A stretch of DNA of 64,000 nucleotides from Ilex aquifolium (lineage: Eukaryota; Streptophyta; Magnoliopsida; Aquifoliales; Aquifoliaceae): assembly GCA_951799425.1 (NCBI GenBank), contig OX637394.1, positions 28,680,001 to 28,744,000 on the forward strand, given 5' to 3'. A program made the translations under genes and the position numbers. The notes below the pieces were generated by a model. That model ran no database searches, was not told the DNA's origin, and saw only the letters and a list, made by a program, of their open reading frames with translations. Below are positions 1 to 64,000 of the stretch, piece after piece. The stretch's first letter is position 1. Each line of letters starts with the position of its first letter.

Positions 1-1300
1 GACAATAATATGATTTATTACACCCACAATACTAATCTTGAGCAATAAATCACATCATCAAGCGTCTTTAGCATTTTAAGCATATTCATGCTAATTCGAG
101 CACATGCAAGTAGTAGTACACCTACCTCAGGTCTAGCTATTGTACAAACCTAATCCCTAGATGAAACTTTGGGCATACTTGACGACGGGTTGATGCCTTC
201 ATTCCTACCACACATCATAATAACCATAGCAAAATAGCCTAAACTAGGCCCAATGAACCTATTCAAATCCAACAGGTTCAACCTGTACCAAATGATGCTC
301 AACTAGTTTAAGTCCAATAGGTTCAACCCCAAGTCCAACAGGTTCAAGTACTGGATACTGTTGAACCGTTTCAAGTTCAATTGATTCATCGTTCAACCGG
401 TTCAACATACTTTTCAACCGGTTCAAGCCTAATCAGAACCTTATCCAACCGGTTCAACACATGGTTCAACCCTGAACCGAAACTTATAATACAGTTCCAA
501 CTCTCTCTTCCACCATAAAACTCAATTCTAACATCACCCAACCAATACCCATACTGCAAAGATTCATCTAAAAACTTGAGAATATATTAATTCAAGGAAA
601 CTAACTCAACTTTGATGCGCCATTTTCCCCCAAAATCCACCGCGAGTTTGAAACTCGAAGAACCCTAGAGTTCTTTGATCTTTCACCCCACACAACACGA
701 ACACTTGGATATAATCATGAATTTGTAAAATGAATTAAAAGAAATCAAATTCACTCAAACTCAAAGAGGCAAGATTTCTTCTTTAGTCACCATTTTGAAA
801 CCAAATGTCATGCTTGCTCTTTACAGTTGATTAAATTATAGAGAAATTTCCAAGCATAGGAAGGGGTATCATTTTTATAACTCAGTCAATTAGTGAGGTT
901 GTCTCCTCATGAAAAATAAATGGCTCAAGATGTGATGGTTAAAGAAAAAGAAAACCTTGAATTTTTAGAGTTTGTTTGAGAAATTGATCACTTTTTCAAA
1001 CTCTATAACTCACTCGAGATTCTGGTCAAACACACTCAAGTGGTAGATATTCATTTAACACCCAATTAATAAATACAAATATGTATCCGAGACAGTTGAA
1101 TTGATTAAAGGAAATTTACTATGATTGTAATGATTACAAGAATTATCCATGCCAATTCTTAGTTGTTGACGGGTAAGCAAGAAGATATACAATTCGATAG
1201 TATCTTCAAATTAACCCAAATAACTCGACAATAGACACGCCCTAGTTTTGAGTCAAAACCCCCAATTCACGAATGAGACTACATCCGATCAAACCGGTGA
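1..1300. other. AT-rich unassigned repeat DNA
   Basis: No protein-coding gene is supported here. The first 45 bases contain a short pyrimidine-rich junction resembling, on the minus strand, the polypurine tract and LTR start of Athila/Tat-type elements, so a further LTR may begin at the left edge. The rest is A+T-rich DNA with CCCTAG-type leader words near 660, apart from the palindrome array listed separately. It could be leader or LTR sequence of an old element whose ends lie outside the window. Confidence 0.4.
268..480. repeat. AACCGGTT palindrome array
   Basis: About ten degenerate copies of a word centred on GGTTCAACCGGTTCAA, with core palindrome AACCGGTT, occur in roughly 210 bp of otherwise AT-rich DNA. 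The four best copies lie near 393, 415, 446 and 466. A TATA-like ACTTATAATAC follows just after the array on the plus strand. Layout and CpG-centred core match the other arrays in this window, although I cannot assign this one to a bounded element. Confidence 0.7.
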
Positions 1301-1638
1301 TCGACTAGTCATATATGACTGAATTAAAATTGAAAGCAATTAAAGAAAACATCATTGTAGATGAAAGCAATAACAAAATAATTGAAGTTGCAAGAATTGA
1401 AATTGCAAGAAAAATAAATACCTTGTATTGAAATCGCAATGAATGTAAATTATTTGTAGAAAAGAAACCAAAAGTAATTTCTTTACAAGAATTTAATACT
1501 TGAATTGAAGCTTGTAAAGTAAAAAAATGGAGAAAGCTTGAAAGAGAAGAAGAAAATCTAAAAACCCTAGGAAAGAGAAAAGAAAAGATGGTGAATTGAA
1601 CGATGGAATTGGAGCTCCCTCTCTTGCTAGGCTTGGGC

Positions 1639-1645
1639 ATTTATA
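1639..1645 (-). promoter_or_regulatory. TATA box of LTR J
   Basis: The minus strand reads CTCCTATAAATGCC, a good plant TATA box. It is followed by a CT-rich leader with a CCTAGGGTTTT motif, as expected just after a transcription start. Confidence 0.6.
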
Positions 1646-1750
1646 GGAGGTCTTGTGCTAAAAATCCTCCTTTTTATCCACCATTCATGGCCCCTGAAAT
1701 ATTTGGTAGATTGCCTTCCTTAGGAGTCTCAATTACAAATTTTACAGGAA

Positions 1751-1975
1751 CCTACCGGTAGGAATGATAAAATGACCTATGGGTAGGACTCTTCATTGGA
1801 ATCTTCCTACTGGCTGCCTTGCTTTGCTACTGGTAGAATCCTTCTATGTCTTTAACCTACCAGTAGAACAACTCTCTGGTTTGCACCTACTGGTAGGATT
1901 GAAATCCTATGGGTAGAACCAACTTCTGGCCTTCATTGTACCGATAGAAGACCTACCAGTAGAAAGAGTCTTTTT
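1751..1975. repeat. CTACCGGTAG palindrome array in LTR J
   Basis: Eight or nine variants of CTACCGGTAG (CCTACCGGTAGG, CTACTGGTAG, CTACCAGTAG, ACCTATGGGTAGG) occur in 225 bp. On the element strand the array lies upstream of the TATA box at 1639-1645, leaving about 106 bp between them. That is nearly the same gap as in the LTRs of Athila-like element I. A partner copy of the same palindrome occurs inside the element at 15715-15790. Confidence 0.85.
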
Positions 1976-2206
1976 CTCAATTCTACTTGCTATGGCCTTG
2001 GCTTCACTCTTGGACCTCTTGGCTCATCCTCCAAGTCCTCTATGACATTGAAACACGTGCAATTCTAGGTTCTTACATCAATTCAACTGCAAACACACAA
2101 TTTACTATAAAATACAAAACTCATATAAAACAAAGGATTTAAGTGATTAGCGTGACTAAGATGAATGGTTATCAGGCTTATAGTATGCAACATTTTGCTC
2201 TTATCA

Positions 2207-2564
2207 CACCCACAACTTAGATTTTACTAGTCCTTTAGCAAAACGAAGTAAACAAACATCAAAACTTCCTAAACATTATACTATGAATTCCAAAGCATAC
2301 TCAATCACATAACCATAATCACCAAATTGAAATGCATATGTTTAAAGAATAAATGGCACACAAATGGAATTAAAAGGATTTCATAAATATTTGCTTACGG
2401 GTACAAAAGACAAAATCGTAGTAGCCTTCTACCTATGGGTCTTTCTACTCAGGCTACTACTACCCAAAACAAAATTCCTAAGGTTTTACTAGAACCTTAG
2501 ACAACTAAAAAGATGAAAAAAAGAAAATAGAAATGTAGAAAGGGTAGGTCCATCAGTCACTTCC
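2207..2564 (-). other. Polypurine tract and 3' spacer of element J
   Basis: On the minus strand AAGTTGTGGGTG immediately precedes the LTR start at 2206, in the position of the plus-strand primer of reverse transcription. The words AGGACTAGTAAAATCTAAG before it recur, altered, in front of the LTRs of elements H (40047) and I (44313). The remaining bases up to the ORF tail are AT-rich spacer. Confidence 0.55.
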
Positions 2565-2705
2565 CTATTCCTCCTCTGAATTAGAGATAATCACTAGCTT
2601 CTCAAAACTCTTACTCGCAGCCAAATCCTTCCCTTTAGAAGGTGTAGCCTTAGCCTAAGTATCCATTGTTTTTTGCCATACCTTCCACACCTTTGAGTGT
2701 AGGGA
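2565..2705 (-). pseudogene. C-terminal tail of post-integrase ORF, element J
   Basis: This minus-strand frame ends in an acidic tail (SNSEEE, then stop). Before it is a lysine- and serine-rich stretch containing TPSKGKDLAASKSF. It joins, across the A insertion, to the reading frame at 7163-7391. The ORF occupies the same place as the extra ORF of element I, between integrase and the 3' LTR. Element H ends with a comparable acidic tail. The middle of the protein is largely lost. Function is unknown. Confidence 0.5.
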
Positions 2706-3225
2706 GGTATTGTAACACCCCACATTTTCTTTTATATATGTATATAGATATATAGTAAATATTTGTTGTAAAAATATGGATATGTGTAGTGATGTAAGAA
2801 TGAACTATATAGATTGTAATAGTAGGAAAAATGCTAGAGATGCATATTGATTGGGAAGTTGGAGTTTCCAAGACGTTTAAACTTGGAAAGGGTGATTAGA
2901 TGAATTTCTAAATATTTTTAGGCCCAAATAAGGTGTCCATTGAATCCGGAAGGTCGAACAACCTTGGGAGAGGTAATATGAGGTGTATTGGAAGTAGGAA
3001 GTATTTTAGAGTAAAGACACATTTAAGAGAAAACTTGGGTAGAAAAGATTTTGGACACTTCCTAGTATTTTGATCATAACTTTTTATTCTAATGTCCATT
3101 GGCTCTGAAATTTTGAAAGTAGATAGTATACTTCCAGGGCTACAAAATAGTACTTCACGAAAATTTTCCAAATCAATCTCTAAATAGGCCAAAACTTCAC
3201 TGGAAGTTTCAGCAGAAACTGGGAT

Positions 3226-3406
3226 GACGTTCGAACGTGAATCGACGTTCGAACGTGAGGGAGTCCCAGTACTTTGGTGTCCGCAGAGCTCTGATGGAAA
3301 TGAAAAATTACTGAGAGCAACCAACGTTCGAAAGCCAAAGTGACGTTCGAACGTGAATCAATAATTTGCACTAGTGACGTTCGAACGCCAATGACGTTCG
3401 AACGTG
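3226..3406. repeat. ACGTTCGAACGT palindrome array in LTR A
   Basis: Four full and two partial copies of GACGTTCGAACGTGA occur; the 12-bp core is a perfect palindrome centred on TCGA. Two pairs flank a 90-bp middle stretch that carries one half-copy. The array begins shortly after the conserved words GGAAGTTTCAGCAG, which also precede the array in element B, and it ends 52 bp before the TATA box. Confidence 0.9.
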
Positions 3407-3457
3407 AGTTACGAATTCTGAACGTCAGAATCGCGCACAGGAGGTCATTTCTTCCAC

Positions 3458-3465
3458 TATAAATA
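3458..3465 (+). promoter_or_regulatory. TATA box of LTR A
   Basis: TATAAATA lies 52 bp after the last palindrome. It is followed by a leader with AAAACCCTAGG, as in the other LTRs of this family. The spacing to the array equals that of B and D within one base. Confidence 0.75.
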
Positions 3466-4011
3466 CATAAGGACATCTCCATTAGTCCCATTTCAACATT
3501 TAAAACCCTAGGAAGACTTAGAGAGGAGGAAAGAAAGGGAAAACACAAGATCAAAGGAGGATTTACACCTTGAAGAAGATCAAAACTTCAAGTTTTCAAG
3601 AACACATAGGAAGAAGAAAGGTAGGGGTTTTGTAACGCCCCAAATACCACCCTGGACGGCATTACATTCAATAATCATTCATATCATGAGAGCAACTAAT
3701 AAATCCATAAATAACCGGGGGTCCTTAATTTAACAAAATTCGGGCAGAGTCTCCTTTGTTCGGGGAGCTCTACCCAAAACACAACCTGTGCAATTCTACT
3801 GTAATGACCACACCGGGTCCATTTAACTACCATAAAATCAATACATCAAATTTACATGTTATCCCAAAAGAATATGCCAAGCTAGGGCCTTTACATCCCC
3901 ACAAAAGTACTATAATACACAGCGGAATTTACAAAATAAAACTAGGCTATACAATTCTCCCAAAAGATTATCCAAGTCTATAACAAAAGAAAGGGGGGGA
4001 GGGGGGTCGCT

Positions 4012-4103
4012 CTACGCGTCCACCTCGGGATCCACGCTCTCTTCTGTCGGAGTCTCCCAATGTGTCGGCCCCTCGACTCCCAGCTCCTCGTCAAAGGCAA
4101 AAT
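4012..4103 (-). other. 92-nt second-exon reading frame, N1
   Basis: Right after an ACCTTTCAG acceptor the minus strand holds an open frame of 2 nt plus 29 codons and a TAG stop. The product begins with FAFDEELG and contains HWETP and VDPEVDA. Its length and frame match the copies in A, B, C and D. No ATG starts it, so it would have to be read as a spliced continuation of exon 1. Confidence 0.5.
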
Positions 4104-5556
4104 CTGAAAGGTGGGGAAGTAAGGGGGGGTGAGCACAAGGCTCTGTAGGAGGATCCTTCCAAACCCATTCAAGGTTTTGAAATCAAGTAAAACAGGTAGG
4201 TCACATTTCGCACATACATATAAATAAATTTCTAAAATGAAATAAGGACATTTTAAAGGAGATCTCAAGTTTGTACAATAATAAGGAATTGAAAGAGAAT
4301 AAAACCACGTTTAATTGACAAACAATTTCCAACATAATCCACTCCACCATACACCATTTCCACAAGTTATCGCGGCACCCCATACTACCCGAAACTCTTG
4401 GAGAAATAATATTTGGTACAATGAACAATAATTTATATTTGGTACCACTCAAGTAGGTTGTCGCTTCTCATGAATCTACCCGACGATTCTACCTCGTTCA
4501 CCCATTTCCACTAACAATCACAGACCAATTTAGGAAGGGTGTGTACCGTCTCATACGGCATTGACGAGATCCTCCCAAGGTATCTAGTATACTAACCCTT
4601 TTCCTTGATATATATGTGAACAATAGTGATCGCAGTCACAACAACGATCCACTACGAGCATTAGACAACCATCTCACCCCCACTGGGATAGACTAACCTC
4701 TAACACTCGACGACAGTTTTCGAAGGTAATCCAAGTCCCTCACAACACCATACACAAGAGTGACATACCAACAATATACTCAACCTCATATACAAGCAAA
4801 TTCCATGATTTTCCCCAATTTTCACAAGCAAGATACATAATAGAACAATTTAAGAAAACATACCCATTTCGCAAATCATGTTACAAGAGACAAGTTTAAA
4901 GGAAATAAGCATGAGATCATCAATAAAATAATTTTACTACCCAACACAAAGTTCTAGAATTTTCGAAATCAAAATGATGTGAAGATATAGAGAAAAATCC
5001 ATATTTCCCCAAAAACTAGAGTTTGATGGATTTCCAACCATCATTTTGTTCAAATCATGTGAATGTTTGTAAACATACCAAGGAACAAGGAACACATAAC
5101 AAATACATACTATTAAAAGCCAAATTCTACATGTATAATAACCCTAACATCAATGGACAAGAATGGAAGAAAACCCTACATTGGTGTTCTTGAAATCTAG
5201 AGCTTGAATCTTGAATCACCCTTAAATCTTGTGTTTTTCTCCTTTGATCTTGAGTTTCTCTCTTCCTTTCTTTCTCTCCTAGGGTTCTAAAGTGTTTAGG
5301 ATGAGATTGGAGTGGAGAATGGGGCAAATGAGGGCTTGAGGTGGTGTTTTAAACCCAAAAATCCCGATTTTTTTTACTGTTTCGGCATACACCAGACCAG
5401 TCTTTGTAGAATGGGCATAACTATCTCATCCGAGCTCCGATTGAGATGATTCAAGATGATATGGAATTCTAAGAAAGAGCTCTACAACTTTCATGTTTTG
5501 AGTTTTGAGAGATATTGACTGCATCAAGGTAGAAATCGCGCTTGAAGTTGCAGCTA

Positions 5557-5583
5557 GTGCACTGTTCACGTGCACTGTTCACA
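5557..5583. repeat. Direct repeat with CACGTG core in LTR N1
   Basis: The 13-bp word GTGCACTGTTCAC occurs twice head to tail, creating GTGCAC and CACGTG palindromes. It lies in the U3 of N1 where other family members have larger arrays, but further from a TATA-like motif (about 210 bp). Element B holds a decayed version, GTAAACAGTAACGTAAACAG, between its own palindromes at about 8087. Confidence 0.6.
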
Positions 5584-6801
5584 GCCTGTTTCATCCCCCT
5601 TTTTTTTTCCATTTCCAATCCATTCCTAAGCCAACCAAATCCATCCCAAATCTCTCCAACACATATTTCTACACATATCCACATTTTACAACAAATATTT
5701 ACTATATATCTATATATATATATAAAATAAAATGCAGGGTGTTACAAGTTTTCTTCCATTCTTGTTCATTGATGTTAGAGTTATTATATATATATGTTTT
5801 GACTCCTAATCATATGTATTTGCTATGGGTTCATTGTTTCTTGGTTCTCTTGCAATTGTTAACATGTTTTACACAAAGTTAGGGTTGTATACCCATGAAA
5901 TCCCTCTTTTGTTTGAAAAACCCTAGTTTTCAAGAGTGATGAGTTTTCTTCTTGAACTCTTCCTTTATTCTTGATTTCAAAATCATGTGTTTTGTGTTGA
6001 GTAATAAAATGATATTGTTGTGATCTCTTGCATTTTTCTTGGTTGGTTATTGAAAATGTCACATGCTTAAATTGGGGATTTTTAAGATATACTTGTAAAT
6101 TGTGAAATTTGGGTTTGGTATTGTATCTCTTATGAGTGTGGGATGACCATGGGTGGCCTTTGACGAGATATCGTAGAGTGGGTAGAAGTGTTGCTTGCTC
6201 CGTGTGGGTTGGCATTTTTGCTGCCACTCGTAGTGGGGTTAGTGCTTTGGTAAGACTAAACCGCTATTGCTCACGGGTGCCGTGTAAGAGGGTTAGTATA
6301 CTAATGCCTGGGTTGGATACGTCACTGCCATTGGTATGACATACGCCCTTCCTAAATGATGGATATCTTTGAGAAGATTTGTGTGCGTGTGTGTGGGTTA
6401 GATATTATTCAATGTGTTGATTCATGGGGTTTGCCTTACATCATGGTGGAGATACATGTTTATAATGTTGATACGAATGAAATGGTTAGTATTTGTTTAT
6501 TCTACCAGATACGGTTTCTACAAGAGTTTTGGGGAAGTATGGGATTCCGCAAGAACTTGTGAGAAACGGTTTATGGTGGAATGTATTATGAATTGTGTAA
6601 TTGGTTCCATTTATTCATTAAATGACTGTTGTTACCTAAACTTGAGATCTATTGAAATGTCCTTGCTTTCTTTCAAAATTGATATATGATATTTGCGAAA
6701 TGAGACCGGCCGTTTTATATGTTTTTATAAACCTTGTTCGAGATTGGGAGGAATGTTGCTACAGAGCTTAGTGCTCACCCCCTACAAACAACATATTTCA
6801 G

Positions 6802-6893
6802 GTCTTGGTCTAGAGGAGGAGCTCGGAACTGACGAGCCGGGACGTTGGGAAGCTCCCATAGAAGGGAACGTCGACCCCGAGGGAGACGCTTAG
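6802..6893 (+). other. 92-nt second-exon reading frame, LTR A
   Basis: It follows the block GTGCTCACCCCCTAC and acceptor ATATTTCAG. Its codons give LGLEEELG, then DEPGRWEAP and VDPEGDA, then TAG. If joined to exon 1 ending at 3620, the frame stays open upstream for about 45 basic codons (including ERRKERE), but without an ATG. It is the best-preserved upstream frame of the five, together with C. Confidence 0.5.
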
Positions 6894-7162
6894 TGTTCTG
6901 TTTTCTTTTGTGATAGACTAGGAAGTTCCTTTTTAGGCAATGTAAAGTCTAACCTTATTTTTATGTTTCCGCTGCCAAGTATAATTTAATTCTTTTGGGA
7001 ATGTAAAGGCCAAAGATGGCATATTCTTTTGGGATAATGCTATGGACATGAAATATGATGAACGAAATTTCTTTATTTATGGAATTTATTAGTTGCTCTC
7101 ATGGTATAAATGGTTTGAGAATGTAATGCCGTCCAGGGTGGTATTTGGGGTGTTACAGGTAT

Positions 7163-7446
7163 AAAGGAGCCAAGCTAAAAACCCTACAGTCCAGGAGAGT
7201 CTATCTAGAGGGTTTGAATATGAGATCTTCTTGATCATAGAGGATACATCCTCTTCCTCCTTAGAACCCAAATCCATCATCTTCCTCTTACCCTTTTCCT
7301 TTGCCGACACTCGCCTCGATGGGGTAGTTGCCGCTGGAGCTTTGTTCGGGGGTATCCCTCGGCTTTTCCTTGTTTTTTCCATCTTTGCCATGATTATAGA
7401 AACTATAGCAACAACGAGGACCCAAGCTAGTAGAGTAGGCCCATAG
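7163..7446 (-). pseudogene. N-terminal part of post-integrase ORF, element J
   Basis: The minus strand encodes a basic start, MAKMEKTRKSRG, followed by a proline- and alanine-rich segment, a KEKGKRKMM cluster and an acidic KEEED patch, then a hydrophobic stretch cut by the insertion of LTR A. Its partner end is at 2565-2705. A basic, low-complexity start also opens the extra ORF of element I at 47174. Most of the central domain is gone, so family membership rests on position. Function is unknown. Confidence 0.45.
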
Positions 7447-7545
7447 ATTTCTTAAGAGAAGTGTGTTTGGGACAAAATTTTCTTAGAAGCCATTTTAAAA
7501 TTTAAGATCAAGAAGAGAATCAAAGTGAAATTGAAGGTTTAGAGA
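7447..7545 (-). other. Leader of the element J ORF
   Basis: This short AT-rich stretch of element J lies upstream, on the minus strand, of the ORF at 7163-7446. It is contiguous with 15646 once element B and one copy of its AGAGA duplication (7541-7545) are removed. No further feature is visible. Confidence 0.5.
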
Positions 7546-8046
7546 TGTAAACCCCCGCATGTTTATAATTATATAGTAAATTATTTGTTTAGTGATTCAT
7601 ATATATAGATAATGATGTAAGAATAAATCATATGGATGGTAATAGTAGGAAAAGAATACTAGAGATGCATGTTGATTTTCTAAGTTAAGTTCGAAGACGT
7701 TTAAACTTGGAAAGGGTGAGTAGACAAAATTCCAAGTACTTTGAGGCCAAAATAAGGTTTCCATTGAATCCGGGAGGTCGAAAAACATTGGGAGAGGTGA
7801 TATGACTTGTATAAGAGGTTAGAAAGGATTCCGGAGTTAAAATACGCTTTAGAGTGAAGTTGGGTAAAAAGTATCTTGGACACCTTCTAGTATTTTGGCC
7901 ATATATTTTTATTCTTATGTCCAATTGATCTGAAATTTTTACAGTAGATATTAGACATCTAGGGCTACAAAAGTGTCTCTAATGAAAAATTTTCAATTCG
8001 ACCTCTAAATGGGTCAAAAATGCGCTAGAAGTTTCAGCAGGCAAGT

Positions 8047-8230
8047 ACCTTCCGGAAGGTCGACAAAAACCTTCCGGAAGGTTAGTGTAAACAGTAACGT
8101 AAACAGTAATTTTTTTTCCAGAAGGAAAAACCTTCCAGAAGGTCTATAAAACCTTCCGGAAGGTCGATGAGAAAAACCTTCCAGTGAGCAAAACCTTCCG
8201 GAAGAACGACAAAAACCTTCCGGAAGGTTA
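8047..8230. repeat. CCTTCCGGAAGG palindrome array, 5' LTR of B
   Basis: Seven copies or near-copies of ACCTTCCGGAAGGT occur; one extends to a perfect 16-bp palindrome, AACCTTCCGGAAGGTT, at 8068-8083. Between copies two and three lies the decayed repeat GTAAACAGTAACGTAAACAG. The array ends 51 bp before the TATA box. One copy reads CCTTCCAGAAGG here but CCTTCCGGAAGG in the 3' LTR, which looks like CpG decay by deamination. Confidence 0.95.
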
Positions 8231-8280
8231 GTGTAAAAATCCAAAAATTTCTGTTTCGCGAATGCCGGCTCTTCCTACAC

Positions 8281-8288
8281 TATAAATA
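8281..8288 (+). promoter_or_regulatory. TATA box of element B
   Basis: TATAAATA follows CTTCCTACAC and is followed by a leader with TTAAAACCCTAGAAAA. It drives the element transcript from the 5' LTR; the copy at 13790-13797 in the 3' LTR is identical. Confidence 0.8.
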
Positions 8289-8465
8289 CCCAATGTCTTC
8301 CCTTAGCCTTCATTACACACCTTAAAACCCTAGAAAACATTAGAGAGAAAGAGGGGAAGAGAAAAAAACACAAGATCCAAGGGTGAAAAACAAGGAATTC
8401 AAGGGTGATTCAAGATCCAATCTTCATCTTCTTCACACTAAACCTAGGTTTTCAAGAACATTGAG

Positions 8466-8505
8466 GTAGGGGTTTTCTCTCACTCTTGTTCATTGAGGCT
8501 AGGGC

Positions 8506-8544
<39 letters not shown>

Positions 8545-9649
8545 ATATGTATCTTTTGACTTAAAATCCTAGATGTATGTTAGGAAACCTTTTCATTCTT
8601 GATGTCTATGCAAATATTATCATGTTTTAAACAATGTTATGGTTGGGTAACTACTAAATCTCTTGTTTTTACTCTCAATCCTAGTTTTTGAGAAATATGG
8701 ATTTTTCTCTCTATATTCCCTCAATCTTGGTTTTAAAAACTCTAGTGCTTGGTGTTGGGAATTAAAATGATATTGTGAATGATCTCTCGTATATGTTTTC
8801 TTAAATTGCTCTATCGAAATATCACTTGTGAGAATTGCGGATTTGGGGAAATTGTGATGAATTGGGGGATTTGTGGAATTGTTTGTTATTTGAGAAAATT
8901 GTTGGTATGGTATTTCTTGTATGGTGTTTGGATGAGCATGAGTGAGAGGTTCCTTATAAGGATGCTCACCCCTTCCCAAGAGGTTCCTTGTAAGGATGCT
9001 TGGGAAGCCATGAAGTGAATTGTGAGAGGTTCCTTGTAAGGATGCTCACCCCTTCCTAAGAGGTTCCTTGTAAGGATGCTCGGGAAGCCATGAAGTGAAT
9101 TGTGAGAGGTTCCTTGTAAGGATGCTCACCCCTTCCCAAGAGGTTCCTTGTAAGGATGCTTGGGAAGCCATGAAGTGAATTGTGAGAGGTTCCTTGTAAG
9201 GATGCTCACCCCCTTCCCAAGAGGTTCCTTGTAAGGATGCTTGGGAAGCCATGAAATGATTTGTGAGAGGTTCCTTGTAAGGATGCTCACCCATTCTCAA
9301 GAGGTTCCTTGTAAGGATGCTTGAGAATCAAAGATGACCTAAACTGGGGGGTGGAGGTTACCCTAAAGTATGCCACCCACCGAAAGAATTGTTGGAAATT
9401 GTGAATGGAGGACTGGATTATATTTGGAAATGGTTTGATAAATGTATAGTGGTTTATTTTACTCATTCAATTACCGTTGTTCCGTAAACTTGAGATCTAT
9501 TGAAAATGTCCTGCTTTTCCTTCAAAAGTTATGTATAATATTTGTGAAATGAGACCGACCGTTTTAAATGCTTTTCTAAACCTTGTATGGGTTTGAGAGA
9601 ATTGTTCTACAGAGCTTTGTGCTCACCCCCTACCGCTAACATTTTTCAG
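8466..9649 (+). other. Presumed LTR intron of element B
   Basis: The donor is GAG|GTAGGGGTTTT and the acceptor ATTTTTCAG|ATTACC. The block GTGCTCACCCCCTACC lies about 25 nt before the acceptor; its CTCAC fits the plant branch-point consensus YTNAY. Donor, block and acceptor recur at matching places in A, C, D and N1, and in altered form in E, F1 and F3. RNA data are needed to show that splicing occurs. Confidence 0.55.
8944..9330 (+). repeat. 80-bp minisatellite in LTR B
   Basis: Five units start at 8944, 9024, 9104, 9184 and 9265. Each holds two copies of AGAGGTTCCTTGTAAGGATGC. The arms CTTCCCAAG and CTTGGGAAG around the second copy could form a hairpin. Other family members have no such array here; they carry non-repeated sequence with words such as CCCATTGG and GTAGACGCCC. 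The 3' LTR has the same array at 14449-14836, so it existed before insertion. Confidence 0.9.
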
Positions 9650-9741
9650 ATTACCTACAAGAGGAGGACGTAGGGGTCGAGGAGCCCGCTACTTGGGAGA
9701 CTCCCCTGGATGGGAGTGTGGATCCCGAGGTGGACGTCTAG
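9650..9741 (+). other. 92-nt second-exon reading frame, element B
   Basis: The frame is split after the first base of its first codon (G|AT, Asp). It encodes DYLQEEDVGVEEP, TWETP, VDPEVDV and a TAG stop. In B the base triplet just before the exon join is TGA, so the upstream frame is closed and B cannot make a longer product from this splice. The 3' LTR copy has three base changes in this region, one of them altering the Pro of VDPE. Confidence 0.5.
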
Positions 9742-10139
9742 AGCGACACTTTATTTTGTTCTAGACTAGGATATTCATTTTGAACCTTGTAAAGTCTAGT
9801 TTCCTTTTGTTATTTCCGCTGCGCTACATTATTTGATTTTGGGAATGTAAAGGCCATTGCTTAGCCTATCTCTTTTGGGATAATGTTAAGGATAGTATAG
9901 ATGGTAAATAGAAATGTTATTGTTATTGGATGGTTAAATGGACCCTGTGTGGTCAAGTTAATAGAATTGCACAGGTTGTGATTTTTGGGTGGAGCTTCCT
10001 GTACAAAGGAGACTCTGCCCAAATTTTGTTAAAAATTTAGAATGTTTCTTCTTTGATGGTTATACATTTTAGTGCTCTCATGATATGAATGTTTTAGAAT
10101 GTAATGCCGTCCAGGGGGTGTTTTGGGGCGTTACAGATT

Positions 10140-10151
10140 TGGTATCAGAGC
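10140..10151 (+). other. Primer-binding site of element B
   Basis: TGGTATCAGAGC starts five bases after the LTR end. It is complementary to the 3' end of plant initiator methionine tRNA, the usual primer for Ty1/copia and many Ty3/gypsy elements. Confidence 0.9.
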
Positions 10152-10423
10152 TTAGGCTTTAGGTCTTACATGGGAACTGTAGGTTATGGATTACCACTAG
10201 AAAGGTAGGACTAGGTTGAAGAACCGTAGGCTTGCATTTGTTTGAAGTTAAGTGTTTATCAGATAGGTTAGATTCATTGTATATTTAGGTTAAGGGTTAA
10301 TTATTTGTTCGAATTAGATGAGTTGTCTCGCTACGCAATCAAGTTTGTGGTCACTGAGGCAAGGAGGGCTAAACGCTTTGAACAAGATTTGAGGCCTTCC
10401 ATTCATGAGAAGCTGGTTACACT

Positions 10424-11239
10424 ATGAATTCGAGAATACAATATCTCGTGAACGTGGACGTGGACGTGGACATGGACGCGGTTGAACAAAGACTTCAGAC
10501 AGTTGGAGAAGATGGAGTTACTCAAACGAGAGCCGGCATGGACCCGTGCCAATGCTTTGCATGCGGAGAGTATGGGCACTTCAAACATAGATTCCCCTCG
10601 TTTCCCCTAATGACCAAGCAAGCAACCGAGCAAGTACCAGCAAACAAGCCATCTCTACAAAGGCCAGCACAGCAGAGACCTCAGATAGCTCGAGAAGCGG
10701 GAGGCGTACCAAAGAGAATAGGCACGGATGCACGCCGATGTTTTGCCTGTGGAGGTGTTGGGCACTTCATAGATAATTGTCCATTGTTTTCTACCAAGAC
10801 CAACCAAGCAACTGGGCGAGTGAATGCAAATAGACCACCGCTACGACAGCCACTACCACCACAGAGACCGTTACAAACTCAAGCCCCCGGCGGCGCCAAT
10901 CAAGGAAGGGTGTTTGCTTTGACTCAACCGGAGGAAAATGCCTCCAACGTCGTGGTGGCTCTTCTCTACAATTTTTGGGCCCGAATTATATTGGATTCTT
11001 ATGCGACTTATTCTTTTCTACGTACTGTGGACGCTGTGGAATTGGGATTGGGGTCCGAGAAGCTAGAACTTACTATATATCTTAACTTGCCTACGAGAAA
11101 ACAAGGGGATACCAGTAGGGTTTATTTATATGTAATCTTTGACTCTAATTTATATCTAATTGCTAGGGAATCATCATGTCTTGCCATTCTGGATAATACC
11201 ACCTTGTTCCAAAATGTATTATGGTTGGGCAAACTCTAA
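10424..11239 (+). pseudogene. gag nucleocapsid plus protease relic, element B
   Basis: The 271-codon frame has no capsid domain. It contains two CCHC zinc knuckles: the first, CFACGEYGHFKHRF, has lost its last cysteine, and the second, CFACGGVGHFIDNC, is intact. After a proline- and glutamine-rich linker comes a protease start (GRVFALTQPEE) in which the active-site triad region reads LDSYATYSF, where retropepsins need D-S/T-G. The same G-to-Y change is in element C. The frame ends soon after this domain. The ATG chosen gives an unrelated N-terminus, so the real start may be lost. Confidence 0.75.
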
Positions 11240-12420
11240 ATCTTATCTTATGCCTTCACAACCCTAGTTTACACAGGAGATGTGTTTTTTTCTCTTGATT
11301 TCTCATTTGTTCTTGATTCCAAACCTTAAATCTTACCTTGTTTTAACTATATTATGCTTGGGTAACCCCTAATTCTCGTTGTATGCCTTCGAAACCTTAA
11401 TTTTCAAGGAAAAGTGGGTTTTCTCTTGACTCCTTCTCTGTTCTTGAGATCTAAACTTGATATTCATTTGTCATTGAATTCTAACCTTGATATTCAATTG
11501 TCCTTGAGATCAAAACTTGTTATTCATTGGTTATTGAATTCAAACCTTAATCTTCAATGGTTCTTGAGATCAAAACTTGTTATTCATTTGTTATTGAATT
11601 CTAACCTTAATATTCAATTGTTCTTGAGATCTAAGCTTGATAACCTTTTATTCTTGATTTCCAAGCTTAATATTCATTTGCTCTTGATAGTCAAATTTGA
11701 TATTCATTTGATTGATTCTAACTATTGTAATTCATGTATTCTTGATATTCAATAGTTGACATCCTTTGGTTTTTGATTTCAAGACTTGGTTGTTCCTTTG
11801 TTTTTAATTTCCCCAGGCTTGATGATCCATTGGTTCTTGATAGCCAAATTTAATATTCATTTGTTATTGATTCTAACCCTTGTGATTCATTTATTCCTGA
11901 TATGCAATACTTGATATTCATTGGTTCTTGATTTCAAGACTTGACATTCAATTGCTCTTGATTTCAATACTTGATTTCTCCTTGTCCTTGAGTTCAAAAC
12001 TTGGTACTCTTTAGTTCTTGGTTACAAAGCTTGATATGCATCTGTTATTGACTCCAAGACTCGATTGTTACTTTGTTTTTGATTTCAAGCTTTGATTGTT
12101 TCTTATTTTGATTCCAAAGCTTGATATGAGTTTGTTATGGAATTCGAGACTTGATTGTTCCTTTATTTTGGATTCCAAAAAAAAAAAAAAAAAATTTGAG
12201 ATTCGTTTGTTATTCATTTCAAACCTTGCTTGTTCTTTTATTCTTGATTTCCAAAGCTTGATTATTTATTTGCCCATGAATTCAAAACTCTAGTGATTGG
12301 TAGTGACCACTAAAATGGTATTTTCGATGATATTATGTTAATTTTTCTTAAATTATTTCGTAATTTGTACATGGATTTGGAAGCTAAGATGGGAGGACAA
12401 GTCTGGTTAGGTTTCAACTG
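11240..12420 (+). repeat. LTR-intron-like degenerate tandem repeat replacing pol in B
   Basis: About 1.1 kb of roughly 30-bp imperfect repeats, of the type TTCTTGATTTCAAACTTGAT alternating with TTCATTTGTTATTGATTC. The flanks match the LTR intron in order: TATTATGGTTGGGTAA and CCCTAGTTT at the left, then AAAACTCTAGTG, TAAAATGG and TTTTCTTAAATT at the right. The simplest reading is that an LTR-intron segment replaced the reverse transcriptase, RNase H and integrase core and then expanded. A 15-base A run interrupts it near 12180. Confidence 0.7.
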
Positions 12421-12500
12421 TAACCTTTGGTGGATTGTAATTTATATCAGAGTGCGCAGCGAATTAACGGAGTAAGGACTACAATGGGGAAACTACAGAG

Positions 12501-13013
12501 AGGATTCAACTCATCCAGGAGAGGCTACGCACGGCGCAAAGTAGACAGAAGAGCTATGCGGACCACATAAGAAGATCCTTGGAATTAAAAGTGGGAGATT
12601 ATGTGTTTCTCAAAGTGTCACCCAAGAAGGGAGTGTTTAGATTCGGCAAGAAGGGAAAATTAGCGCCAAGATATACCGGGCCATTTGAAGTGATCAAAGT
12701 TGTGGGCAAAGCAGCCTATCAACTTCAGCTACCGGCTCAGTTGTCCGGGGTGCACGACGTGTTCCACGTGTCGATGCTGAGGAAGTGTCAATCGGAAACA
12801 ACGCCGGTCATGGACTTGGAAGATATAGAAATTCAAGATGGAGCGACATATGAAGAACAACCAGTGAAGATTCTCGATGCCAAGGAAAAGGTGCTTCGCA
12901 ATAAAGTCATCAAATTGGTGAAAGTGTTATGGCAACATCATGGAGTGGAAGAAGCTACTTGGCAACCGGAGCTGGAGATGCGAGAGAAGTATCCGTATTT
13001 ATTCGCTACTTGA
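12501..13013 (+). pseudogene. Integrase C-terminus and chromodomain, element B
   Basis: The open frame of 171 codons starts in the integrase tail (IQLIQERLRTAQSRQKSYAD), continues through the GPFEV region (FRFGKKGKLAPRYTGPFEV) and VFHVSML, and ends with a chromodomain-like part (LVKVLWQHHGVEEATW). It has no start codon of its own and no catalytic core. Its intact state in both-LTR-flanked B, next to a damaged copy in C, suggests either recent descent from a coding source or selection. In full elements this part helps to target integration to heterochromatin. Confidence 0.8.
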
Positions 13014-13041
13014 GGTAAGTTTCGAGGACGAAACTTTCTTT

Positions 13042-13054
13042 AAGGGGGGTGGAT
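13042..13054 (+). other. Polypurine tract of element B
   Basis: TAAGGGGGGTGGA lies directly before the 3' LTR. It follows the words TCGAGGACGAAACTTTCTT, characteristic of plant chromoviruses, and primes plus-strand DNA synthesis. Confidence 0.85.
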
Positions 13055-14014
13055 TGTAAACCCCCGCATGTTTATAATTATATAGTAAAGTATTTGTTTA
13101 GTGATTCATATATATAGATAATGATGTAAGAATAAATCATATGGATGGTAATAGTAGGAAAAGAATACTAGAGATGCATGTTGATTTTCTAAGTTAAGTT
13201 CGAAGATGTTTAAACTTGGAAAGGGTGAGTAGACAAAATTCCAAGTACTTTAAGGCCAAAATAAGGTTTCCATTGAATCCGGGAGGTCGAAAAACATTGG
13301 GAGAGGTGATATGACTTGTATAAGAGGTTAGAAAGGATTCCGGAGTTAAAATACGCTTTAGAGTGAAGTTGGGTAAAAAGTATCTTGGACACCTTCTAGT
13401 ATTTTGGCCATATATTTTTATTCTTATGTCCAATTGATCTGAAATTTTTACAGTAGATATTAGACATCTAGGGCTACAAAAGTGTCTCTAATGAAAAATT
13501 TTCAATTCGACCTCTAAATGGGTCAAAAATGCGCTAGAAGTTTCAGCAGGCAAGTACCTTCCGGAAGGTCGACAAAAACCTTCCGGAAGGTTAGTGTAAA
13601 CAGTAACGTAAACAGTAATTTTTTTTCCAGAAGGAAAAACCTTCCGGAAGGTCTATAAAACCTTCCGGAAGGTCGATGAGAAAAACCTTCCAGTGAGCAA
13701 AACCTTCCGGAAGAACGACAAAAACCTTCCGGAAGGTTAGTGTAAAAATCCAAAAATTTCTGTTTCGCGAATGCCGGCTCTTCCTACACTATAAATACCC
13801 AATGTCTTCCCTTAGCCTTCATTACACACCTTAAAACCCTAGAAAACATTAGAGATAAAGAGGGGAAGAGAAAAAAACACAAGATCCAAGGGTGAAAAAC
13901 AAGGAATTCAAGGGTGATTCAAGATCCAATCTTCATCTTCTTCACACTAAACCTAGGTTTTCAAGAACATTGAGGTAGGGGTTTTCTCTCACTCTTGTTC
14001 ATTGAGGCTAGGGC

Positions 14015-14049
<35 letters not shown>

Positions 14050-15640
14050 ATATGTATCTTTTGACTTAAAATCCTAGGTGTATGTTAGGAAACCTTTTCA
14101 TTCTTGATGTCTATGCAAATATTATCATGTTTTAAACAATGTTATGGTTGGGTAACTACTAAATCTCTTGTTTTTACTCTCAATCCTAGTTTTTGAGAAA
14201 TATGGATTTTTCTCTCTATATTCCCTCAATCTTGGTTTTAAAAACTCTAGTGCTTGGTGTTGGGAATTAAAATGATATTGTGAATGATCTCTCGTATATG
14301 TTTTCTTAAATTGCTCTATCGAAATATCACTTGTGAGAATTGCGGATTTGGGGAAATTGTGATGAATTGGGGGATTTGTGGAATTGTTTGTTATTTGAGA
14401 AAATTGTTGGTATGGTATTTCTTGTATGGTGTTTGGATGAGCATGAGTGAGAGGTTCCTTATAAGGATGCTCACCCCTTCCCAAGAGGTTCCTTGTAAGG
14501 ATGCTTGGGAAGCCATGAAGTGAATTGTGAGAGGTTCCTTGTAAGGATGCTCACCCCTTCCCAAGAGGTTCCTTGTAAGGATGCTCGGGAAGCCATGAAG
14601 TGAATTGTGAGAGGTTCCTTGTAAGGATGCTCACCCCTTCCCAAGAGGTTCCTTGTAAGGATGCTTGGGAAGCCATGAAGTGAATTGTGAGAGGTTCCTT
14701 GTAAGGATGCTCACCCCCTTCCCAAGAGGTTCCTTGTAAGGATGCTTGGGAAGCCATGAAATGATTTGTGAGAGGTTCCTTGTAAGGATGCTCACCCATT
14801 CTCAAGAGGTTCCTTGTAAGGATGCTTGAGAATCAAAGATGACCTAAACTGGGGGGTGGAGGTTACCCTAAAGTATGCCACCCACCGAAAGAATTGTTGG
14901 AAATTGTGAATGGAGGACTGGATTATATTTGGAAATGGTTTGATAAATGTATAGTGGTTTATTTTACTCATTCAATTACCGTTGTTCCGTAAACTTGAGA
15001 TCTATTGAAAATGTCCTGCTTTTCCTTCAAAAGTTATGTATAATATTTGTGAAATGAGACCGACCGTTTTAAATGCTTTTCTAAACCTTGTATGGGTTTG
15101 AGAGAATTGTTCTACAGAGCTTTGTGCTCACCCCCTACCGCTAACATTTTTCAGATTACCTACAAGAGGAGGACGTAGGGGTTGAGGAGCCCGCTACTTG
15201 GGAGACTCCCCTGGACGGGAGTGTGGATCTCGAGGTGGACGTCTAGAGCGACACTTTCTTTTGTTCTAGACTAGGATATTCATTTTGAACCTTGTAAAGT
15301 CTAGTTTCCTTTTGTTATTTCCGCTGCGCTACATTATTTGATTTTGGGAATGTAAAGGTCATTGCTTAGCCTATCTCTTTTGGGATAATGTTAAGGATAG
15401 TATAGATGGTAAATAGAAATGTTATTGTTATTGGATGGTTAAATGGACCCTGTGTGGTCAAGTTAATAGAATTGCACAGGTTGTGATTTTTGGGTGGAGC
15501 TTCCTGTACAAAGGAGACTCTGCCCAAATTTTGTTAAAAATTTAGAATGTTTCTTCTTTGATGGTTATACATTTTAGTGCTCTCATGATATGAATGTTTT
15601 AGAATGTAATGCCGTCCAGGGGGTGTTTTGGGGCGTTACA
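13055..15640 (+). repeat. 3' LTR of element B
   Basis: Near-identical to the 5' LTR, with the palindrome array at 13556-13739, TATA box at 13790-13797, minisatellite at 14449-14836 and the second-exon frame near 15155-15246. Differences seen by eye include a shorter AT tract near 14020, one restored palindrome, and scattered transitions. Most differences are C/T or G/A. Confidence 0.95.
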
Positions 15641-15645
15641 AGAGA

Positions 15646-16987
15646 GCCTCCATAGGGTTTTTCGGAAGTTAGAGAGAGTTGGGTCTCAAGGGGTTTAGGT
15701 AATGGAATGATTTTCTATCGATAGAGACCCTTTTTGTTTTTTTTTGGATTGAACAGAAACCTACCGGTAGGAAGCAACTTTCGACCCACTGATAGTTGAG
15801 CTCAGAATTTCTAAAGTTTTTCTATTTTTCCTAGAATTAATTAAAGACAAAACTAATTAACTCTAACCTAAAACTCAAAATTTACCCAATTGAAGCCTTA
15901 ATAACATTCCAATGTGTGCCATAAATTCTCAAGTATATGCAATGAAATTTATGATACAACATAACACATACAATGCTAATGAATTTAAAGCATAATAAAC
16001 AATCTAATGAAATGAAAAATTAAATGTAAAATTAGAAATACAAAACCATTTTTGTAGGTAACATGAATGCATTTAGCCTTTAAACCCATAGGTTTCCCCT
16101 AATGGACGAGTGTTGTCTCGTGAAGGTTTCTAGCGAAGATACTTACAAACTTCAATTTTTGTCTATCCGGCTTTCAAATTAATGTTTCTTAATTACCATG
16201 AAATCAATGATATACCATATCTACCCAAACTAATTAACACAAGGTTTTTCTAAGAACTTCAAGGCTATGCAAGAATATTCACCATCATGCTAGTACTCAA
16301 AGCCTGTGTGTGTGTGATATGATCATGCAACTCAAGAGATTCATCAATCCAGATTCATATTCCTATTAGCTATCCAAAGTTAGTTTCAATGCCAAAACTC
16401 ACCAAGGTTTTCACAATCAGAAAATAAATTCTCTGATTATCATGACTGTTCCACTCATACGTATGTGTGAGGATCGAATTTATGTAATCAAGACAAATTT
16501 TTACTCACATATTTCTCAAAAATTGAAGTGCTTAAGTTAAATGGAATGACCTTGGCATACCTCATGAAGGGAATATTAAAAGACATATAAGTAATATATT
16601 TAGTATATCTCATAGACATTAAAGCTTCCATACTCGACCATACCTTCTAAAATCAAATAGGACTTGACCCGGTTGTAATGAGGCATTGGGTTAAGGTTTA
16701 AGGAACAATGAATTTAAGGATTCAAAGCGGGTTATCCCATATAAAATTTTCATATTCAACATACACTGAACCCTTCTTTTTATATATCTTATAAGCTCAT
16801 ATCGCTCATTCCTCTTTCACAAGCCTTTGGCTTTTTCATTTTTCAACATTCGTTTCACAATTCCATCTCATTTTTCAGAACTTTTACTTATTTCATTTTT
16901 CATCATCTTTCTTTTTCATTTATTATTGATTGAACATTTCACCTCAACTGCCTACCAATATCAAATAAACACATGTCTAGGGATAAC
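15646..16987 (-). mobile_element. Internal segment of Athila-like element J
   Basis: AT-rich element J sequence without a sustained ORF. It includes a promoter-like module (palindromes at 15715-15790 and TTTTCCTAGAATTAATT) resembling the one of element I at 50368-50560. It also holds a conserved block at 16080-16160 (AAACCCATAGG, TGTCTCGTGAAGGTTTC) matching element I at 44425-44480. In I that block lies next to the 3' LTR, so the order of modules differs between the two elements. Confidence 0.5.
15715..15790. repeat. CTATCGATAG / CTACCGGTAG palindromes upstream of ORF, element J
   Basis: Two perfect 10-bp palindromes, CTATCGATAG at 15715-15724 and CTACCGGTAG at about 15761-15770, with a decayed third. 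They are of the same type as the array in LTR J at 1751-1975. On the element strand they lie upstream of the ORF that resumes at 7446 once element B is removed. Confidence 0.7.
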
Positions 16988-17127
16988 TGTAAACCCCATA
17001 TGTAATAGAAATTTTACCAACTATGTTTGATATAAAAATGTATGTTGTATAAATTTGAGTTGGTTTTGGAAGGGTTTGAAATGGATTAGAAATGAAAAAC
17101 AGGTGAAAAAGGCAAATCTGGACAAAC

Positions 17128-17152
17128 CGTACCGGTACAGCGTACCGGTACA
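17128..17152. repeat. GTACCGGTAC palindrome pair in LTR D
   Basis: The 13-bp unit CGTACCGGTACAG occurs twice in direct contact. It ends 51 bp before TATAAAA at 17203-17209. This is the smallest complete array in the window and the same palindrome type as in F2 and F3. Confidence 0.9.
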
Positions 17153-17202
17153 GTCGGTAAAAATCAGAAATTTTAAACAGTAAAAGTCGGGATTTGGCTG
17201 AG

Positions 17203-17209
17203 TATAAAA
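17203..17209 (+). promoter_or_regulatory. TATA box of LTR D
   Basis: GAGTATAAAACAC lies 51 bp after the palindrome pair and before a CT-rich leader with TCTTAGAATCC. Its spacing matches A and B. Confidence 0.7.
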
Positions 17210-18393
17210 CACATTTTCATCCTATTTTCTTCTATTCTTTCACACCACTCTCACCCCAAATCTCTTAGAATCCTAAGAGAAGATAAAAGGAGAAAGAAAA
17301 GGGAGGAAGAAGGTCTCTAAGGTTTAGGTCTTTGCTTGGAACTCTTGATCTAAGGTAGGGGTTTCTTCTCATTCTTGTTCATTGAGGCTAGGGCTTATAT
17401 ATGTATATGTTTTGACTCTAAATCTTAAATATATATTATGAAATCCTTGTTTCTTGATACTTTTACAAATATTACCATGTTTTGAACAAAACTATGGTTG
17501 GATAGCCATGAAATCTCTTTTTCTTGTCTCAAAACCCTAGTTCTCAAGAGAAATGGATTTTTCTCTTGATTTTTCCTTTGTTCTTGATTTCAAAACTCTA
17601 GTGCTTTGTATTGAACAACAAAATGTTATTTTGATGATCTCTTGCATATTTTCTTAAATTGTCGATTGTATTTGAATGTGGAAATTTGGGGATTTATTGA
17701 TTTAATTGTGATTTGAGAAATTGTTGGGTATTGTATCTCTTGTGGATGTTTGGATGACCATGGGTGGCCGTTGACCGGATATCGTAGAGTGAGTTAGATG
17801 CGTTTCTTACTCCGTGTGAGTTTGAAGGTTCCCTATCACTCGTAGTGGGGTTGGTGCCTTGCGAGGACCAAACCTGTAACACCCCGCATTTTTCTTTTAT
17901 ATATGTATATAGATATATAGTAAATAATTGTTGTAAAAAAAATGTGGATATGTGTAATGATGTAAGAATGAACTATATAGATTGTAATAGTAAGAGAAAT
18001 GCTAGAGATGCATATTGATTGAGAAGTTTGAGTTTCCAAGACATTTAAACTTGGAAAGGGTGATTAGATGAATTTCTAAATATTTTTAGGTCAAAATAAG
18101 GTGTCCATTGAATCCGGAAGGTCGAACAACCTTGGGAGAGGTAATATTAGGTGTATTGGAAGTTAGGAAGTATTCCGGAGTGAAAACACACTTAGAGAAA
18201 ATTTGGGTAAAAAGGAGTTGGGACACCTTCTAGTATTTAGGTCATAACCTTTTATTGTGATATCCAATGGATCTGAAATTTGGACAGTAGATAGTAGACA
18301 TCCAGGGAAACAAAAGTGTATTTCACGAAAATTTTCCAAATCGGCTTCTAAATAGGTAAAAATTGATCTGGAAGTTGTGGGTATACTGTCACC

Positions 18394-18494
18394 CGCGTCC
18401 GGACGGGAATAGACACGCGTCCGGACGCGTATGGCAGAAACTTGGATGCAAAAACACGCGTCCGGACAGCACAAAACACGCGTCCGGACGCGCC
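18394..18494. repeat. GCGTCCGGACGC palindrome array, 5' LTR of C
   Basis: Four copies of CGCGTCCGGACG-type words; one is a perfect 16-bp palindrome, ACGCGTCCGGACGCGT, at 18415-18430. The 3' LTR copy at 24141-24242 has two mutated palindromes (AAGCGTCCGAACGCG). The array is much richer in G+C than its surroundings. Confidence 0.95.
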
Positions 18495-20200
18495 AACCCG
18501 AGGGCTTCACGACTCAGACTTGTTTTGGGTGTTTCCTTCCATTTTCATCCCATTTCATCTATACTAACAATAGAGAGAATCTTAGAGAGGAAGAAGGAAG
18601 GGGAGAAACAAGAGATTGAGGTGGTGATTCAAGTTGGAAAAGGATCAATTCTTCTAGTTCTTCACACAAAAATTAAGGAGCAAGGTAGGGGGTTCTTCTC
18701 AAATTCTTTCATTGAGGCTTAGGGTATTATATATGTATGTTTTCAATATTCTTTGTAGTTATATGATAAATAGCTATGAATTCTTGCTTACTTGGTTATT
18801 GAAACATAGTTTTGAAGAAAATACATGTTTGGGTTCAAGAAAACTTGTTCTTGAATTTCCAAAATCTTAGTTTTGGTTAAATACATATTTGGGTTATGAA
18901 AAATACATGAATTCTTGATTTCTAAATTGCTTATTGTTGAGTAAATCATGTTTTCATCTAATCCATATTCTTGTTCCAAGAAATTATGTTTTGTTTGGCA
19001 AAACCCTAGAATTTTGATATCAAGATTTTGAAGGTTTTATTGATATGATTTCTTGCATATCTTAATTCCTTATTATTATAGTCTATTGAGAAGGGTACAA
19101 TTGTGTTTGCTATGGGTTCATTGTTTCTTGGTTCTCTTGCAATTGTTAACATGTTTTACACAAAGTTAGGGTTGTATACCCATGAAATCCCTCTTTTGTT
19201 TGAAAAATCCTAGTTGTCAAGAGTGATGGGTTTTCCTCTTGAACTCTTCCTTTATTCTTGATTTCAAAACTTTAGTGTTTCATATTGAACAACAAAATGG
19301 TATTTATGATGATCTCTTGTACATTTTCTTATATTGCTCTTTGTACAACTACTTGATAATATTGGGGGTTTATGGAATTGTTTGAAATTGAGGAAATTGT
19401 GGATTTTGTATTTATTTGGAATTGTTGGTGAATTGAGAATATTTTGGTTTCCTCATTTGTATGGTTGTTGTGATGGACTTGGATTGCCTTTGAGAGATAC
19501 CGTAGAGTGTTAGAGGTTAGTCTATCCCAATGGGGGGAGATGGTTTCCTAACATTTGTAGTGGGTTGTCATGTGGTAATGCGACCACTATCGTTCACTGG
19601 AGTTCGATCAAGGGATGATATACTTTTCCTGGGAAGGGACTCGTCACTGCCATTGGGATGGTAGACGCCCTTTCCTAAAGAGTTTGTGATTGTGATTGTG
19701 ATTGGTGGACTAGATATAATCGTTGGGTAGATTCATGAGAAGCAATCAACATACATGGTACGGGGATGAACCAATATAAATGGGATGATGGATTGGACCG
19801 CCTTGGCCGGTGCATTGGTATGAGACAATGCATCGGAAGGCGCCCTTCCTAAATGACTTAAAGTTGGAAATGGTCATTGTTCATTCTACCATAGACGGTT
19901 TCTACAAGAGTCTTGGGGAAGTATGGGATTCCGCGAGAACTTGTGGAAACAGTGTATGGTGGATTGGATTATATTCGGATATGGTTTGTTAACTGTATTG
20001 TGGTTCCACTTAATCATTCAATTACTGTTGTTCCTTAAACTTGAGATCTATTTAAATGTCCTGGTTTTACTTCAAATATTATATATGCTAATTGTGAAAT
20101 GAGACCTACCGTTTTATATAATTTTCTAAACCTTGTTTGGGTTTGGGAGGATTTTTCTACAGAGCTTCGTGCTCACCCCCTACAGTTGAACATTTTTCAG

Positions 20201-20292
20201 ATTTGGTGCCAGAGGAGGAGCTCGGTGCTAATGAGCCGGGCTATGGAGAGGCTTCACTAGAGGAATACTTGGATCCTGAGTGGGACATCTAG
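20201..20292 (+). other. 92-nt second-exon reading frame, element C
   Basis: Encodes DLVPEEELGANEP, a diverged middle that lacks the tryptophan (GYGEA), LDPEWDI and a TAG stop, after acceptor CATTTTTCAG. Joined to exon 1 ending at 18684 it stays in frame with an upstream open stretch, again without ATG in the leader. Confidence 0.5.
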
Positions 20293-20559
20293 AGATGTAG
20301 CTTACTTTTGTTCTAGACTAGGATATTCATTTTGAACCTTGTGAAGTCTAGTTTTCTTTTGTTATTTCCGATGCGCTACATTAGTTGATTTTTGAAATGT
20401 AAAGGCCAAAGATGGAATATTCTTTTGGAATAATGATGTAAGTGTTATGAATGATTTTTATGAAGTCTTATTTATGAAGGGTTTATTTTAGTGCTCTCAT
20501 GATATGAATGGTTTTAGAATGTAATGTCGTCCAGGGTGTGTTTTGGGGTGTTACAAAGT

Positions 20560-20571
20560 TGGTATCAGAGC
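20560..20571 (+). other. Primer-binding site of element C
   Basis: TGGTATCAGAGC begins five bases after the 5' LTR end, as in element B, and matches initiator methionine tRNA. Confidence 0.9.
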
Positions 20572-20745
20572 TTAGGCTTTAGGTCTTACATGAGAGCTGT
20601 AGGTTATGGATTACCACTAGAGCATTAGGACTAAGTTGGATAAAAGGGTTTGAGTTAGATTTCACACCCGTCTTGTGTTATAGACTAAAGTGATACTTAG
20701 GATGTCTTGCACATCGAGGAACTAAATTGTGAATTGATGTGCAGG

Positions 20746-21759
20746 ATGGAGGGTGGAAGTGGACGTGGACGGGGATGTGGTGGCCAAGCAAATCCACCAC
20801 CACCATCACCTCCCGATACCATGGATGTCATTTATCAATGCATAAGGGAGCTAACTACTCTGGTACAACACCAGAATAGAATCAACAACCAACAACAACA
20901 GAACTTAGCAAGGGGAGGCCCGATCAAGACTGGTGCTAGCAGCAGTGGAGTGACACCAAGGGCAGCTCCGTACGGCCGACCTGACCAAGTTTCAGGGCCA
21001 CGAAATCCAGTGGTTCAAGGAGCTAGGGCTGCTCGAAATCGAATAGCCACTGACCCACGTCACTGTTTCGCATGTGGCGGTTCCGGGCACTTCAAACATA
21101 GATGCCCCTCGTTTCCCCCAAGGACCAAACAAGCAACCGAGCAAGTACCAGCAAACAAGTCACCTCTACAAAGGCCAGCACAGCAGAGACCTCAGATAGC
21201 TCGAGGAGCGGGAGGCGTACCAGAGAGAGTAGGCACGGATGCACGCCGGTGCTTTGCCTGTGGAGGTGTAGGGCACTTCAAAGATAATTGTCAATTGCTT
21301 TCCACCAAGACCAACCAAGCAACTGGGCGAGTGAATGCAAACAGGCCACCGCTACGACAACCATTACCACCACAGAGACCATTACAAGCTCATGCCCCCG
21401 GCGGCGCCAATCAAGGAAGGGTTTTTGCTTTGACTCAACCGGAGGAAGATGCCTCCAATGCCGTGGTGGAAGGTATTGCTCTTCTCTACAATTTTTGGGC
21501 CCGAATTATATTGGATTCCTATGCGACTTATTCTTTTCTATGTACTGTGTACGCTGTGGAATTGGGATTGGGTTTCGAGGAAATAGAACTTATTGTATAT
21601 GTTAACTTGCCTACGGGAAAACAAGGGGATACCAGTAGGGTTTATTTATATGTAATTTTTGACTCTAATTTATATCTACTTGCTAGGGAATCATCATGTC
21701 TTGCCATTCTGGATAATACTACCTTGTTCCAAAATATATTATGGTTGGGTAAACCCTAA
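20746..21759 (+). pseudogene. gag nucleocapsid plus protease relic, element C
   Basis: I prefer the ATG at 20746 (MEGGSGRGRG) over one 39 bases upstream, because a Gly/Arg-rich start is common in plant chromovirus gag. A proline run, a short coiled segment (CIRELTTLVQHQNR) and Gln-rich residues follow, then two intact CCHC knuckles, CFACGGSGHFKHRC and CFACGGVGHFKDNC. The capsid domain expected between the start and the knuckles is missing. The protease segment has LDSYATYSF in place of D-S-G and ends at LWLGKP. The frame of 338 codons is uninterrupted, so an RNA-binding product could still be made. Confidence 0.75.
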
Positions 21760-22920
21760 ATCTTTTCTTATGCCTTCAAACCCTAGTTTACAAAGGAGAT
21801 GTGTTTTTCTCTTGATTTCTCCTTTGCTCTTGATTCCCGAACTTAAATATTATTTGTTCTAAGCTATGTTATGGGTGGGTGACCACCAAATCTTTTTTTG
21901 GTATGCCCTTGAAATCCTAGTTTTCAAGGGAGAGGTGTTTTCTCTTTATCTTGCCTTTGTCATTGATTTCAAAACTTGATAGTCGTTTGTTATCGATTCC
22001 AATATATGATTGTTACTTTATCTCTGATTCCAGGCTTGATATCCGTTGTTATTGATCTCGAGACTTGATTGTTTCCTTGTCCTTAATTTCCTAAGCTTAA
22101 TGATCCATTTGTTCTTGGTATCTAAATTTGATATTCGTTTGTTATTGATTCTACCTTTGTGATTCAATTATTCTCAATATTCAATACTTGATATTCTTTA
22201 TTCTTGGTTCCAAGACTTGAGTGTTCTTTTGGTCTTGATTTCTAAGCTTCATAATTCTTTGTTCTTGATTTCACACCTTGATAGTCGTTTGTTATTGATT
22301 TCTATACATGATTGTTCCGTTAAATCTTAATTTCTCCTTTGTTCATGACTTTCAAGCTTGATACGCCTTTATTCTTGATTTCCAAGCTTAATATTCATTT
22401 TCTCTTGATAGCCAAATTTGATATTCATTTGATTGATTCTAACTATTGTAATTCATGTATTCTTGATATTCAATACTTGACATCCTTTGGTTCTTGATTT
22501 CAAGACTTGGTTGTTCCTTTGTTTTTAAATTCCCCAGGCTTGATGATCCATTGGTTCTGGATAGCCAAATTTAATATTCATTTGTTATTGATTCTAACCC
22601 TTGTGATTCATTTATTCTTGATATTCAATACTTGATATTCATTGGTTCTTGATTTCAAGACTTGACATTCAATTGCTCTTGATTTCAATACTTGATTTCT
22701 CCTTGTCATTGAGTTCAAAACTTGATACTCTTTAGTTCTTGGTTACAAAGCTTGATATGCATCTGTTATTGACTCCAAGACTCGATTGTTACTTTATTCT
22801 TGATTCGAAAGCTTGATTGTTTATTTGCTCATGAATTCAAAAACTCTAGTGATTGGTAGTGACCACTAAAATGGTATTTTCGATGATATTATGTTAATTT
22901 TTCTTAAATTATTTCGTTGA
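21760..22920 (+). repeat. LTR-intron-like degenerate tandem repeat replacing pol in C
   Basis: Collinear with the block in B and built from the same TTCTTGATTTC / TTTGTTATTGATTC words, but with different copy order. It starts with TTATGGTTGGGTAAACCC, continues CCCTAGTTTACAA, and ends ACTCTAGTGATTGG, TAAAATGG, TTTTCTTAAATT, all words of the LTR intron. Because B and C share it, the replacement predates both insertions. Confidence 0.7.
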
Positions 22921-23070
22921 AAAAAAAAAAAATGTATATGGATTTGGAAGCAAAAATGGGAGGACAAGTCTGATTAGGTTTCAACTGTAACCTTTGGTGG
23001 ATTTTAATTTATATCAGAGTGCGCAACGAACTAACGGAGTAAGGACTACAATGGGGAAACTACGGAGAAG

Positions 23071-23580
23071 ATTCAACTCATCCGAGAGAGGCTACGCACG
23101 GCGCAAAGTAGATAGAAGAGCTATGCGGACCACCGACGAAGATCCTTGGAATTCAAAGTGGGAGATCACATGTTTCCCAAGGTGTCACACAAGAAGGGCG
23201 TGTTTCGATTCGGCAAGAAGGAGAAGTTAACGCCAAGAGATACCGGACCATTTGAAGTGATCAAAGCGGTAGGCAATGCGGCGTATCAACTTTGACTACC
23301 AGCCCAGCTATCCGGAGTACATGTCGTGTTTCACGTGTCGATGTTGAGGACGTGTCACTCAGATGCAACTCCAGTCGTGAACTTGGAGGAGATTAAAATT
23401 TCAGACGAAACAACCTACGAAGAACAACCGGTAGAAATTCTCGACGCCAAGGAAAAAGTGTTTCGCAACAAAGTTATCAGATTGGTAAAGGTTTGGTGGC
23501 AACACCATGGAGTGGAGGAAGCTACATGGGAACCGGAGCAAGAAATGCGGGAGAATTATCCATATTTGTTCGCTACTTGA
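23071..23580 (+). pseudogene. Integrase C-terminus and chromodomain relic, element C
   Basis: Homologous to 12501-13013 in B. It reads IQLIRERL at the start and VFHVSML, then WWQHHGVEEATWEPE, at the end. A TGA replaces a codon in the YQL-LPAQ segment near 23294. Several residues of the KKG region have changed (FPKVSHKKG for FLKVSPKKG). It cannot encode the full tail. Confidence 0.8.
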
Positions 23581-23607
23581 GGTAAGTTTCGAGGACGAAA
23601 CTTTCTT

Positions 23608-23621
23608 TAAGGGGGGTGGAT
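23608..23621 (+). other. Polypurine tract of element C
   Basis: TAAGGGGGGTGGAT directly precedes the 3' LTR and follows TCGAGGACGAAACTTTCTT, as in B. Confidence 0.85.
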
Positions 23622-26121
23622 TGTAACACCCCGCATTTTTCTTTTATATATGTATATAGATATATAGTAAATAATTGTTGTAAAAAAAAATGTGGATATG
23701 TGTAATGATGTAAGAATGGACTATATAGATTGTAATAGTAAGAGAAATGCTAGAGATGCATATTGATTGGGAAGTTTGAGTTTCCAAGACATTTAAACTT
23801 GGAAAGGGTGATTAGATGAATTTCTAAATATTTTTAGGTCAAAATAAGGTGTCCATTGAAACTGGAAGGTCGAACAACCTTGGGAAAGGTAATATGAGGT
23901 GTATTGGAAGTTAGGAAGTATTCCGGAGTGAAAACACACTTAGAGAAAATTTGGGTAAAAAAGAGTTGGGACACCTTCTAGTATTTAGGTCATAACTTTT
24001 TATTTTAATATCCAATGGATCTGAAATTTGGACAGTCGATAGTAGACATCTAGGGCTACAAAAGTGTATTTCACGACAATTTTCCAAATCTGCTTCTAAA
24101 TAGGTAAAAATTGATCTGGAAGTTGTGGGTATACTGTCACCCGCGTCCGGACGGGAATAGACAAGCGTCCGAACGCGTATGGCAGAAACTTGGACGCAAA
24201 AACACGCGTCCGGACAGCACAAAACACGCGTCCGGACGCGCCAACCCGAGGGCTTCACGACTCAGACTTGTTTTGGGTGTTTCCTTCCATTTTCATCCCA
24301 TTTCATCTATACTAACAATAGAGAGAATCTTAGAGAGGAAGAAGGAAGGGGAGAAACAAGAGATTGAGGTGGTGATTCAAGTTGGAAAAGGATCAATTCT
24401 TCTAGTTCTTCACACAAAAATTAAGGAGCAAGGTAGTTTTGGTTAAATACATATTTGGGTTATGAAAAATACATGAATTCTTGATTTCTAAATTGCTTAT
24501 TGTTGAGTAAATCATGTTTTCATCTAATCCATATTCTTGTTCCAAGAAATTATGTTTTGTTTGGCAAAACCCTAGAATTTTGATATCAAGATTTTGATGG
24601 TTTTATTTATATGATTTCTTGCATATCTTAATTCATTATTATTATAGTCTATTGAGAAGGGTACAATTGTGTTTGCTATGGGTTCATTGTTTCTTGGTTC
24701 TCTTGCAATTGTTAACATGTTTTACACAAAGTTAGGGTTATATACCCATGAAATCCCTCTTTTGTTTGAAAAACCCTAGTTGTCAAGAGTGATGGGTTTT
24801 CCTCTTGAACTCTTCCTTTATTCTTGATTTCAAAACTTTAGTGTTTCATATTGAACAACAAAATGGTATTTATGATGATCTCTTGTACATTTTCTTATAT
24901 TGCTCTTTGTACAACTACTTGATAATATTGGGGGTTTATGGAATTGTTTGAAATTGAGGAAATTGTGGATTTTGTATTTATTTGGAATTGTTGGTGAATT
25001 GAGAATATTTTGGTTTCCTCATTTGTATGGTTGTTGTGATGGACTTGGATTGCCTTTGAGAGATACCGTAGAGTGTTAGAGATTAGTCTATCCCAGTGGG
25101 GGGAGATGGTTTCCTAACACTTGTAGTGGGTTGTCATGTGGTAATGCGACCACTATCGTTCACTGGAGTTCGAACAACGGATGATATACTTTTCCTGGGA
25201 AGGGACTCGTCACTGCCATTGGGATGGTAGACGCCCTTTCCTAAAGAGTTTGTGATTGTGATTGTGATTGGTGGACTAGGTATAATCGTTGGGTAGATTC
25301 ATGAGAAGCAATCAACATACATGGTACGGGGATGAACCAATATAAATGGGATGATGGATTGGACCGCCTTGGCCGGTGCATTGGTATGGGACAATGCATC
25401 GGAAGGCGCCCTTCCTAAATGACTTAAAGTTGGAAATGGTCATTGTTCATTCTACCATAGACGGTTTCTACAAGAGTCTTGGGGAAGTATGGGATTCCGC
25501 GAGAACTTGTGGAAACAGTGTATGGTGGATTGGATTATATTCGGATATGGTTTGTTAACTGTATAGTGGTTCCACTTAATCATTCAATTACTGTTGTTCC
25601 TTAAACTTGAGATCTATTTAAATGTCCTGGTTTTACTTCAAATATTATATATGCTAATTGTGAAATGAGACCTACCGTTTTATATACTTTTCTAAACCTT
25701 GTTTGGGTTTGGGAGGATTTTTCTACAGAGCTTCGTGCTCACTCCCTACAGTTGAACATTTTTCAGATTTGGTGCCAGAGGAGGAGCTCGGTGCTAATGA
25801 GCCGGGCTATGGAGAGGCTTCACTAGAGGAATACTTGGATCTTGAGTGGGACATCTAGAGATGTAGCTTACTTTTGTTCTAGACTTGGATATTCATTTTG
25901 AACCTTGTGAAGTCTAGTTTTCTTTTGTTATTTCCGATGCGCTACATTAGTTGATTTTTGAAATGTAAAGGCCAAAGATGGAATATTCTTTTGGAATAAT
26001 GATGTAAGTGTTATGAATGATTTTTATGAAGTCTTATTTATGAAGGGTTTATTTTAGTGCTCTCATGATATGAATGGTTTTAGAATGTAATGTCGTCCAG
26101 GGTGTGTTTTGGGGTGTTACA
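23622..26121 (+). repeat. 3' LTR of element C, with 182-bp deletion
   Basis: Matches the 5' LTR except for point changes and loss of bases corresponding to 18689-18870. The deletion joins AAGGTAG to TTTTGG at about 24436, with TAG at both ends in the longer copy, a 3-bp microhomology. It removes most of the donor context (GTAGGGG becomes GTAGTTT). The palindrome array is at 24141-24242. Confidence 0.9.
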
Positions 26122-26611
26122 AAACCACTATTCACTCACGTGTTATCGAGACTGAAGGTTAGTATACTATTCCTGGGTTGGATCGTCCCTGCCGATGCAT
26201 CGGTATACGCCTTTCCTAAAGTTGTGTATCATTGCGAGGATTGGATTTGTGTGTGTGGGCCAGGATATTCTCAATGTGTTTATTCATGCGATATCATGCA
26301 TCATACCTGAGATACATAATATGGTTACTGATACAAGTTGTGGCTTGAGATACATTGTGGGTTACGATGTACTGTTTTGGAAATGGTTTATTATATGAAC
26401 TTGTTGGAATTAATTTTATTTCTTCATTTAAATCATTGTTATTGTGTAAACTTGAGATCCATATAAATGTCCATGTTTTCCTTCAAAAGTTATATATGAT
26501 ATTTGCAAAATGAGACCGACTTGTTTCATATGTTTTCTAAACCTTATTCGAGTTTGGGAGAATGTTGCTACAGAGCTTAGTGCTCACCCCCTACAAATAA
26601 TATAATTTCAG

Positions 26612-26703
26612 ATTATGGTTTGGAGGAAGAGCTCAGAGTTGACGAGCAGGTGCTTTGGGAAGCTCAAGTTGACGGGCATGTAGATCCGGAAGGAACTGTA
26701 TAG
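26612..26703 (+). other. 92-nt second-exon reading frame, LTR D
   Basis: After acceptor TATAATTTCAG it encodes DYGLEEELRVDEQ, LWEAQ, VDPEGTV and a TAG stop. The last base of D's exon 1 is preceded by TAA, so the upstream frame is closed in this copy. Confidence 0.5.
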
Positions 26704-27001
26704 GATTGTCCCTTTTACGTTCTAGACTAGGAGATTCCTTTGGAGAATATTGTTTACATTAATATTTTGGTTATTCCGCTGCAAGATAATAGTTAATTTT
26801 TGGGATGTAATTGTTGTAGTTGGGCATATTCTTTTGGATGTATTGGCTATGGTTTGGCTTATTCTTTTGGGATGATGATGTAGATATTATGGATGATGAA
26901 TGTAATTTTCTTTATGTATGGATCTTATTAGTTGCTCTCATGATGTGAATGGTTTTAAATAGTAATGTCGTCCAAGAGAGATTTTGGGGTGTTACAATAA
27001 C

Positions 27002-27531
27002 CAAGCTAAGATATATACTTATATGCTCGACTTGGTTATTAATTGTGGTAAAGAAATGAAAACTCATCATGGCTCAATCTCGGATACTAGAGATAATGCA
27101 ATGAAATAATAGGCTTAAGGCTCAAATAGAATTCAAATACGACCTAGAATCAACTTTCATAAAGTATGGAAAAGTGTTGCTCACAAAGGACTCCTATGCT
27201 CTTAACCAAAACTAGAGTAATGAGATTATTGAAAAACAATGAATTTGAAATGAATATCATAAGAGTAAATTTATTATACCCCTCCAACCATGATAAACAC
27301 AATACTCACAACGTTTATACATGCATCTCTACTATGGATATCAAGCTTTTTCGAAACATGAATCTAATATCATAAATCTCAACAGAAATTGCATGCTCAT
27401 TGTGAACAAAGTTTGGGTTTCTAATACAAACATCACTATGATATTCAAGCATAGACTATAAGTCTGTAGAGTACAACATGCAACCAATTCGGGTATCACA
27501 TAGCATATCTAAGTCTCACAGCTCTTATGGA
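27002..27531 (-). mobile_element. Spacer of Athila-like element J
   Basis: AT-rich element J sequence without a coherent gene. Words such as AGTAATGAGATTATTGA and GGCTCAATC recur in the spacer of element I at 45350-45600, which supports the assignment. The only frame here is short and unsupported. Confidence 0.5.
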
Positions 27532-28188
27532 TAGGGGTGCAACTCGGGCGGGTTGGGCGGGTTAGACAGTCAACCCTGGCCCAACCCTGGGTATATAATC
27601 TTCGACCATAACCCTAACCCTAACCCTACCTCGGGTTGAGGAATTCAATCCGAGCCCAGCCCGAGTTTAATTCGGGCGGGCTCGGGTTGAATTCGGGTTC
27701 ACTGCAAGAGAGACAGAGAGAGGGGAGAATAATTACAAATTCATAAAACAATCCATATATTTCATTCATAACAGTGCACGATTATTGATCATCTACTTTC
27801 ACACCAAAAAACTAGTGATCTCAAAGCACAATCCCAGAAAACATAGAAATTAGACCCATAAAAACATTAAACTTAAAACATCACACTATCACCACTAATC
27901 ACGCATAACGCATAACAGAGTAGCAAGCAACAAGAAACAGAGGACGATGGAGTAAAAATGAAAAAAAAGTGCTAATGCTTTATATATATATAATTATTTT
28001 TTAATTTGTCGGGTTCGGGTTGAAATCGGGTTGCCGATGCCTTAACTCGAGCCCGGCCCAAATTAAATTCGGGTTGAGGTTTTTGGACCCAAGCCCAACC
28101 CAAGTATTAAAAACCCTAGCCCAAGCCCTAACTTTTTCGGGTTGGGCTCAGGTTGAAATCGGGTTGCCCAACCCAAGTTGCACCCCTA
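27532..28188. mobile_element. Non-autonomous hAT-type DNA transposon
   Basis: 657 bp bounded by terminal inverted repeats TAGGGGTGCAACTCGGG and, inverted, TAGGGGTGCAACTTGGG. A perfect 8-bp duplication, CTTATGGA, lies at 27524-27531 and 28189-28196. Eight-base duplications and TAGGGGTG ends are typical of plant hAT elements. Both ends are filled with subterminal repeats of CGGGTTGGG and CGGGTTGAAATCGGGTT, likely transposase-binding sites. The middle is AT-rich, with no transposase. Confidence 0.9.
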
Positions 28189-28196
28189 CTTATGGA

Positions 28197-28533
28197 ACAA
28201 CAAATATCATTCAAACAGACATATTTTTTTTTTTCAAAATTTTTCAATTTTTTCACTAAACTATAAAGAATAAAAAAAAGGGAATAGGAGCAATGCCATG
28301 GTGTAACCCTCACTCCCAACTTAAAATATGCATTGTCCTCAATGCAACAAAGATAATGCAATGAGGAATAAAAATAATAAGGAAAAGAGAACATCTGAGC
28401 GTAGTTCCTAAACAAAACTAACTACAAAATAACCAAAAAAAAAAAAAATATCATAAAAGAAAATAACAAAACTATCTAAAAAGAAAAGAAGAAGTAATCT
28501 AACTAAACTAATGTACAATAAAAGAGTTATTCA
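28197..28533 (-). other. Post-integrase marker and spacer, element J
   Basis: On the minus strand, words like GCATTGAGGACAATGCATA and then AAGTTGGGAGTGAGGG (about 28301-28355) follow integrase. An equivalent motif, CATTGAGGACAATGTTTAA plus GTTGGGGGAGGG, follows integrase in element I. It is a familiar signpost of Athila/Tat-type plant elements. The rest is A-rich spacer. Confidence 0.65.
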
Positions 28534-28940
28534 TTATACAGATGGATGGTCCTGATATATAGGATCAACAAGCTCCTCTATTGTCTCCTCCATTGATAAA
28601 CCCACTAGGAATGGTTTCAGTCGTTGGCTATTAACCTTAAAACTCTGACCATTCTTGGGTTTTTCAACCTCTACTAGACCATGAGGGTAGACCATATGGA
28701 CAATAAAAGAACTGACCCAACGGGAGCGAAGTTTCTCGAGAAAGAGGTGAAGTCGGGAGTTGTATAAGGGTACCTTTTGTCCAGGCCCAAAATTCTTTCT
28801 CAAAATCGACTGATCATGAAAAGCCTTGGTCCTTTACTTATAAATACAGGTACTCTCATATGCGTCTCTATGAATTTCTTCTAACTCATTCAATTCCAAT
28901 TTTCTCTGATTACCAACTAGACCCAAATTAAAATTAAGGG
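28534..28940 (-). pseudogene. Integrase C-terminus, Athila-like element J
   Basis: The minus strand gives LELNELEEIHRDAYE, a stop, KAFHDQSILRKNFGPGQKV, then [22 protein letters not shown] and FKVNSQRLKPF, then DPIYQDHPSV and a stop. This is the distinctive integrase tail of Athila/Tat elements. It corresponds to 51411-51893 of element I. The frame is cut at 28947 by element E, so the catalytic core is not adjacent. Confidence 0.8.
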
Positions 28941-29827
28941 TTTTGATTGTCACACCCCATCCCGGAATTGAGAGATAGATTGTGGGTAACTCGGAAATTG
29001 TTATCCTTTAATCCATAATTACATTAGAGTAATTAACTTGCCAACAGTTTCCAAACCTTTAATAAAATATGAAAACAAGACATTCATATCGTACAGGGTT
29101 ACACCGTGATTAGGGCACCACACCCTTAAATATCCTTAACAAAAAAAAAAAAAAAAACTATGCACAATTATGTTACATGACATATGGTACATTCCGACGA
29201 CAACCTCTCTACGACATCCTCCCTATGTCAAGCTAGATTGCCAGTGGACCACCTTTTACTTCCCATGTTCCTGAAAACAAACAACTATGGAGGGGTGAGC
29301 AAAACCACAAGCTTAGTGAGTATATTTGAAATATACAGAAAGAAAACACGTAAGCATAGCACAGTAATAACAAAATCCACACAATATGATTTAATATCAC
29401 TATTTGATCAACCAACAATAAATAACGCTACCCGTTTCTGCCTGGGTGTCACGGCAATCACAACGTTGTTGTTTATGCCCAGTAATCTTAGCAAATCTAT
29501 TGCTACCATCTATGCCCAATAGTCTCAGCTAATATAATGCCACTGTAATTGCCCAGTAGTCTCAGCAGTTGTGATCAGAAAAACATTACATAAACCTTCA
29601 ATTCATATATTAAAACCATAACCAAACACCATCACACAACACAAAGTTCATCAACCCACAATTTAGCTATAATCACACAAATATAGCTAATAATACTCAT
29701 AAACATTTTCAATCAATATGGATCAATATACCCATCTATGGTTCAATTCCAAACTCGCACTCAATCCCTTTGTATAGTTTTAGCTAATTCCAACTCTGAC
29801 GTGGTCTTCTTCGTACCTAACATACAT

Positions 29828-30157
29828 TGTAACACCCCGTACCCGCCTCTTAAAGAGGTAGTACATGAGTCACTTATAAACAGCCCAAATCTCCCCCAAG
29901 CAACCGATGTGGGACTAGCCAGGATCTCACAATCCACCCCCCTCAGGGCTGCACGTCCCCGTGCAGCTTTACCACGCCGCAGCGCTAGGCTCACACGAGC
30001 ACCCGTGCAGGGTTACCCACCATCAGCCGGTCAGGGTCGGCTCTGATACCATTTGTAACACCCCGTACCCGCCTCTTAAAGAGGTATTACAGGAGTCACT
30101 TATAAACAGCCCAAATCTCCCCCAAGCAACCGATGTGGGACTAGCCAGGATCTCACA
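29828..30157 (-). mobile_element. TRIM (miniature LTR retrotransposon)
   Basis: Two 104-bp direct repeats (29828-29931 and 30054-30157) differ at two bases and flank 122 bp, with a perfect duplication TACAT outside. On the minus strand each LTR runs TGTGAGATCCTGG to GGGGTGTTACA. The interior starts with primer site TGGTATCAGAGCC and ends with polypurine GAGGGGGGTGGAT. Length and layout are those of TRIM elements, which encode nothing. The short LTR includes TTTATAAG, a possible TATA box. Confidence 0.92.
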
Positions 30158-30426
30158 TACATTGTCACAAATTACATAAAATATCATTTACAACAAATGA
30201 TATCATGCCCACATGCACAAGTGATTAATTGAGCTTAGCCCGATACCTTCCCAATATCCCCTTCTATTTATTATATGTTCCCAACCCTTAGATTTAATGA
30301 CATGTTTGTAGGTAAATAAGACCAACTACAATTGATTCGAACCCATGAAAGTGTTTACAAAAGGTTTGGGCTTGAATGGATAATGACTTATAGTCATTAC
30401 AGCAAAACGGTGAAAATTCCATGTAT

Positions 30427-30647
30427 CTACCGATAAAAATCCCTTCAGAATGTTGTTCTACTAGTAGAACATCATTTCCTACCGGTAGAACAGCTCACAG
30501 AAGGTCGTTCTATCGATAGAACATTACCTCCTACCAGTAGAACTCCACACATAACATTGTTTTATCAGTAGAACATTACTTCTATCAGTAGAACTTCTTA
30601 CAAAATGTAGTTTTACCTGTAGAACACCACTTCCTACCGGTAGAAGT
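30427..30647. repeat. CTACCGGTAG / GTTCTAC palindrome array in LTR E
   Basis: About eight units of GTTCTACYRGTAGAAC, GTTCTATCGATAGAAC and CTACCGGTAGAA. Several are 14-16 bp perfect or near-perfect palindromes. It is the same type as in J, H1 and H3, although E is a chromovirus. On the element strand a weak TATA-like ATAATAAATAG follows about 150 bp later. Confidence 0.9.
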
Positions 30648-31503
30648 CTGACTAAAACTCTTATTTAACCCATTTCCTTCCCAAATCTTTTCCTTTCAAC
30701 CCCACAACTTCTAACATACATATCATAAATTATAAACATATTTTCCCATGGAAATCTACACTAATAATATACCCATATCAAATTCATCATTCAAAACCAA
30801 AACCAACTCACACATCCAAAATTAACAACCCAAAACTCAAATTCTTTTTTCACATTTTCAAATAACGAAATACATAGATTTTCAGAAAAATCCCTTTACC
30901 AAAAAGAGTCATCCTCCTACAATTCTTCAACAAAGCCTTTATGAAATCAAAGGAAACAAGGATATTGGTTCTTTTGTGCCGATTCCGAACCGAAAGAGTG
31001 AAATTCCTCCACCGAGTTACTTTCCCTTCCAACCTAACTCTTCTCTTTCTTTCTTCACCTACCTTCCCTATCTCTAACTCTCTCTTTCTCTGAAACTCAA
31101 GTTAAACCCCCCACACACTTATGCATATATATATATATATATATTTTTTTTTATATATATATATAAGGAGTAAAATATAAGAGACACCTATCTCTATGAC
31201 TCACATTTCTCACAAAATCCACTTGGGTACCCATGCACATCTTCCCCTCACACACACACCCCTCTTAAATTTAAATATTTATAAACCCACACTCAAACAT
31301 ATCTCCCTCATACGATTTTTTCATCAAAATACCAATTAAATCCTAAAATTCAACCCCTAGGGTTATAAATTCAAAATTCCCCCTTCTCACATAACTTCGA
31401 TAGTTATAATTTAAGCCCCAAATTAATATCACAAATTGTCATAAATTATGCATTAACCTCTTCATTTAAAAAAATGTCATGAAATACATGTACAGGTCTC
31501 ACA

Positions 31504-33191
31504 ATTCTCCCCCACTAAAAGAAATTTCAACCCCAAAATTATTTACCATCAAGGAATAAATAGGGATACTGTGCTCGCATCGACTCCTCACTCTCCCATG
31601 TTGCCTCTTCTACCAAATGAATTCGCCACAAAACTTTCACTAAAGGAATAGTCTTTGTGCGAATAATTTTCTCCTTATGACCCAAACTGGTTGCTCAACA
31701 ATTCAGTGGGTTCCATAGTCAACATACGTGAAGGATTGGGTAAATACTTTCTTAGCATAGATACATGAAACACGTCGTGAAGTCATGAAAATTCCAAAGG
31801 TAAAGCCAAACGATATGCCACAACTCCAATCCATTCCATAATCTCAAACAGACCAATGTATTTTGGCCTAAACTTTCCTTTCTTTCCAAATCGTACAACA
31901 CCCTTCCAAGGAAAAATTCACAAAAAATGGTCGGCCATATTAAACCGATTATTAGCATAACTCTTTTGTCTACTTTGTGTACTTCTCAAACATTCCTGAA
32001 TCACTTTCACTTTGTCTGCTATAGCTTGTACAATTTCAGGACCCAACAACTTCCTTTCCCCAACTTCACTCCAATACACTAGAGTCCTATTCTTCCTACC
32101 ATATAAAGCTTCATAGGGAGCCATTTCAATTGAAGCTTGATAACTGTTATTATATGTTAATTCAATTAAAGGTAAATGATCATCCCAATTACCTCTGAAT
32201 TCCATAACACAAGCCCATAGCATATCCTCCAAACTCTGAATAGTCCGCTCTTATTGCCCATAAGTTTGTGGATGGAATGTTGTGCTAAACCTCAAAGTAG
32301 TGCCTAGAGTAGTCTGAAGACTAGGCCAAAAATTTGATGTAAGACATGGATCTCTATCAAAAACAATAGAAACAAGTGTTCCATGCAGTCTAATAATCCC
32401 ATCATCATATAACTTTGCAAGCCTATCAAGAGGAAAAGAAATCTTGAGAGCCAAAAAGTGTGCAGACTTAGTTAACCTATCCACCACTACCCAAATAGAG
32501 TCATGCCTTTTCTGTGTACATGGCATTCTTCTCAGAAAATCCATGGTAACATGTTCCTACTTCCATTCAGGCACTGGAAAAGATGAAATAATCCAACTAG
32601 CAGTTGATGCTCAACTTTTACTTGTTGACAAACCAAGCATTTCGCCACAAATTCAGCAATTTCCCTTTTCATTCCAACCCACTAGTAATGTTCTTTCAGA
32701 TTTCGATACAACTTGGTACTGTCTGGATGTATAGCATATGCTGAGCTGTGAACCTCCTCAAGAATCTCTTTTTTCAACCCTGCATCATTTGGTACACATA
32801 ATCTAGTACCAAATAATAACACATTTCCAATCTTAAGTACAAAATTAGTCCTAGTACCACTTAGAACTTCACCCTTAATCTTCTCTAATTGTACATCAGA
32901 CTTTTAATCTTCACTAATCCTATCTACCAAAATTGGCTTTAAATTCAAACTAGCATGTAAAGTTGTATTTGCCCTAATTGCTAAGTGAGCTCTAATAGAC
33001 TTTAGATCAATAAACACACCTCTTCGGACCACCTACAAATGAGCTAAACTTTTCGAGGACTTCCTGCTCAACGCATCAGCTACAACATTCACTTTTCCTG
33101 GTTGGTAGTGAATAGTATAGTCATAGTATTTAATCAATCAATCCATCTCCATTGCCTCAAATTCAACTCCTTCTGTGTAAACATATATTTC
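31504..33191 (-). pseudogene. Integrase and RNase H relic of element E
   Basis: From the right, the minus strand gives the end of RNase H (KELNLRQ, NVVADALSRKS), the spacer, the integrase zinc region (H...H, CLVCQQVK), then the core: [43 protein letters not shown] and a stop, ERTIQSLEDML, and the chromovirus motif YNNSYQASIEMAPYEALYGR. The tail is broken by stops but keeps FGKKGKF and HDVFHVSML. A polypurine tract (TTTTAGTGGGGGAGAAT) lies at 31504-31520. RNase H is cut at 33191 by element G. Confidence 0.8.
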
Positions 33192-35447
33192 TGTGACACC
33201 CCAAAATTCGGGGGTCCTTTCTCAACCCGTTGATCACCCATCAACCTGCGGAAGTACCCGTGTATGCCATATAACTCGACACCACATCATTACATCCCTT
33301 CACCGGGATCGTAACCAACACAGAGTTTGGGCAGAGTCTCCCTTGTACCAGAGCAGTACCCAATGCATAACCTATTCACGCATTAACTGTAAGACCATTC
33401 CAAGGTCCAATCCCCATCAATTAGGGCTTAATATTTAACCAATTATATCATTCCAACAAGAGGGCACAAGATCTAAAGGCTCAATAAGGTTATATCTAAA
33501 TTTTGAAAATTTTAGATGAGGTACCGATACCTCTTACATGTGATACCGGTACCTGAGCCTTCGGTTTGCCAAGTACCGGTACCTAACCGCCGTGGTACCA
33601 GTACCTGCACCTTTAGTTTTCCAGGTTCCCTTTATTTCCCAGGTACCAATACCCATGTGACTTGGGGCTTAGGTACCGGTACCTATATATCGTGATACCG
33701 GAACCTAAGCCCACTGTCCATTGGGGTACCGGTACCTGAAGCCTTGATATCAATATCTGAGCCTACTGGAATTTAGGTACTAGTGCCTACAAGCATAGGT
33801 ACTGGTACTTGGGCCATCCGACAGTGTGGTACCAGTACTTAATCACTTAGGTAGCGGTACTTGGGGCTAGATTTTTTCCAAATCTTTCCATTTTTAACTC
33901 TTAGCCACTCAAACACTTTCCACATTCATCCAAACTCATACATTCATTTATTTACATCAAGTATTGCCCAAAAGAGTCATTACATGTCCCTTTTATACAA
34001 ATTTATAATTTCAAAATGAATTACATAATCTATTACAAAATGAAATTTGAGAGCCACAATCCGACCCCACCGTCAATACGGACCCCTAAGTGAGGGCTGT
34101 CCACCGGTGCTTGACTAACACCTGAAAAATGTTCCCATAAAGGGTGTGCCACGCTAGGATATCTCCTAAGGAGGCTACTCCCCAACCCAGATGCATATGA
34201 AATGTTCACATGCAATTCATCAATCAACATTCATTCAAGAATATACAATTCATAATTGAATACCACAATGGCATGCCATGTCATGAAAAAAAACTCACAC
34301 AAGTAATGCAACCCGAGCCCTCCACCAGCTCTCATAACACATGCAGTGCCATGCGTATGCATCTGGGCATTCAAAGCGATTGCCATTGATGTTGAACATC
34401 CAATGACTATTTTATAAAATCCTTAGGGTCTTTCATTGGGTGGGCATCTATGGACTTCCACCAAGGATTACCTAACTGATACGGCATCTATGGATTCCAC
34501 CGACGGTTCTATGTACGCCGACACACTTTATGGACTCAATACCAATGAGAGTGCATATCCGAAGTTACCAGGTCTTGCACCCTAGGAAGAATCTAGCCCT
34601 TCTTGCTAACCCCGACCCTTGTTTTCAATGCACTCCGTGTGACTTAGTCGAACCTAGGTCCAACTTTCCTGAGCCCACGTATCAACCCACCAAGAATGGG
34701 GTTTGATCAAAACTATGCACACATACCCACACTCATGTCAATGCCTACGAATGCGATGCTACTCGTGCATATGCAAATGTAATGTACAATTGTAATTACA
34801 ATACCATGTTCATCATATCATAAGCATACTATGAACATATTCAATTTCCACTAACATTCCCAATTTCTTTCAATGCCAATTATATCGTGAAACATATAAT
34901 CACATTCCACAATTCCACTAAGCATGTTATATCATTTTCATCTCAATCAACACACTTAATCAATCATAGGCATTTTATCAAACACCTATAGGACACAAGA
35001 TTATCTAAATACATAGCATGCCCAAATCAACACATTGCTCATGAAATTCCAAAATAAGCAATTTCACCAAAACCAAATCATGTAAGATTGGTCTAAACAC
35101 ATTCTTATACCCATTTCCATATTCTAACAACCCTAGGTATGTGTTATACATGAAATTTCATCTCTAACACCCTACCCATCTCATATTTCAACCATAGGTT
35201 GGAAATAAACCTAGTTAGGAAATGAACCCTACCTCTTGTAGCGTAATACCATGTATAAGAAGTCCCGAAGATCCAAAATCAAGCTTCAAAGCTTTGACCC
35301 CAAAAATATCATCTTCAAGATTGTGGCAAAACTTCCAATCTTTCATATGTATGCATAGCTCTCGTCGTGTAGAACAACTTTTGTACTTAGCCCCAAGGGA
35401 TTCGATGGTCGTATTGTCGTAGATTAGAGAAAGACGGTGGGAGGAGT
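33192..35447 (-). mobile_element. Truncated 3' LTR (F3) of element G
   Basis: On the minus strand it ends GGACCCCCGAATTTTGGGGTGTCACA at 33192 and belongs to the same family as F1 and F2. It keeps exon 1, the donor (CAAGAG|GTAGGG at about 35232), a branch block (GGCACACCC) and acceptor ATTTTTCAG at about 34120. At about 35445-35450 the LTR runs straight into integrase-tail sequence, so a deletion has removed U3, TATA box, polypurine tract and chromodomain. The left flank is RNase H of E (flank ATTTC). Confidence 0.75.
33519..33863. repeat. GTACCGGTAC palindrome array in LTR F3
   Basis: The largest array in the window, with about 14 variants of AGGTACCGGTACCT; several are perfect 14-bp palindromes. 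On the element strand it lies downstream of exon 2, in the last part of the LTR, not upstream of a TATA box. F2 has its array in the same part of the LTR. Confidence 0.9.
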
Positions 35448-36780
35448 ACCACCAGCTCACCCCAATCCACCACATATGTTAGATCTAGGGTGTACTTTCA
35501 GAGCATGGAGACATGGAACATCGTCTGAACACCAGATAGATTTGGCAGTAATGCCAATCGGTAAGTTCCTGTGCCAACCCTCTCGAGTACCTCGAAGGGC
35601 TCGATATACTTCAGCGACAGCTTTCCCCTCTTCCCAAACTTGACCACTCCCCTCTTAGGCATCACCTTAAAGAAGAAACGATCTCCAACCTCGAACTCTA
35701 GAGGTTGTTGCTTGTCGACGTAGCTCTTCTATAGGCTCTGATCCGTAAAAAGACGCTTTCGTATCAACTGCACCTTCTTTGAGGTGTCTCTAATCAAATT
35801 CGGACCTGTAGAGGGTCCTTCTCCAATCTCTGTCCAACAAATTGGAGAATGGCACAAACTCCCATAAAATGTCTTATAAAGTGTCATCTGTATGCTTGCC
35901 TGGTAATTATTATTGTTGGCGAATTCCACTAAAGGTAAATACTCCTCCCAGTTACCCTTGAGTTTGGGGACGCATGCCCGAAACATGTCATCTAGAGTCT
36001 GGATGGTCCTCTCCAACTGACCGTCCATATGGGAATGAAAAACTATACTAATCATCAATTGCGTCCCCATAGCCCGCTGAAAGCTCTCCCAAAAATGGGC
36101 TGTGAACCTAGGATCCCGATTTGATACTATAGATACGGACACCTCGTGTAATTGGACTATTTCCCGTATGTACAGCTTGTAGAATTCCTCTAGTGTGAAG
36201 GTCATTCGCATAGCCAAAAAATGTGCCGACTTCATAAGCCGGTCCACTATCATCCATACTGCATCATGCCCACGCGATGTCCGTGGGAAGTGATTCAAAA
36301 AATCTATAGTGACATGCCCCACTTCTACTCTGCCCACCTCTAGAGGCTGGAGCAACCTTGCCGATCTCTGGTGCTCAGCCTTGACTTGTTGACACGTGAG
36401 ACATCTATTGACAAAGTCTCCAACGCGTCTTTTCATTCTGTTCCAATAATACTAGTAGTGAAGATTATAGTACATCTTTGTGCCACTTGGATGCACAGTA
36501 AAACGGGAGCAATGAAACTCCCTAAGGATCTCCTCCCTTAAATTTGGAGACTGGGGAACCACAACCCTTCGCCTGAATCGAAGACTACCATCGGTGTGAA
36601 TGACCCAATGCTCATTACCCATGTCTGATTGTACCTGGTCCCTAATGGACAATATCTCTGTGTCTTGCCCCTATGACTCGATCACCCTACTCAATCGGGA
36701 AGGCGTAGTTACTAGACTTCCTAGAACGCCCTAAGCCTGATCCCTGTAGTGTAGTCCAAACTGTCCCACAGTCTCAAGCA
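35448..36780 (-). pseudogene. Integrase of element G
   Basis: On the minus strand: N-terminal zinc region ([25 protein letters not shown]), core with [20 protein letters not shown], then VSIVSNRDPRFTAHFW, where the second catalytic Asp is Asn, and DGQLERTIQTLDDM with the Glu. The GKRGKLSLKYIEPFEV tail and VFHVSML-like MFHVSML follow. A TAG interrupts the N-terminal region near 36450, and the chromodomain is deleted. It is closely related to the integrase at 63114-64000. Confidence 0.85.
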
Positions 36781-36784
36781 TTTG

Positions 36785-37260
36785 CTACTCCCGGGAAGCT
36801 GCATTAGCCAAGACTCCCCTTGACTTCTGGTTGAGTGCATTAGCCACCACATTTGTCTTACTAGGATGATAATGCAAAGTGAAGTCATAGTCCTCCAGGT
36901 ACTCCATCCACATACGTTGCCTCAAATTGAGGTCCCGCTGTTTCAAGATGTACTTTAGACTCTTGTGGTCTAAAAATACCTTGAACTGCTCTCCATGCAG
37001 ATAGTGGCGCCATATCTTCAAGGCAAAGACAACGGCCGCCAACTCTATGTCGTTCGTGGGGTAGTTCTGCTCGTGGCTCTTTAATTGTCGTAAACTACAA
37101 GCTACCACCCTCATGGACTACATTAATACACACCCAAGTCCGTCCTTTGAGGCATCACAATAGACTGTGTACCTCTGCCCCCTCTCCAGAACAATCAAGA
37201 TAGGAGCTGAAGTAAGCCTCCTCTTTAACTCCTAGAATGCCCTCTCACACGAGTCATGCC
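36785..37260 (-). pseudogene. RNase H of element G
   Basis: Minus-strand frame with [47 protein letters not shown] and [14 protein letters not shown]. The final catalytic position, normally VVADAL, reads VVANAL. The front part upstream of 37114 is out of frame or interrupted (FYWHDSCERAF). Inactive. Confidence 0.8.
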
Positions 37261-38150
37261 AATAAAATTTGACCTCTTTCCCAGTCAATCTACCCATAGG
37301 TGTAGCTAGTCGTGAGAAGTCCTCAATGAACCTCTGGTAGTACCCCACCAATCCCAAGAAATTGTGTATCTCAAAGACTGACTTTGGACTCTCTCAACTC
37401 ATCACTGCCTCAAACTTCTCCGAGTTTACTGACACACACCCGAAGCAGTCACCATGTGTCCTAAAAATTTCAGCTTTGTCGGCCAAAATTCACACTTACT
37501 GAACTTGGCGTACAATCGATGGTCCCTCAAGGTCTGGAGAACAATCCTCAAGTGACCCTCTTGCTCCTCCTCGGACTTGGAGTAGATCAGGAAGTTATCG
37601 GCAAAGACCATGACAAATTGATCTAAGTTGGGTTGGAACACCTTATGCGTGAGATCCATGAATGCCTCTGGGGCATTCGTTGATCCAAAGCGCATAACGG
37701 TAAAATCAAAATGTATATATCGCATTCTAAATGTCATCTTAGGGATATCGGCCTCCCTAATCCTCAACTGATGGTATCCTATTCGCAGATCTATTTTGGA
37801 GTTGACCAGTGCCCCTCTCAATTGGTCAAAAAGATCATCGATCCGCGATAATGGGTAAATGTTCTTGATGGTGATCTGATTCAACTATCGATAGTCGATA
37901 CAAAGTCTAAGGGTCTTGTCTTTCTTCTTGGTAAATAATACCAGAGTGCCCCAAGGTGAGGTACTCAATCTAATAAAACCCTTGTCTAATAGCTCTTATA
38001 ACGAGACCTTAAGTTCTTGCAACTATACAGGTGTCATCCTATGCGGTGTCATAGAAATAGGGGATGCACCGGGTTGTAACTCACTAGTGAAGTCTACATC
38101 TTGATGCAGAGGTAATCTTGGTAACTCATTTGGGAAAATATCTGCATACT
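37261..38150 (-). pseudogene. Reverse transcriptase of element G
   Basis: The minus strand encodes [24 protein letters not shown], a stop, then [41 protein letters not shown] and the active-site region [11 protein letters not shown], where the usual FIDD/FVDD reads FADN. The thumb ([16 protein letters not shown]) follows. Several stops split the upstream region, including one in DYR-LNQ near 37885. Inactive. Confidence 0.85.
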
Positions 38151-38388
38151 CAAACTACCAGAAGTAGACTCAACTCCTGTCTTGTCTCATCCTTGAGTGT
38201 AAGGCTCGCAAGCCATCCCGTCAACTGTCCATGCCAAAGGGAATCATATACGGCTTGGGGAAGAGCATCATGTTTTTCCCCCTGAAACCTGAAATAAACA
38301 TCCTCTGGTGTATAAGCGGTGACTGCTTGATTTTTTCCCCCGACGTCCAACACGAACCCGAATTGTGTATATGGCTTATAAAAATTGG
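38151..38388 (-). pseudogene. Protease-RT linker of element G
   Basis: The frame reads KPYTQFGFVLDVGGKNQ, ...YFRFQGEKHDALPQAVYD, ...LTLKDETRQELSL and then FEYADIFPNELP, which leads into reverse transcriptase. The protease proper lies beyond the junction with LTR H1 and is not in the window at this place. Confidence 0.6.
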
Positions 38389-40046
38389 TGAGTGTCACTC
38401 TCCCTTGGGTTCAATGCAAAAAGTGGGAAAAATTATGTGTGGATGAACAAAAACGTGTGTGTGTGCAAAATTGCTCTCCAAGTGTAGAGAGAGTCTTGCA
38501 ATGTCGTGTTCTACTTGGAATGTGTATTCCAAGGTCGTCTCCTCAGGGAAGACGAGTTCGAATGTTTTTGAAGGGTGATTTGTGGAAAAATGAAAATTGG
38601 AAAATCTTGTGATTTGAAGTTTTCTGAGTTGTGAGTTAAGAAATATGCAAGAAAGCAAGGTTGGCTAATCCATAGAGGTAATTCCAATGGGAATGACAAA
38701 TCGAATCATTTCATTCAACCAATGGTGTCTTGGTGTTTGATTGATTTGTAGGAAGTGAAGGACTAATGTAGTTGTGTTGGGCAAAAGTATATCCCGCAAC
38801 AAGTCTACGGTGTATCAAAAGCTCACAACTACGTCCGCACTCAACCTAATTAAACCAAACATTTTACACTATGAGGTAGAATGAAAGAGAGTCGATTTCA
38901 CATACCCAAGAGGAAACCCCTCTTGGATTAGCAACTAAAAGTTTAGCTATGCATGATAACAGCAAGAACAAACATGAAAGAGAAAAACATTGTGATGAAA
39001 TCAAACATAGACTTGTATAAATGTAGAAGAAAGTTTAAACTACAAAAGAAATGACATTCATACTCAAAATGCAAAGTTTGTAGAGAAAATACCCAAATGT
39101 AAAAATGAAATACATGGACACTTAGCTAAACTTGGTTACAACTTGAATAAAATATATTAGAGTGCAAAAGGGAAATATTACAAGTTAAATGGAGCTTACT
39201 ACAATGGAAATGGTGAAGGAAAATGTAAAAACCCAACTTCTCTATCTAAAATTTCATCTTCTACCTTGGAGCTTCTCTCTCTAAAAGTCTTGTAATCTCC
39301 AAAATTGTGTGTAAGAGAGCTCCAATGTAGATCCATCCTTTCTCCCTTAGCATGAGTGACCGACTTGGAGTGATTGGAGAGAGGTTGTCCACTCAAAGAA
39401 GCAAATTCAGTCAAAGCATGGTCCTCCCATGCTTTTCTAACCACCCCCTCTCTCTCTTTCCTCCCCACTCCCTCATGCTTCAAATATGAGTTTTTGGGGT
39501 TAGGAGATCATCATGGGGTGTCAAAAATGTCAGGGCATAGTTTAGAGAACAAAAGGTGGGCCCCTTTGGTTGGTGGAATCGTATGGAGAAGTGTTTGGCA
39601 TTTCTGGGCATGTTCTACCGGTAGGTCATGGGTAACCTACCGGTAGATATTTTCTAGTAAGCTTCTATATCGGTTGGTGCTTGCATGACAGAGGTAGAAG
39701 ATTTTCAGTGGCCTTTTCTACCGGTAGGTCTTGAGTCTTCTATCGATAGGTCTGGAATGACTTCTACCGGTAGGTCTTGAATGACTTCTACCGGTAGATG
39801 TTGTCCTATCTTGGAATTTTCTTGGTTTCTTGAGGTCTCGAGCCATCCTTCAAGCGGTCCCCTCTTTCCCAATGACCTTGAGCACTTGATGGGGTGCTTT
39901 ATGCATGTCCTTACCAGCTCATTACCTACAATCAAACAATTTTTTGTTAATTTTCAATTTGAAATCATTTTCCACAATTTCCACCACAAAAACAAGTTAA
40001 AATGGGTGCAATAGAGATGCATATTATGCACTATTCTATACTCATC
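38389..40046 (-). mobile_element. LTR H1, 3' LTR of an Athila-like element
   Basis: On the minus strand it starts TGATGAGTATAGAATAG, directly after a polypurine stretch (CAAGTTGGGGGGTG), and ends near 38389 in GAGAGTGACACTCA. It is homologous to H2 and H3. All three share the words TAGCTAAA...AGTTGGCTAATCCAAG, a CGGACGTGGTTG-like stretch and CATTCCCATTGGAAT. The left flank is pol of element G (flank ATTGG), so H inserted into G. No TATA box is obvious. Confidence 0.65.
39613..39799. repeat. CTACCGGTAG palindrome array in LTR H1
   Basis: Five units: TCTACCGGTAGGTC, CCTACCGGTAGAT, TCTATCGATAGGTC and variants. The unit repeats AGACCTACCGGTAGAAGTCA on the element strand. The array lies about 250 bp inside the LTR start, where H3 has its array too. 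Confidence 0.9.
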
Positions 40047-40565
40047 ACACCCCCCAACTTGAGTTTTGCTAGTCCCTAGCAAACCTCAACTATACTACAT
40101 ATACAACAATTCCATTCATGTTAAACAATTCACGGATCAACAAGATACTCAAATCATAATGCAATTATGTAAATGAACTTGGGGTAAAATGAAATAAAAA
40201 ACATGGTTCTTTCGTTCATAAATATATGAGATTCTGTACAAAAAACTCAAGACAAAATGGCCTGTGATCATAGGGTCTCTTCTATTAGGTCGAGTACAAC
40301 TAGACCACCATCCTTCACTATATACAACAAACAAAAACAACAAAAACAAGCTTGGACTCTCCCTAATCCTCTTCCTCATCCTCGGACTCAGCATCCTTAC
40401 CCTCATCATCAAACTCATCATCCTCCTCCTCGGACTCACCCACCTCTACAACAGTTGAGCCAATGGGGTTATTTGCCTGGAGGCCAGCCCTAGTCGCCAA
40501 AACTAATGATGGGAACTCGGGTGTGGTAGGCAGTGGTGGCTGATTAGCACAAAACATTGCATATT
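40047..40565 (-). pseudogene. Acidic C-terminal tail of post-integrase ORF and spacer, element H
   Basis: The minus-strand frame at about 40363-40565 ends GESEEEDDEFDDEGKD, SEDEEED and a stop, an acidic tail like that of element J (SNSEEE). A 300-bp AT-rich spacer and the polypurine tract then lead into LTR H1. The frame is interrupted at 40566 by LTR H2; its upstream part is at 42073-42592. Confidence 0.55.
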
Positions 40566-42072
40566 TGATGTACCAATACATTCCTTTTTCACTTGCTTTT
40601 GGGGATTAAAGGAGTGGAATTGTGCTACTTGAGCTATTAACGAAGATTTGTGGTGTTTGCAGATAAAAGGTGATAATTGGTGCTTCTTAAAGCCTTCTCA
40701 AATGGTTTGAGGTGAATGAGGATGAAAGGATGGCTTGAAGATAGCTCAGGAGGTGAGGAAACCAAAGAATCAGCAAAAACAAGAGAAAACATACCGGTAG
40801 GCTATACCGGTATGTTTCAGCTACTGGAGTTAGACATACCGGTAGGCCATACTGTAGGTTATGCTGAAACAGCCCAGATTCTGCATATCAGGCTCTGTCA
40901 TTTTGAGGGTCCCACCAGACATTCTCCTACCTGCCCTTGCCACTCCCAACACCATGGACATCCCTCTTGCACCTTATCTTGGACTTTTGGAGCCTTGGTG
41001 ATCAATGAAGAGAGAGAAGAGGAGAGATGTTGGGTGTGCAGACAAGGTCTGCACCTACCCTGTCCAGACCACTCTTTTGCAGCCCTATGGATGGAGATCA
41101 CATCACCTAGCAAGGGCATCACTCCATGGACGTTTTGGAGAGGAAAAAAAAAGATACATGAGGAGATATACACATTAGAGGATAGAGAGAGAGAGATAGT
41201 CTAGGAAGATGATGAATAGTGTTAGAGAGAGAAGTTGAGATTTGTACATTTTCTTCCATGCATTGTCTTCTAATTTCATGTAAGAATCTTCTAAGCTTCC
41301 TTGAATGCCTTTAATTCCATTTATTTCAAGTTTTTTTCAAGTTTAATCTTCCATTAAAGCTTTCACCATTAATGCTTCTATGCTCTTCAATTTCTTAGTT
41401 GTAAATGGGTATTGAATGCATTCTCTTTTAGTTTATGTTTTCTTGCATTATCCTAGCTACAATCTTCAATTGCTTTAGAATGTCTTTCATTTACATTGTT
41501 GTCTTTCCTTTAATCATGAGTAGCTAAATCTTTAAGTTGGCTAATCCAAGGGAGACCTCCCATTGGGTATGCTATTTCAACTCATATTCTTTCCTCTCCT
41601 CGGTGTACGGTGGTTCGATTTGACTGGGTTGAGCATGGACATGGTTGTGAGTCTTTGATATTCCGTAGACTTGTCACGGTTTATGCTTAGATCCTCACTT
41701 CCATCTTGTCCCGAGCTTCCCACGTATCAATCGTTCATCTATGCATCATTGGAGGAAGGCTTCGAGTTGAATTGGCATTCCCATTGGAGTGAACCTTTTG
41801 GATTAGCCAACACTTGCTTCCCATTCAATTTCATCACAACACATATCACAAACCATTTCCAAACAACAAAAAAATCACCTTCTATATGATTCGCATCCTT
41901 CCCCGCGGAGACGACCTTGGAGTACTCTCCAAGTAAAACACAACCCGCAAAAGTCTTCTTGCGCTTGTGAAGCATTTTTGCTTACACATACACTTCATAT
42001 TCCACCATCCCCTTGCCTTTTCTTTTGACATCGACCCAAGGGAGAGTGACATTCCCCCTCACACATAAATCA
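40566..42072 (+). mobile_element. LTR H2, related to H1 and H3
   Basis: Plus-strand LTR-like sequence starting TGATGTACCAATAC and ending near TAAATCA. It matches H3 and inverted H1 in order: palindrome array, leader with GATAGAGAGAGAGA, TAGCTAAATC...AGTTGGCTAATCC, GGCATTCCCATTGGAGTG, and GGAGACGACCTTGGA. It interrupts the acidic ORF of H. I could not find a matching target duplication, so the right end is approximate and a solo LTR is only the likeliest reading. Confidence 0.55.
40789..40853. repeat. ATACCGGTAT palindrome array in LTR H2
   Basis: ACATACCGGTAGGCTATACCGGTATGT-type spacing gives two linked palindromes at 40789-40815, itself near-symmetrical, followed by ACATACCGGTAGG and a decayed unit. 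It is a variant of the CTACCGGTAG type in the same LTR family. Confidence 0.85.
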
Positions 42073-42592
42073 TACACACATTGAGGGAGATGTATGGAGG
42101 TTAGGAAAGACAGGGAAATAAGGCAAGCAGTGGCACCTCGGGGAGAGGCTCCCCTAGGAATGTCCTCTCACAGATCCTGCTGACAATTGGCTTCAACAGT
42201 TGCATTGTCCCCCTTGAAGTCATCCATCCTCCCCTTAATAACATCAATGCACTGAGAGACTGTCCGAGGCAGGGAAGTAGTGGATGGTCTGGCTGTGGAC
42301 GCTCCAGATGTAGGTGGTTCATCCCTAGATGGCCTACCCTTTTCTTCTCTCTGTGCGGACCTTCCTGTCATGGCTGTCCTCTTCATGCTGCTCTGCATGC
42401 CTATGGGGCCGAACTCCGGTGGAAGTTTCACATCAGTGGGGCTGCCCTTAACCTTGCTGTGGTGGTAAATTTTTGTGACAAGGTGGGCATAAGGAAGGTT
42501 CGCCTTTGGCTTCAAAGTCTGGGCATAGTCCTTCATCACCTCCTAGATCATGAAAGCAATGCCCATCTGTGTGCCTGCCAGGAAAGCATAGA
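42073..42592 (-). pseudogene. Post-integrase ORF fragment, element H
   Basis: The minus strand reads LALLYAFLAGTQMGIAFMI, a stop, then MKDYAQTLKPKANLPYAHLV, PPEFGPIG and a Ser/Thr/Pro-rich tail. The LPYAHLVTKI segment is close to LPYAMLVSEI in element I's ORF. This matches the later half of the putative plant transposon protein domain (PF20167), which is common in Athila-like elements. Its first codons continue across element I at 58532-58553. One in-frame stop, at 42544-42546. Confidence 0.65.
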
Positions 42593-44312
42593 TGAATCAC
42601 TTTTGGATTGAATAGCGGTATACACCCAAGTGTAAGTGGTCGAATTGTAATATAATACTCGATTTAAGTCCGAGGTCGAACCCACATGGAACTGTTCTTT
42701 GGAAATCAAAATAGAAACGGTGAAGTTGTTATGGTTACAAATTGAAATAAAATAGCTGGTGGTGTGAGCTTAGAACAAGTAAAATTAACTAAATTAAAAC
42801 TACAATAATTAAAAGATATGAGATGCAATAAGTAAAAGATAGCCTTCAGTTCGGGGATTCCATATGCATTATGTTGGCTAAGTATTGGAAATGCCACCTT
42901 GCAGCAATTTACCCCCATTTTACCGGAAAGTCAACCGGTAGGTATGATGTATATTAAATCCTACCCAACAACTGATTAGGTTAGCTGGCAAGTATATCTC
43001 TATGCTGCAATTGGATAACCCAAGTATACCAGAAGGCAAGTCATTCAGGAGGGATACTTGAATTACTCAATCGGCATATCTGTATCATGCAATAGTTAAA
43101 CAACTATAGTAAACCAGAAGGCAAGCCATTCAGAAGGAATACTACAATTATTCAATCAGCATGTTGATGATTCACTGATGATGAGATTTCGGTTTACGCA
43201 TTGAATCAAAAGCATTGGCCATGCCGAGACTTAACCCGTCTATAACCAATCAATCGACTGTTACGTAACGCCCAATCACGTATATCACTGTATCATGCAT
43301 GAAGTACATAACTAGTAGATAGTATGGTATATAACATTAGGTACCGCTCGGTGTTCATAACCATAAGCATATTATAAAAGTAACCATCCATCAATATGGG
43401 AGGTATATATAACAATAAAGCATAGTTATAACACCAACATTACCATAACTCAAACAATATCTTACATATGTTCACCCTTCACTGAAGGGTAAAAGTGGAC
43501 TACTCATGCCCCATTGCTACAAACAAGTAAGAGGTGTAAGAAAGATTCATTACAATATAAAATAAAATACAAACACTCTTTTCCCAAGGAATAGTTGAAA
43601 CACGACCACTTTTAATACCGATTAGGGCACAAAAGTGAAAGAGGTTCAACCCTCCAAGTAGAAAGGTATAACAGAAATGTAGAAAATAAGAAAAGCTTCG
43701 GCTGGAGGTAAGCTGGAAAGTTGACTGGAAGAGGTTCGGCAGGGCTTCGCCGCACTATTTCTGGCTCTCTCTCACTTTCATTAACTGTTTCTGACTCTCT
43801 GGATGTACTGGCGTTACTCTGAACTCTCCTGACTTCCCTCCACTCTCTTTGGATTTCCTCCTCCGAACATGCTGAAAATGAAATTGGCTAGGGCTATGTA
43901 TAGAGGGCCAAGGGACTGCTTGAGGTGATTGGGGGCAGAATGGACCAATCAGGTCTTTTGTTGCCAAAATCCACCAATGGGAGGGCAAGAAAGATGAGGC
44001 GGTTTGGGTGGCCGTCCGGATGCCACCACCACCGTCCGGACGCCACTAAGCCTCTTGTTTTGTTGGTGTGGTGTCTTGGTCACTTTGATGTTTGAATTAT
44101 ACTTTGATCCCCCTCTGTTTTGAGCTTTGATATTTGGCTCCCCTATAGTTTGTAGCTTTTGCACACAAAATCCTGAATAGAACAACAATTAATGCATTAA
44201 CCCTAATTTACACACTAACCCTAATTCGACTTACTTTGACTCTTTTAACTCGTTTAACTAACACAATTAACCTATTAAATTAATTCAAATACACACTAAT
44301 TAGGGTTAATCA
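42593..44312 (-). repeat. 3' LTR of element I
   Basis: On the minus strand TGATTAACCCTAATTAG to GTGATTCA. It is about 1.7 kb and about 70 bp longer than the 5' copy. It carries the GTCCGGAC pair, a degraded TATA box (CTATACATAGC on the element strand, 43894-43903) and GGCTAGGG leader words. Many point differences from the 5' LTR show an old insertion. Confidence 0.9.
44012..44043. repeat. GTCCGGAC palindrome pair, 3' LTR of I
   Basis: Reads CCGTCCGGATGCCACCACC and then ACCGTCCGGACG: two palindromes separated by a CCACCACCAC spacer; one has a C-to-T change. It ends 109 bp before the TATA position on the element strand. Confidence 0.9.
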
Positions 44313-46062
44313 CACCCCCAACCTAAATATTACTAGTCCCTAGTAATTAAATTAAATAACAACATAACAAAATAAAATTACTTTCGTCAATGACACGATT
44401 GCATTTAGCATATGCAATAAGCCGTTAAACCCCTAGGTGATCCCTAGTGGACAAATTTTGTCTCGTGAAGGTTTCCAGTGAAGCTACCTACATACTTCAA
44501 TGGTTTGAATACAATAATTCATATTTTTCACAGATAAAATTAAATCATCATTCCCTTGATTTGCCAGGATATTGCCCTTCCCTGATCACTATAAGAGTAA
44601 CACACATTAGCTGTGATACTATACATGTATTTTCAGAAAAACTCGTGTGTGTGTGCAATGACTCCTTTACTTCGAAAATCACTAAAGAAATATCACCACC
44701 CTTCACTTTGCTGTACAAGACTTAGCCTCGAAGTCAATCCTTTCCTAGAAATCACTCGGCAAAGAACACACTCGTTATAGTGACTATCAATCAAAAGTTA
44801 CACGTGATAAGAATATTGTTAATCGAAGCAAATAATTTCACATTTAATATATCAAAAGAACGGTTATTTGAATAAAATTGAAATTTGGCATAATCTCATG
44901 AAATAATATTAACACAACATCAAACACATAATCAACACTTCCTTTTTCATGAATAGACAGAAATAATACACATACATGATCTTTGGAATAAAAAAGGACT
45001 ATAGTAAGGTTATAACATGGCCACGAGTTTAGGGTTTAAGAAACGACGTCAATTGTATTCAAAAGCTATCATTTCTTGTGTATTTTTGGCACACCTCTTT
45101 CTATCTTTTTAAGACTTTCACATACATGGTATTTCACTCCTTTTTCTTTCTAATTTTTCACTTTCTTGGCTCTTTTATGTTTTTCTTTTCTGTTTGGTTT
45201 CTTCAGACTTTTTCTTTCTTTGTACAGTAGCCACCATCTTCCTTTCTTTTGCTATTTTCTTCTTTTTCTTCTGCTCTTGCTTTTCATATCATATTGACTT
45301 TAAAAGAGGGTGCAAGAACATTAGATAGCAAAGGTATGTCAAAGATATTTTTCCATGGCTCAGTTAACATATGGGTTATATGAAAAAGAAAATATAATTT
45401 TTAAGGCTCAATCACGGCTAACTAGGGTTATAATTTTGTAAAAGAAATGGCTAAGACTCAAAATTAAATCAAAGATGGCCTAAGATCATTTTTCAGAAAT
45501 CATACACCCGCATAGTTCCCTATTGAAAATTTAAGGAAAATTCTAACCATGTAATTCAATGAGTGCTAATCAAAACAAAAATAATGAGATTATTCAAAGA
45601 AATTTATCGTTGAATCAAAAATTCTTACTTGAGTAGGTGTGAAATATCTCTCCAAGGAGGATGGGCTCAAAATCTGCAATAGGGTTTTTACATCTCCACT
45701 ATATATGTAAGCTTAATAAATGAGTGTAATATTTCAAAAAGTTCTCAAAATAAGGAATTCCACGTGTTCAGAATAAAAGTTTCTAAGAAAATATTAGGAT
45801 AGTGCACAACTACTATATGAAAATCTAGCGGAATCGGGTTAAAGGTATCCCTGCAAAGCATAAGAATAATAACCTAGTTGTAACGTGAATCATATGAAAT
45901 ACGAATCCTAACTTAACACAATTTAACCAAAAACATAAAATAAATTACTTCAAAAACCAAATTCAAAACATAAATACTGAAATGAAAATGCAAAAATTAA
46001 AAAGTGTTCAGGAAAGTAGTAGTAGAAGTGATAATGTGTGGGATCTCTGAAAAGGTCTCTGA
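44313..46062 (-). other. Polypurine tract and spacer of element I
   Basis: ATTTAGGTTGGGGGTG on the minus strand abuts the LTR start. The 1.7-kb spacer has no gene. It includes the TTTTGTCTCGTGAAGGTTTC block (44455-44480) shared with element J, and pyrimidine-rich TTTTCTTTC stretches at 45120-45280. Confidence 0.6.
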
Positions 46063-47174
46063 TCAGGAAATAGATGGGCTTCCACCGAAATGTCCTATGA
46101 GTAGCCTCAATATCTCAGTCTGGTTCTGTTCATATTCAGCCATGTGTTGATCAAGCTGGGTGATGCTGGCCTCCAACCCTAGAAAAATCTGTCGGTCGGA
46201 CCTATCATCCACTGGCATATACGACTGCTCTTCATGTGGCTGAGGCTGCTCTGGTGGGTGAAAATCTTCGTCTCCTTGAAATGGTTTTTCTTGCAGTGCG
46301 AGTGGTACTTCGGCCTGCTCCTCGGGCTGGACTCCATGCTTTTCCTTAGAGAGGTCTTGTCTAACGGTGCAAAGTGCTCCACCGTCGGCCACAAGGGATC
46401 TGTGATTAGTCCTTTACTCCTGCAAATCTCAGAAACTAACATAGCATATGGAAGTGAGGTTTTTTTGGCTTTCACTGTAATCAACATCTAGTCCATGATT
46501 AAGTTAGGGAGATCAATTGTGTGCCCCATCCCAAAAGCATAAAGGAAGTAGGCTCGTTCAGTGTATATCTAATTTTTCTGGGCTTGGGGTAATAAACTGT
46601 TCATAGTAATCAAATTCAATATCCGGTACTTGTCCGTTAAGTCCCCTTGCTTAATGTGCTTATTCGGCCTCCCCTATACATAGTTTGGATTCTCCGTCAA
46701 TTCTATCCCTATATCAGTCATATTTGGCACTTGGGTATAAGGGTATTGCGGGTTGGGATGTCTCGGCATGGGCTGAAAAAAATTGGCGATAGTCGCCGGT
46801 GTAACTTGAAAAACTACCCCCCTAACATACACACGAAGTTCCCTATGTCCGGTTTCTTGTGCATTACTATAAAATTCACGGACTAGATATTCAAATGCAG
46901 GAGTAGCAAATTTGACATAGTTTAACCATCCACATGCAGCAAGTATCTATCTAACACCAATATTCTCAAAATCTTCGTAATCAACAGGTCGTTCAGGAAT
47001 AATAGTCTTAGAGAGAAAGTGAGTATCATACCACACTTGTTGTTCAATATAATCAAACATTGCAGTATTGAAGATATTTCTTGCCTCGGGTTGCTGCGGA
47101 GGTGCTTCGGGTTGCGAAGATTGGCCTTTTGTTGCTCGACTTGAAGATCCTCGTGTTCTAAGTCTTGGATCCAT
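46063..47174 (-). pseudogene. Extra ORF of element I, plant transposon protein domain
   Basis: The minus strand starts MDPRLRTRGSSSRATKG, then RNIFNTAMFDYIEQQVWYD and IIPERPVDYEDFENIGVR, a stop, then FEYLVREFYSNAQETG, LRVYVRGVVFQV, IANFFQPMP, stops, and LPYAMLVSEICRSKGL, with a Pro/Gln/Glu-rich end. The IIPERP, VREFYSNA, VRG and LPYAMLV elements are typical of the putative plant transposon protein domain (PF20167). It sits between integrase and the 3' LTR, where other Athila elements have an env-like ORF. An ATTTTGTAG acceptor-like site lies just upstream near 47220. Function is unknown. Confidence 0.7.
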
Positions 47175-47301
47175 GTTTTTCTTGATTTCTCTCTAAACTC
47201 TTGCTTTTAACGAATTCCAATCGGTAAGAACCTACAAAATGGCACGGGTAAGTGATTAATCAGAACAAATTTGAAGAAAAACGGCCGTGTATAGCAGATT
47301 T
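47175..47301 (-). other. Leader of the extra ORF, element I
   Basis: On the minus strand it carries CCATTTTGTAG|GTTC, a good splice acceptor, and AGAGAGAAATCAAGAAAAAC just before the ATG at 47174. It is split from its upstream part by solo LTR F1. A spliced subgenomic RNA for this ORF is plausible. Confidence 0.45.
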
Positions 47302-47690
47302 TGTAAAACCCGGGAAAATTTGAACTTTTTCTGAAAAAGGGCAAAATGGTAATTCTCCACCCTTATGCGTATTTGAAATAATCATGTTCTAGATCTCGGA
47401 TGAGGAAACGGAGTGCGCCATTGGATTCGCAACGCGAAATCTAGTAATCACTAGAAATTTTGTCGAATTCCGAGATAGTCGGAATTTTGCACGTCGTTCG
47501 AGGCGACTGCGTGGCGAATGTAATTTTAAAGGTCCCCAATAATGGATTTTATAAAATTTCCTTATAATTGGATTAAAGTTCCAATAAAATTAATTTGGAC
47601 TTAATCCGGGACTTAATGAATCGTTTCGGGACGAAAAACGGACCCGAAAGTCGAAAATATGCGGTGCGATGTGGACCGCTCATTTGCGAC

Positions 47691-47698
47691 TATAAATA
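47691..47698 (+). promoter_or_regulatory. TATA box of LTR F1
   Basis: GACTATAAATATCGG, identical in core to the minus-strand TATA box of F2 (plus coordinates 61945-61952). It is followed about 40 bp later by the exon-1 frame. No palindrome array lies upstream of it. Confidence 0.75.
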
Positions 47699-47728
47699 TC
47701 GGCAAATATCGGATTTTTTAGCCAAAAA

Positions 47729-48141
47729 ATGACTCAAAACCAGTGTGTCTTCAGTGCTGGACGTTGGGGAGAAAAGAGAAAGAAAAATTTTGATCTCCAA
47801 GCTTCCCGCTCCGATTCCGGGAGTTCCGTCCGTCGGAATTCGTCGATTCAAAAGGCAAAGTTCATCTACGCGACGAGGGCTACGCGTGGGTACCAAAAAC
47901 AACAAGTTTCATCGAAGGTGAACGAGTGGGGGTGTACGAAAATCAAGATTCGAGTTGTATTTCTTTGCTCGGATTCCGTCGAGCTAGAAGGGAGAAGTGA
48001 TCACGTCGACGAGGGCTACGCGTGGGTACCAAAAATGAAGATTTTCACCGAAGGTGAAAAATCGGGATTTGGAAAAATCAAGCTTCGAGTTGGGTTTTCG
48101 GGTCTTGGGAGCTTCCTACGGGATTCTCACGCTACAAGAGG
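47729..48141 (+). other. Exon-1 reading frame of LTR F1
   Basis: The frame starts MTQNQCVFSAGRWGEKRKKN and stays open to the donor near 48141. A segment (GAGGGCTACGCGTGGGTACC) is duplicated at about 47875 and 48012, the second time in another frame. Codons around the second copy (VDEGYAWVPK, FTEGE, FGKIK) resemble the frame in F2 (IDKGYATTPR, FTEDP, FGEIK). The continuation into a TA microsatellite after 48195 is chance. It may be a short LTR-encoded product or chance openness. Confidence 0.35.
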
Positions 48142-48197
48142 TAGGGGTTCTCCTACTTGGGTTGATTTCTTACTTAGAAATGCCTATGATAAATGGG

Positions 48198-48198
48198 C

Positions 48199-48229
<31 letters not shown>

Positions 48230-48275
48230 ATCTATATATATTGCCCTATGTATACATATATTTATATGTATATGG
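48198..48275. repeat. TA microsatellite in LTR F1
   Basis: TA-repeat with TATGTATATC interruptions, within the presumed intron. Similar AT tracts follow the donor in A, B and N1 (for example 8505-8535), so the tract is a habit of these LTR introns. Confidence 0.8.
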
Positions 48276-49380
48276 TTATGGAATAATGAGGTAAATGGGT
48301 AGTTTGTTAGAAAATTTCACTTGCCCATTGGTGGAATTTATATAAAATGATTTTATCCTAAATGAGTATGTAGAAATTGCCTATTCGGATTTCTTGAATT
48401 ATGTGAAAGTTACGTGAAAATTGGGCATAATATGTGTTACCGTGTTGTTTGCCTTGAAGGTGTTTGATTAAATGTCTTGGTTGATGTAAATGTTGTTATT
48501 CGATGAAATTGAGATAACATGTTTAAGTGTGTTGAGGTACGTGAACTTATGCACTATGATATGCCAATATATGCTCTTTGATGTATTGACATGGTTAAGA
48601 AATATGGTAGTTATATGCTATTGATATAATTGCCATGAATTTGAACATGTAAAGTTGTGAATTAAATTGTCCATATGACATTCACTCCATATGGGACATG
48701 ACATGGATATGCAATGGTGCATCACATTGCATTTGCACGAAATCATTCATTTCATGGGTGAGTGCATGGTTGACGTCGACACCAGGCTTGGTGATTGACG
48801 CGAGGAGTAGTCCAAGTTGCATACATTGCATATGGGACATGGTGAGGCATCACATTCATGGGATGTTAGCATGGGTGTGGGTGTGATTGTGCATGGATGA
48901 TTGTACCACAATCTATGTGGTATTAAATGCATGTGGTTACGGGAATTGCTCATTGGCATTATCGCATATAGAGCATGACAGTGGTAACTTCATTCATGAA
49001 TATTAGCCGTGAGTGGAAGCATGTGTGGTTGGTGCATGGTTAAATCAACACCTTGTTTGGTGCTTGATATGTGGACTCGGGAGAAAAGTGGATCGACGAT
49101 CCTTTTTGAGTCGCATGGTTGCATTGCATAAGTAAAAACTTGTGTCTGGGTATAGCAAGAAGGGGCATGGCGACTTCCTCGGGTGAAAGACCCGGAATCA
49201 CTTGGTTCAGTCACTCCCCTGAGGTGAAATTCCGGAAAAGTGACATGGTGTACAGAACCAGCGGTGTGACTCCGAGAATCCGTTGCCCAACAAAGACACA
49301 AGAGTTTTGATTTATAAATGGTCGTTGAATGTATAACATCAACGGCGGATTTTACAACACACTGACATCTCATTGTGTGT

Positions 49381-49630
49381 GTGGGAGCCGGGAGGGCTCG
49401 GGTTGTGTTATATGATTGAGTCTCATCTCACTCATGGCATGTTATACACGTTGGCATTAGCATTGTGTTGAGGAGCTAGGGAGGGCTCGGGTTGAGTACA
49501 TGAGTCTCATCTCATTTCATGGGGCTTAGGTAGCCCGGTTTAACATACATGGCATTGACATGTAAAGGGAGTCAGAGTGGACTCGGGTTGAGTGCACATG
49601 GGTGGGTCTCACCTCATTCATGGCATGACA
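49381..49630 (+). repeat. Degenerate 90-bp tandem repeat in LTR F1
   Basis: About three units, each with GGGAGGGCTCGGGTTG or GTGGACTCGGGTTGAG, then a TGAGTCTCATCTCA-type word and CATGGCAT. The unit length drifts between 80 and 100 bp. No coding role is visible. Confidence 0.6.
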
Positions 49631-50344
49631 TTATAGCATTACATCATTTAATTGTATATTATTTGATGGAATGGTTACGGATTTATGGATGTTGCATGTG
49701 AACATTTCATATACATATAGGTTGAGGAGTAGCCTCTATAGGAAATAATCTACTGGGCGTTGGCTCACCCTATACGGGAACACATTTCAGGTGGGAGAGA
49801 TACACCGGCGGATGGCTCCATTTTGGACCCTCATGCTTGAAGAAAGCCGCATGTGGCTTTACTTAATGTTTTGTGTAATTACATGTTAGAAACTATATTT
49901 TGGGGCATGTAATGCGTAAAATAATTGTAATAGAACTTATAAAGACTATTGTTAGATTAGCCTTTCATGTTTTGATTTAAGTATGGTTAATTGGACCCAG
50001 TGTGGCCAATGTTTACTTATACATGGACCCGGTACGGCCATTGCTTTATATTTGACCTCGGATGGGTCTGGTAATTGTGTATTGCACAGGTTGGGTATTG
50101 GGTAGAGCTCCCCATACAAAGGAGACTCTGCCTAAATTTCGTTAAGTTATGGACCCCGGTAAATGGGGCATAACAGTGTGATATCGAGATACTAGGTATC
50201 TACAGGTATTCCGCGGGTTGATGGGTAATCAACGGACCCCCGGATTTTGGGGTGTCACAGATTTGAGGAGAAAAGGTCGAGAAAGGTTGCTATTTTCGTA
50301 TTTTTGACTGCGAGGGAAACTGGAAACTGCTGGTTTTCACGACT

Positions 50345-50560
50345 GCTGGGTATATAAATGGCCAGGACCGTCCGGACACCACCACCACTGTCCGGACGGT
50401 GAGGATGTACTGGAATTTGCTTTGTCTTCCTGTAGACTGCTAGACTGCTTCAACTTCTGCTTTAGTTATTTTCCTGGAATTTAAAATATCATATTAACTC
50501 CACAATTACACTACTAATCCACTAACATTCCTATTAAATACTAACACAGTACAATTAAAC
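50345..50560 (-). promoter_or_regulatory. Internal promoter-like module of element I
   Basis: On the minus strand the GTCCGGAC pair (50368-50400) is followed 11 bp later by TTTATATA, a weak TATA-like word, and then by the leader leading to the extra ORF at 47174. Upstream, GGAAAATAACTAAAGC resembles the matching module of element J near 15800. This may be a second promoter that drives the extra ORF separately from gag-pol. Confidence 0.5.
50368..50400. repeat. GTCCGGAC palindrome pair, internal to element I
   Basis: ACCGTCCGGACACCACCACC then ACTGTCCGGACGGT: the same two palindromes and CCACCACCAC spacer as in both LTRs of this element, in the same orientation. It differs from the LTR copy mainly in the bases next to the palindromes. 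Confidence 0.92.
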
Positions 50561-50661
50561 ACTAAGATATTAATACAATAACACACTAAAATAACATCGT
50601 AATTATTCTAACAATCATATTTACACAAAATTGATTTCACATATTCCTTGATCAATTGATT

Positions 50662-50877
50662 TTAATCCGAATCCTCTAAATCAACAACACTAGTGATGAC
50701 ACGGTTCATTTCACTTCTCACGTATCTTGGCAACATGGGAGTGGAATAGGATGACGTCTTAGGGTATTCCTTACTCTGCCCATACCTAATCCAATCAAGA
50801 CCATCTAATGCTCGACCTAAAATTGGTTCCGCACACTGATTGTATTCTCTCAAATGCATTAAACAATCGCACTTCAC
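50662..50877 (-). other. Small ORF after integrase, element I
   Basis: A 71-codon minus-strand frame, MKCDCLMHLREYNQCAEPIL to VVDLEDSD. I recognise no family. It could be chance or a small accessory product. A 52-bp direct duplication lies beside it. Confidence 0.2.
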
Positions 50878-50910
50878 ACAACCACCGAGACTATTCGATC
50901 ATCGGCGTTT

Positions 50911-51014
50911 GGCAAAGGAACTCTTTTCGCACAAGGGTTTTGCTTGACTTTCAACGATTTTTGGCAAAGGAACTCTTTTCGCACAAGGGTTTTGCTTGAC
51001 TTTCGACGATTTCT
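50911..51014. repeat. 52-bp tandem duplication
   Basis: The unit starting GGCAAAGGAACTCTTTTCGC occurs twice (50911-50962 and 50963-51014) with one or two changes. It lies between the small ORF and the post-integrase marker of element I. Confidence 0.9.
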
Positions 51015-51229
51015 AATTTTCTAACGACCCTTGCTTTTGCTATGATCAAAGAATGTATATCTTTTGAAAAAATGCGCATGATGCTCAGACTAAACCAAAA
51101 CAATTGCACATCCATCTTTTTTTTTTTTTTATTGAAAAGTTCAAAAATTTTGGATTTTTGAAAGTTGACTCGAAAATGACTCGCTATCCGGTTCTTTCAC
51201 GTCTGCCAGTCACAAAGACGAATATGGAT

Positions 51230-51272
51230 TGTTCCCTCCCCCAACCTAAATTAAACATTGTCCTCAATGTAT
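51230..51272 (-). other. Post-integrase marker of element I
   Basis: On the minus strand CATTGAGGACAATGTTTAAT and TTAGGTTGGGGGAGGG follow integrase at once. A similar signature is in element J at 28301-28355. Its purine run resembles a second, central polypurine tract. Confidence 0.65.
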
Positions 51273-51410
51273 AGCATAATGAAATAGAATATAAGACAAT
51301 TGTTAATCAGATCTGGAGACGAGACACAGCCATAGTGCAAAACCTAATATGTAAAACAAACAACAAACGATTAGTACAACTATTTATAGACAAACACTTA
51401 TAAAAATTTC

Positions 51411-52500
51411 TTAAAACAAATACACCGGTTCCATTAGCTGAATGGAACTCACATCTTGAACAAAATTATCATGATATGACTTAATTCTTTGAACGTTTAC
51501 TTTGAAAACATTTCCAGATAATAGATTCTCGATTTCAACTGCCCCATGTTCGAAAACTTGCTTGACAATGTAGGGGCCGGTCCATCTTGATCTCAACTTA
51601 CCAGGAAATAGATGGAGTCTTGAATTATATAACAGGACTTTTTGAGATGGCTCAAAATACTTCTGCACTATATTCTTATGATGAACGATTTTCATTCTAG
51701 ACTTAGCAATCTTAGCATTCTCATATGCTTCATTACTTAGCTCTTCTAATTCATTAATCTGAAGTTTGAGGGATGCACTGGCTTTGTCAATATCAAAGTT
51801 CATCATTTTGATTGCCCAGTATGCTTGATGTTCTAATTCCACATGCAAGTGACATGGTTTACCATAAACTAACCGATAAGGAGACATTCCCAAAATAGTT
51901 TTTTATGTAGTACGGTAAGCTCAAAGCGCATCAGTTAGTCTCAAAGACCAATCTTTGTTGTTCGGATTCACTATTTTTTTTAAAAATATATTTTATCTCC
52001 CTATTGACCAATTCTGCTTGTCCACTCGTCTGGGGATGATAAGGGGCTGATATTTTGTGAGAAATCAAATATTTTTTCGTGAGATTTTCAAACACTTTTT
52101 TGCAAAAATGTGTTGCCCCGTCACTAATAATAGCTCTGGGAATCCCAAATCTTGAAAAAATATTTTCTTTTAAAAACTTAACAACTATGCAGTGATCATT
52201 ATTCCTACACGGGATTGCTTCTACTCATTTAGAAACATAATCAACGACAACCAAAATGTACAGATAACCAAAGAATGGGGGAAATGGTCTCATAAAATCG
52301 ATGCCTTAACAATAAAAAATTTCAATGATTAAAATAGTGTTTAAAGGCATCATGTTTCTTTTTGAAATGTTTCTCATTCTTTGACATCTGTCACAATTTA
52401 GACAAAAGACATGCACATCTTTAAAAAGAGTGGGCCAATAAAATCCACACTGCAAAATTTTAGAAGCGGTTTTCTTTGAATAAAAATGTCATCCGCAAGC
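51411..52500 (-). pseudogene. Integrase of element I
   Basis: The tail is open: [55 protein letters not shown] and HGAVEIE up to the stop at 51411. The core upstream (to about 52500) is recognisable in pieces (VDFIGP, FPELLLVTGQH, WSLRLTDAL, AYRTT) but full of stops and frameshifts. Confidence 0.85.
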
Positions 52501-52515
52501 TTCAGAATGACAAAA

Positions 52516-53150
52516 TCAGATGACCTGACCGATTTCATGATTGGTTACAAAACGCCTTATGATTTGATATTTACAATACTTAAACAGATAGGGGTCGTCC
52601 CAAAAGAAATTGCGTACCTCTCTCAAAAATTTCTTTCTATTGGTCCTGGTAAAATGAAAAGGAATAGTACCTGTGGCTAAATAATTGACTATATCCGCAT
52701 ACCATGGTACTTCTGTTATTGCAAAAAGTTGCTCATCTGGAAAAGTTTCTCGGATTGGAATAGGTTCCTCCTTCGTATCATAAGTCAGCCTCGATAAATG
52801 ATCAGCTACCACATTTTCAACTCCCTTCTTGTCCTTGATAATCAGATCAAATTCTTGAAGTAACAGTATCCAACGTAGGAGACGTGGTTTAGCATCCTTC
52901 TATGTGAGCAAATATTTCAAGGCTGCATGATCAGTAAAAACAACTATTGAGGATCTAACAAAATACAAGCGAAATTTATCTAATGCAAACACAACAACAA
53001 GCAATTCTTTTTCTGTGGTAGAATAATTCATTTGTGCATCATTCAAAATTTTGCTTGCATAATAAATCACATATGGTTTCTTCTCTATTCTCTGGCCTAA
53101 GACAGCTCCTACTACATAATCACTGGCATCACATATTAATTCAAAAGGTA
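52516..53150 (-). pseudogene. RNase H of element I
   Basis: Pieces on the minus strand: CDASDYVVGAVLGQRIEKKP, MNYSTTEKELLVVVFALDKF, FTDHAALKYLL, a stop, [13 protein letters not shown] and [10 protein letters not shown]. The catalytic acids are still present, but a stop breaks the domain near 52900. It is followed by the linker with [14 protein letters not shown] and integrase zinc region words. Confidence 0.8.
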
Positions 53151-53154
53151 AGGA

Positions 53155-54020
53155 TCAGTCAGGAGGTTGCATTATTGGTGCAGAAATAAGCATACTTTTC
53201 GGTTTATCAAATGCTAATTGATGTGCATCATTCCAATCGAATGGTACATCCTGACATAAGAGATTACACATGGGCCATGACATTAAACTAAAATTCTTAA
53301 TGAATCTTCTGTAGAATCCTGCATAACCTAGAAAGGATTGGACATCTTTTATAGTCTTAGGTGGAGCGAAATTGGCTATCAAATCAATCTTAGACTTATC
53401 AAAACAATACCCTGTGTGACCATGAAATGAATTTTTTTCTAATTCAACACAAGATTTGTTTCTTCACATCAGGTAAGAAATTTTTCAAGATTTTCTAAAC
53501 ATAAATTAAAGGAATCACCATACAAAGAAAATTCATCCATGAAAACTTCTAAAAATTGCTCCACCGTATCACTTAAGATACTGAACATGCAACGTTTAAA
53601 TGTAGATGGAGCATTACACAATCCAAAAGACATTCTTTTATAGGCAAAAGTACTAAAAGGACATGTAAAAAGGGTTTTCTCTTGATCATCAATTTCAATT
53701 TCAATCTGATTATAGCCGGAATATCCATCTAAGAAATAGTAATATGCATGACCAGCTATTCTCTCTAAGACTTGATCTAGAAATGGTAAAGGAAAATGAT
53801 ATTTTTTGGTGAGTGAATTCAATTTTCGATAGTCAATACACATACGCCAACCAGTGACTGTACGCATAGGGACTAACTCATTTTCTTGATTCTGTATGAC
53901 AGTAACACCAAATTTTTTTGGCACTACCTGTGTAGGGCTGACCCATTTACTATCAGATATAGGATAGATAATATCAACATCTAACAGTTTGTGTACTTCA
54001 GCCTGGACTATTTCTTTCAA
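53155..54020 (-). pseudogene. Reverse transcriptase of element I
   Basis: The open part starts MKEIVQAEVHKLLDVDIIYP, continues WVSPTQVVPKK, RMCIDYRKLNSLT, FLDGYSGYNQI and MSFGLCNAPSTFKRC, and reaches LEVFMDEFSLYGDSF. The second aspartate of the FMDD site is Glu here. The thumb and connection (FLGYAGFYRRFIKNFS) follow after stops. The order and wording are Athila-type. Confidence 0.88.
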
Positions 54021-54166
54021 ATGCGGGTTTAATCTTTATTGTGGCTTTCGGGATGGCTAAGAATCTTTTTATAGGTATATGCAATGAGTACATAGAAGAA
54101 GACTTATTCCCTTAATATTTGTAATTGACCAACCGATAACACTTTTATGATTCTTTATGACTTTAA

Positions 54167-54457
54167 TCAATTTTTTTCTTCCTGGACTGCTGACAATTTA
54201 GAATATATTATCACTAGGTGAGTTCTATCCTCTCCCAAAAAGACATATTTCAAGTCAGTTGGGAGAGGTTTCAATTCTGGTTTAATAACTTCAACAATGG
54301 GCTTAACAGGCTTGGGTTCAGCAGACAGTAATTTTTCAAATTTTGGACTCCATGCTTCAATGACTGACACATCTACAGACTCATCATTATGTACAGACTC
54401 TAATGCATGGGACTCTTTCTTTATAAACTCTTTTTCAAATAGACTTTGAGTTAACAA
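54167..54457 (-). pseudogene. Protease-RT linker of element I
   Basis: Reads KPLPTDLKYVFLGEDRTHLV, IIYSKLSAVQEEKN, the well-known linker of Athila polyproteins (PSHLKYAFLGE type). It connects the protease at 54499-54891 to RT. Confidence 0.75.
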
Positions 54458-54498
54458 CTCGTCATGTTTACTTCACTCATCACCTCTTCCTCTCTAGG

Positions 54499-54891
54499 CT
54501 ATCTTGTCATGTTAAACACATTCAATTCCAAGGTCATATTTCCAAATGACAATTTCATAATTTCACTCCTACAATTAATCAATGCATTTGATGTAGCTAG
54601 GAATGGTCGACCTAGAATAACAGGAATGTATCTAGAAGCATTCAAAACTGGCTGAGTATCTAGGACAATGAAATCAACTGGAAAATAGAACTTATCGACT
54701 TGGACTAACACATCCTCCACAATTTCTCGTAGGGTTTTCACAGATCGGTCTACCAATTGTAATGTGACATTGGTGGGTTTCAACTCACCCAACCCTAACT
54801 GTTTATAGACCGAATATGGAAGCAAATTAACATTGGCTCCCAAATCAAGCAGGGCTTGCTCAATCCAGAAATTTTTGATTCTACACGACAC
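54499..54891 (-). pseudogene. Aspartic protease of element I
   Basis: Contains ALLDLGANVNLLPYSVYKQL, the DLGAS-type active site of Athila/Tat proteases, then LVDRSVKTLREIVEDVLVQV, FPVDFIVLDT and PVILGRPFLATSNALI. The domain is one open frame of 130 codons, but its link to gag is frameshifted. Confidence 0.85.
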
Positions 54892-56765
54892 TGTAGGACT
54901 TCAGGATCTTTGTACTTAAGAGGGGCCTCGTGCTGGATGATAGCACTAACCTGCTCAGTTAAAAATGCTATTTTTTGTATATTGATCTTTCTTTTGAATG
55001 TGCAAAGGTCCTTCAAGAACTTAACATAAGATGGAACTTGTTTGATCACATCCAACAGGGGGATGTTAATCTTTACTTGCTTGAACAGTTCAAATTTTTC
55101 AGAATGATTAGCTGGTGTTTTAGGTTTCTTCACTGCTTGAGAAAAAGGTAAAGAAATAGGACACAGATGTTCTTTTTCCTTTGGTGGTTCTTGTTCCTTT
55201 TCAGTTATAGGTTCAAGTTCAACTGGTTCATTGATTGGGATTGACTCAGGTTTTGGCTTTGGTATTAACATGTCTTTAATAGTTTTGTCAATTACCTTAC
55301 CACTTCTCAGTGTGGTAATTGCTTGGACTTAACTCGGAGATGGTTCGGAAGACACAACATTAGCTTGGTTTTGACTCTATGGGGGGTTTTGGTTGAGATA
55401 TGAATTTTCTCTTCTCTGATGTACTCAAAGACTAGGTCAACTTGGCTAGATGACTCTTGATGTCTTCAATACTCTGTGAAGTTTAGGCTTTGAGTATTGA
55501 AATTCATTTGACTCTGGATAAACTGATTCATGGTGTCTTTTAGACTCTTTTTGTGTGGAGGTTGATATGTCTGCAAAGTTTGGGGCTGATATGACTGCTG
55601 AGTTGGGGGCTAACCTTAAGGTGGACCTTTTTGTTGACTCACGGGCTATGTGTTTTTCCAACTAAAATTCGGGTGTTCCGCCACCCTGGGTTGTAGGTTT
55701 CAGAATAAGGATTGGTATAAGGCATGTTAAAGTTAGAAATGACATTGAACTATTCTATTAAGACTTCTTTTAATGTAGGAATTGTTGGACATTCCCCCGT
55801 GGGATGTCTTGTCAATGCACAGATTTTACATGATTGCTCAATGGTGGACACTACAGACACTTCATTCATTTTTTTCATTTCTAATGCTTCTAACTTCCGG
55901 GATAGAGTAGCCATTCTGGGCCTTAAGGTCATCATCTTCTTTTAACACATACTTCCCTCCTTGGGAAGTAGATGGCTTGGTCTCAACAATGTTCGGAGAG
56001 GTCGAGTCCCACATTTGGGAATTCTCATAAATGGTATCAAAGAACTCGAATGCCTCCTCCGGACTTTTACTCATAAAATCTCTCTGGGCCATCATTTCAA
56101 TAAACTAATGCAAGAAAATTGAACCAAGGCAGACGGAAGGACGTCATAGAAAAACCTACGAGAGTCCAACTCTCAAATGCATGACGTGGGACAACTTGGA
56201 GAAGATCCTTAAATCTCTCCCAACATTGATAAAAATTTTCCCCTTCTTTTACAGAAAAATTCATGATTTGACGTCTCAATGGATTAGTGCGATGCACAGG
56301 AAAAAACTTTAAAAAAAACTCAGTTTGCAATACTTGCCAATTAGGAATAGACTGGGCTTTTAAAGAGTTTAGTCATTGTTTAGCTTTATCCTTTAAAGAT
56401 AAACGAAAAAGTTTCAACCGGGCCATTTTAGAATTATCTTGTAAAGCTCCACAGACTTCTTCAAATTCTTTAACATGCAGATATGGGTTTTCAGACTCCA
56501 GACCATGAAACTGTGGTAACAACTGTATTGTCCCTGCCTTAATGTTAAAATTTGGTGCATTTGTGGGAAAAGCAAAGTATGATGGGACACTAGTGCGTGC
56601 AGGATGCAAATATTCTCTAAATGATCGGATATTTTGAACTACCTCCTGTTCTCGTGGATTGTTGTGTGCCATGCTTAATTCAAATGATGCGTGTGACGAA
56701 GATGCAGATGATGGAGATGAAGGACTAGACTGATTTATAGACCCTACTGATGACTTAACAGACAT
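54892..56765 (-). pseudogene. gag of element I
   Basis: From the start: MSVKSSVGSINQSSPSSPSS, FEVSM-like helix, FHGLESENPYLHVKEFEEVC, RLKLFRLSLKDKAKQ, a stop, FFLKFFPVHRTNPLRRQIMN, GENFYQCWERFKDLL, then AFEFFDTIYENSQMWD. The zinc knuckle is CKICALTRHPTGEC (C-X2-C-X4-H-X4-C). A Pro/Glu-rich linker and INIPLLDVIKQVPSYVKFLK lead into protease. At least four stops or frameshifts. Confidence 0.85.
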
Positions 56766-56848
56766 AAACTATGAAAATGCAACAGACAATATATATACAT
56801 ATAACACAAACTAAACTTCCCTTTTTTGATTTTAAAATCACTGTTAGT

Positions 56849-56866
56849 TCCCCGAAAACGGCGCCA
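56849..56866 (-). other. Primer-binding site of element I
   Basis: On the minus strand TGGCGCCGTTTTCGGGGA starts seven bases after the 5' LTR. It is close to the TGGCGCCGTTGCCGGGGA site (tRNA-Asp) of Athila/Tat elements, with two changed bases. Confidence 0.88.
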
Positions 56867-58110
56867 TAAATCTTGACTCACTTTCGGTTTGAATAGCGGT
56901 ATACACCCAAGTATAAGTGGTCAAATTGTAATATAATACTCGGTTTAAATCTGAGGTCGAACCCACAGGGAACTGCTCTTTGGAAATCAAAATAGAAATG
57001 GTGTAGCTATTATGGTTACAAATTGAAATAAAATAGCTGGTGGTGTGAGTTTAGAACAAGTAAAATTAACTAAATTAAAACTGCAGTAATTAAAATATAC
57101 GAGATGCAATAAGAAAAAGATACTCTTCAGTTCGGGGATTCCATATGCATTATATTGACTAAGTATTGGAAATGCCACCTTACAGAAATTAACCCCCATT
57201 TTACTAGAAAGTCAATCGGTAGGTATGATGTATATTAAATCTTATCCAACAACTGATTAGGTTAGCTAGAAGGTATATCTCTATGCTACAATCGGATAAC
57301 TGAAGTAAACCAGAAGGCAAGCCATTCAGGAGGAATACTTGAATTACTCAATCAGCATATCTGTACCATGCAACAGTTAAAAAACTATAATAAACCAGAA
57401 GGCAATCCATTCAGAAGGAATACTATAGTTATTCAACCGGCAGGTTGATAAGTCACTGATGACGAGATTCCAGTTTATGCATTGAATCAAAAGCACTGGC
57501 TATGCCGAGACTTAACCCGTCTATAACCAATCAATCGACTGTTACGTAACGCCTAATCACGTACGTCACTGTATTATACATGAAGTACATAACTAGTAGA
57601 TAGTATGGTATATAGCATTAGGTACTACTCGGTGATCATAACAATGAGCATATTGTAAATGTAACCATCCTTCAATATGGGAGGTATATATAACAATAAA
57701 GTATAGTTATAACATCGGCATTTCCATAACTCAAACAATATCTTATATATGTTCACCCTTCACTGAAGAGTAAAACTGGACTACTCACACCCTATTGCTA
57801 CAGACAAGCAAAAGGTGTAAGATAGATCCATTACAATATAAAATAAAATACAGACACTCCTTCCCTGAGGAATAGTTGAAACACAACTACTCTTAATACC
57901 GATTAGGGCACAAAAGTGGCAGAGGTAAACTGGAAAGCTGGCTAGAAGAGGTTCGGCAGGGCTTTGCCGCACTGTTTCTGACTCTCTCTCACTCTCACTG
58001 GCTGTTTCTAACTCTTTAGATGTACTAGCGTCACTTTGAACTCTCTTGACTTCCCTCAACTCTCTCTAGATTTCCTCCTCCGAACATGCTGGAAATGAAA
58101 CTGGCTAGGG

Positions 58111-58120
58111 CTATTTATAG
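58111..58120 (-). promoter_or_regulatory. TATA box of element I
   Basis: CTATAAATAG on the minus strand, 109 bp downstream of the palindrome pair. The matching word in the 3' LTR is mutated to CTATACATAG. Confidence 0.75.
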
Positions 58121-58228
58121 AGGGCCAAGGAGCTGCTTGAGGTAGTTGGGGGCAGAATGGACCAATCAGGTCTTTTGTTGCCAAAATCCACCAATGGTAG
58201 GGCAAGGAAGGTGAGGCGGTTTGGGTAG

Positions 58229-58260
58229 CCGTCCGGACGCCACCACCACCGTCCGGATGC
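58229..58260. repeat. GTCCGGAC palindrome pair, 5' LTR of I
   Basis: CCGTCCGGACGCCACCACC then ACCGTCCGGATG. Here the right-hand palindrome carries the C-to-T change, whereas in the 3' LTR it is the left one; both are consistent with CpG deamination after insertion. Confidence 0.92.
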
Positions 58261-58553
58261 CACTAAGCCTCTGGTTTTGTTGGTGTCGTGTCTTGGTCAC
58301 TCTGATGTTTGAATTACACTTTGATCCCCCTCTGTTTTGATCTTTGATAGTTGCCCCTGCAGTTTGTAGCTTTTACGCATAAAACCCTAAAAAGGATAAC
58401 AATTAACGCATTAAGCCTAATTTACACACTAAACCTAATTCGACTTACTTTGACTCTTTTAACTCATTTAAGTAACACAATTGATCTATTAACTTAATTC
58501 AAATCCACACTAATTAGGGTTAATCAATAGAGGAGGGCCAGTTTCTCCTCCCC

Positions 58554-59931
58554 TAACGAGTATATAATATTGCATATCATGTATCCCTTTTGCACCCATT
58601 TATACTTGATTTTGTGGTGAAAATTGGGGGAAATGCTTTTAAACTCACATTTAATGGAGATTCGTGTGATTGTAGGTAAAGAGCAGATAAGGGCGTGTAT
58701 TAAGCATCCCATCAAGTGCTTAAAGGCAATGGAGAAGGTGAGAAGGCTTAACGGATGGCTCGGGACATCAAGAGACCAAGAAAATTCCAAAACAGGAGAA
58801 AACCTACCGGTAGAAGTTCATCAAAACCTACCAGTAGAAATCAGCAAAAACCTGCAGGTAGAAGTTCCAAAACCTACCGGTAGGAAAAGTGCACTGAAAT
58901 TCTTCTACCGTAGCCCCTACCAAAAACCTACCGGTAGATTTTGCTTACTCAAAAAAACCTACCGGTAGGTTTTTGACGTTCTACCGGCAGGTTTTGCCCA
59001 GAAATACTAGAAGCCTGCAAACACAACTCCACCTACTTTGGGGGCCCACCTCTTGTCATCCCACATATGCCCTGACATCTTTGGCACACCATGATGGTCT
59101 CTTACACCCTAAAGTTTGATTTTGGAAGGGAAAGCATGGGAGAGTTATGAGAGAGAAGAAGGGTTGTAGGTGAACCATGGGAGGTGCATGCTTGGCTTCT
59201 CCTTACTTGTGGAAGTTTTTCTATTCCCTTCCCACTCATTGGAAGTCAGTTCACAGAGACCATGGGAGGGATATGGACGAATTTGGACCAGGCTATTGAC
59301 AATTATTTAGTTTTACATACTTCTAGAGAGAGAGTCCTAGGAAGAAGATGAAGTTGTAGAGAGAGAAAGTTGGGTTTTTGAATTTCCTTCACCATTTTCA
59401 TTGTAGTAAGCTCTCAATAACTTGTAATCCTTCTCTCTTTCACTCTGAACTCTTTTATTTAAGTTGTAATCAAGCTTTGTTAAGTGTTCTAGCATTTTAC
59501 ATTTCTTCATTTGGGTATTTGTTCTTGAATATTGATATTTTTGGTATGAGTGAAATTGTTCTTGTAGTCTAAACTTTTCCTTGCATCAACACAAGTCTTA
59601 TGCTTTATTTCACCACTATGTCTCACTACATTATGCTTGTTCTTGTTTTGACTATGAGTAGCTAGACTTTTAGTTGGCTAATCCAAGGGGAATTTCTTCT
59701 TGGGTATGTGGAATCAACTCTCCTACATTCTTTCTCGTAACGCAAAGTGTTTGGTTTGACTAAGTTGAGTGCGGACGTGGTTGGGACCTCTTGATACACT
59801 GTAGCCTTGTTACGGGATATGCTTGTGCCTACACCTCCACATTAGTTCCTCACTTCCTACGAATCAATCGAACAATGAGACACCAATGGTTGAATGAATT
59901 GAGTTGATTTGGCATTCCCATTGGAATGACC
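58554..59931 (+). mobile_element. LTR H3, cut by F2
   Basis: Plus-strand LTR starting near TAACGAGTATATAATATTG (compare TGATGAGTAT in H1). It is homologous to H1 and H2: GATTGTAGGTAAAGAGCAG, GCATCCCATCAAGTGCTTAA, GGATGGCTCGGGACATCAAG, the array, leader, and GTAGCTAGACTTTTAGTTGG. It lies in the ORF of element H (left flank TCCCC) and is interrupted at 59931 by element F2. Confidence 0.65.
58802..58993. repeat. CTACCGGTAG palindrome array in LTR H3
   Basis: About eight variants of AAACCTACCGGTAGAA, CTACCAGTAG and CTGCAGGTAG. The unit and position match H1, and the consensus matches E and J. Confidence 0.9.
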
Positions 59932-60213
59932 TGTGACACCCCATAAACCGGGGGTCATTACAAGTCCGTTGATCACCCATCAACCCGCGGAAATACCTGT
60001 GGATGCCGGTTAACCCGACACCGCGGCACCACATCCCCTTTACCGGGATTTAAGAAAAAATATAAGTCTATATGTTTTTGATTGATTGACCCATCCGAGG
60101 CCCAATATACCAACATTGATACTTTATTATTGTCCATTTATAACATTGGAGGGAAAGAACTCATAGCCCAAAAGTTTGGCAAAACAGTTTTAAAATTTCT
60201 GATTTTTGGAAAG

Positions 60214-60284
60214 TGTACCGGTACTGCGTACCAGTACGGTTTGTCTGCTGGACTGCTCCGTACCGGTACGTTGTACCAGTACAC
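60214..60284. repeat. GTACCGGTAC palindrome array in LTR F2
   Basis: Four palindromes: GTACCGGTAC, GTACCAGTAC, GTACCGGTAC and GTACCAGTAC. The flanking words (GAAAAACAGGTGAAATAGGC and AAAAATCAGAAATTTTAAA on the element strand) are those flanking the array in LTR D. Confidence 0.92.
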
Positions 60285-61678
60285 CGTGCCCAGTTTTGCC
60301 TATTTCACCTGTTTTTCACTTCCAATCCATTCCAAACCTATCTACAATCATCCCAAACTTCTACAACATGTATTTATACCTCAAACATAGTTGGTACAAT
60401 TTCTATTACAATCATTTGCATATATTTACATGTCAAAAACTAAGTTTTCATAATTAGTTTACAAAAACCCAAAATAAGCCACATATCGGCCTCTCTTCAT
60501 CCTTGGGGCCCCGAGTAAGCGTCATCCACTGGTGTGTACCTCGCACCTGAAATGTTTTCCCGTATGGGGTGAGCTACGCTCAATAGAATATCTCCTACAG
60601 AGGATACTCCTCAACCTCGATGCATATGAAATGTTCACATACAACAAATTAAGAGCAACATTCCTTTCAATCAAGAGAAAGCAATCCCATGATAGGAATT
60701 TCCATGTCATGCTATGAATTGAGATGAAACTCACTCATGCAACTTTAACCCCGAGTCCTTACCGACTTCCACAACACAATGCAATGCACTTGTGAAGTAA
60801 ATCCGTCATTGACGAAAATCCAACCAATGATTGTTTTAAATAAAAATCATTTGTTAATAAACTAAATCATTGTTGAATGATTCCCATTGAATGGGTATTT
60901 TATAAAACAAAATCAAGTGTCTTTGTTGGGTATCGAATTCTCGGTGTCTCACCGCCGGTTCTGTACACCGTTACACTTTTCTGGAATTTCACCGCCGGCA
61001 AGTGTATGAACCATGTGGCCGGGTCTTGCACCCGAGGGGGGATCTATCCCTTCTTGCTATACCCGACACAAGTTTTCCATGCAACCATGCAACTCAAGGG
61101 GATCTTCGATCCAACCTTCCCGAGTCCATTTATCAAATACCAAGTATGGTGCTTGATCAACCATGCACACACACACCCACACTCATGACTCATGCCCATG
61201 AATGTGATGCCAATTCTATGCCCAAATTGCAATGCATGCCAAGTGAGCAATTTCCACATATCAACATGTACCATGGCAATTTATATCACATGCATATAAT
61301 CACCATTATCCATCACATTATCAACATATCAATGAACATATATCAACAATCATAACAAGCATGTTAATGCACAATTTATGTCCAAAACACACTTCACTCA
61401 CAAGAGCACAATATAAACACATAGCATGCCCATTTAATACCAAATTCCAAGAAATTACACAAGTAACTTCCACAACTCAAGTTCAAGCTAGAAATTGATT
61501 CAAGCCATTTCTATACCCATTTCCTCTTTTCCATAACAATGGACTATTTTCCATAACAAAAGACAAGGCATAAGTAGTTCTATACCCCTAGTCATTTCTT
61601 ATGGACATCATAGGTTGTAAATAACCAAAGTAGGAAGGAACCCTACCTGTTGTAGCGTAAGACGAAGTGTAGAGAACT

Positions 61679-61888
61679 TCAAGAACACCTCCCAAGCCCA
61701 AAATTCTTGATTTCCCCGAAGTCTCCTCTTGGATCTTCGGTGAAATCCTTCGTTCTTGGTGTGGTTGCGTAGCCCTTGTCGATGTGATTGACTTTAACTC
61801 TTGGTTCGAATGATTTCGACCGACGGAACTCCGTGAATTGTCGAGAGAAGCCTTGAAATTTTTGTTTTTCTTCTCTCTTCTCCCTCAC
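61679..61888 (-). other. Exon-1 reading frame of LTR F2
   Basis: A 69-codon frame after the TATA box, basic at first (MREKREEKQKFQGFSRQF) and then KGYATTPRTKDFTEDP and FGEIKNFGLG. Parts correspond to the frame in F1. It stops before the donor. A short LTR-encoded peptide is possible but unproven. Confidence 0.35.
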
Positions 61889-61944
61889 ACGTTACACACT
61901 GGTTTCAGCAGAGATATTTGTCCAAAAAATCAGATTTTTACCGA

Positions 61945-61952
61945 TATTTATA
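61945..61952 (-). promoter_or_regulatory. TATA box of LTR F2
   Basis: CTATAAATATCGG on the minus strand, the same core and flank as in F1. No array lies upstream of it. Confidence 0.7.
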
Positions 61953-62338
61953 GCCCTTAACACTTGGTGCACGTTGCGCCACACGCCCCCTTGTCCGGGT
62001 CCGTTTTCACCCCGAAACGATTAATTTCTTCCCGGTTTAAGTTCAAATTAATTTTATTTGAACTTTAATTTAATTATAAGGAAATTTTATAATTTCCATT
62101 TTTGGAGACCTTTGTAAGGTCATTCGACACAGTCGTCTCGTAAAACGCACAAAATTCGACTATCTCAGAATTCTTCGAAAATTGACAGGGCAACTAGATT
62201 TCACAAGACGAATACAATGATGAGGTCTGTTTCATCATCCGAGCTCTAGAGAAATACGTATTTTAAATCTGCATTATACTGGCAATTTACCATTTTACCC
62301 TTTTTCAGAAAAAAATTCAAATTTACCCGGGTTTTACA

Positions 62339-62358
62339 TTCTTCCCTCCTTAAAAGAA
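62339..62358 (-). other. Polypurine tract of element F2
   Basis: Minus strand CTTTTAAGGAGGGAAGAA directly before the LTR, after GGGGACGAAATT, the usual chromovirus signature. Confidence 0.8.
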
Positions 62359-62432
62359 TTTCGTCCCCAAAATTTACACATACATGCACATTCAACCACA
62401 TGCATATACAACAGCCATATAATACTAGATGA

Positions 62433-63113
62433 CTATAATAATGTACCTCCATCCTCGAATAAGAGAGGATAGTTGGTACGTATAGTGTCCTCGCGCTCCC
62501 ATGTCACCTCCTCCACTCCTCGGTGCTGCCACAACACCTTCACTAGCCTCACAGTCTTGCCTCGAAAAACCTGATCCCGGCTATCCATGATACGCACCGG
62601 TCCCTCCTCGAAGGTCTCATCCGCATCAACAACAAGCTCGCCCCAATCCACCACATGAGTCAGATCTGGGGTGTATTTCTGGGGCATGGAGACATGGAAT
62701 ACCGCGTGAACCCCCGATAGATTTGGCGGTAACACCAACCGGTAAGCAACTGTAGCAACCCTCTCGAGTACTTCGAAGGGCCCGATGTACCTCGGCGACA
62801 ACTTTTCCCGCTTGCCGAACCTGACCACTCCTCTCTTAGGCATCACCTTCAAGAAGACTTGATCTCCCACCTCAAACTCTAGAGGTCGCCGTCGTCTGTC
62901 AGCGTAGCTTTTCTGTCGGCTCTGAGCCGTGAGAAGATGTTTCCGTATCAAGTCCACCTTTTCCGAGGTGTCTCTAACCAATTTCGGACCCGTAGAGGGT
63001 CTTTCCCCTACTTCCGTCCAACAAACCGAAGAATGACAAGGCCTCCCATATAGTGCCTGATAGGGTGCCATCTGTATGCTCGCCTGATAACTGTTGTTAT
63101 AGGCGAACTCCAC
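62433..63113 (-). pseudogene. Integrase C-terminus and chromodomain of F2
   Basis: Open for 226 codons: MEFAYNNSYQASIQMAPYQA, RPCHSSVCWTEVGERP, LLTAQSRQKSYADRRRRPLE, VMPKRGVVRFGKREKLSPRY, IGPFEV, VFHVSM and the chromodomain RLVKVLWQHRGVEEVTW. This is the typical end of a Tekay/Del-like polyprotein. It joins the core upstream after a stop at about 63120, so the whole protein is not intact. Confidence 0.88.
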
Positions 63114-64000
63114 TAAGGGTAAGTGCCCTTCTCAGTTACCCTTGAGATCTAGGACGCATGCCCGTAGCATGTCTTCTAAAGTCTGGATGGTCCTCTCCGA
63201 CTGACCGTCCGTCTGGGGATGAAAAGCAGTGCTCATCATCAACTGTGTCCCCATGGCTCGTTGGAAACTCTCCCAAAAATGAGTCGTAAACCTGGGATCC
63301 CGATCCAATACTATAGATACGAGCACCCCATGCAACCAGACAATCTCCTGTGTATACAACCTGCAGAATTCCTCCAGTGTGAAGGTCATCCGCACCGCCA
63401 AAAAGTGTGCCGACTTCGTAAGCCGGTCGCTCCACTATCACCCATACCGCGTCATGCCCTCGCGATGTTCGTGGCAAGTGGGTCATAAAATCCATCGTGA
63501 CATGCTCACACTTCCACTCAGCTACCTCCAAGGGCTGGAGTAACCATGCTGGTCTCTGGTGTTCAGCCTTCACCTGTTGACACGTGAGACATCAACTAAC
63601 AAAATCCCCAACGTGTTTCTTCATCCCGCTCCAATAATACTGGCGACGAAGATCTTGATACATCTTCGTGCCACCGGGGTGTACAGCAAAACGGGAGCAA
63701 TGGAACTCCCTAAGGATCTCCTCTATCAGCTCCGCAGACTAGGGAACCACAATCCTTCCCCTAAACCGAAGACCACCATCCGTATGGATGGTCCAGCCCT
63801 CGTCACCTGTACCCGACCGTACTCGGTCCTTAATGGACAATATCTCTAGGTCTTTCCCCTGGGACTCAATCACCCTGTTCAGTAGGGAAGGGGTAGCCAC
63901 CAAACTTCCCAAAGTACCCTGAACCTGCCCCATATAGCGTAGCCTGAACTGTCCCACAGTCTCGACCATCTGCCACTCTCGGGAAGCCACACTAGCCAAT
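63114..64000 (-). pseudogene. Integrase core and zinc region of F2 (runs off window)
   Basis: [34 protein letters not shown] and [15 protein letters not shown] keep two catalytic acids; the first lies in [21 protein letters not shown] 4-base insertion near 63428 (GGTCGCTCCAC against GGTCCAC in G) shifts the frame inside [15 protein letters not shown] lies in the zinc region before [13 protein letters not shown] near 63595. The start of the spacer after RNase H (FRGRIVVP) is at the right edge. Confidence 0.88.

Follow-up and report, generated by a model that had tools for sequence, protein, structure and literature searches.

Palindromic repeats upstream of the TATA box and before ENV are known from the Sireviruses, a Ty1/copia group (Bousios 2010, PMC2829016). 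As described there, the repeats are multi-copy palindromes with CpG-rich cores that lie upstream of the LTR TATA box, with a second cluster before the 3' gene and a sequence specific to each family. They are called Sirevirus-specific, carry a CGG-CCG signature and often have intervening bases, and gapless TCGA-centred examples are given from Tnd-1 (ACAATCGATTGT) and Vitis (CGGTCGACCG) (PMC2829016). Sireviruses also have the PPT octamer AGGGGGAG and a conserved AT/TG attachment site. The VANC motifs of VANDAL elements are likewise short repeats in non-coding DNA, including upstream regions, and their units co-evolve, with related elements differing in target type (Hosaka 2017, PMC5735166). QuinCent in RLG_Quinta is an LTR stretch near the TATA box that was taken from another retrotransposon, but it is described as a 162-bp nucleosome-positioning motif with no palindrome arrays (PMC11302176). 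Retand has, between POL and the 3' LTR, an extra ORF with predicted DNA binding, a suggested regulatory role and tandem repeats close by; that ORF is TRP28 (PF04195) in antisense orientation (PMC11963269), whereas the holly ORF discussed below is PF20167 in sense orientation with its own palindrome-bearing promoter.

The window analyzed here is a 64-kb stretch of the holly (Ilex aquifolium) genome. CpG-core palindrome repeats are found in it both upstream of LTR TATA boxes and before a 3' ORF, as in Sireviruses. However, the holly elements have the Ty3 domain order where pol is in view, their CCGG or TCGA cores are gapless, and a single vocabulary is common to unrelated LTR types of one genome. 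Integrase follows reverse transcriptase in elements L012 (frame 2023-4500: RVT_1 193-349, RNase H 437-540, rve 720-812) and L022 (frame 480-5852, same order), and membership in the Sireviruses was rejected on this basis. VANDALs differ as well, being MULE DNA transposons with a demonstrated factor, in a report whose main text does not use the word palindrome (PMC5735166), whereas the holly elements have LTRs and gag-pol domains and their factor is putative.

The first-pass annotation listed 19 palindrome arrays in the window, and its core claim that such arrays are real was confirmed. Dinucleotide-preserving shuffles of the window (60 sets) yield 6.6 +/- 2.4 CG-centred palindromes of at least 10 bp, at most 13, whereas the window itself has 54; for CCGG-core palindromes the numbers are 1.7 and 39. 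In 200 kb of random DNA from the same genome the CG-centred count was 73 against 20.8. Palindromes neither CG-centred nor pure AT were not in excess (49 in the window, 52 in shuffles). A perfect CG-centred palindrome of at least 10 bp is present in 16 of the 19 arrays. The exceptions are the array at 268..470 (unstranded), made of 8-bp AACCGGTT units of which 3 of 14 are perfect, the one at 50368, whose degenerate units have a perfect core of just 8 bp, and N1 (5557..5582, minus strand), which is a 13-bp direct repeat of GTGCACTGTTCAC without a CG palindrome and was removed from the class. Since B1/B2 and C1/C2 are LTR pairs and the arrays at 44012, 50368 and 58229 all belong to element F, the independent elements number fewer than 19. 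ACGTTCGAACGT occurs 12,048 times in the genome, and its reversed pattern 44 times.

Solo LTR A (2711-3630 and 5747-7157, TSD GGTAT, split by N1) carries the ACGTTCGAACGT array at 3227..3405 with the TATA box TATAAATA at 3458. Element B carries CCTTCCGGAAGG in its 5' LTR (7546-10135; array B1, 8047..8229, with TATAAATA at 8281) and in its 3' LTR (13055-15640; array B2, 13556..13738). Solo LTR D (16988-17874 and 26127-26996, TSD ATAAC) has two GTACCGGTAC units at 13-bp spacing (17129..17151) and TATAAAAC at 17203, and encloses element C, whose arrays lie in the 5' LTR (17875-20555; C1, GCGTCCGGACGC, 18395..18493) and the 3' LTR (23622-26121; C2, 24143..24240). All of these arrays are on the plus strand. 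The internal remnants of element B (10409..13013, plus strand) encode zf-CCHC and RVP_2 (10409-11239) and SH3_Tf2-1 (12468-13013); because the two ORFs scanned gave no reverse transcriptase or integrase match, element B is probably non-autonomous. The chromodomain that marks the integrase C terminus of Tekay chromoviruses was not found in 12468-13013, which matches SH3_Tf2-1 alone at E<=0.001. Tekay chromovirus, a possible label for elements A to D, is not claimed for them.

The distance from array end to TATA box, 52 bp in A and 51 bp in B1, B2 and D, is exactly as first noted; none of the TATA patterns scanned for matched in C. The array at 50368 lies outside an LTR, before an internal ORF. 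That of E3 (GTACCGGTAC, 60215..60282, minus strand) is close to the 3' terminus of its LTR, about 1.7 kb past a TATA box at about +390, and was rejected as proximal to that main TATA box. The E1 array (GGTACCGGTACC, 33520..33861, minus strand, spacing mostly 22 and 30) likewise lies at most about 0.7 kb from where its LTR ends on the 3' side, and a TATA box was sought in the E1 LTR and not found.

The proposal that a fixed place holds swapped palindromes is supported by the alignment of A, B and C, in which identity falls to about the shuffle baseline from the array to the TATA box. For A/C, A/B and B/C respectively, identity is 0.88, 0.80 and 0.80 upstream of the array (baseline 0.66-0.67), 0.66, 0.69 and 0.69 within it (baseline 0.66, 0.65 and 0.64), 0.63, 0.61 and 0.61 from array to TATA box (baseline 0.62-0.64), and 0.74, 0.76 and 0.80 past the TATA box (baseline 0.64-0.66), the cut point in C, which is without a TATA box, being set by eye. 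LTR D is less clear, since A/D behaves as the other pairs but B/D retains 0.74 from array to TATA box (baseline 0.62). Replacement as a unit holds in part: the G-type LTRs keep the flanking frame and some spacers while the palindrome differs. Elevated point drift inside the arrays was rejected, since between the two LTRs of an element they change no faster than other sequence; aligned columns agree in 266 of 267 cases for B and 274 of 277 for C. Decay of the array units leans toward CpG transitions, the pattern of methylated DNA (18 of 184 core sites compared to 35 of 792 other sites, with LTR pairs counted twice). Transversions are also commoner in the CG core (8 of 184 compared to 12 of 792), so other parts of the units are at least as well kept.

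Element F (minus strand, TSD ATAGA) has CGTCCGGACG units in both LTRs: two at 58230..58259 in the 5' LTR (about 58526-56874), with TATAAATA about 110 bp downstream, and others at 44013..44042 in the 3' LTR (about 44312-42593). A further array of two degenerate CGTCCGGACG units lies internally at 50369..50398, followed after about 10 bp by TTTATATA. Element F also holds a broken ORF of the carlavirus nucleic-acid-binding type (50698..51115, minus strand; 56 and 65% identity to the L012 ORF in two stretches) and a Transposase_32-like ORF (46314..47030, minus strand; in tblastn 39% identical to that of L010), which solo LTR E2 (47302-50259) separates from its promoter. G-type LTRs carry CTACCGGTAG at 39613..39798 (minus strand) and 58802..58990 (plus strand) and ATACCGGTAT/G at 40789..40846 (plus strand), and a G-type element has a Transposase_32 fragment at 42596-42207. 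The other unstranded arrays are the much decayed CTACCGGTAG array at 1751..1962 (1 of 9 units perfect), CTATCGATAG/CTACCGGTAG at 15714..15796, and CTACCGGTAG in a 52-bp tandem repeat at 30427..30643, with two units per repeat spaced about 21 and 31.

The internal array of F exemplifies a second location absent from the first-pass annotation: in Athila-type elements, an array lies before the internal TATA promoter of a Transposase_32 ORF. In all seven elements readable at both places, the LTR palindrome is the same as the internal one: CGTTCGAACG in L012 and in L010+L048, CGTCCGGACG in F, CTTCCGGAAG in L022+L045, CTACCGGTAG in L047+L008 and, as prospective tests, GCGTCCGGACGC in L054+L057 and CCGTCCGGACGG in L055+L058. 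Label permutation gave 12 of 5040; when five classes are used, the figure is 4 of 5040. Several of the seven share a palindrome class, however, and are therefore not independent. In L055/L058 the 32-bp unit of the LTR and the internal unit are exact reverse complements of each other. Among eight Transposase_32 loci taken after the family search, two had an array in the roughly 850 bp before the domain and six had none there.

A Transposase_32/Athila ORF after pol, a trait of the Athila lineage, is present in L010, L045 and the second L012 piece, which pass the PF20167 cut-off; L008 and the first L012 piece match below it. PF20167 has been tied to Athila, and the sunflower Athila Transposase_32 ORF is predicted to be nuclear (PMC11728184). 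A DNA-binding fold is putative for the Transposase_32 ORF, whose structure model is a weak one (mean pLDDT 58.9); a homologue search with this ORF gave seven proteins. The carlavirus-like ORF was not found in L045 by tblastn and was for this reason rejected as the factor for all elements.

These data suggest, at a probability of about 0.4, that the arrays are promoter-proximal, dyad-symmetric sites for a putative dimeric factor that governs both LTR and internal promoters and is perhaps encoded by Athila-type elements. We infer binding by a sequence-specific factor acting as a dimer, and because the same site type stands before the LTR promoter and before the internal TATA promoter of the Transposase_32 ORF, one factor would govern both. 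The site type would shift in concert within an element, as when the specificity of the factor changes. Candidates for it are the Transposase_32 ORF or the small carlavirus-like zinc protein seen in two families, and by analogy with VANC it might be an activator or an anti-silencer. It could be exploited through matching arrays by defective Ty3 elements, for instance B and C. In favour of this reading are the seven matched elements, the frequency of ACGTTCGAACGT in the genome, the recurrence of palindromes in unrelated LTRs, the spacing of CCGG arrays and the nuclear prediction for the sunflower ORF. Counting against it are the six of eight Transposase_32 loci that lack a nearby array, the weak Transposase_32 model, the failure to find the carlavirus-like ORF in L045, the spacers that are not shared, the lack of phasing in TCGA arrays and a CG core kept no better than the arms.

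The first-pass annotation had host proteins in mind, and the closest rival is that host transcription factors, one dimeric family with several specificities, are recruited at both promoters, with site swaps following host factor or tissue. Palindromes bound by a host factor would be indistinguishable from those bound by an element-encoded one. The limited vocabulary common to unrelated elements and the constant TATA distance in A, B and D are what such factors would give, and the PLACE comparison of Sirevirus motifs recovered mainly stress-factor sites (Bousios 2010, PMC2829016). Spacings in CCGG arrays also cluster close to multiples of about 10 bp, with R of 0.56 at 10.5 bp over 95 spacings (reached by 0 of 5000 jittered sets) and 0.54 without second LTR copies. 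The peak is broad, spanning 9.5 to 10.5 bp, and the arrays, which were detected automatically, are partly related and so not independent; the case for helical phasing is no more than suggestive. In TCGA arrays there is no phasing at 10.5 bp, as 718 of 5000 jittered sets attain the observed value. However, a host factor alone does not explain the concerted change of LTR and internal sites in seven of seven elements, and this analysis identified none. Host factors are a serious but less likely explanation. The matched arrays allow an element-encoded factor besides a host protein, and the former is somewhat more likely.

It is unlikely that the arrays serve as RNA or single-stranded DNA hairpins, whether in RNA handling or as hotspots for small RNAs. 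In maize, small RNAs are concentrated at Sirevirus palindromes (PMC10760457, PMC5311732), and 12 of 15 arrays fold at z <= -3.4 relative to shuffles while all 15 neighbouring stretches are above -2.2. Yet repeated palindromes fold automatically, N1 and two F arrays are unremarkable (z -0.06, -1.0 and -1.84), and 5 of 22 units with two changes, scored by eye, are symmetric within the unit, which points to dyad symmetry kept in DNA and not to pairing between neighbours. Neutral turnover, with units spread by slippage and conversion and arrays moved without function by LTR recombination, is also unlikely: it accords with the tandem organization at 30446-30645, with the 151-bp block adjoining the E3 array that shares 82% identity with the beginning of LTR D and sits at a different LTR position, and with recombination among distantly related Athila elements (PMC2410132), but it does not require dyad symmetry and CG centres in an AT-rich genome, the 51-52 bp TATA distance or the match with a distant internal promoter.

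Unrelated LTRs have palindromes in common. CTTCCGGAAG is common to B and the unrelated LTR type L022, with spacer likeness (p 0.0005), and the C array matches L054 at 73.5% over 117 bp (E 1e-10). Spacer likeness of A to J/K is marginal (p 0.07), and spacers are not shared in C/F and D/others, two of the four class comparisons. Spacer sharing as general proof of cassette transfer was rejected, being significant in one of four classes. A fuller reading, more tentative than the one given above, is a promoter code of Athila-type Ty3 elements in which a self-encoded nuclear factor would recognize one palindrome type at the internal promoter and the LTR, several mutually exclusive types would coexist within a genome, and unrelated defective elements would parasitize the system through matching arrays.

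Reports of palindrome arrays in plant LTRs go back to 2010, and those cited here do not name the bound factor. The matched LTR and internal arrays, of several types within a genome, together with the same types in unrelated defective elements, narrow the question of the binder to a few proteins that can be tested directly. Should an element protein be the binder, LTR retrotransposons would join VANC in the class of sequence-specific anti-silencing or activation systems.

In all seven elements readable at both places, the array in the LTR (a cluster of CG-centred palindromes, mostly with a CCGG or TCGA core) and the internal array before the Transposase_32 ORF carried the same palindrome, with LTR and ORF assigned to one element by order, orientation and distance and LTR ends mapped for some only. 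These elements are F of the window and, among loci fetched from the same genome outside it, L012, L010+L048, L022+L045, L047+L008, L054+L057 and L055+L058. L012, L010 and L008 came from a random sample, L022 was chosen since its LTR array had been noticed, and for L054+L057 and L055+L058 the internal array was found first and the downstream DNA was then fetched to test the match; the 32-bp unit of two palindromes in L055/L058 is the same at both places, but inverted. Label permutation with four classes gave seven matches in 12 of 5040 cases, an optimistic figure as the elements are related. The only extra ORF seen in each of the seven matched elements was Transposase_32, which had itself led to two of them. 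Counting against generality, an array lay within ~850 bp upstream of the Transposase_32 domain in only two of eight loci picked among 150 scored of 6661 first-look candidates.

The order in L012 is pol, a small ORF, a TCGA array with TATAAA right after it, the Transposase_32 ORF (matched as two pieces that lie in different frames, of which the first is under the Pfam cut-off) and an LTR with the same palindrome. F follows this plan with the palindrome CGTCCGGACG: LTR arrays, a broken small ORF, an internal array, TTTATATA and a Transposase_32-like ORF, which solo LTR E2 cuts off. The small carlavirus-like ORF (PF05515, PF01623) lies at L012:5741-6145, where it matches Viral_NABP/Carla_C4 (E 4e-10), and at 50698-51115 of the window on the minus strand. 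When 20 further stretches around ACGTTCGAACGT were grouped with earlier loci, the 27 sequences sorted into 16 of an LTR family (J), nine of an internal family (K) and two singletons, L036 and A; the small ORF adjoins the internal array in all nine K loci (the query L012 and eight others at 78-91% identity) and also in L048. Carlavirus nucleic-acid-binding proteins of this kind are silencing suppressors or transcription factors, and the small ORF of these Athila-type elements is, judging from sequence, possibly a captured viral gene.

The arrays, which the first-pass annotation pointed out, are real and specific: the window holds 54 CG-centred palindromes of at least 10 bp against 6.6 +/- 2.4 in 60 dinucleotide shuffles, whereas non-CG, non-AT palindromes are at expectation in the same shuffles (49 against 52). 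Random DNA of the same genome (20 stretches of 10 kb, positions limited to contigs 1-10 and their first 40 Mb) held 73 against 20.8 +/- 3.8 expected, 38 of them concentrated in L010, L012 and L022. Its commonest palindromic 10-mers, pure-AT words excluded, were CGTTCGAACG (21), CTTCCGGAAG (14) and CTACCGGTAG (11), all of them also palindromes of the window, and the whole genome has 12,048 occurrences of ACGTTCGAACGT, compared with 44 of the reversed pattern.

The window (28680001-28744000, C4, in a genome of 800 Mb) consists of nested plant LTR retroelements. The related LTRs of A, B, C and D start with TGTAA and end with GTTACA; A and D are solo LTRs (TSDs GGTAT and ATAAC), and B (7546-15640) and C (17875-26121, inside D) are elements with LTR pairs. 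B keeps zf-CCHC, RVP_2 and SH3_Tf2-1 and looks defective, since the ORFs scanned contained no RT or integrase; both its LTRs hold an 80-bp minisatellite of 4.8 copies (8942-9327 and 14447-14832). E1-E3 form a separate LTR group, F (~42593-58526, minus strand, TSD ATAGA) has LTRs ~90% identical, and G-type LTRs lie at ~38.6-40.0, 40.6-42.1 and 58.5-59.9 kb. Telomere-like CCCTAA repeats make a short run (27608-27632) in surroundings rich in CGGG motifs, and a duplicated stretch starting TGTAACACCCCGTACCCGCCTCTTAAAGAGG has copies 226 bp apart (29828-30064).

The claim that arrays are swapped at a fixed place in related LTRs fared well for place, the last palindrome standing 52 bp before TATA in A and 51 bp before it in B1, B2 and D. 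For sequence it stands for A, B and C, where identity is 0.80-0.88 upstream of the array (shuffled baseline 0.66-0.67), falls to 0.66-0.69 inside it (0.64-0.66, at or just above baseline), is at baseline from array to TATA and returns to 0.74-0.80 beyond; D, however, is less clean, since from array to TATA the B/D identity is 0.74 where the baseline is 0.62. Point drift of the arrays was not what was found: between the paired LTRs of one element the array region has changed no more than the rest (266 of 267 aligned columns the same in B, 274 of 277 in C), and the change is therefore between families. G-type LTRs keep a recognisably similar array-side frame in most of 12 aligned sequences, despite which the palindrome varies (CTACCGGTAG, CTTCCGGAAG, ATACCGGTAT or GTACCGGTAC), and upstream of the array the 12 split into more than one type. 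A DUF659 ORF (L007:4290-5093) lies within a stretch bordered by G-type LTR sequence, with no Transposase_32 match there. A search with one spacer backbone from CTTCCGGAAG arrays, palindrome left free, matched 612 places on one strand and 634 on the other, with none for the control; among the matches listed one has CTACCGGTAG, one CTTCCGGATG and the rest CTTCCGGAAG, so swapping on this backbone is rare.

The palindromes of A-D all recur in some other LTR type, that of A in J/K, that of B in L022/L045, that of C in L054/L057 and that of D at L008:4396 and L010:2224. Transfer is supported by spacer likeness for B (p 0.0005) and marginally for A (p 0.07), while no such likeness was found for C compared with F or for D; the C and L054 arrays are 73.5% identical over 117 bp (E 1e-10), palindromes counted in. 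The start of LTR D (17001-17151) and the 3' part of E3 (60410-60260) have in common a 151-bp block, 82% identical, that reaches into the palindromes and lies near opposite LTR ends, suggesting that an array with flanks may have moved between LTR positions. Sharing between element types has precedent in maize, since the Copia palindrome there is described as the most frequent motif of structured Helitron regions as well (PMC10760457). As described in PMC2829016, the RMs of Sireviruses have, like the arrays here, an LTR-plus-ENV layout, but in Ty1/copia elements. The open-access papers that searches brought up, judged by title and abstract start, described no arrays of this kind in LTRs of Ty3 elements or at promoters of Transposase_32, a weak indication of their absence from the literature.

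Strong RNA folding in 12 of 15 arrays (z at most -3.4) follows from the repeated palindromes and does not decide the mechanism. CCGG spacings cluster close to multiples of ~10 bp (95 spacings from 19 arrays; R 0.56 at 10.5 bp, a value that none of 5000 jittered sets reached), and the six TCGA arrays are without such phasing (718 of 5000 sets). The Transposase_32 structure model averages a pLDDT of 58.9, higher in a core spanning about residues 68-262, and a sunflower relative is given as predicted nuclear in PMC11728184. The arrays would be bound by a dimeric DNA-binding factor, which fits their gapless repeated dyads, their CCGG spacing and, for A, B and D, their fixed position relative to TATA. 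Because palindrome type is concerted in the two promoters of one element, one trans factor would serve both.
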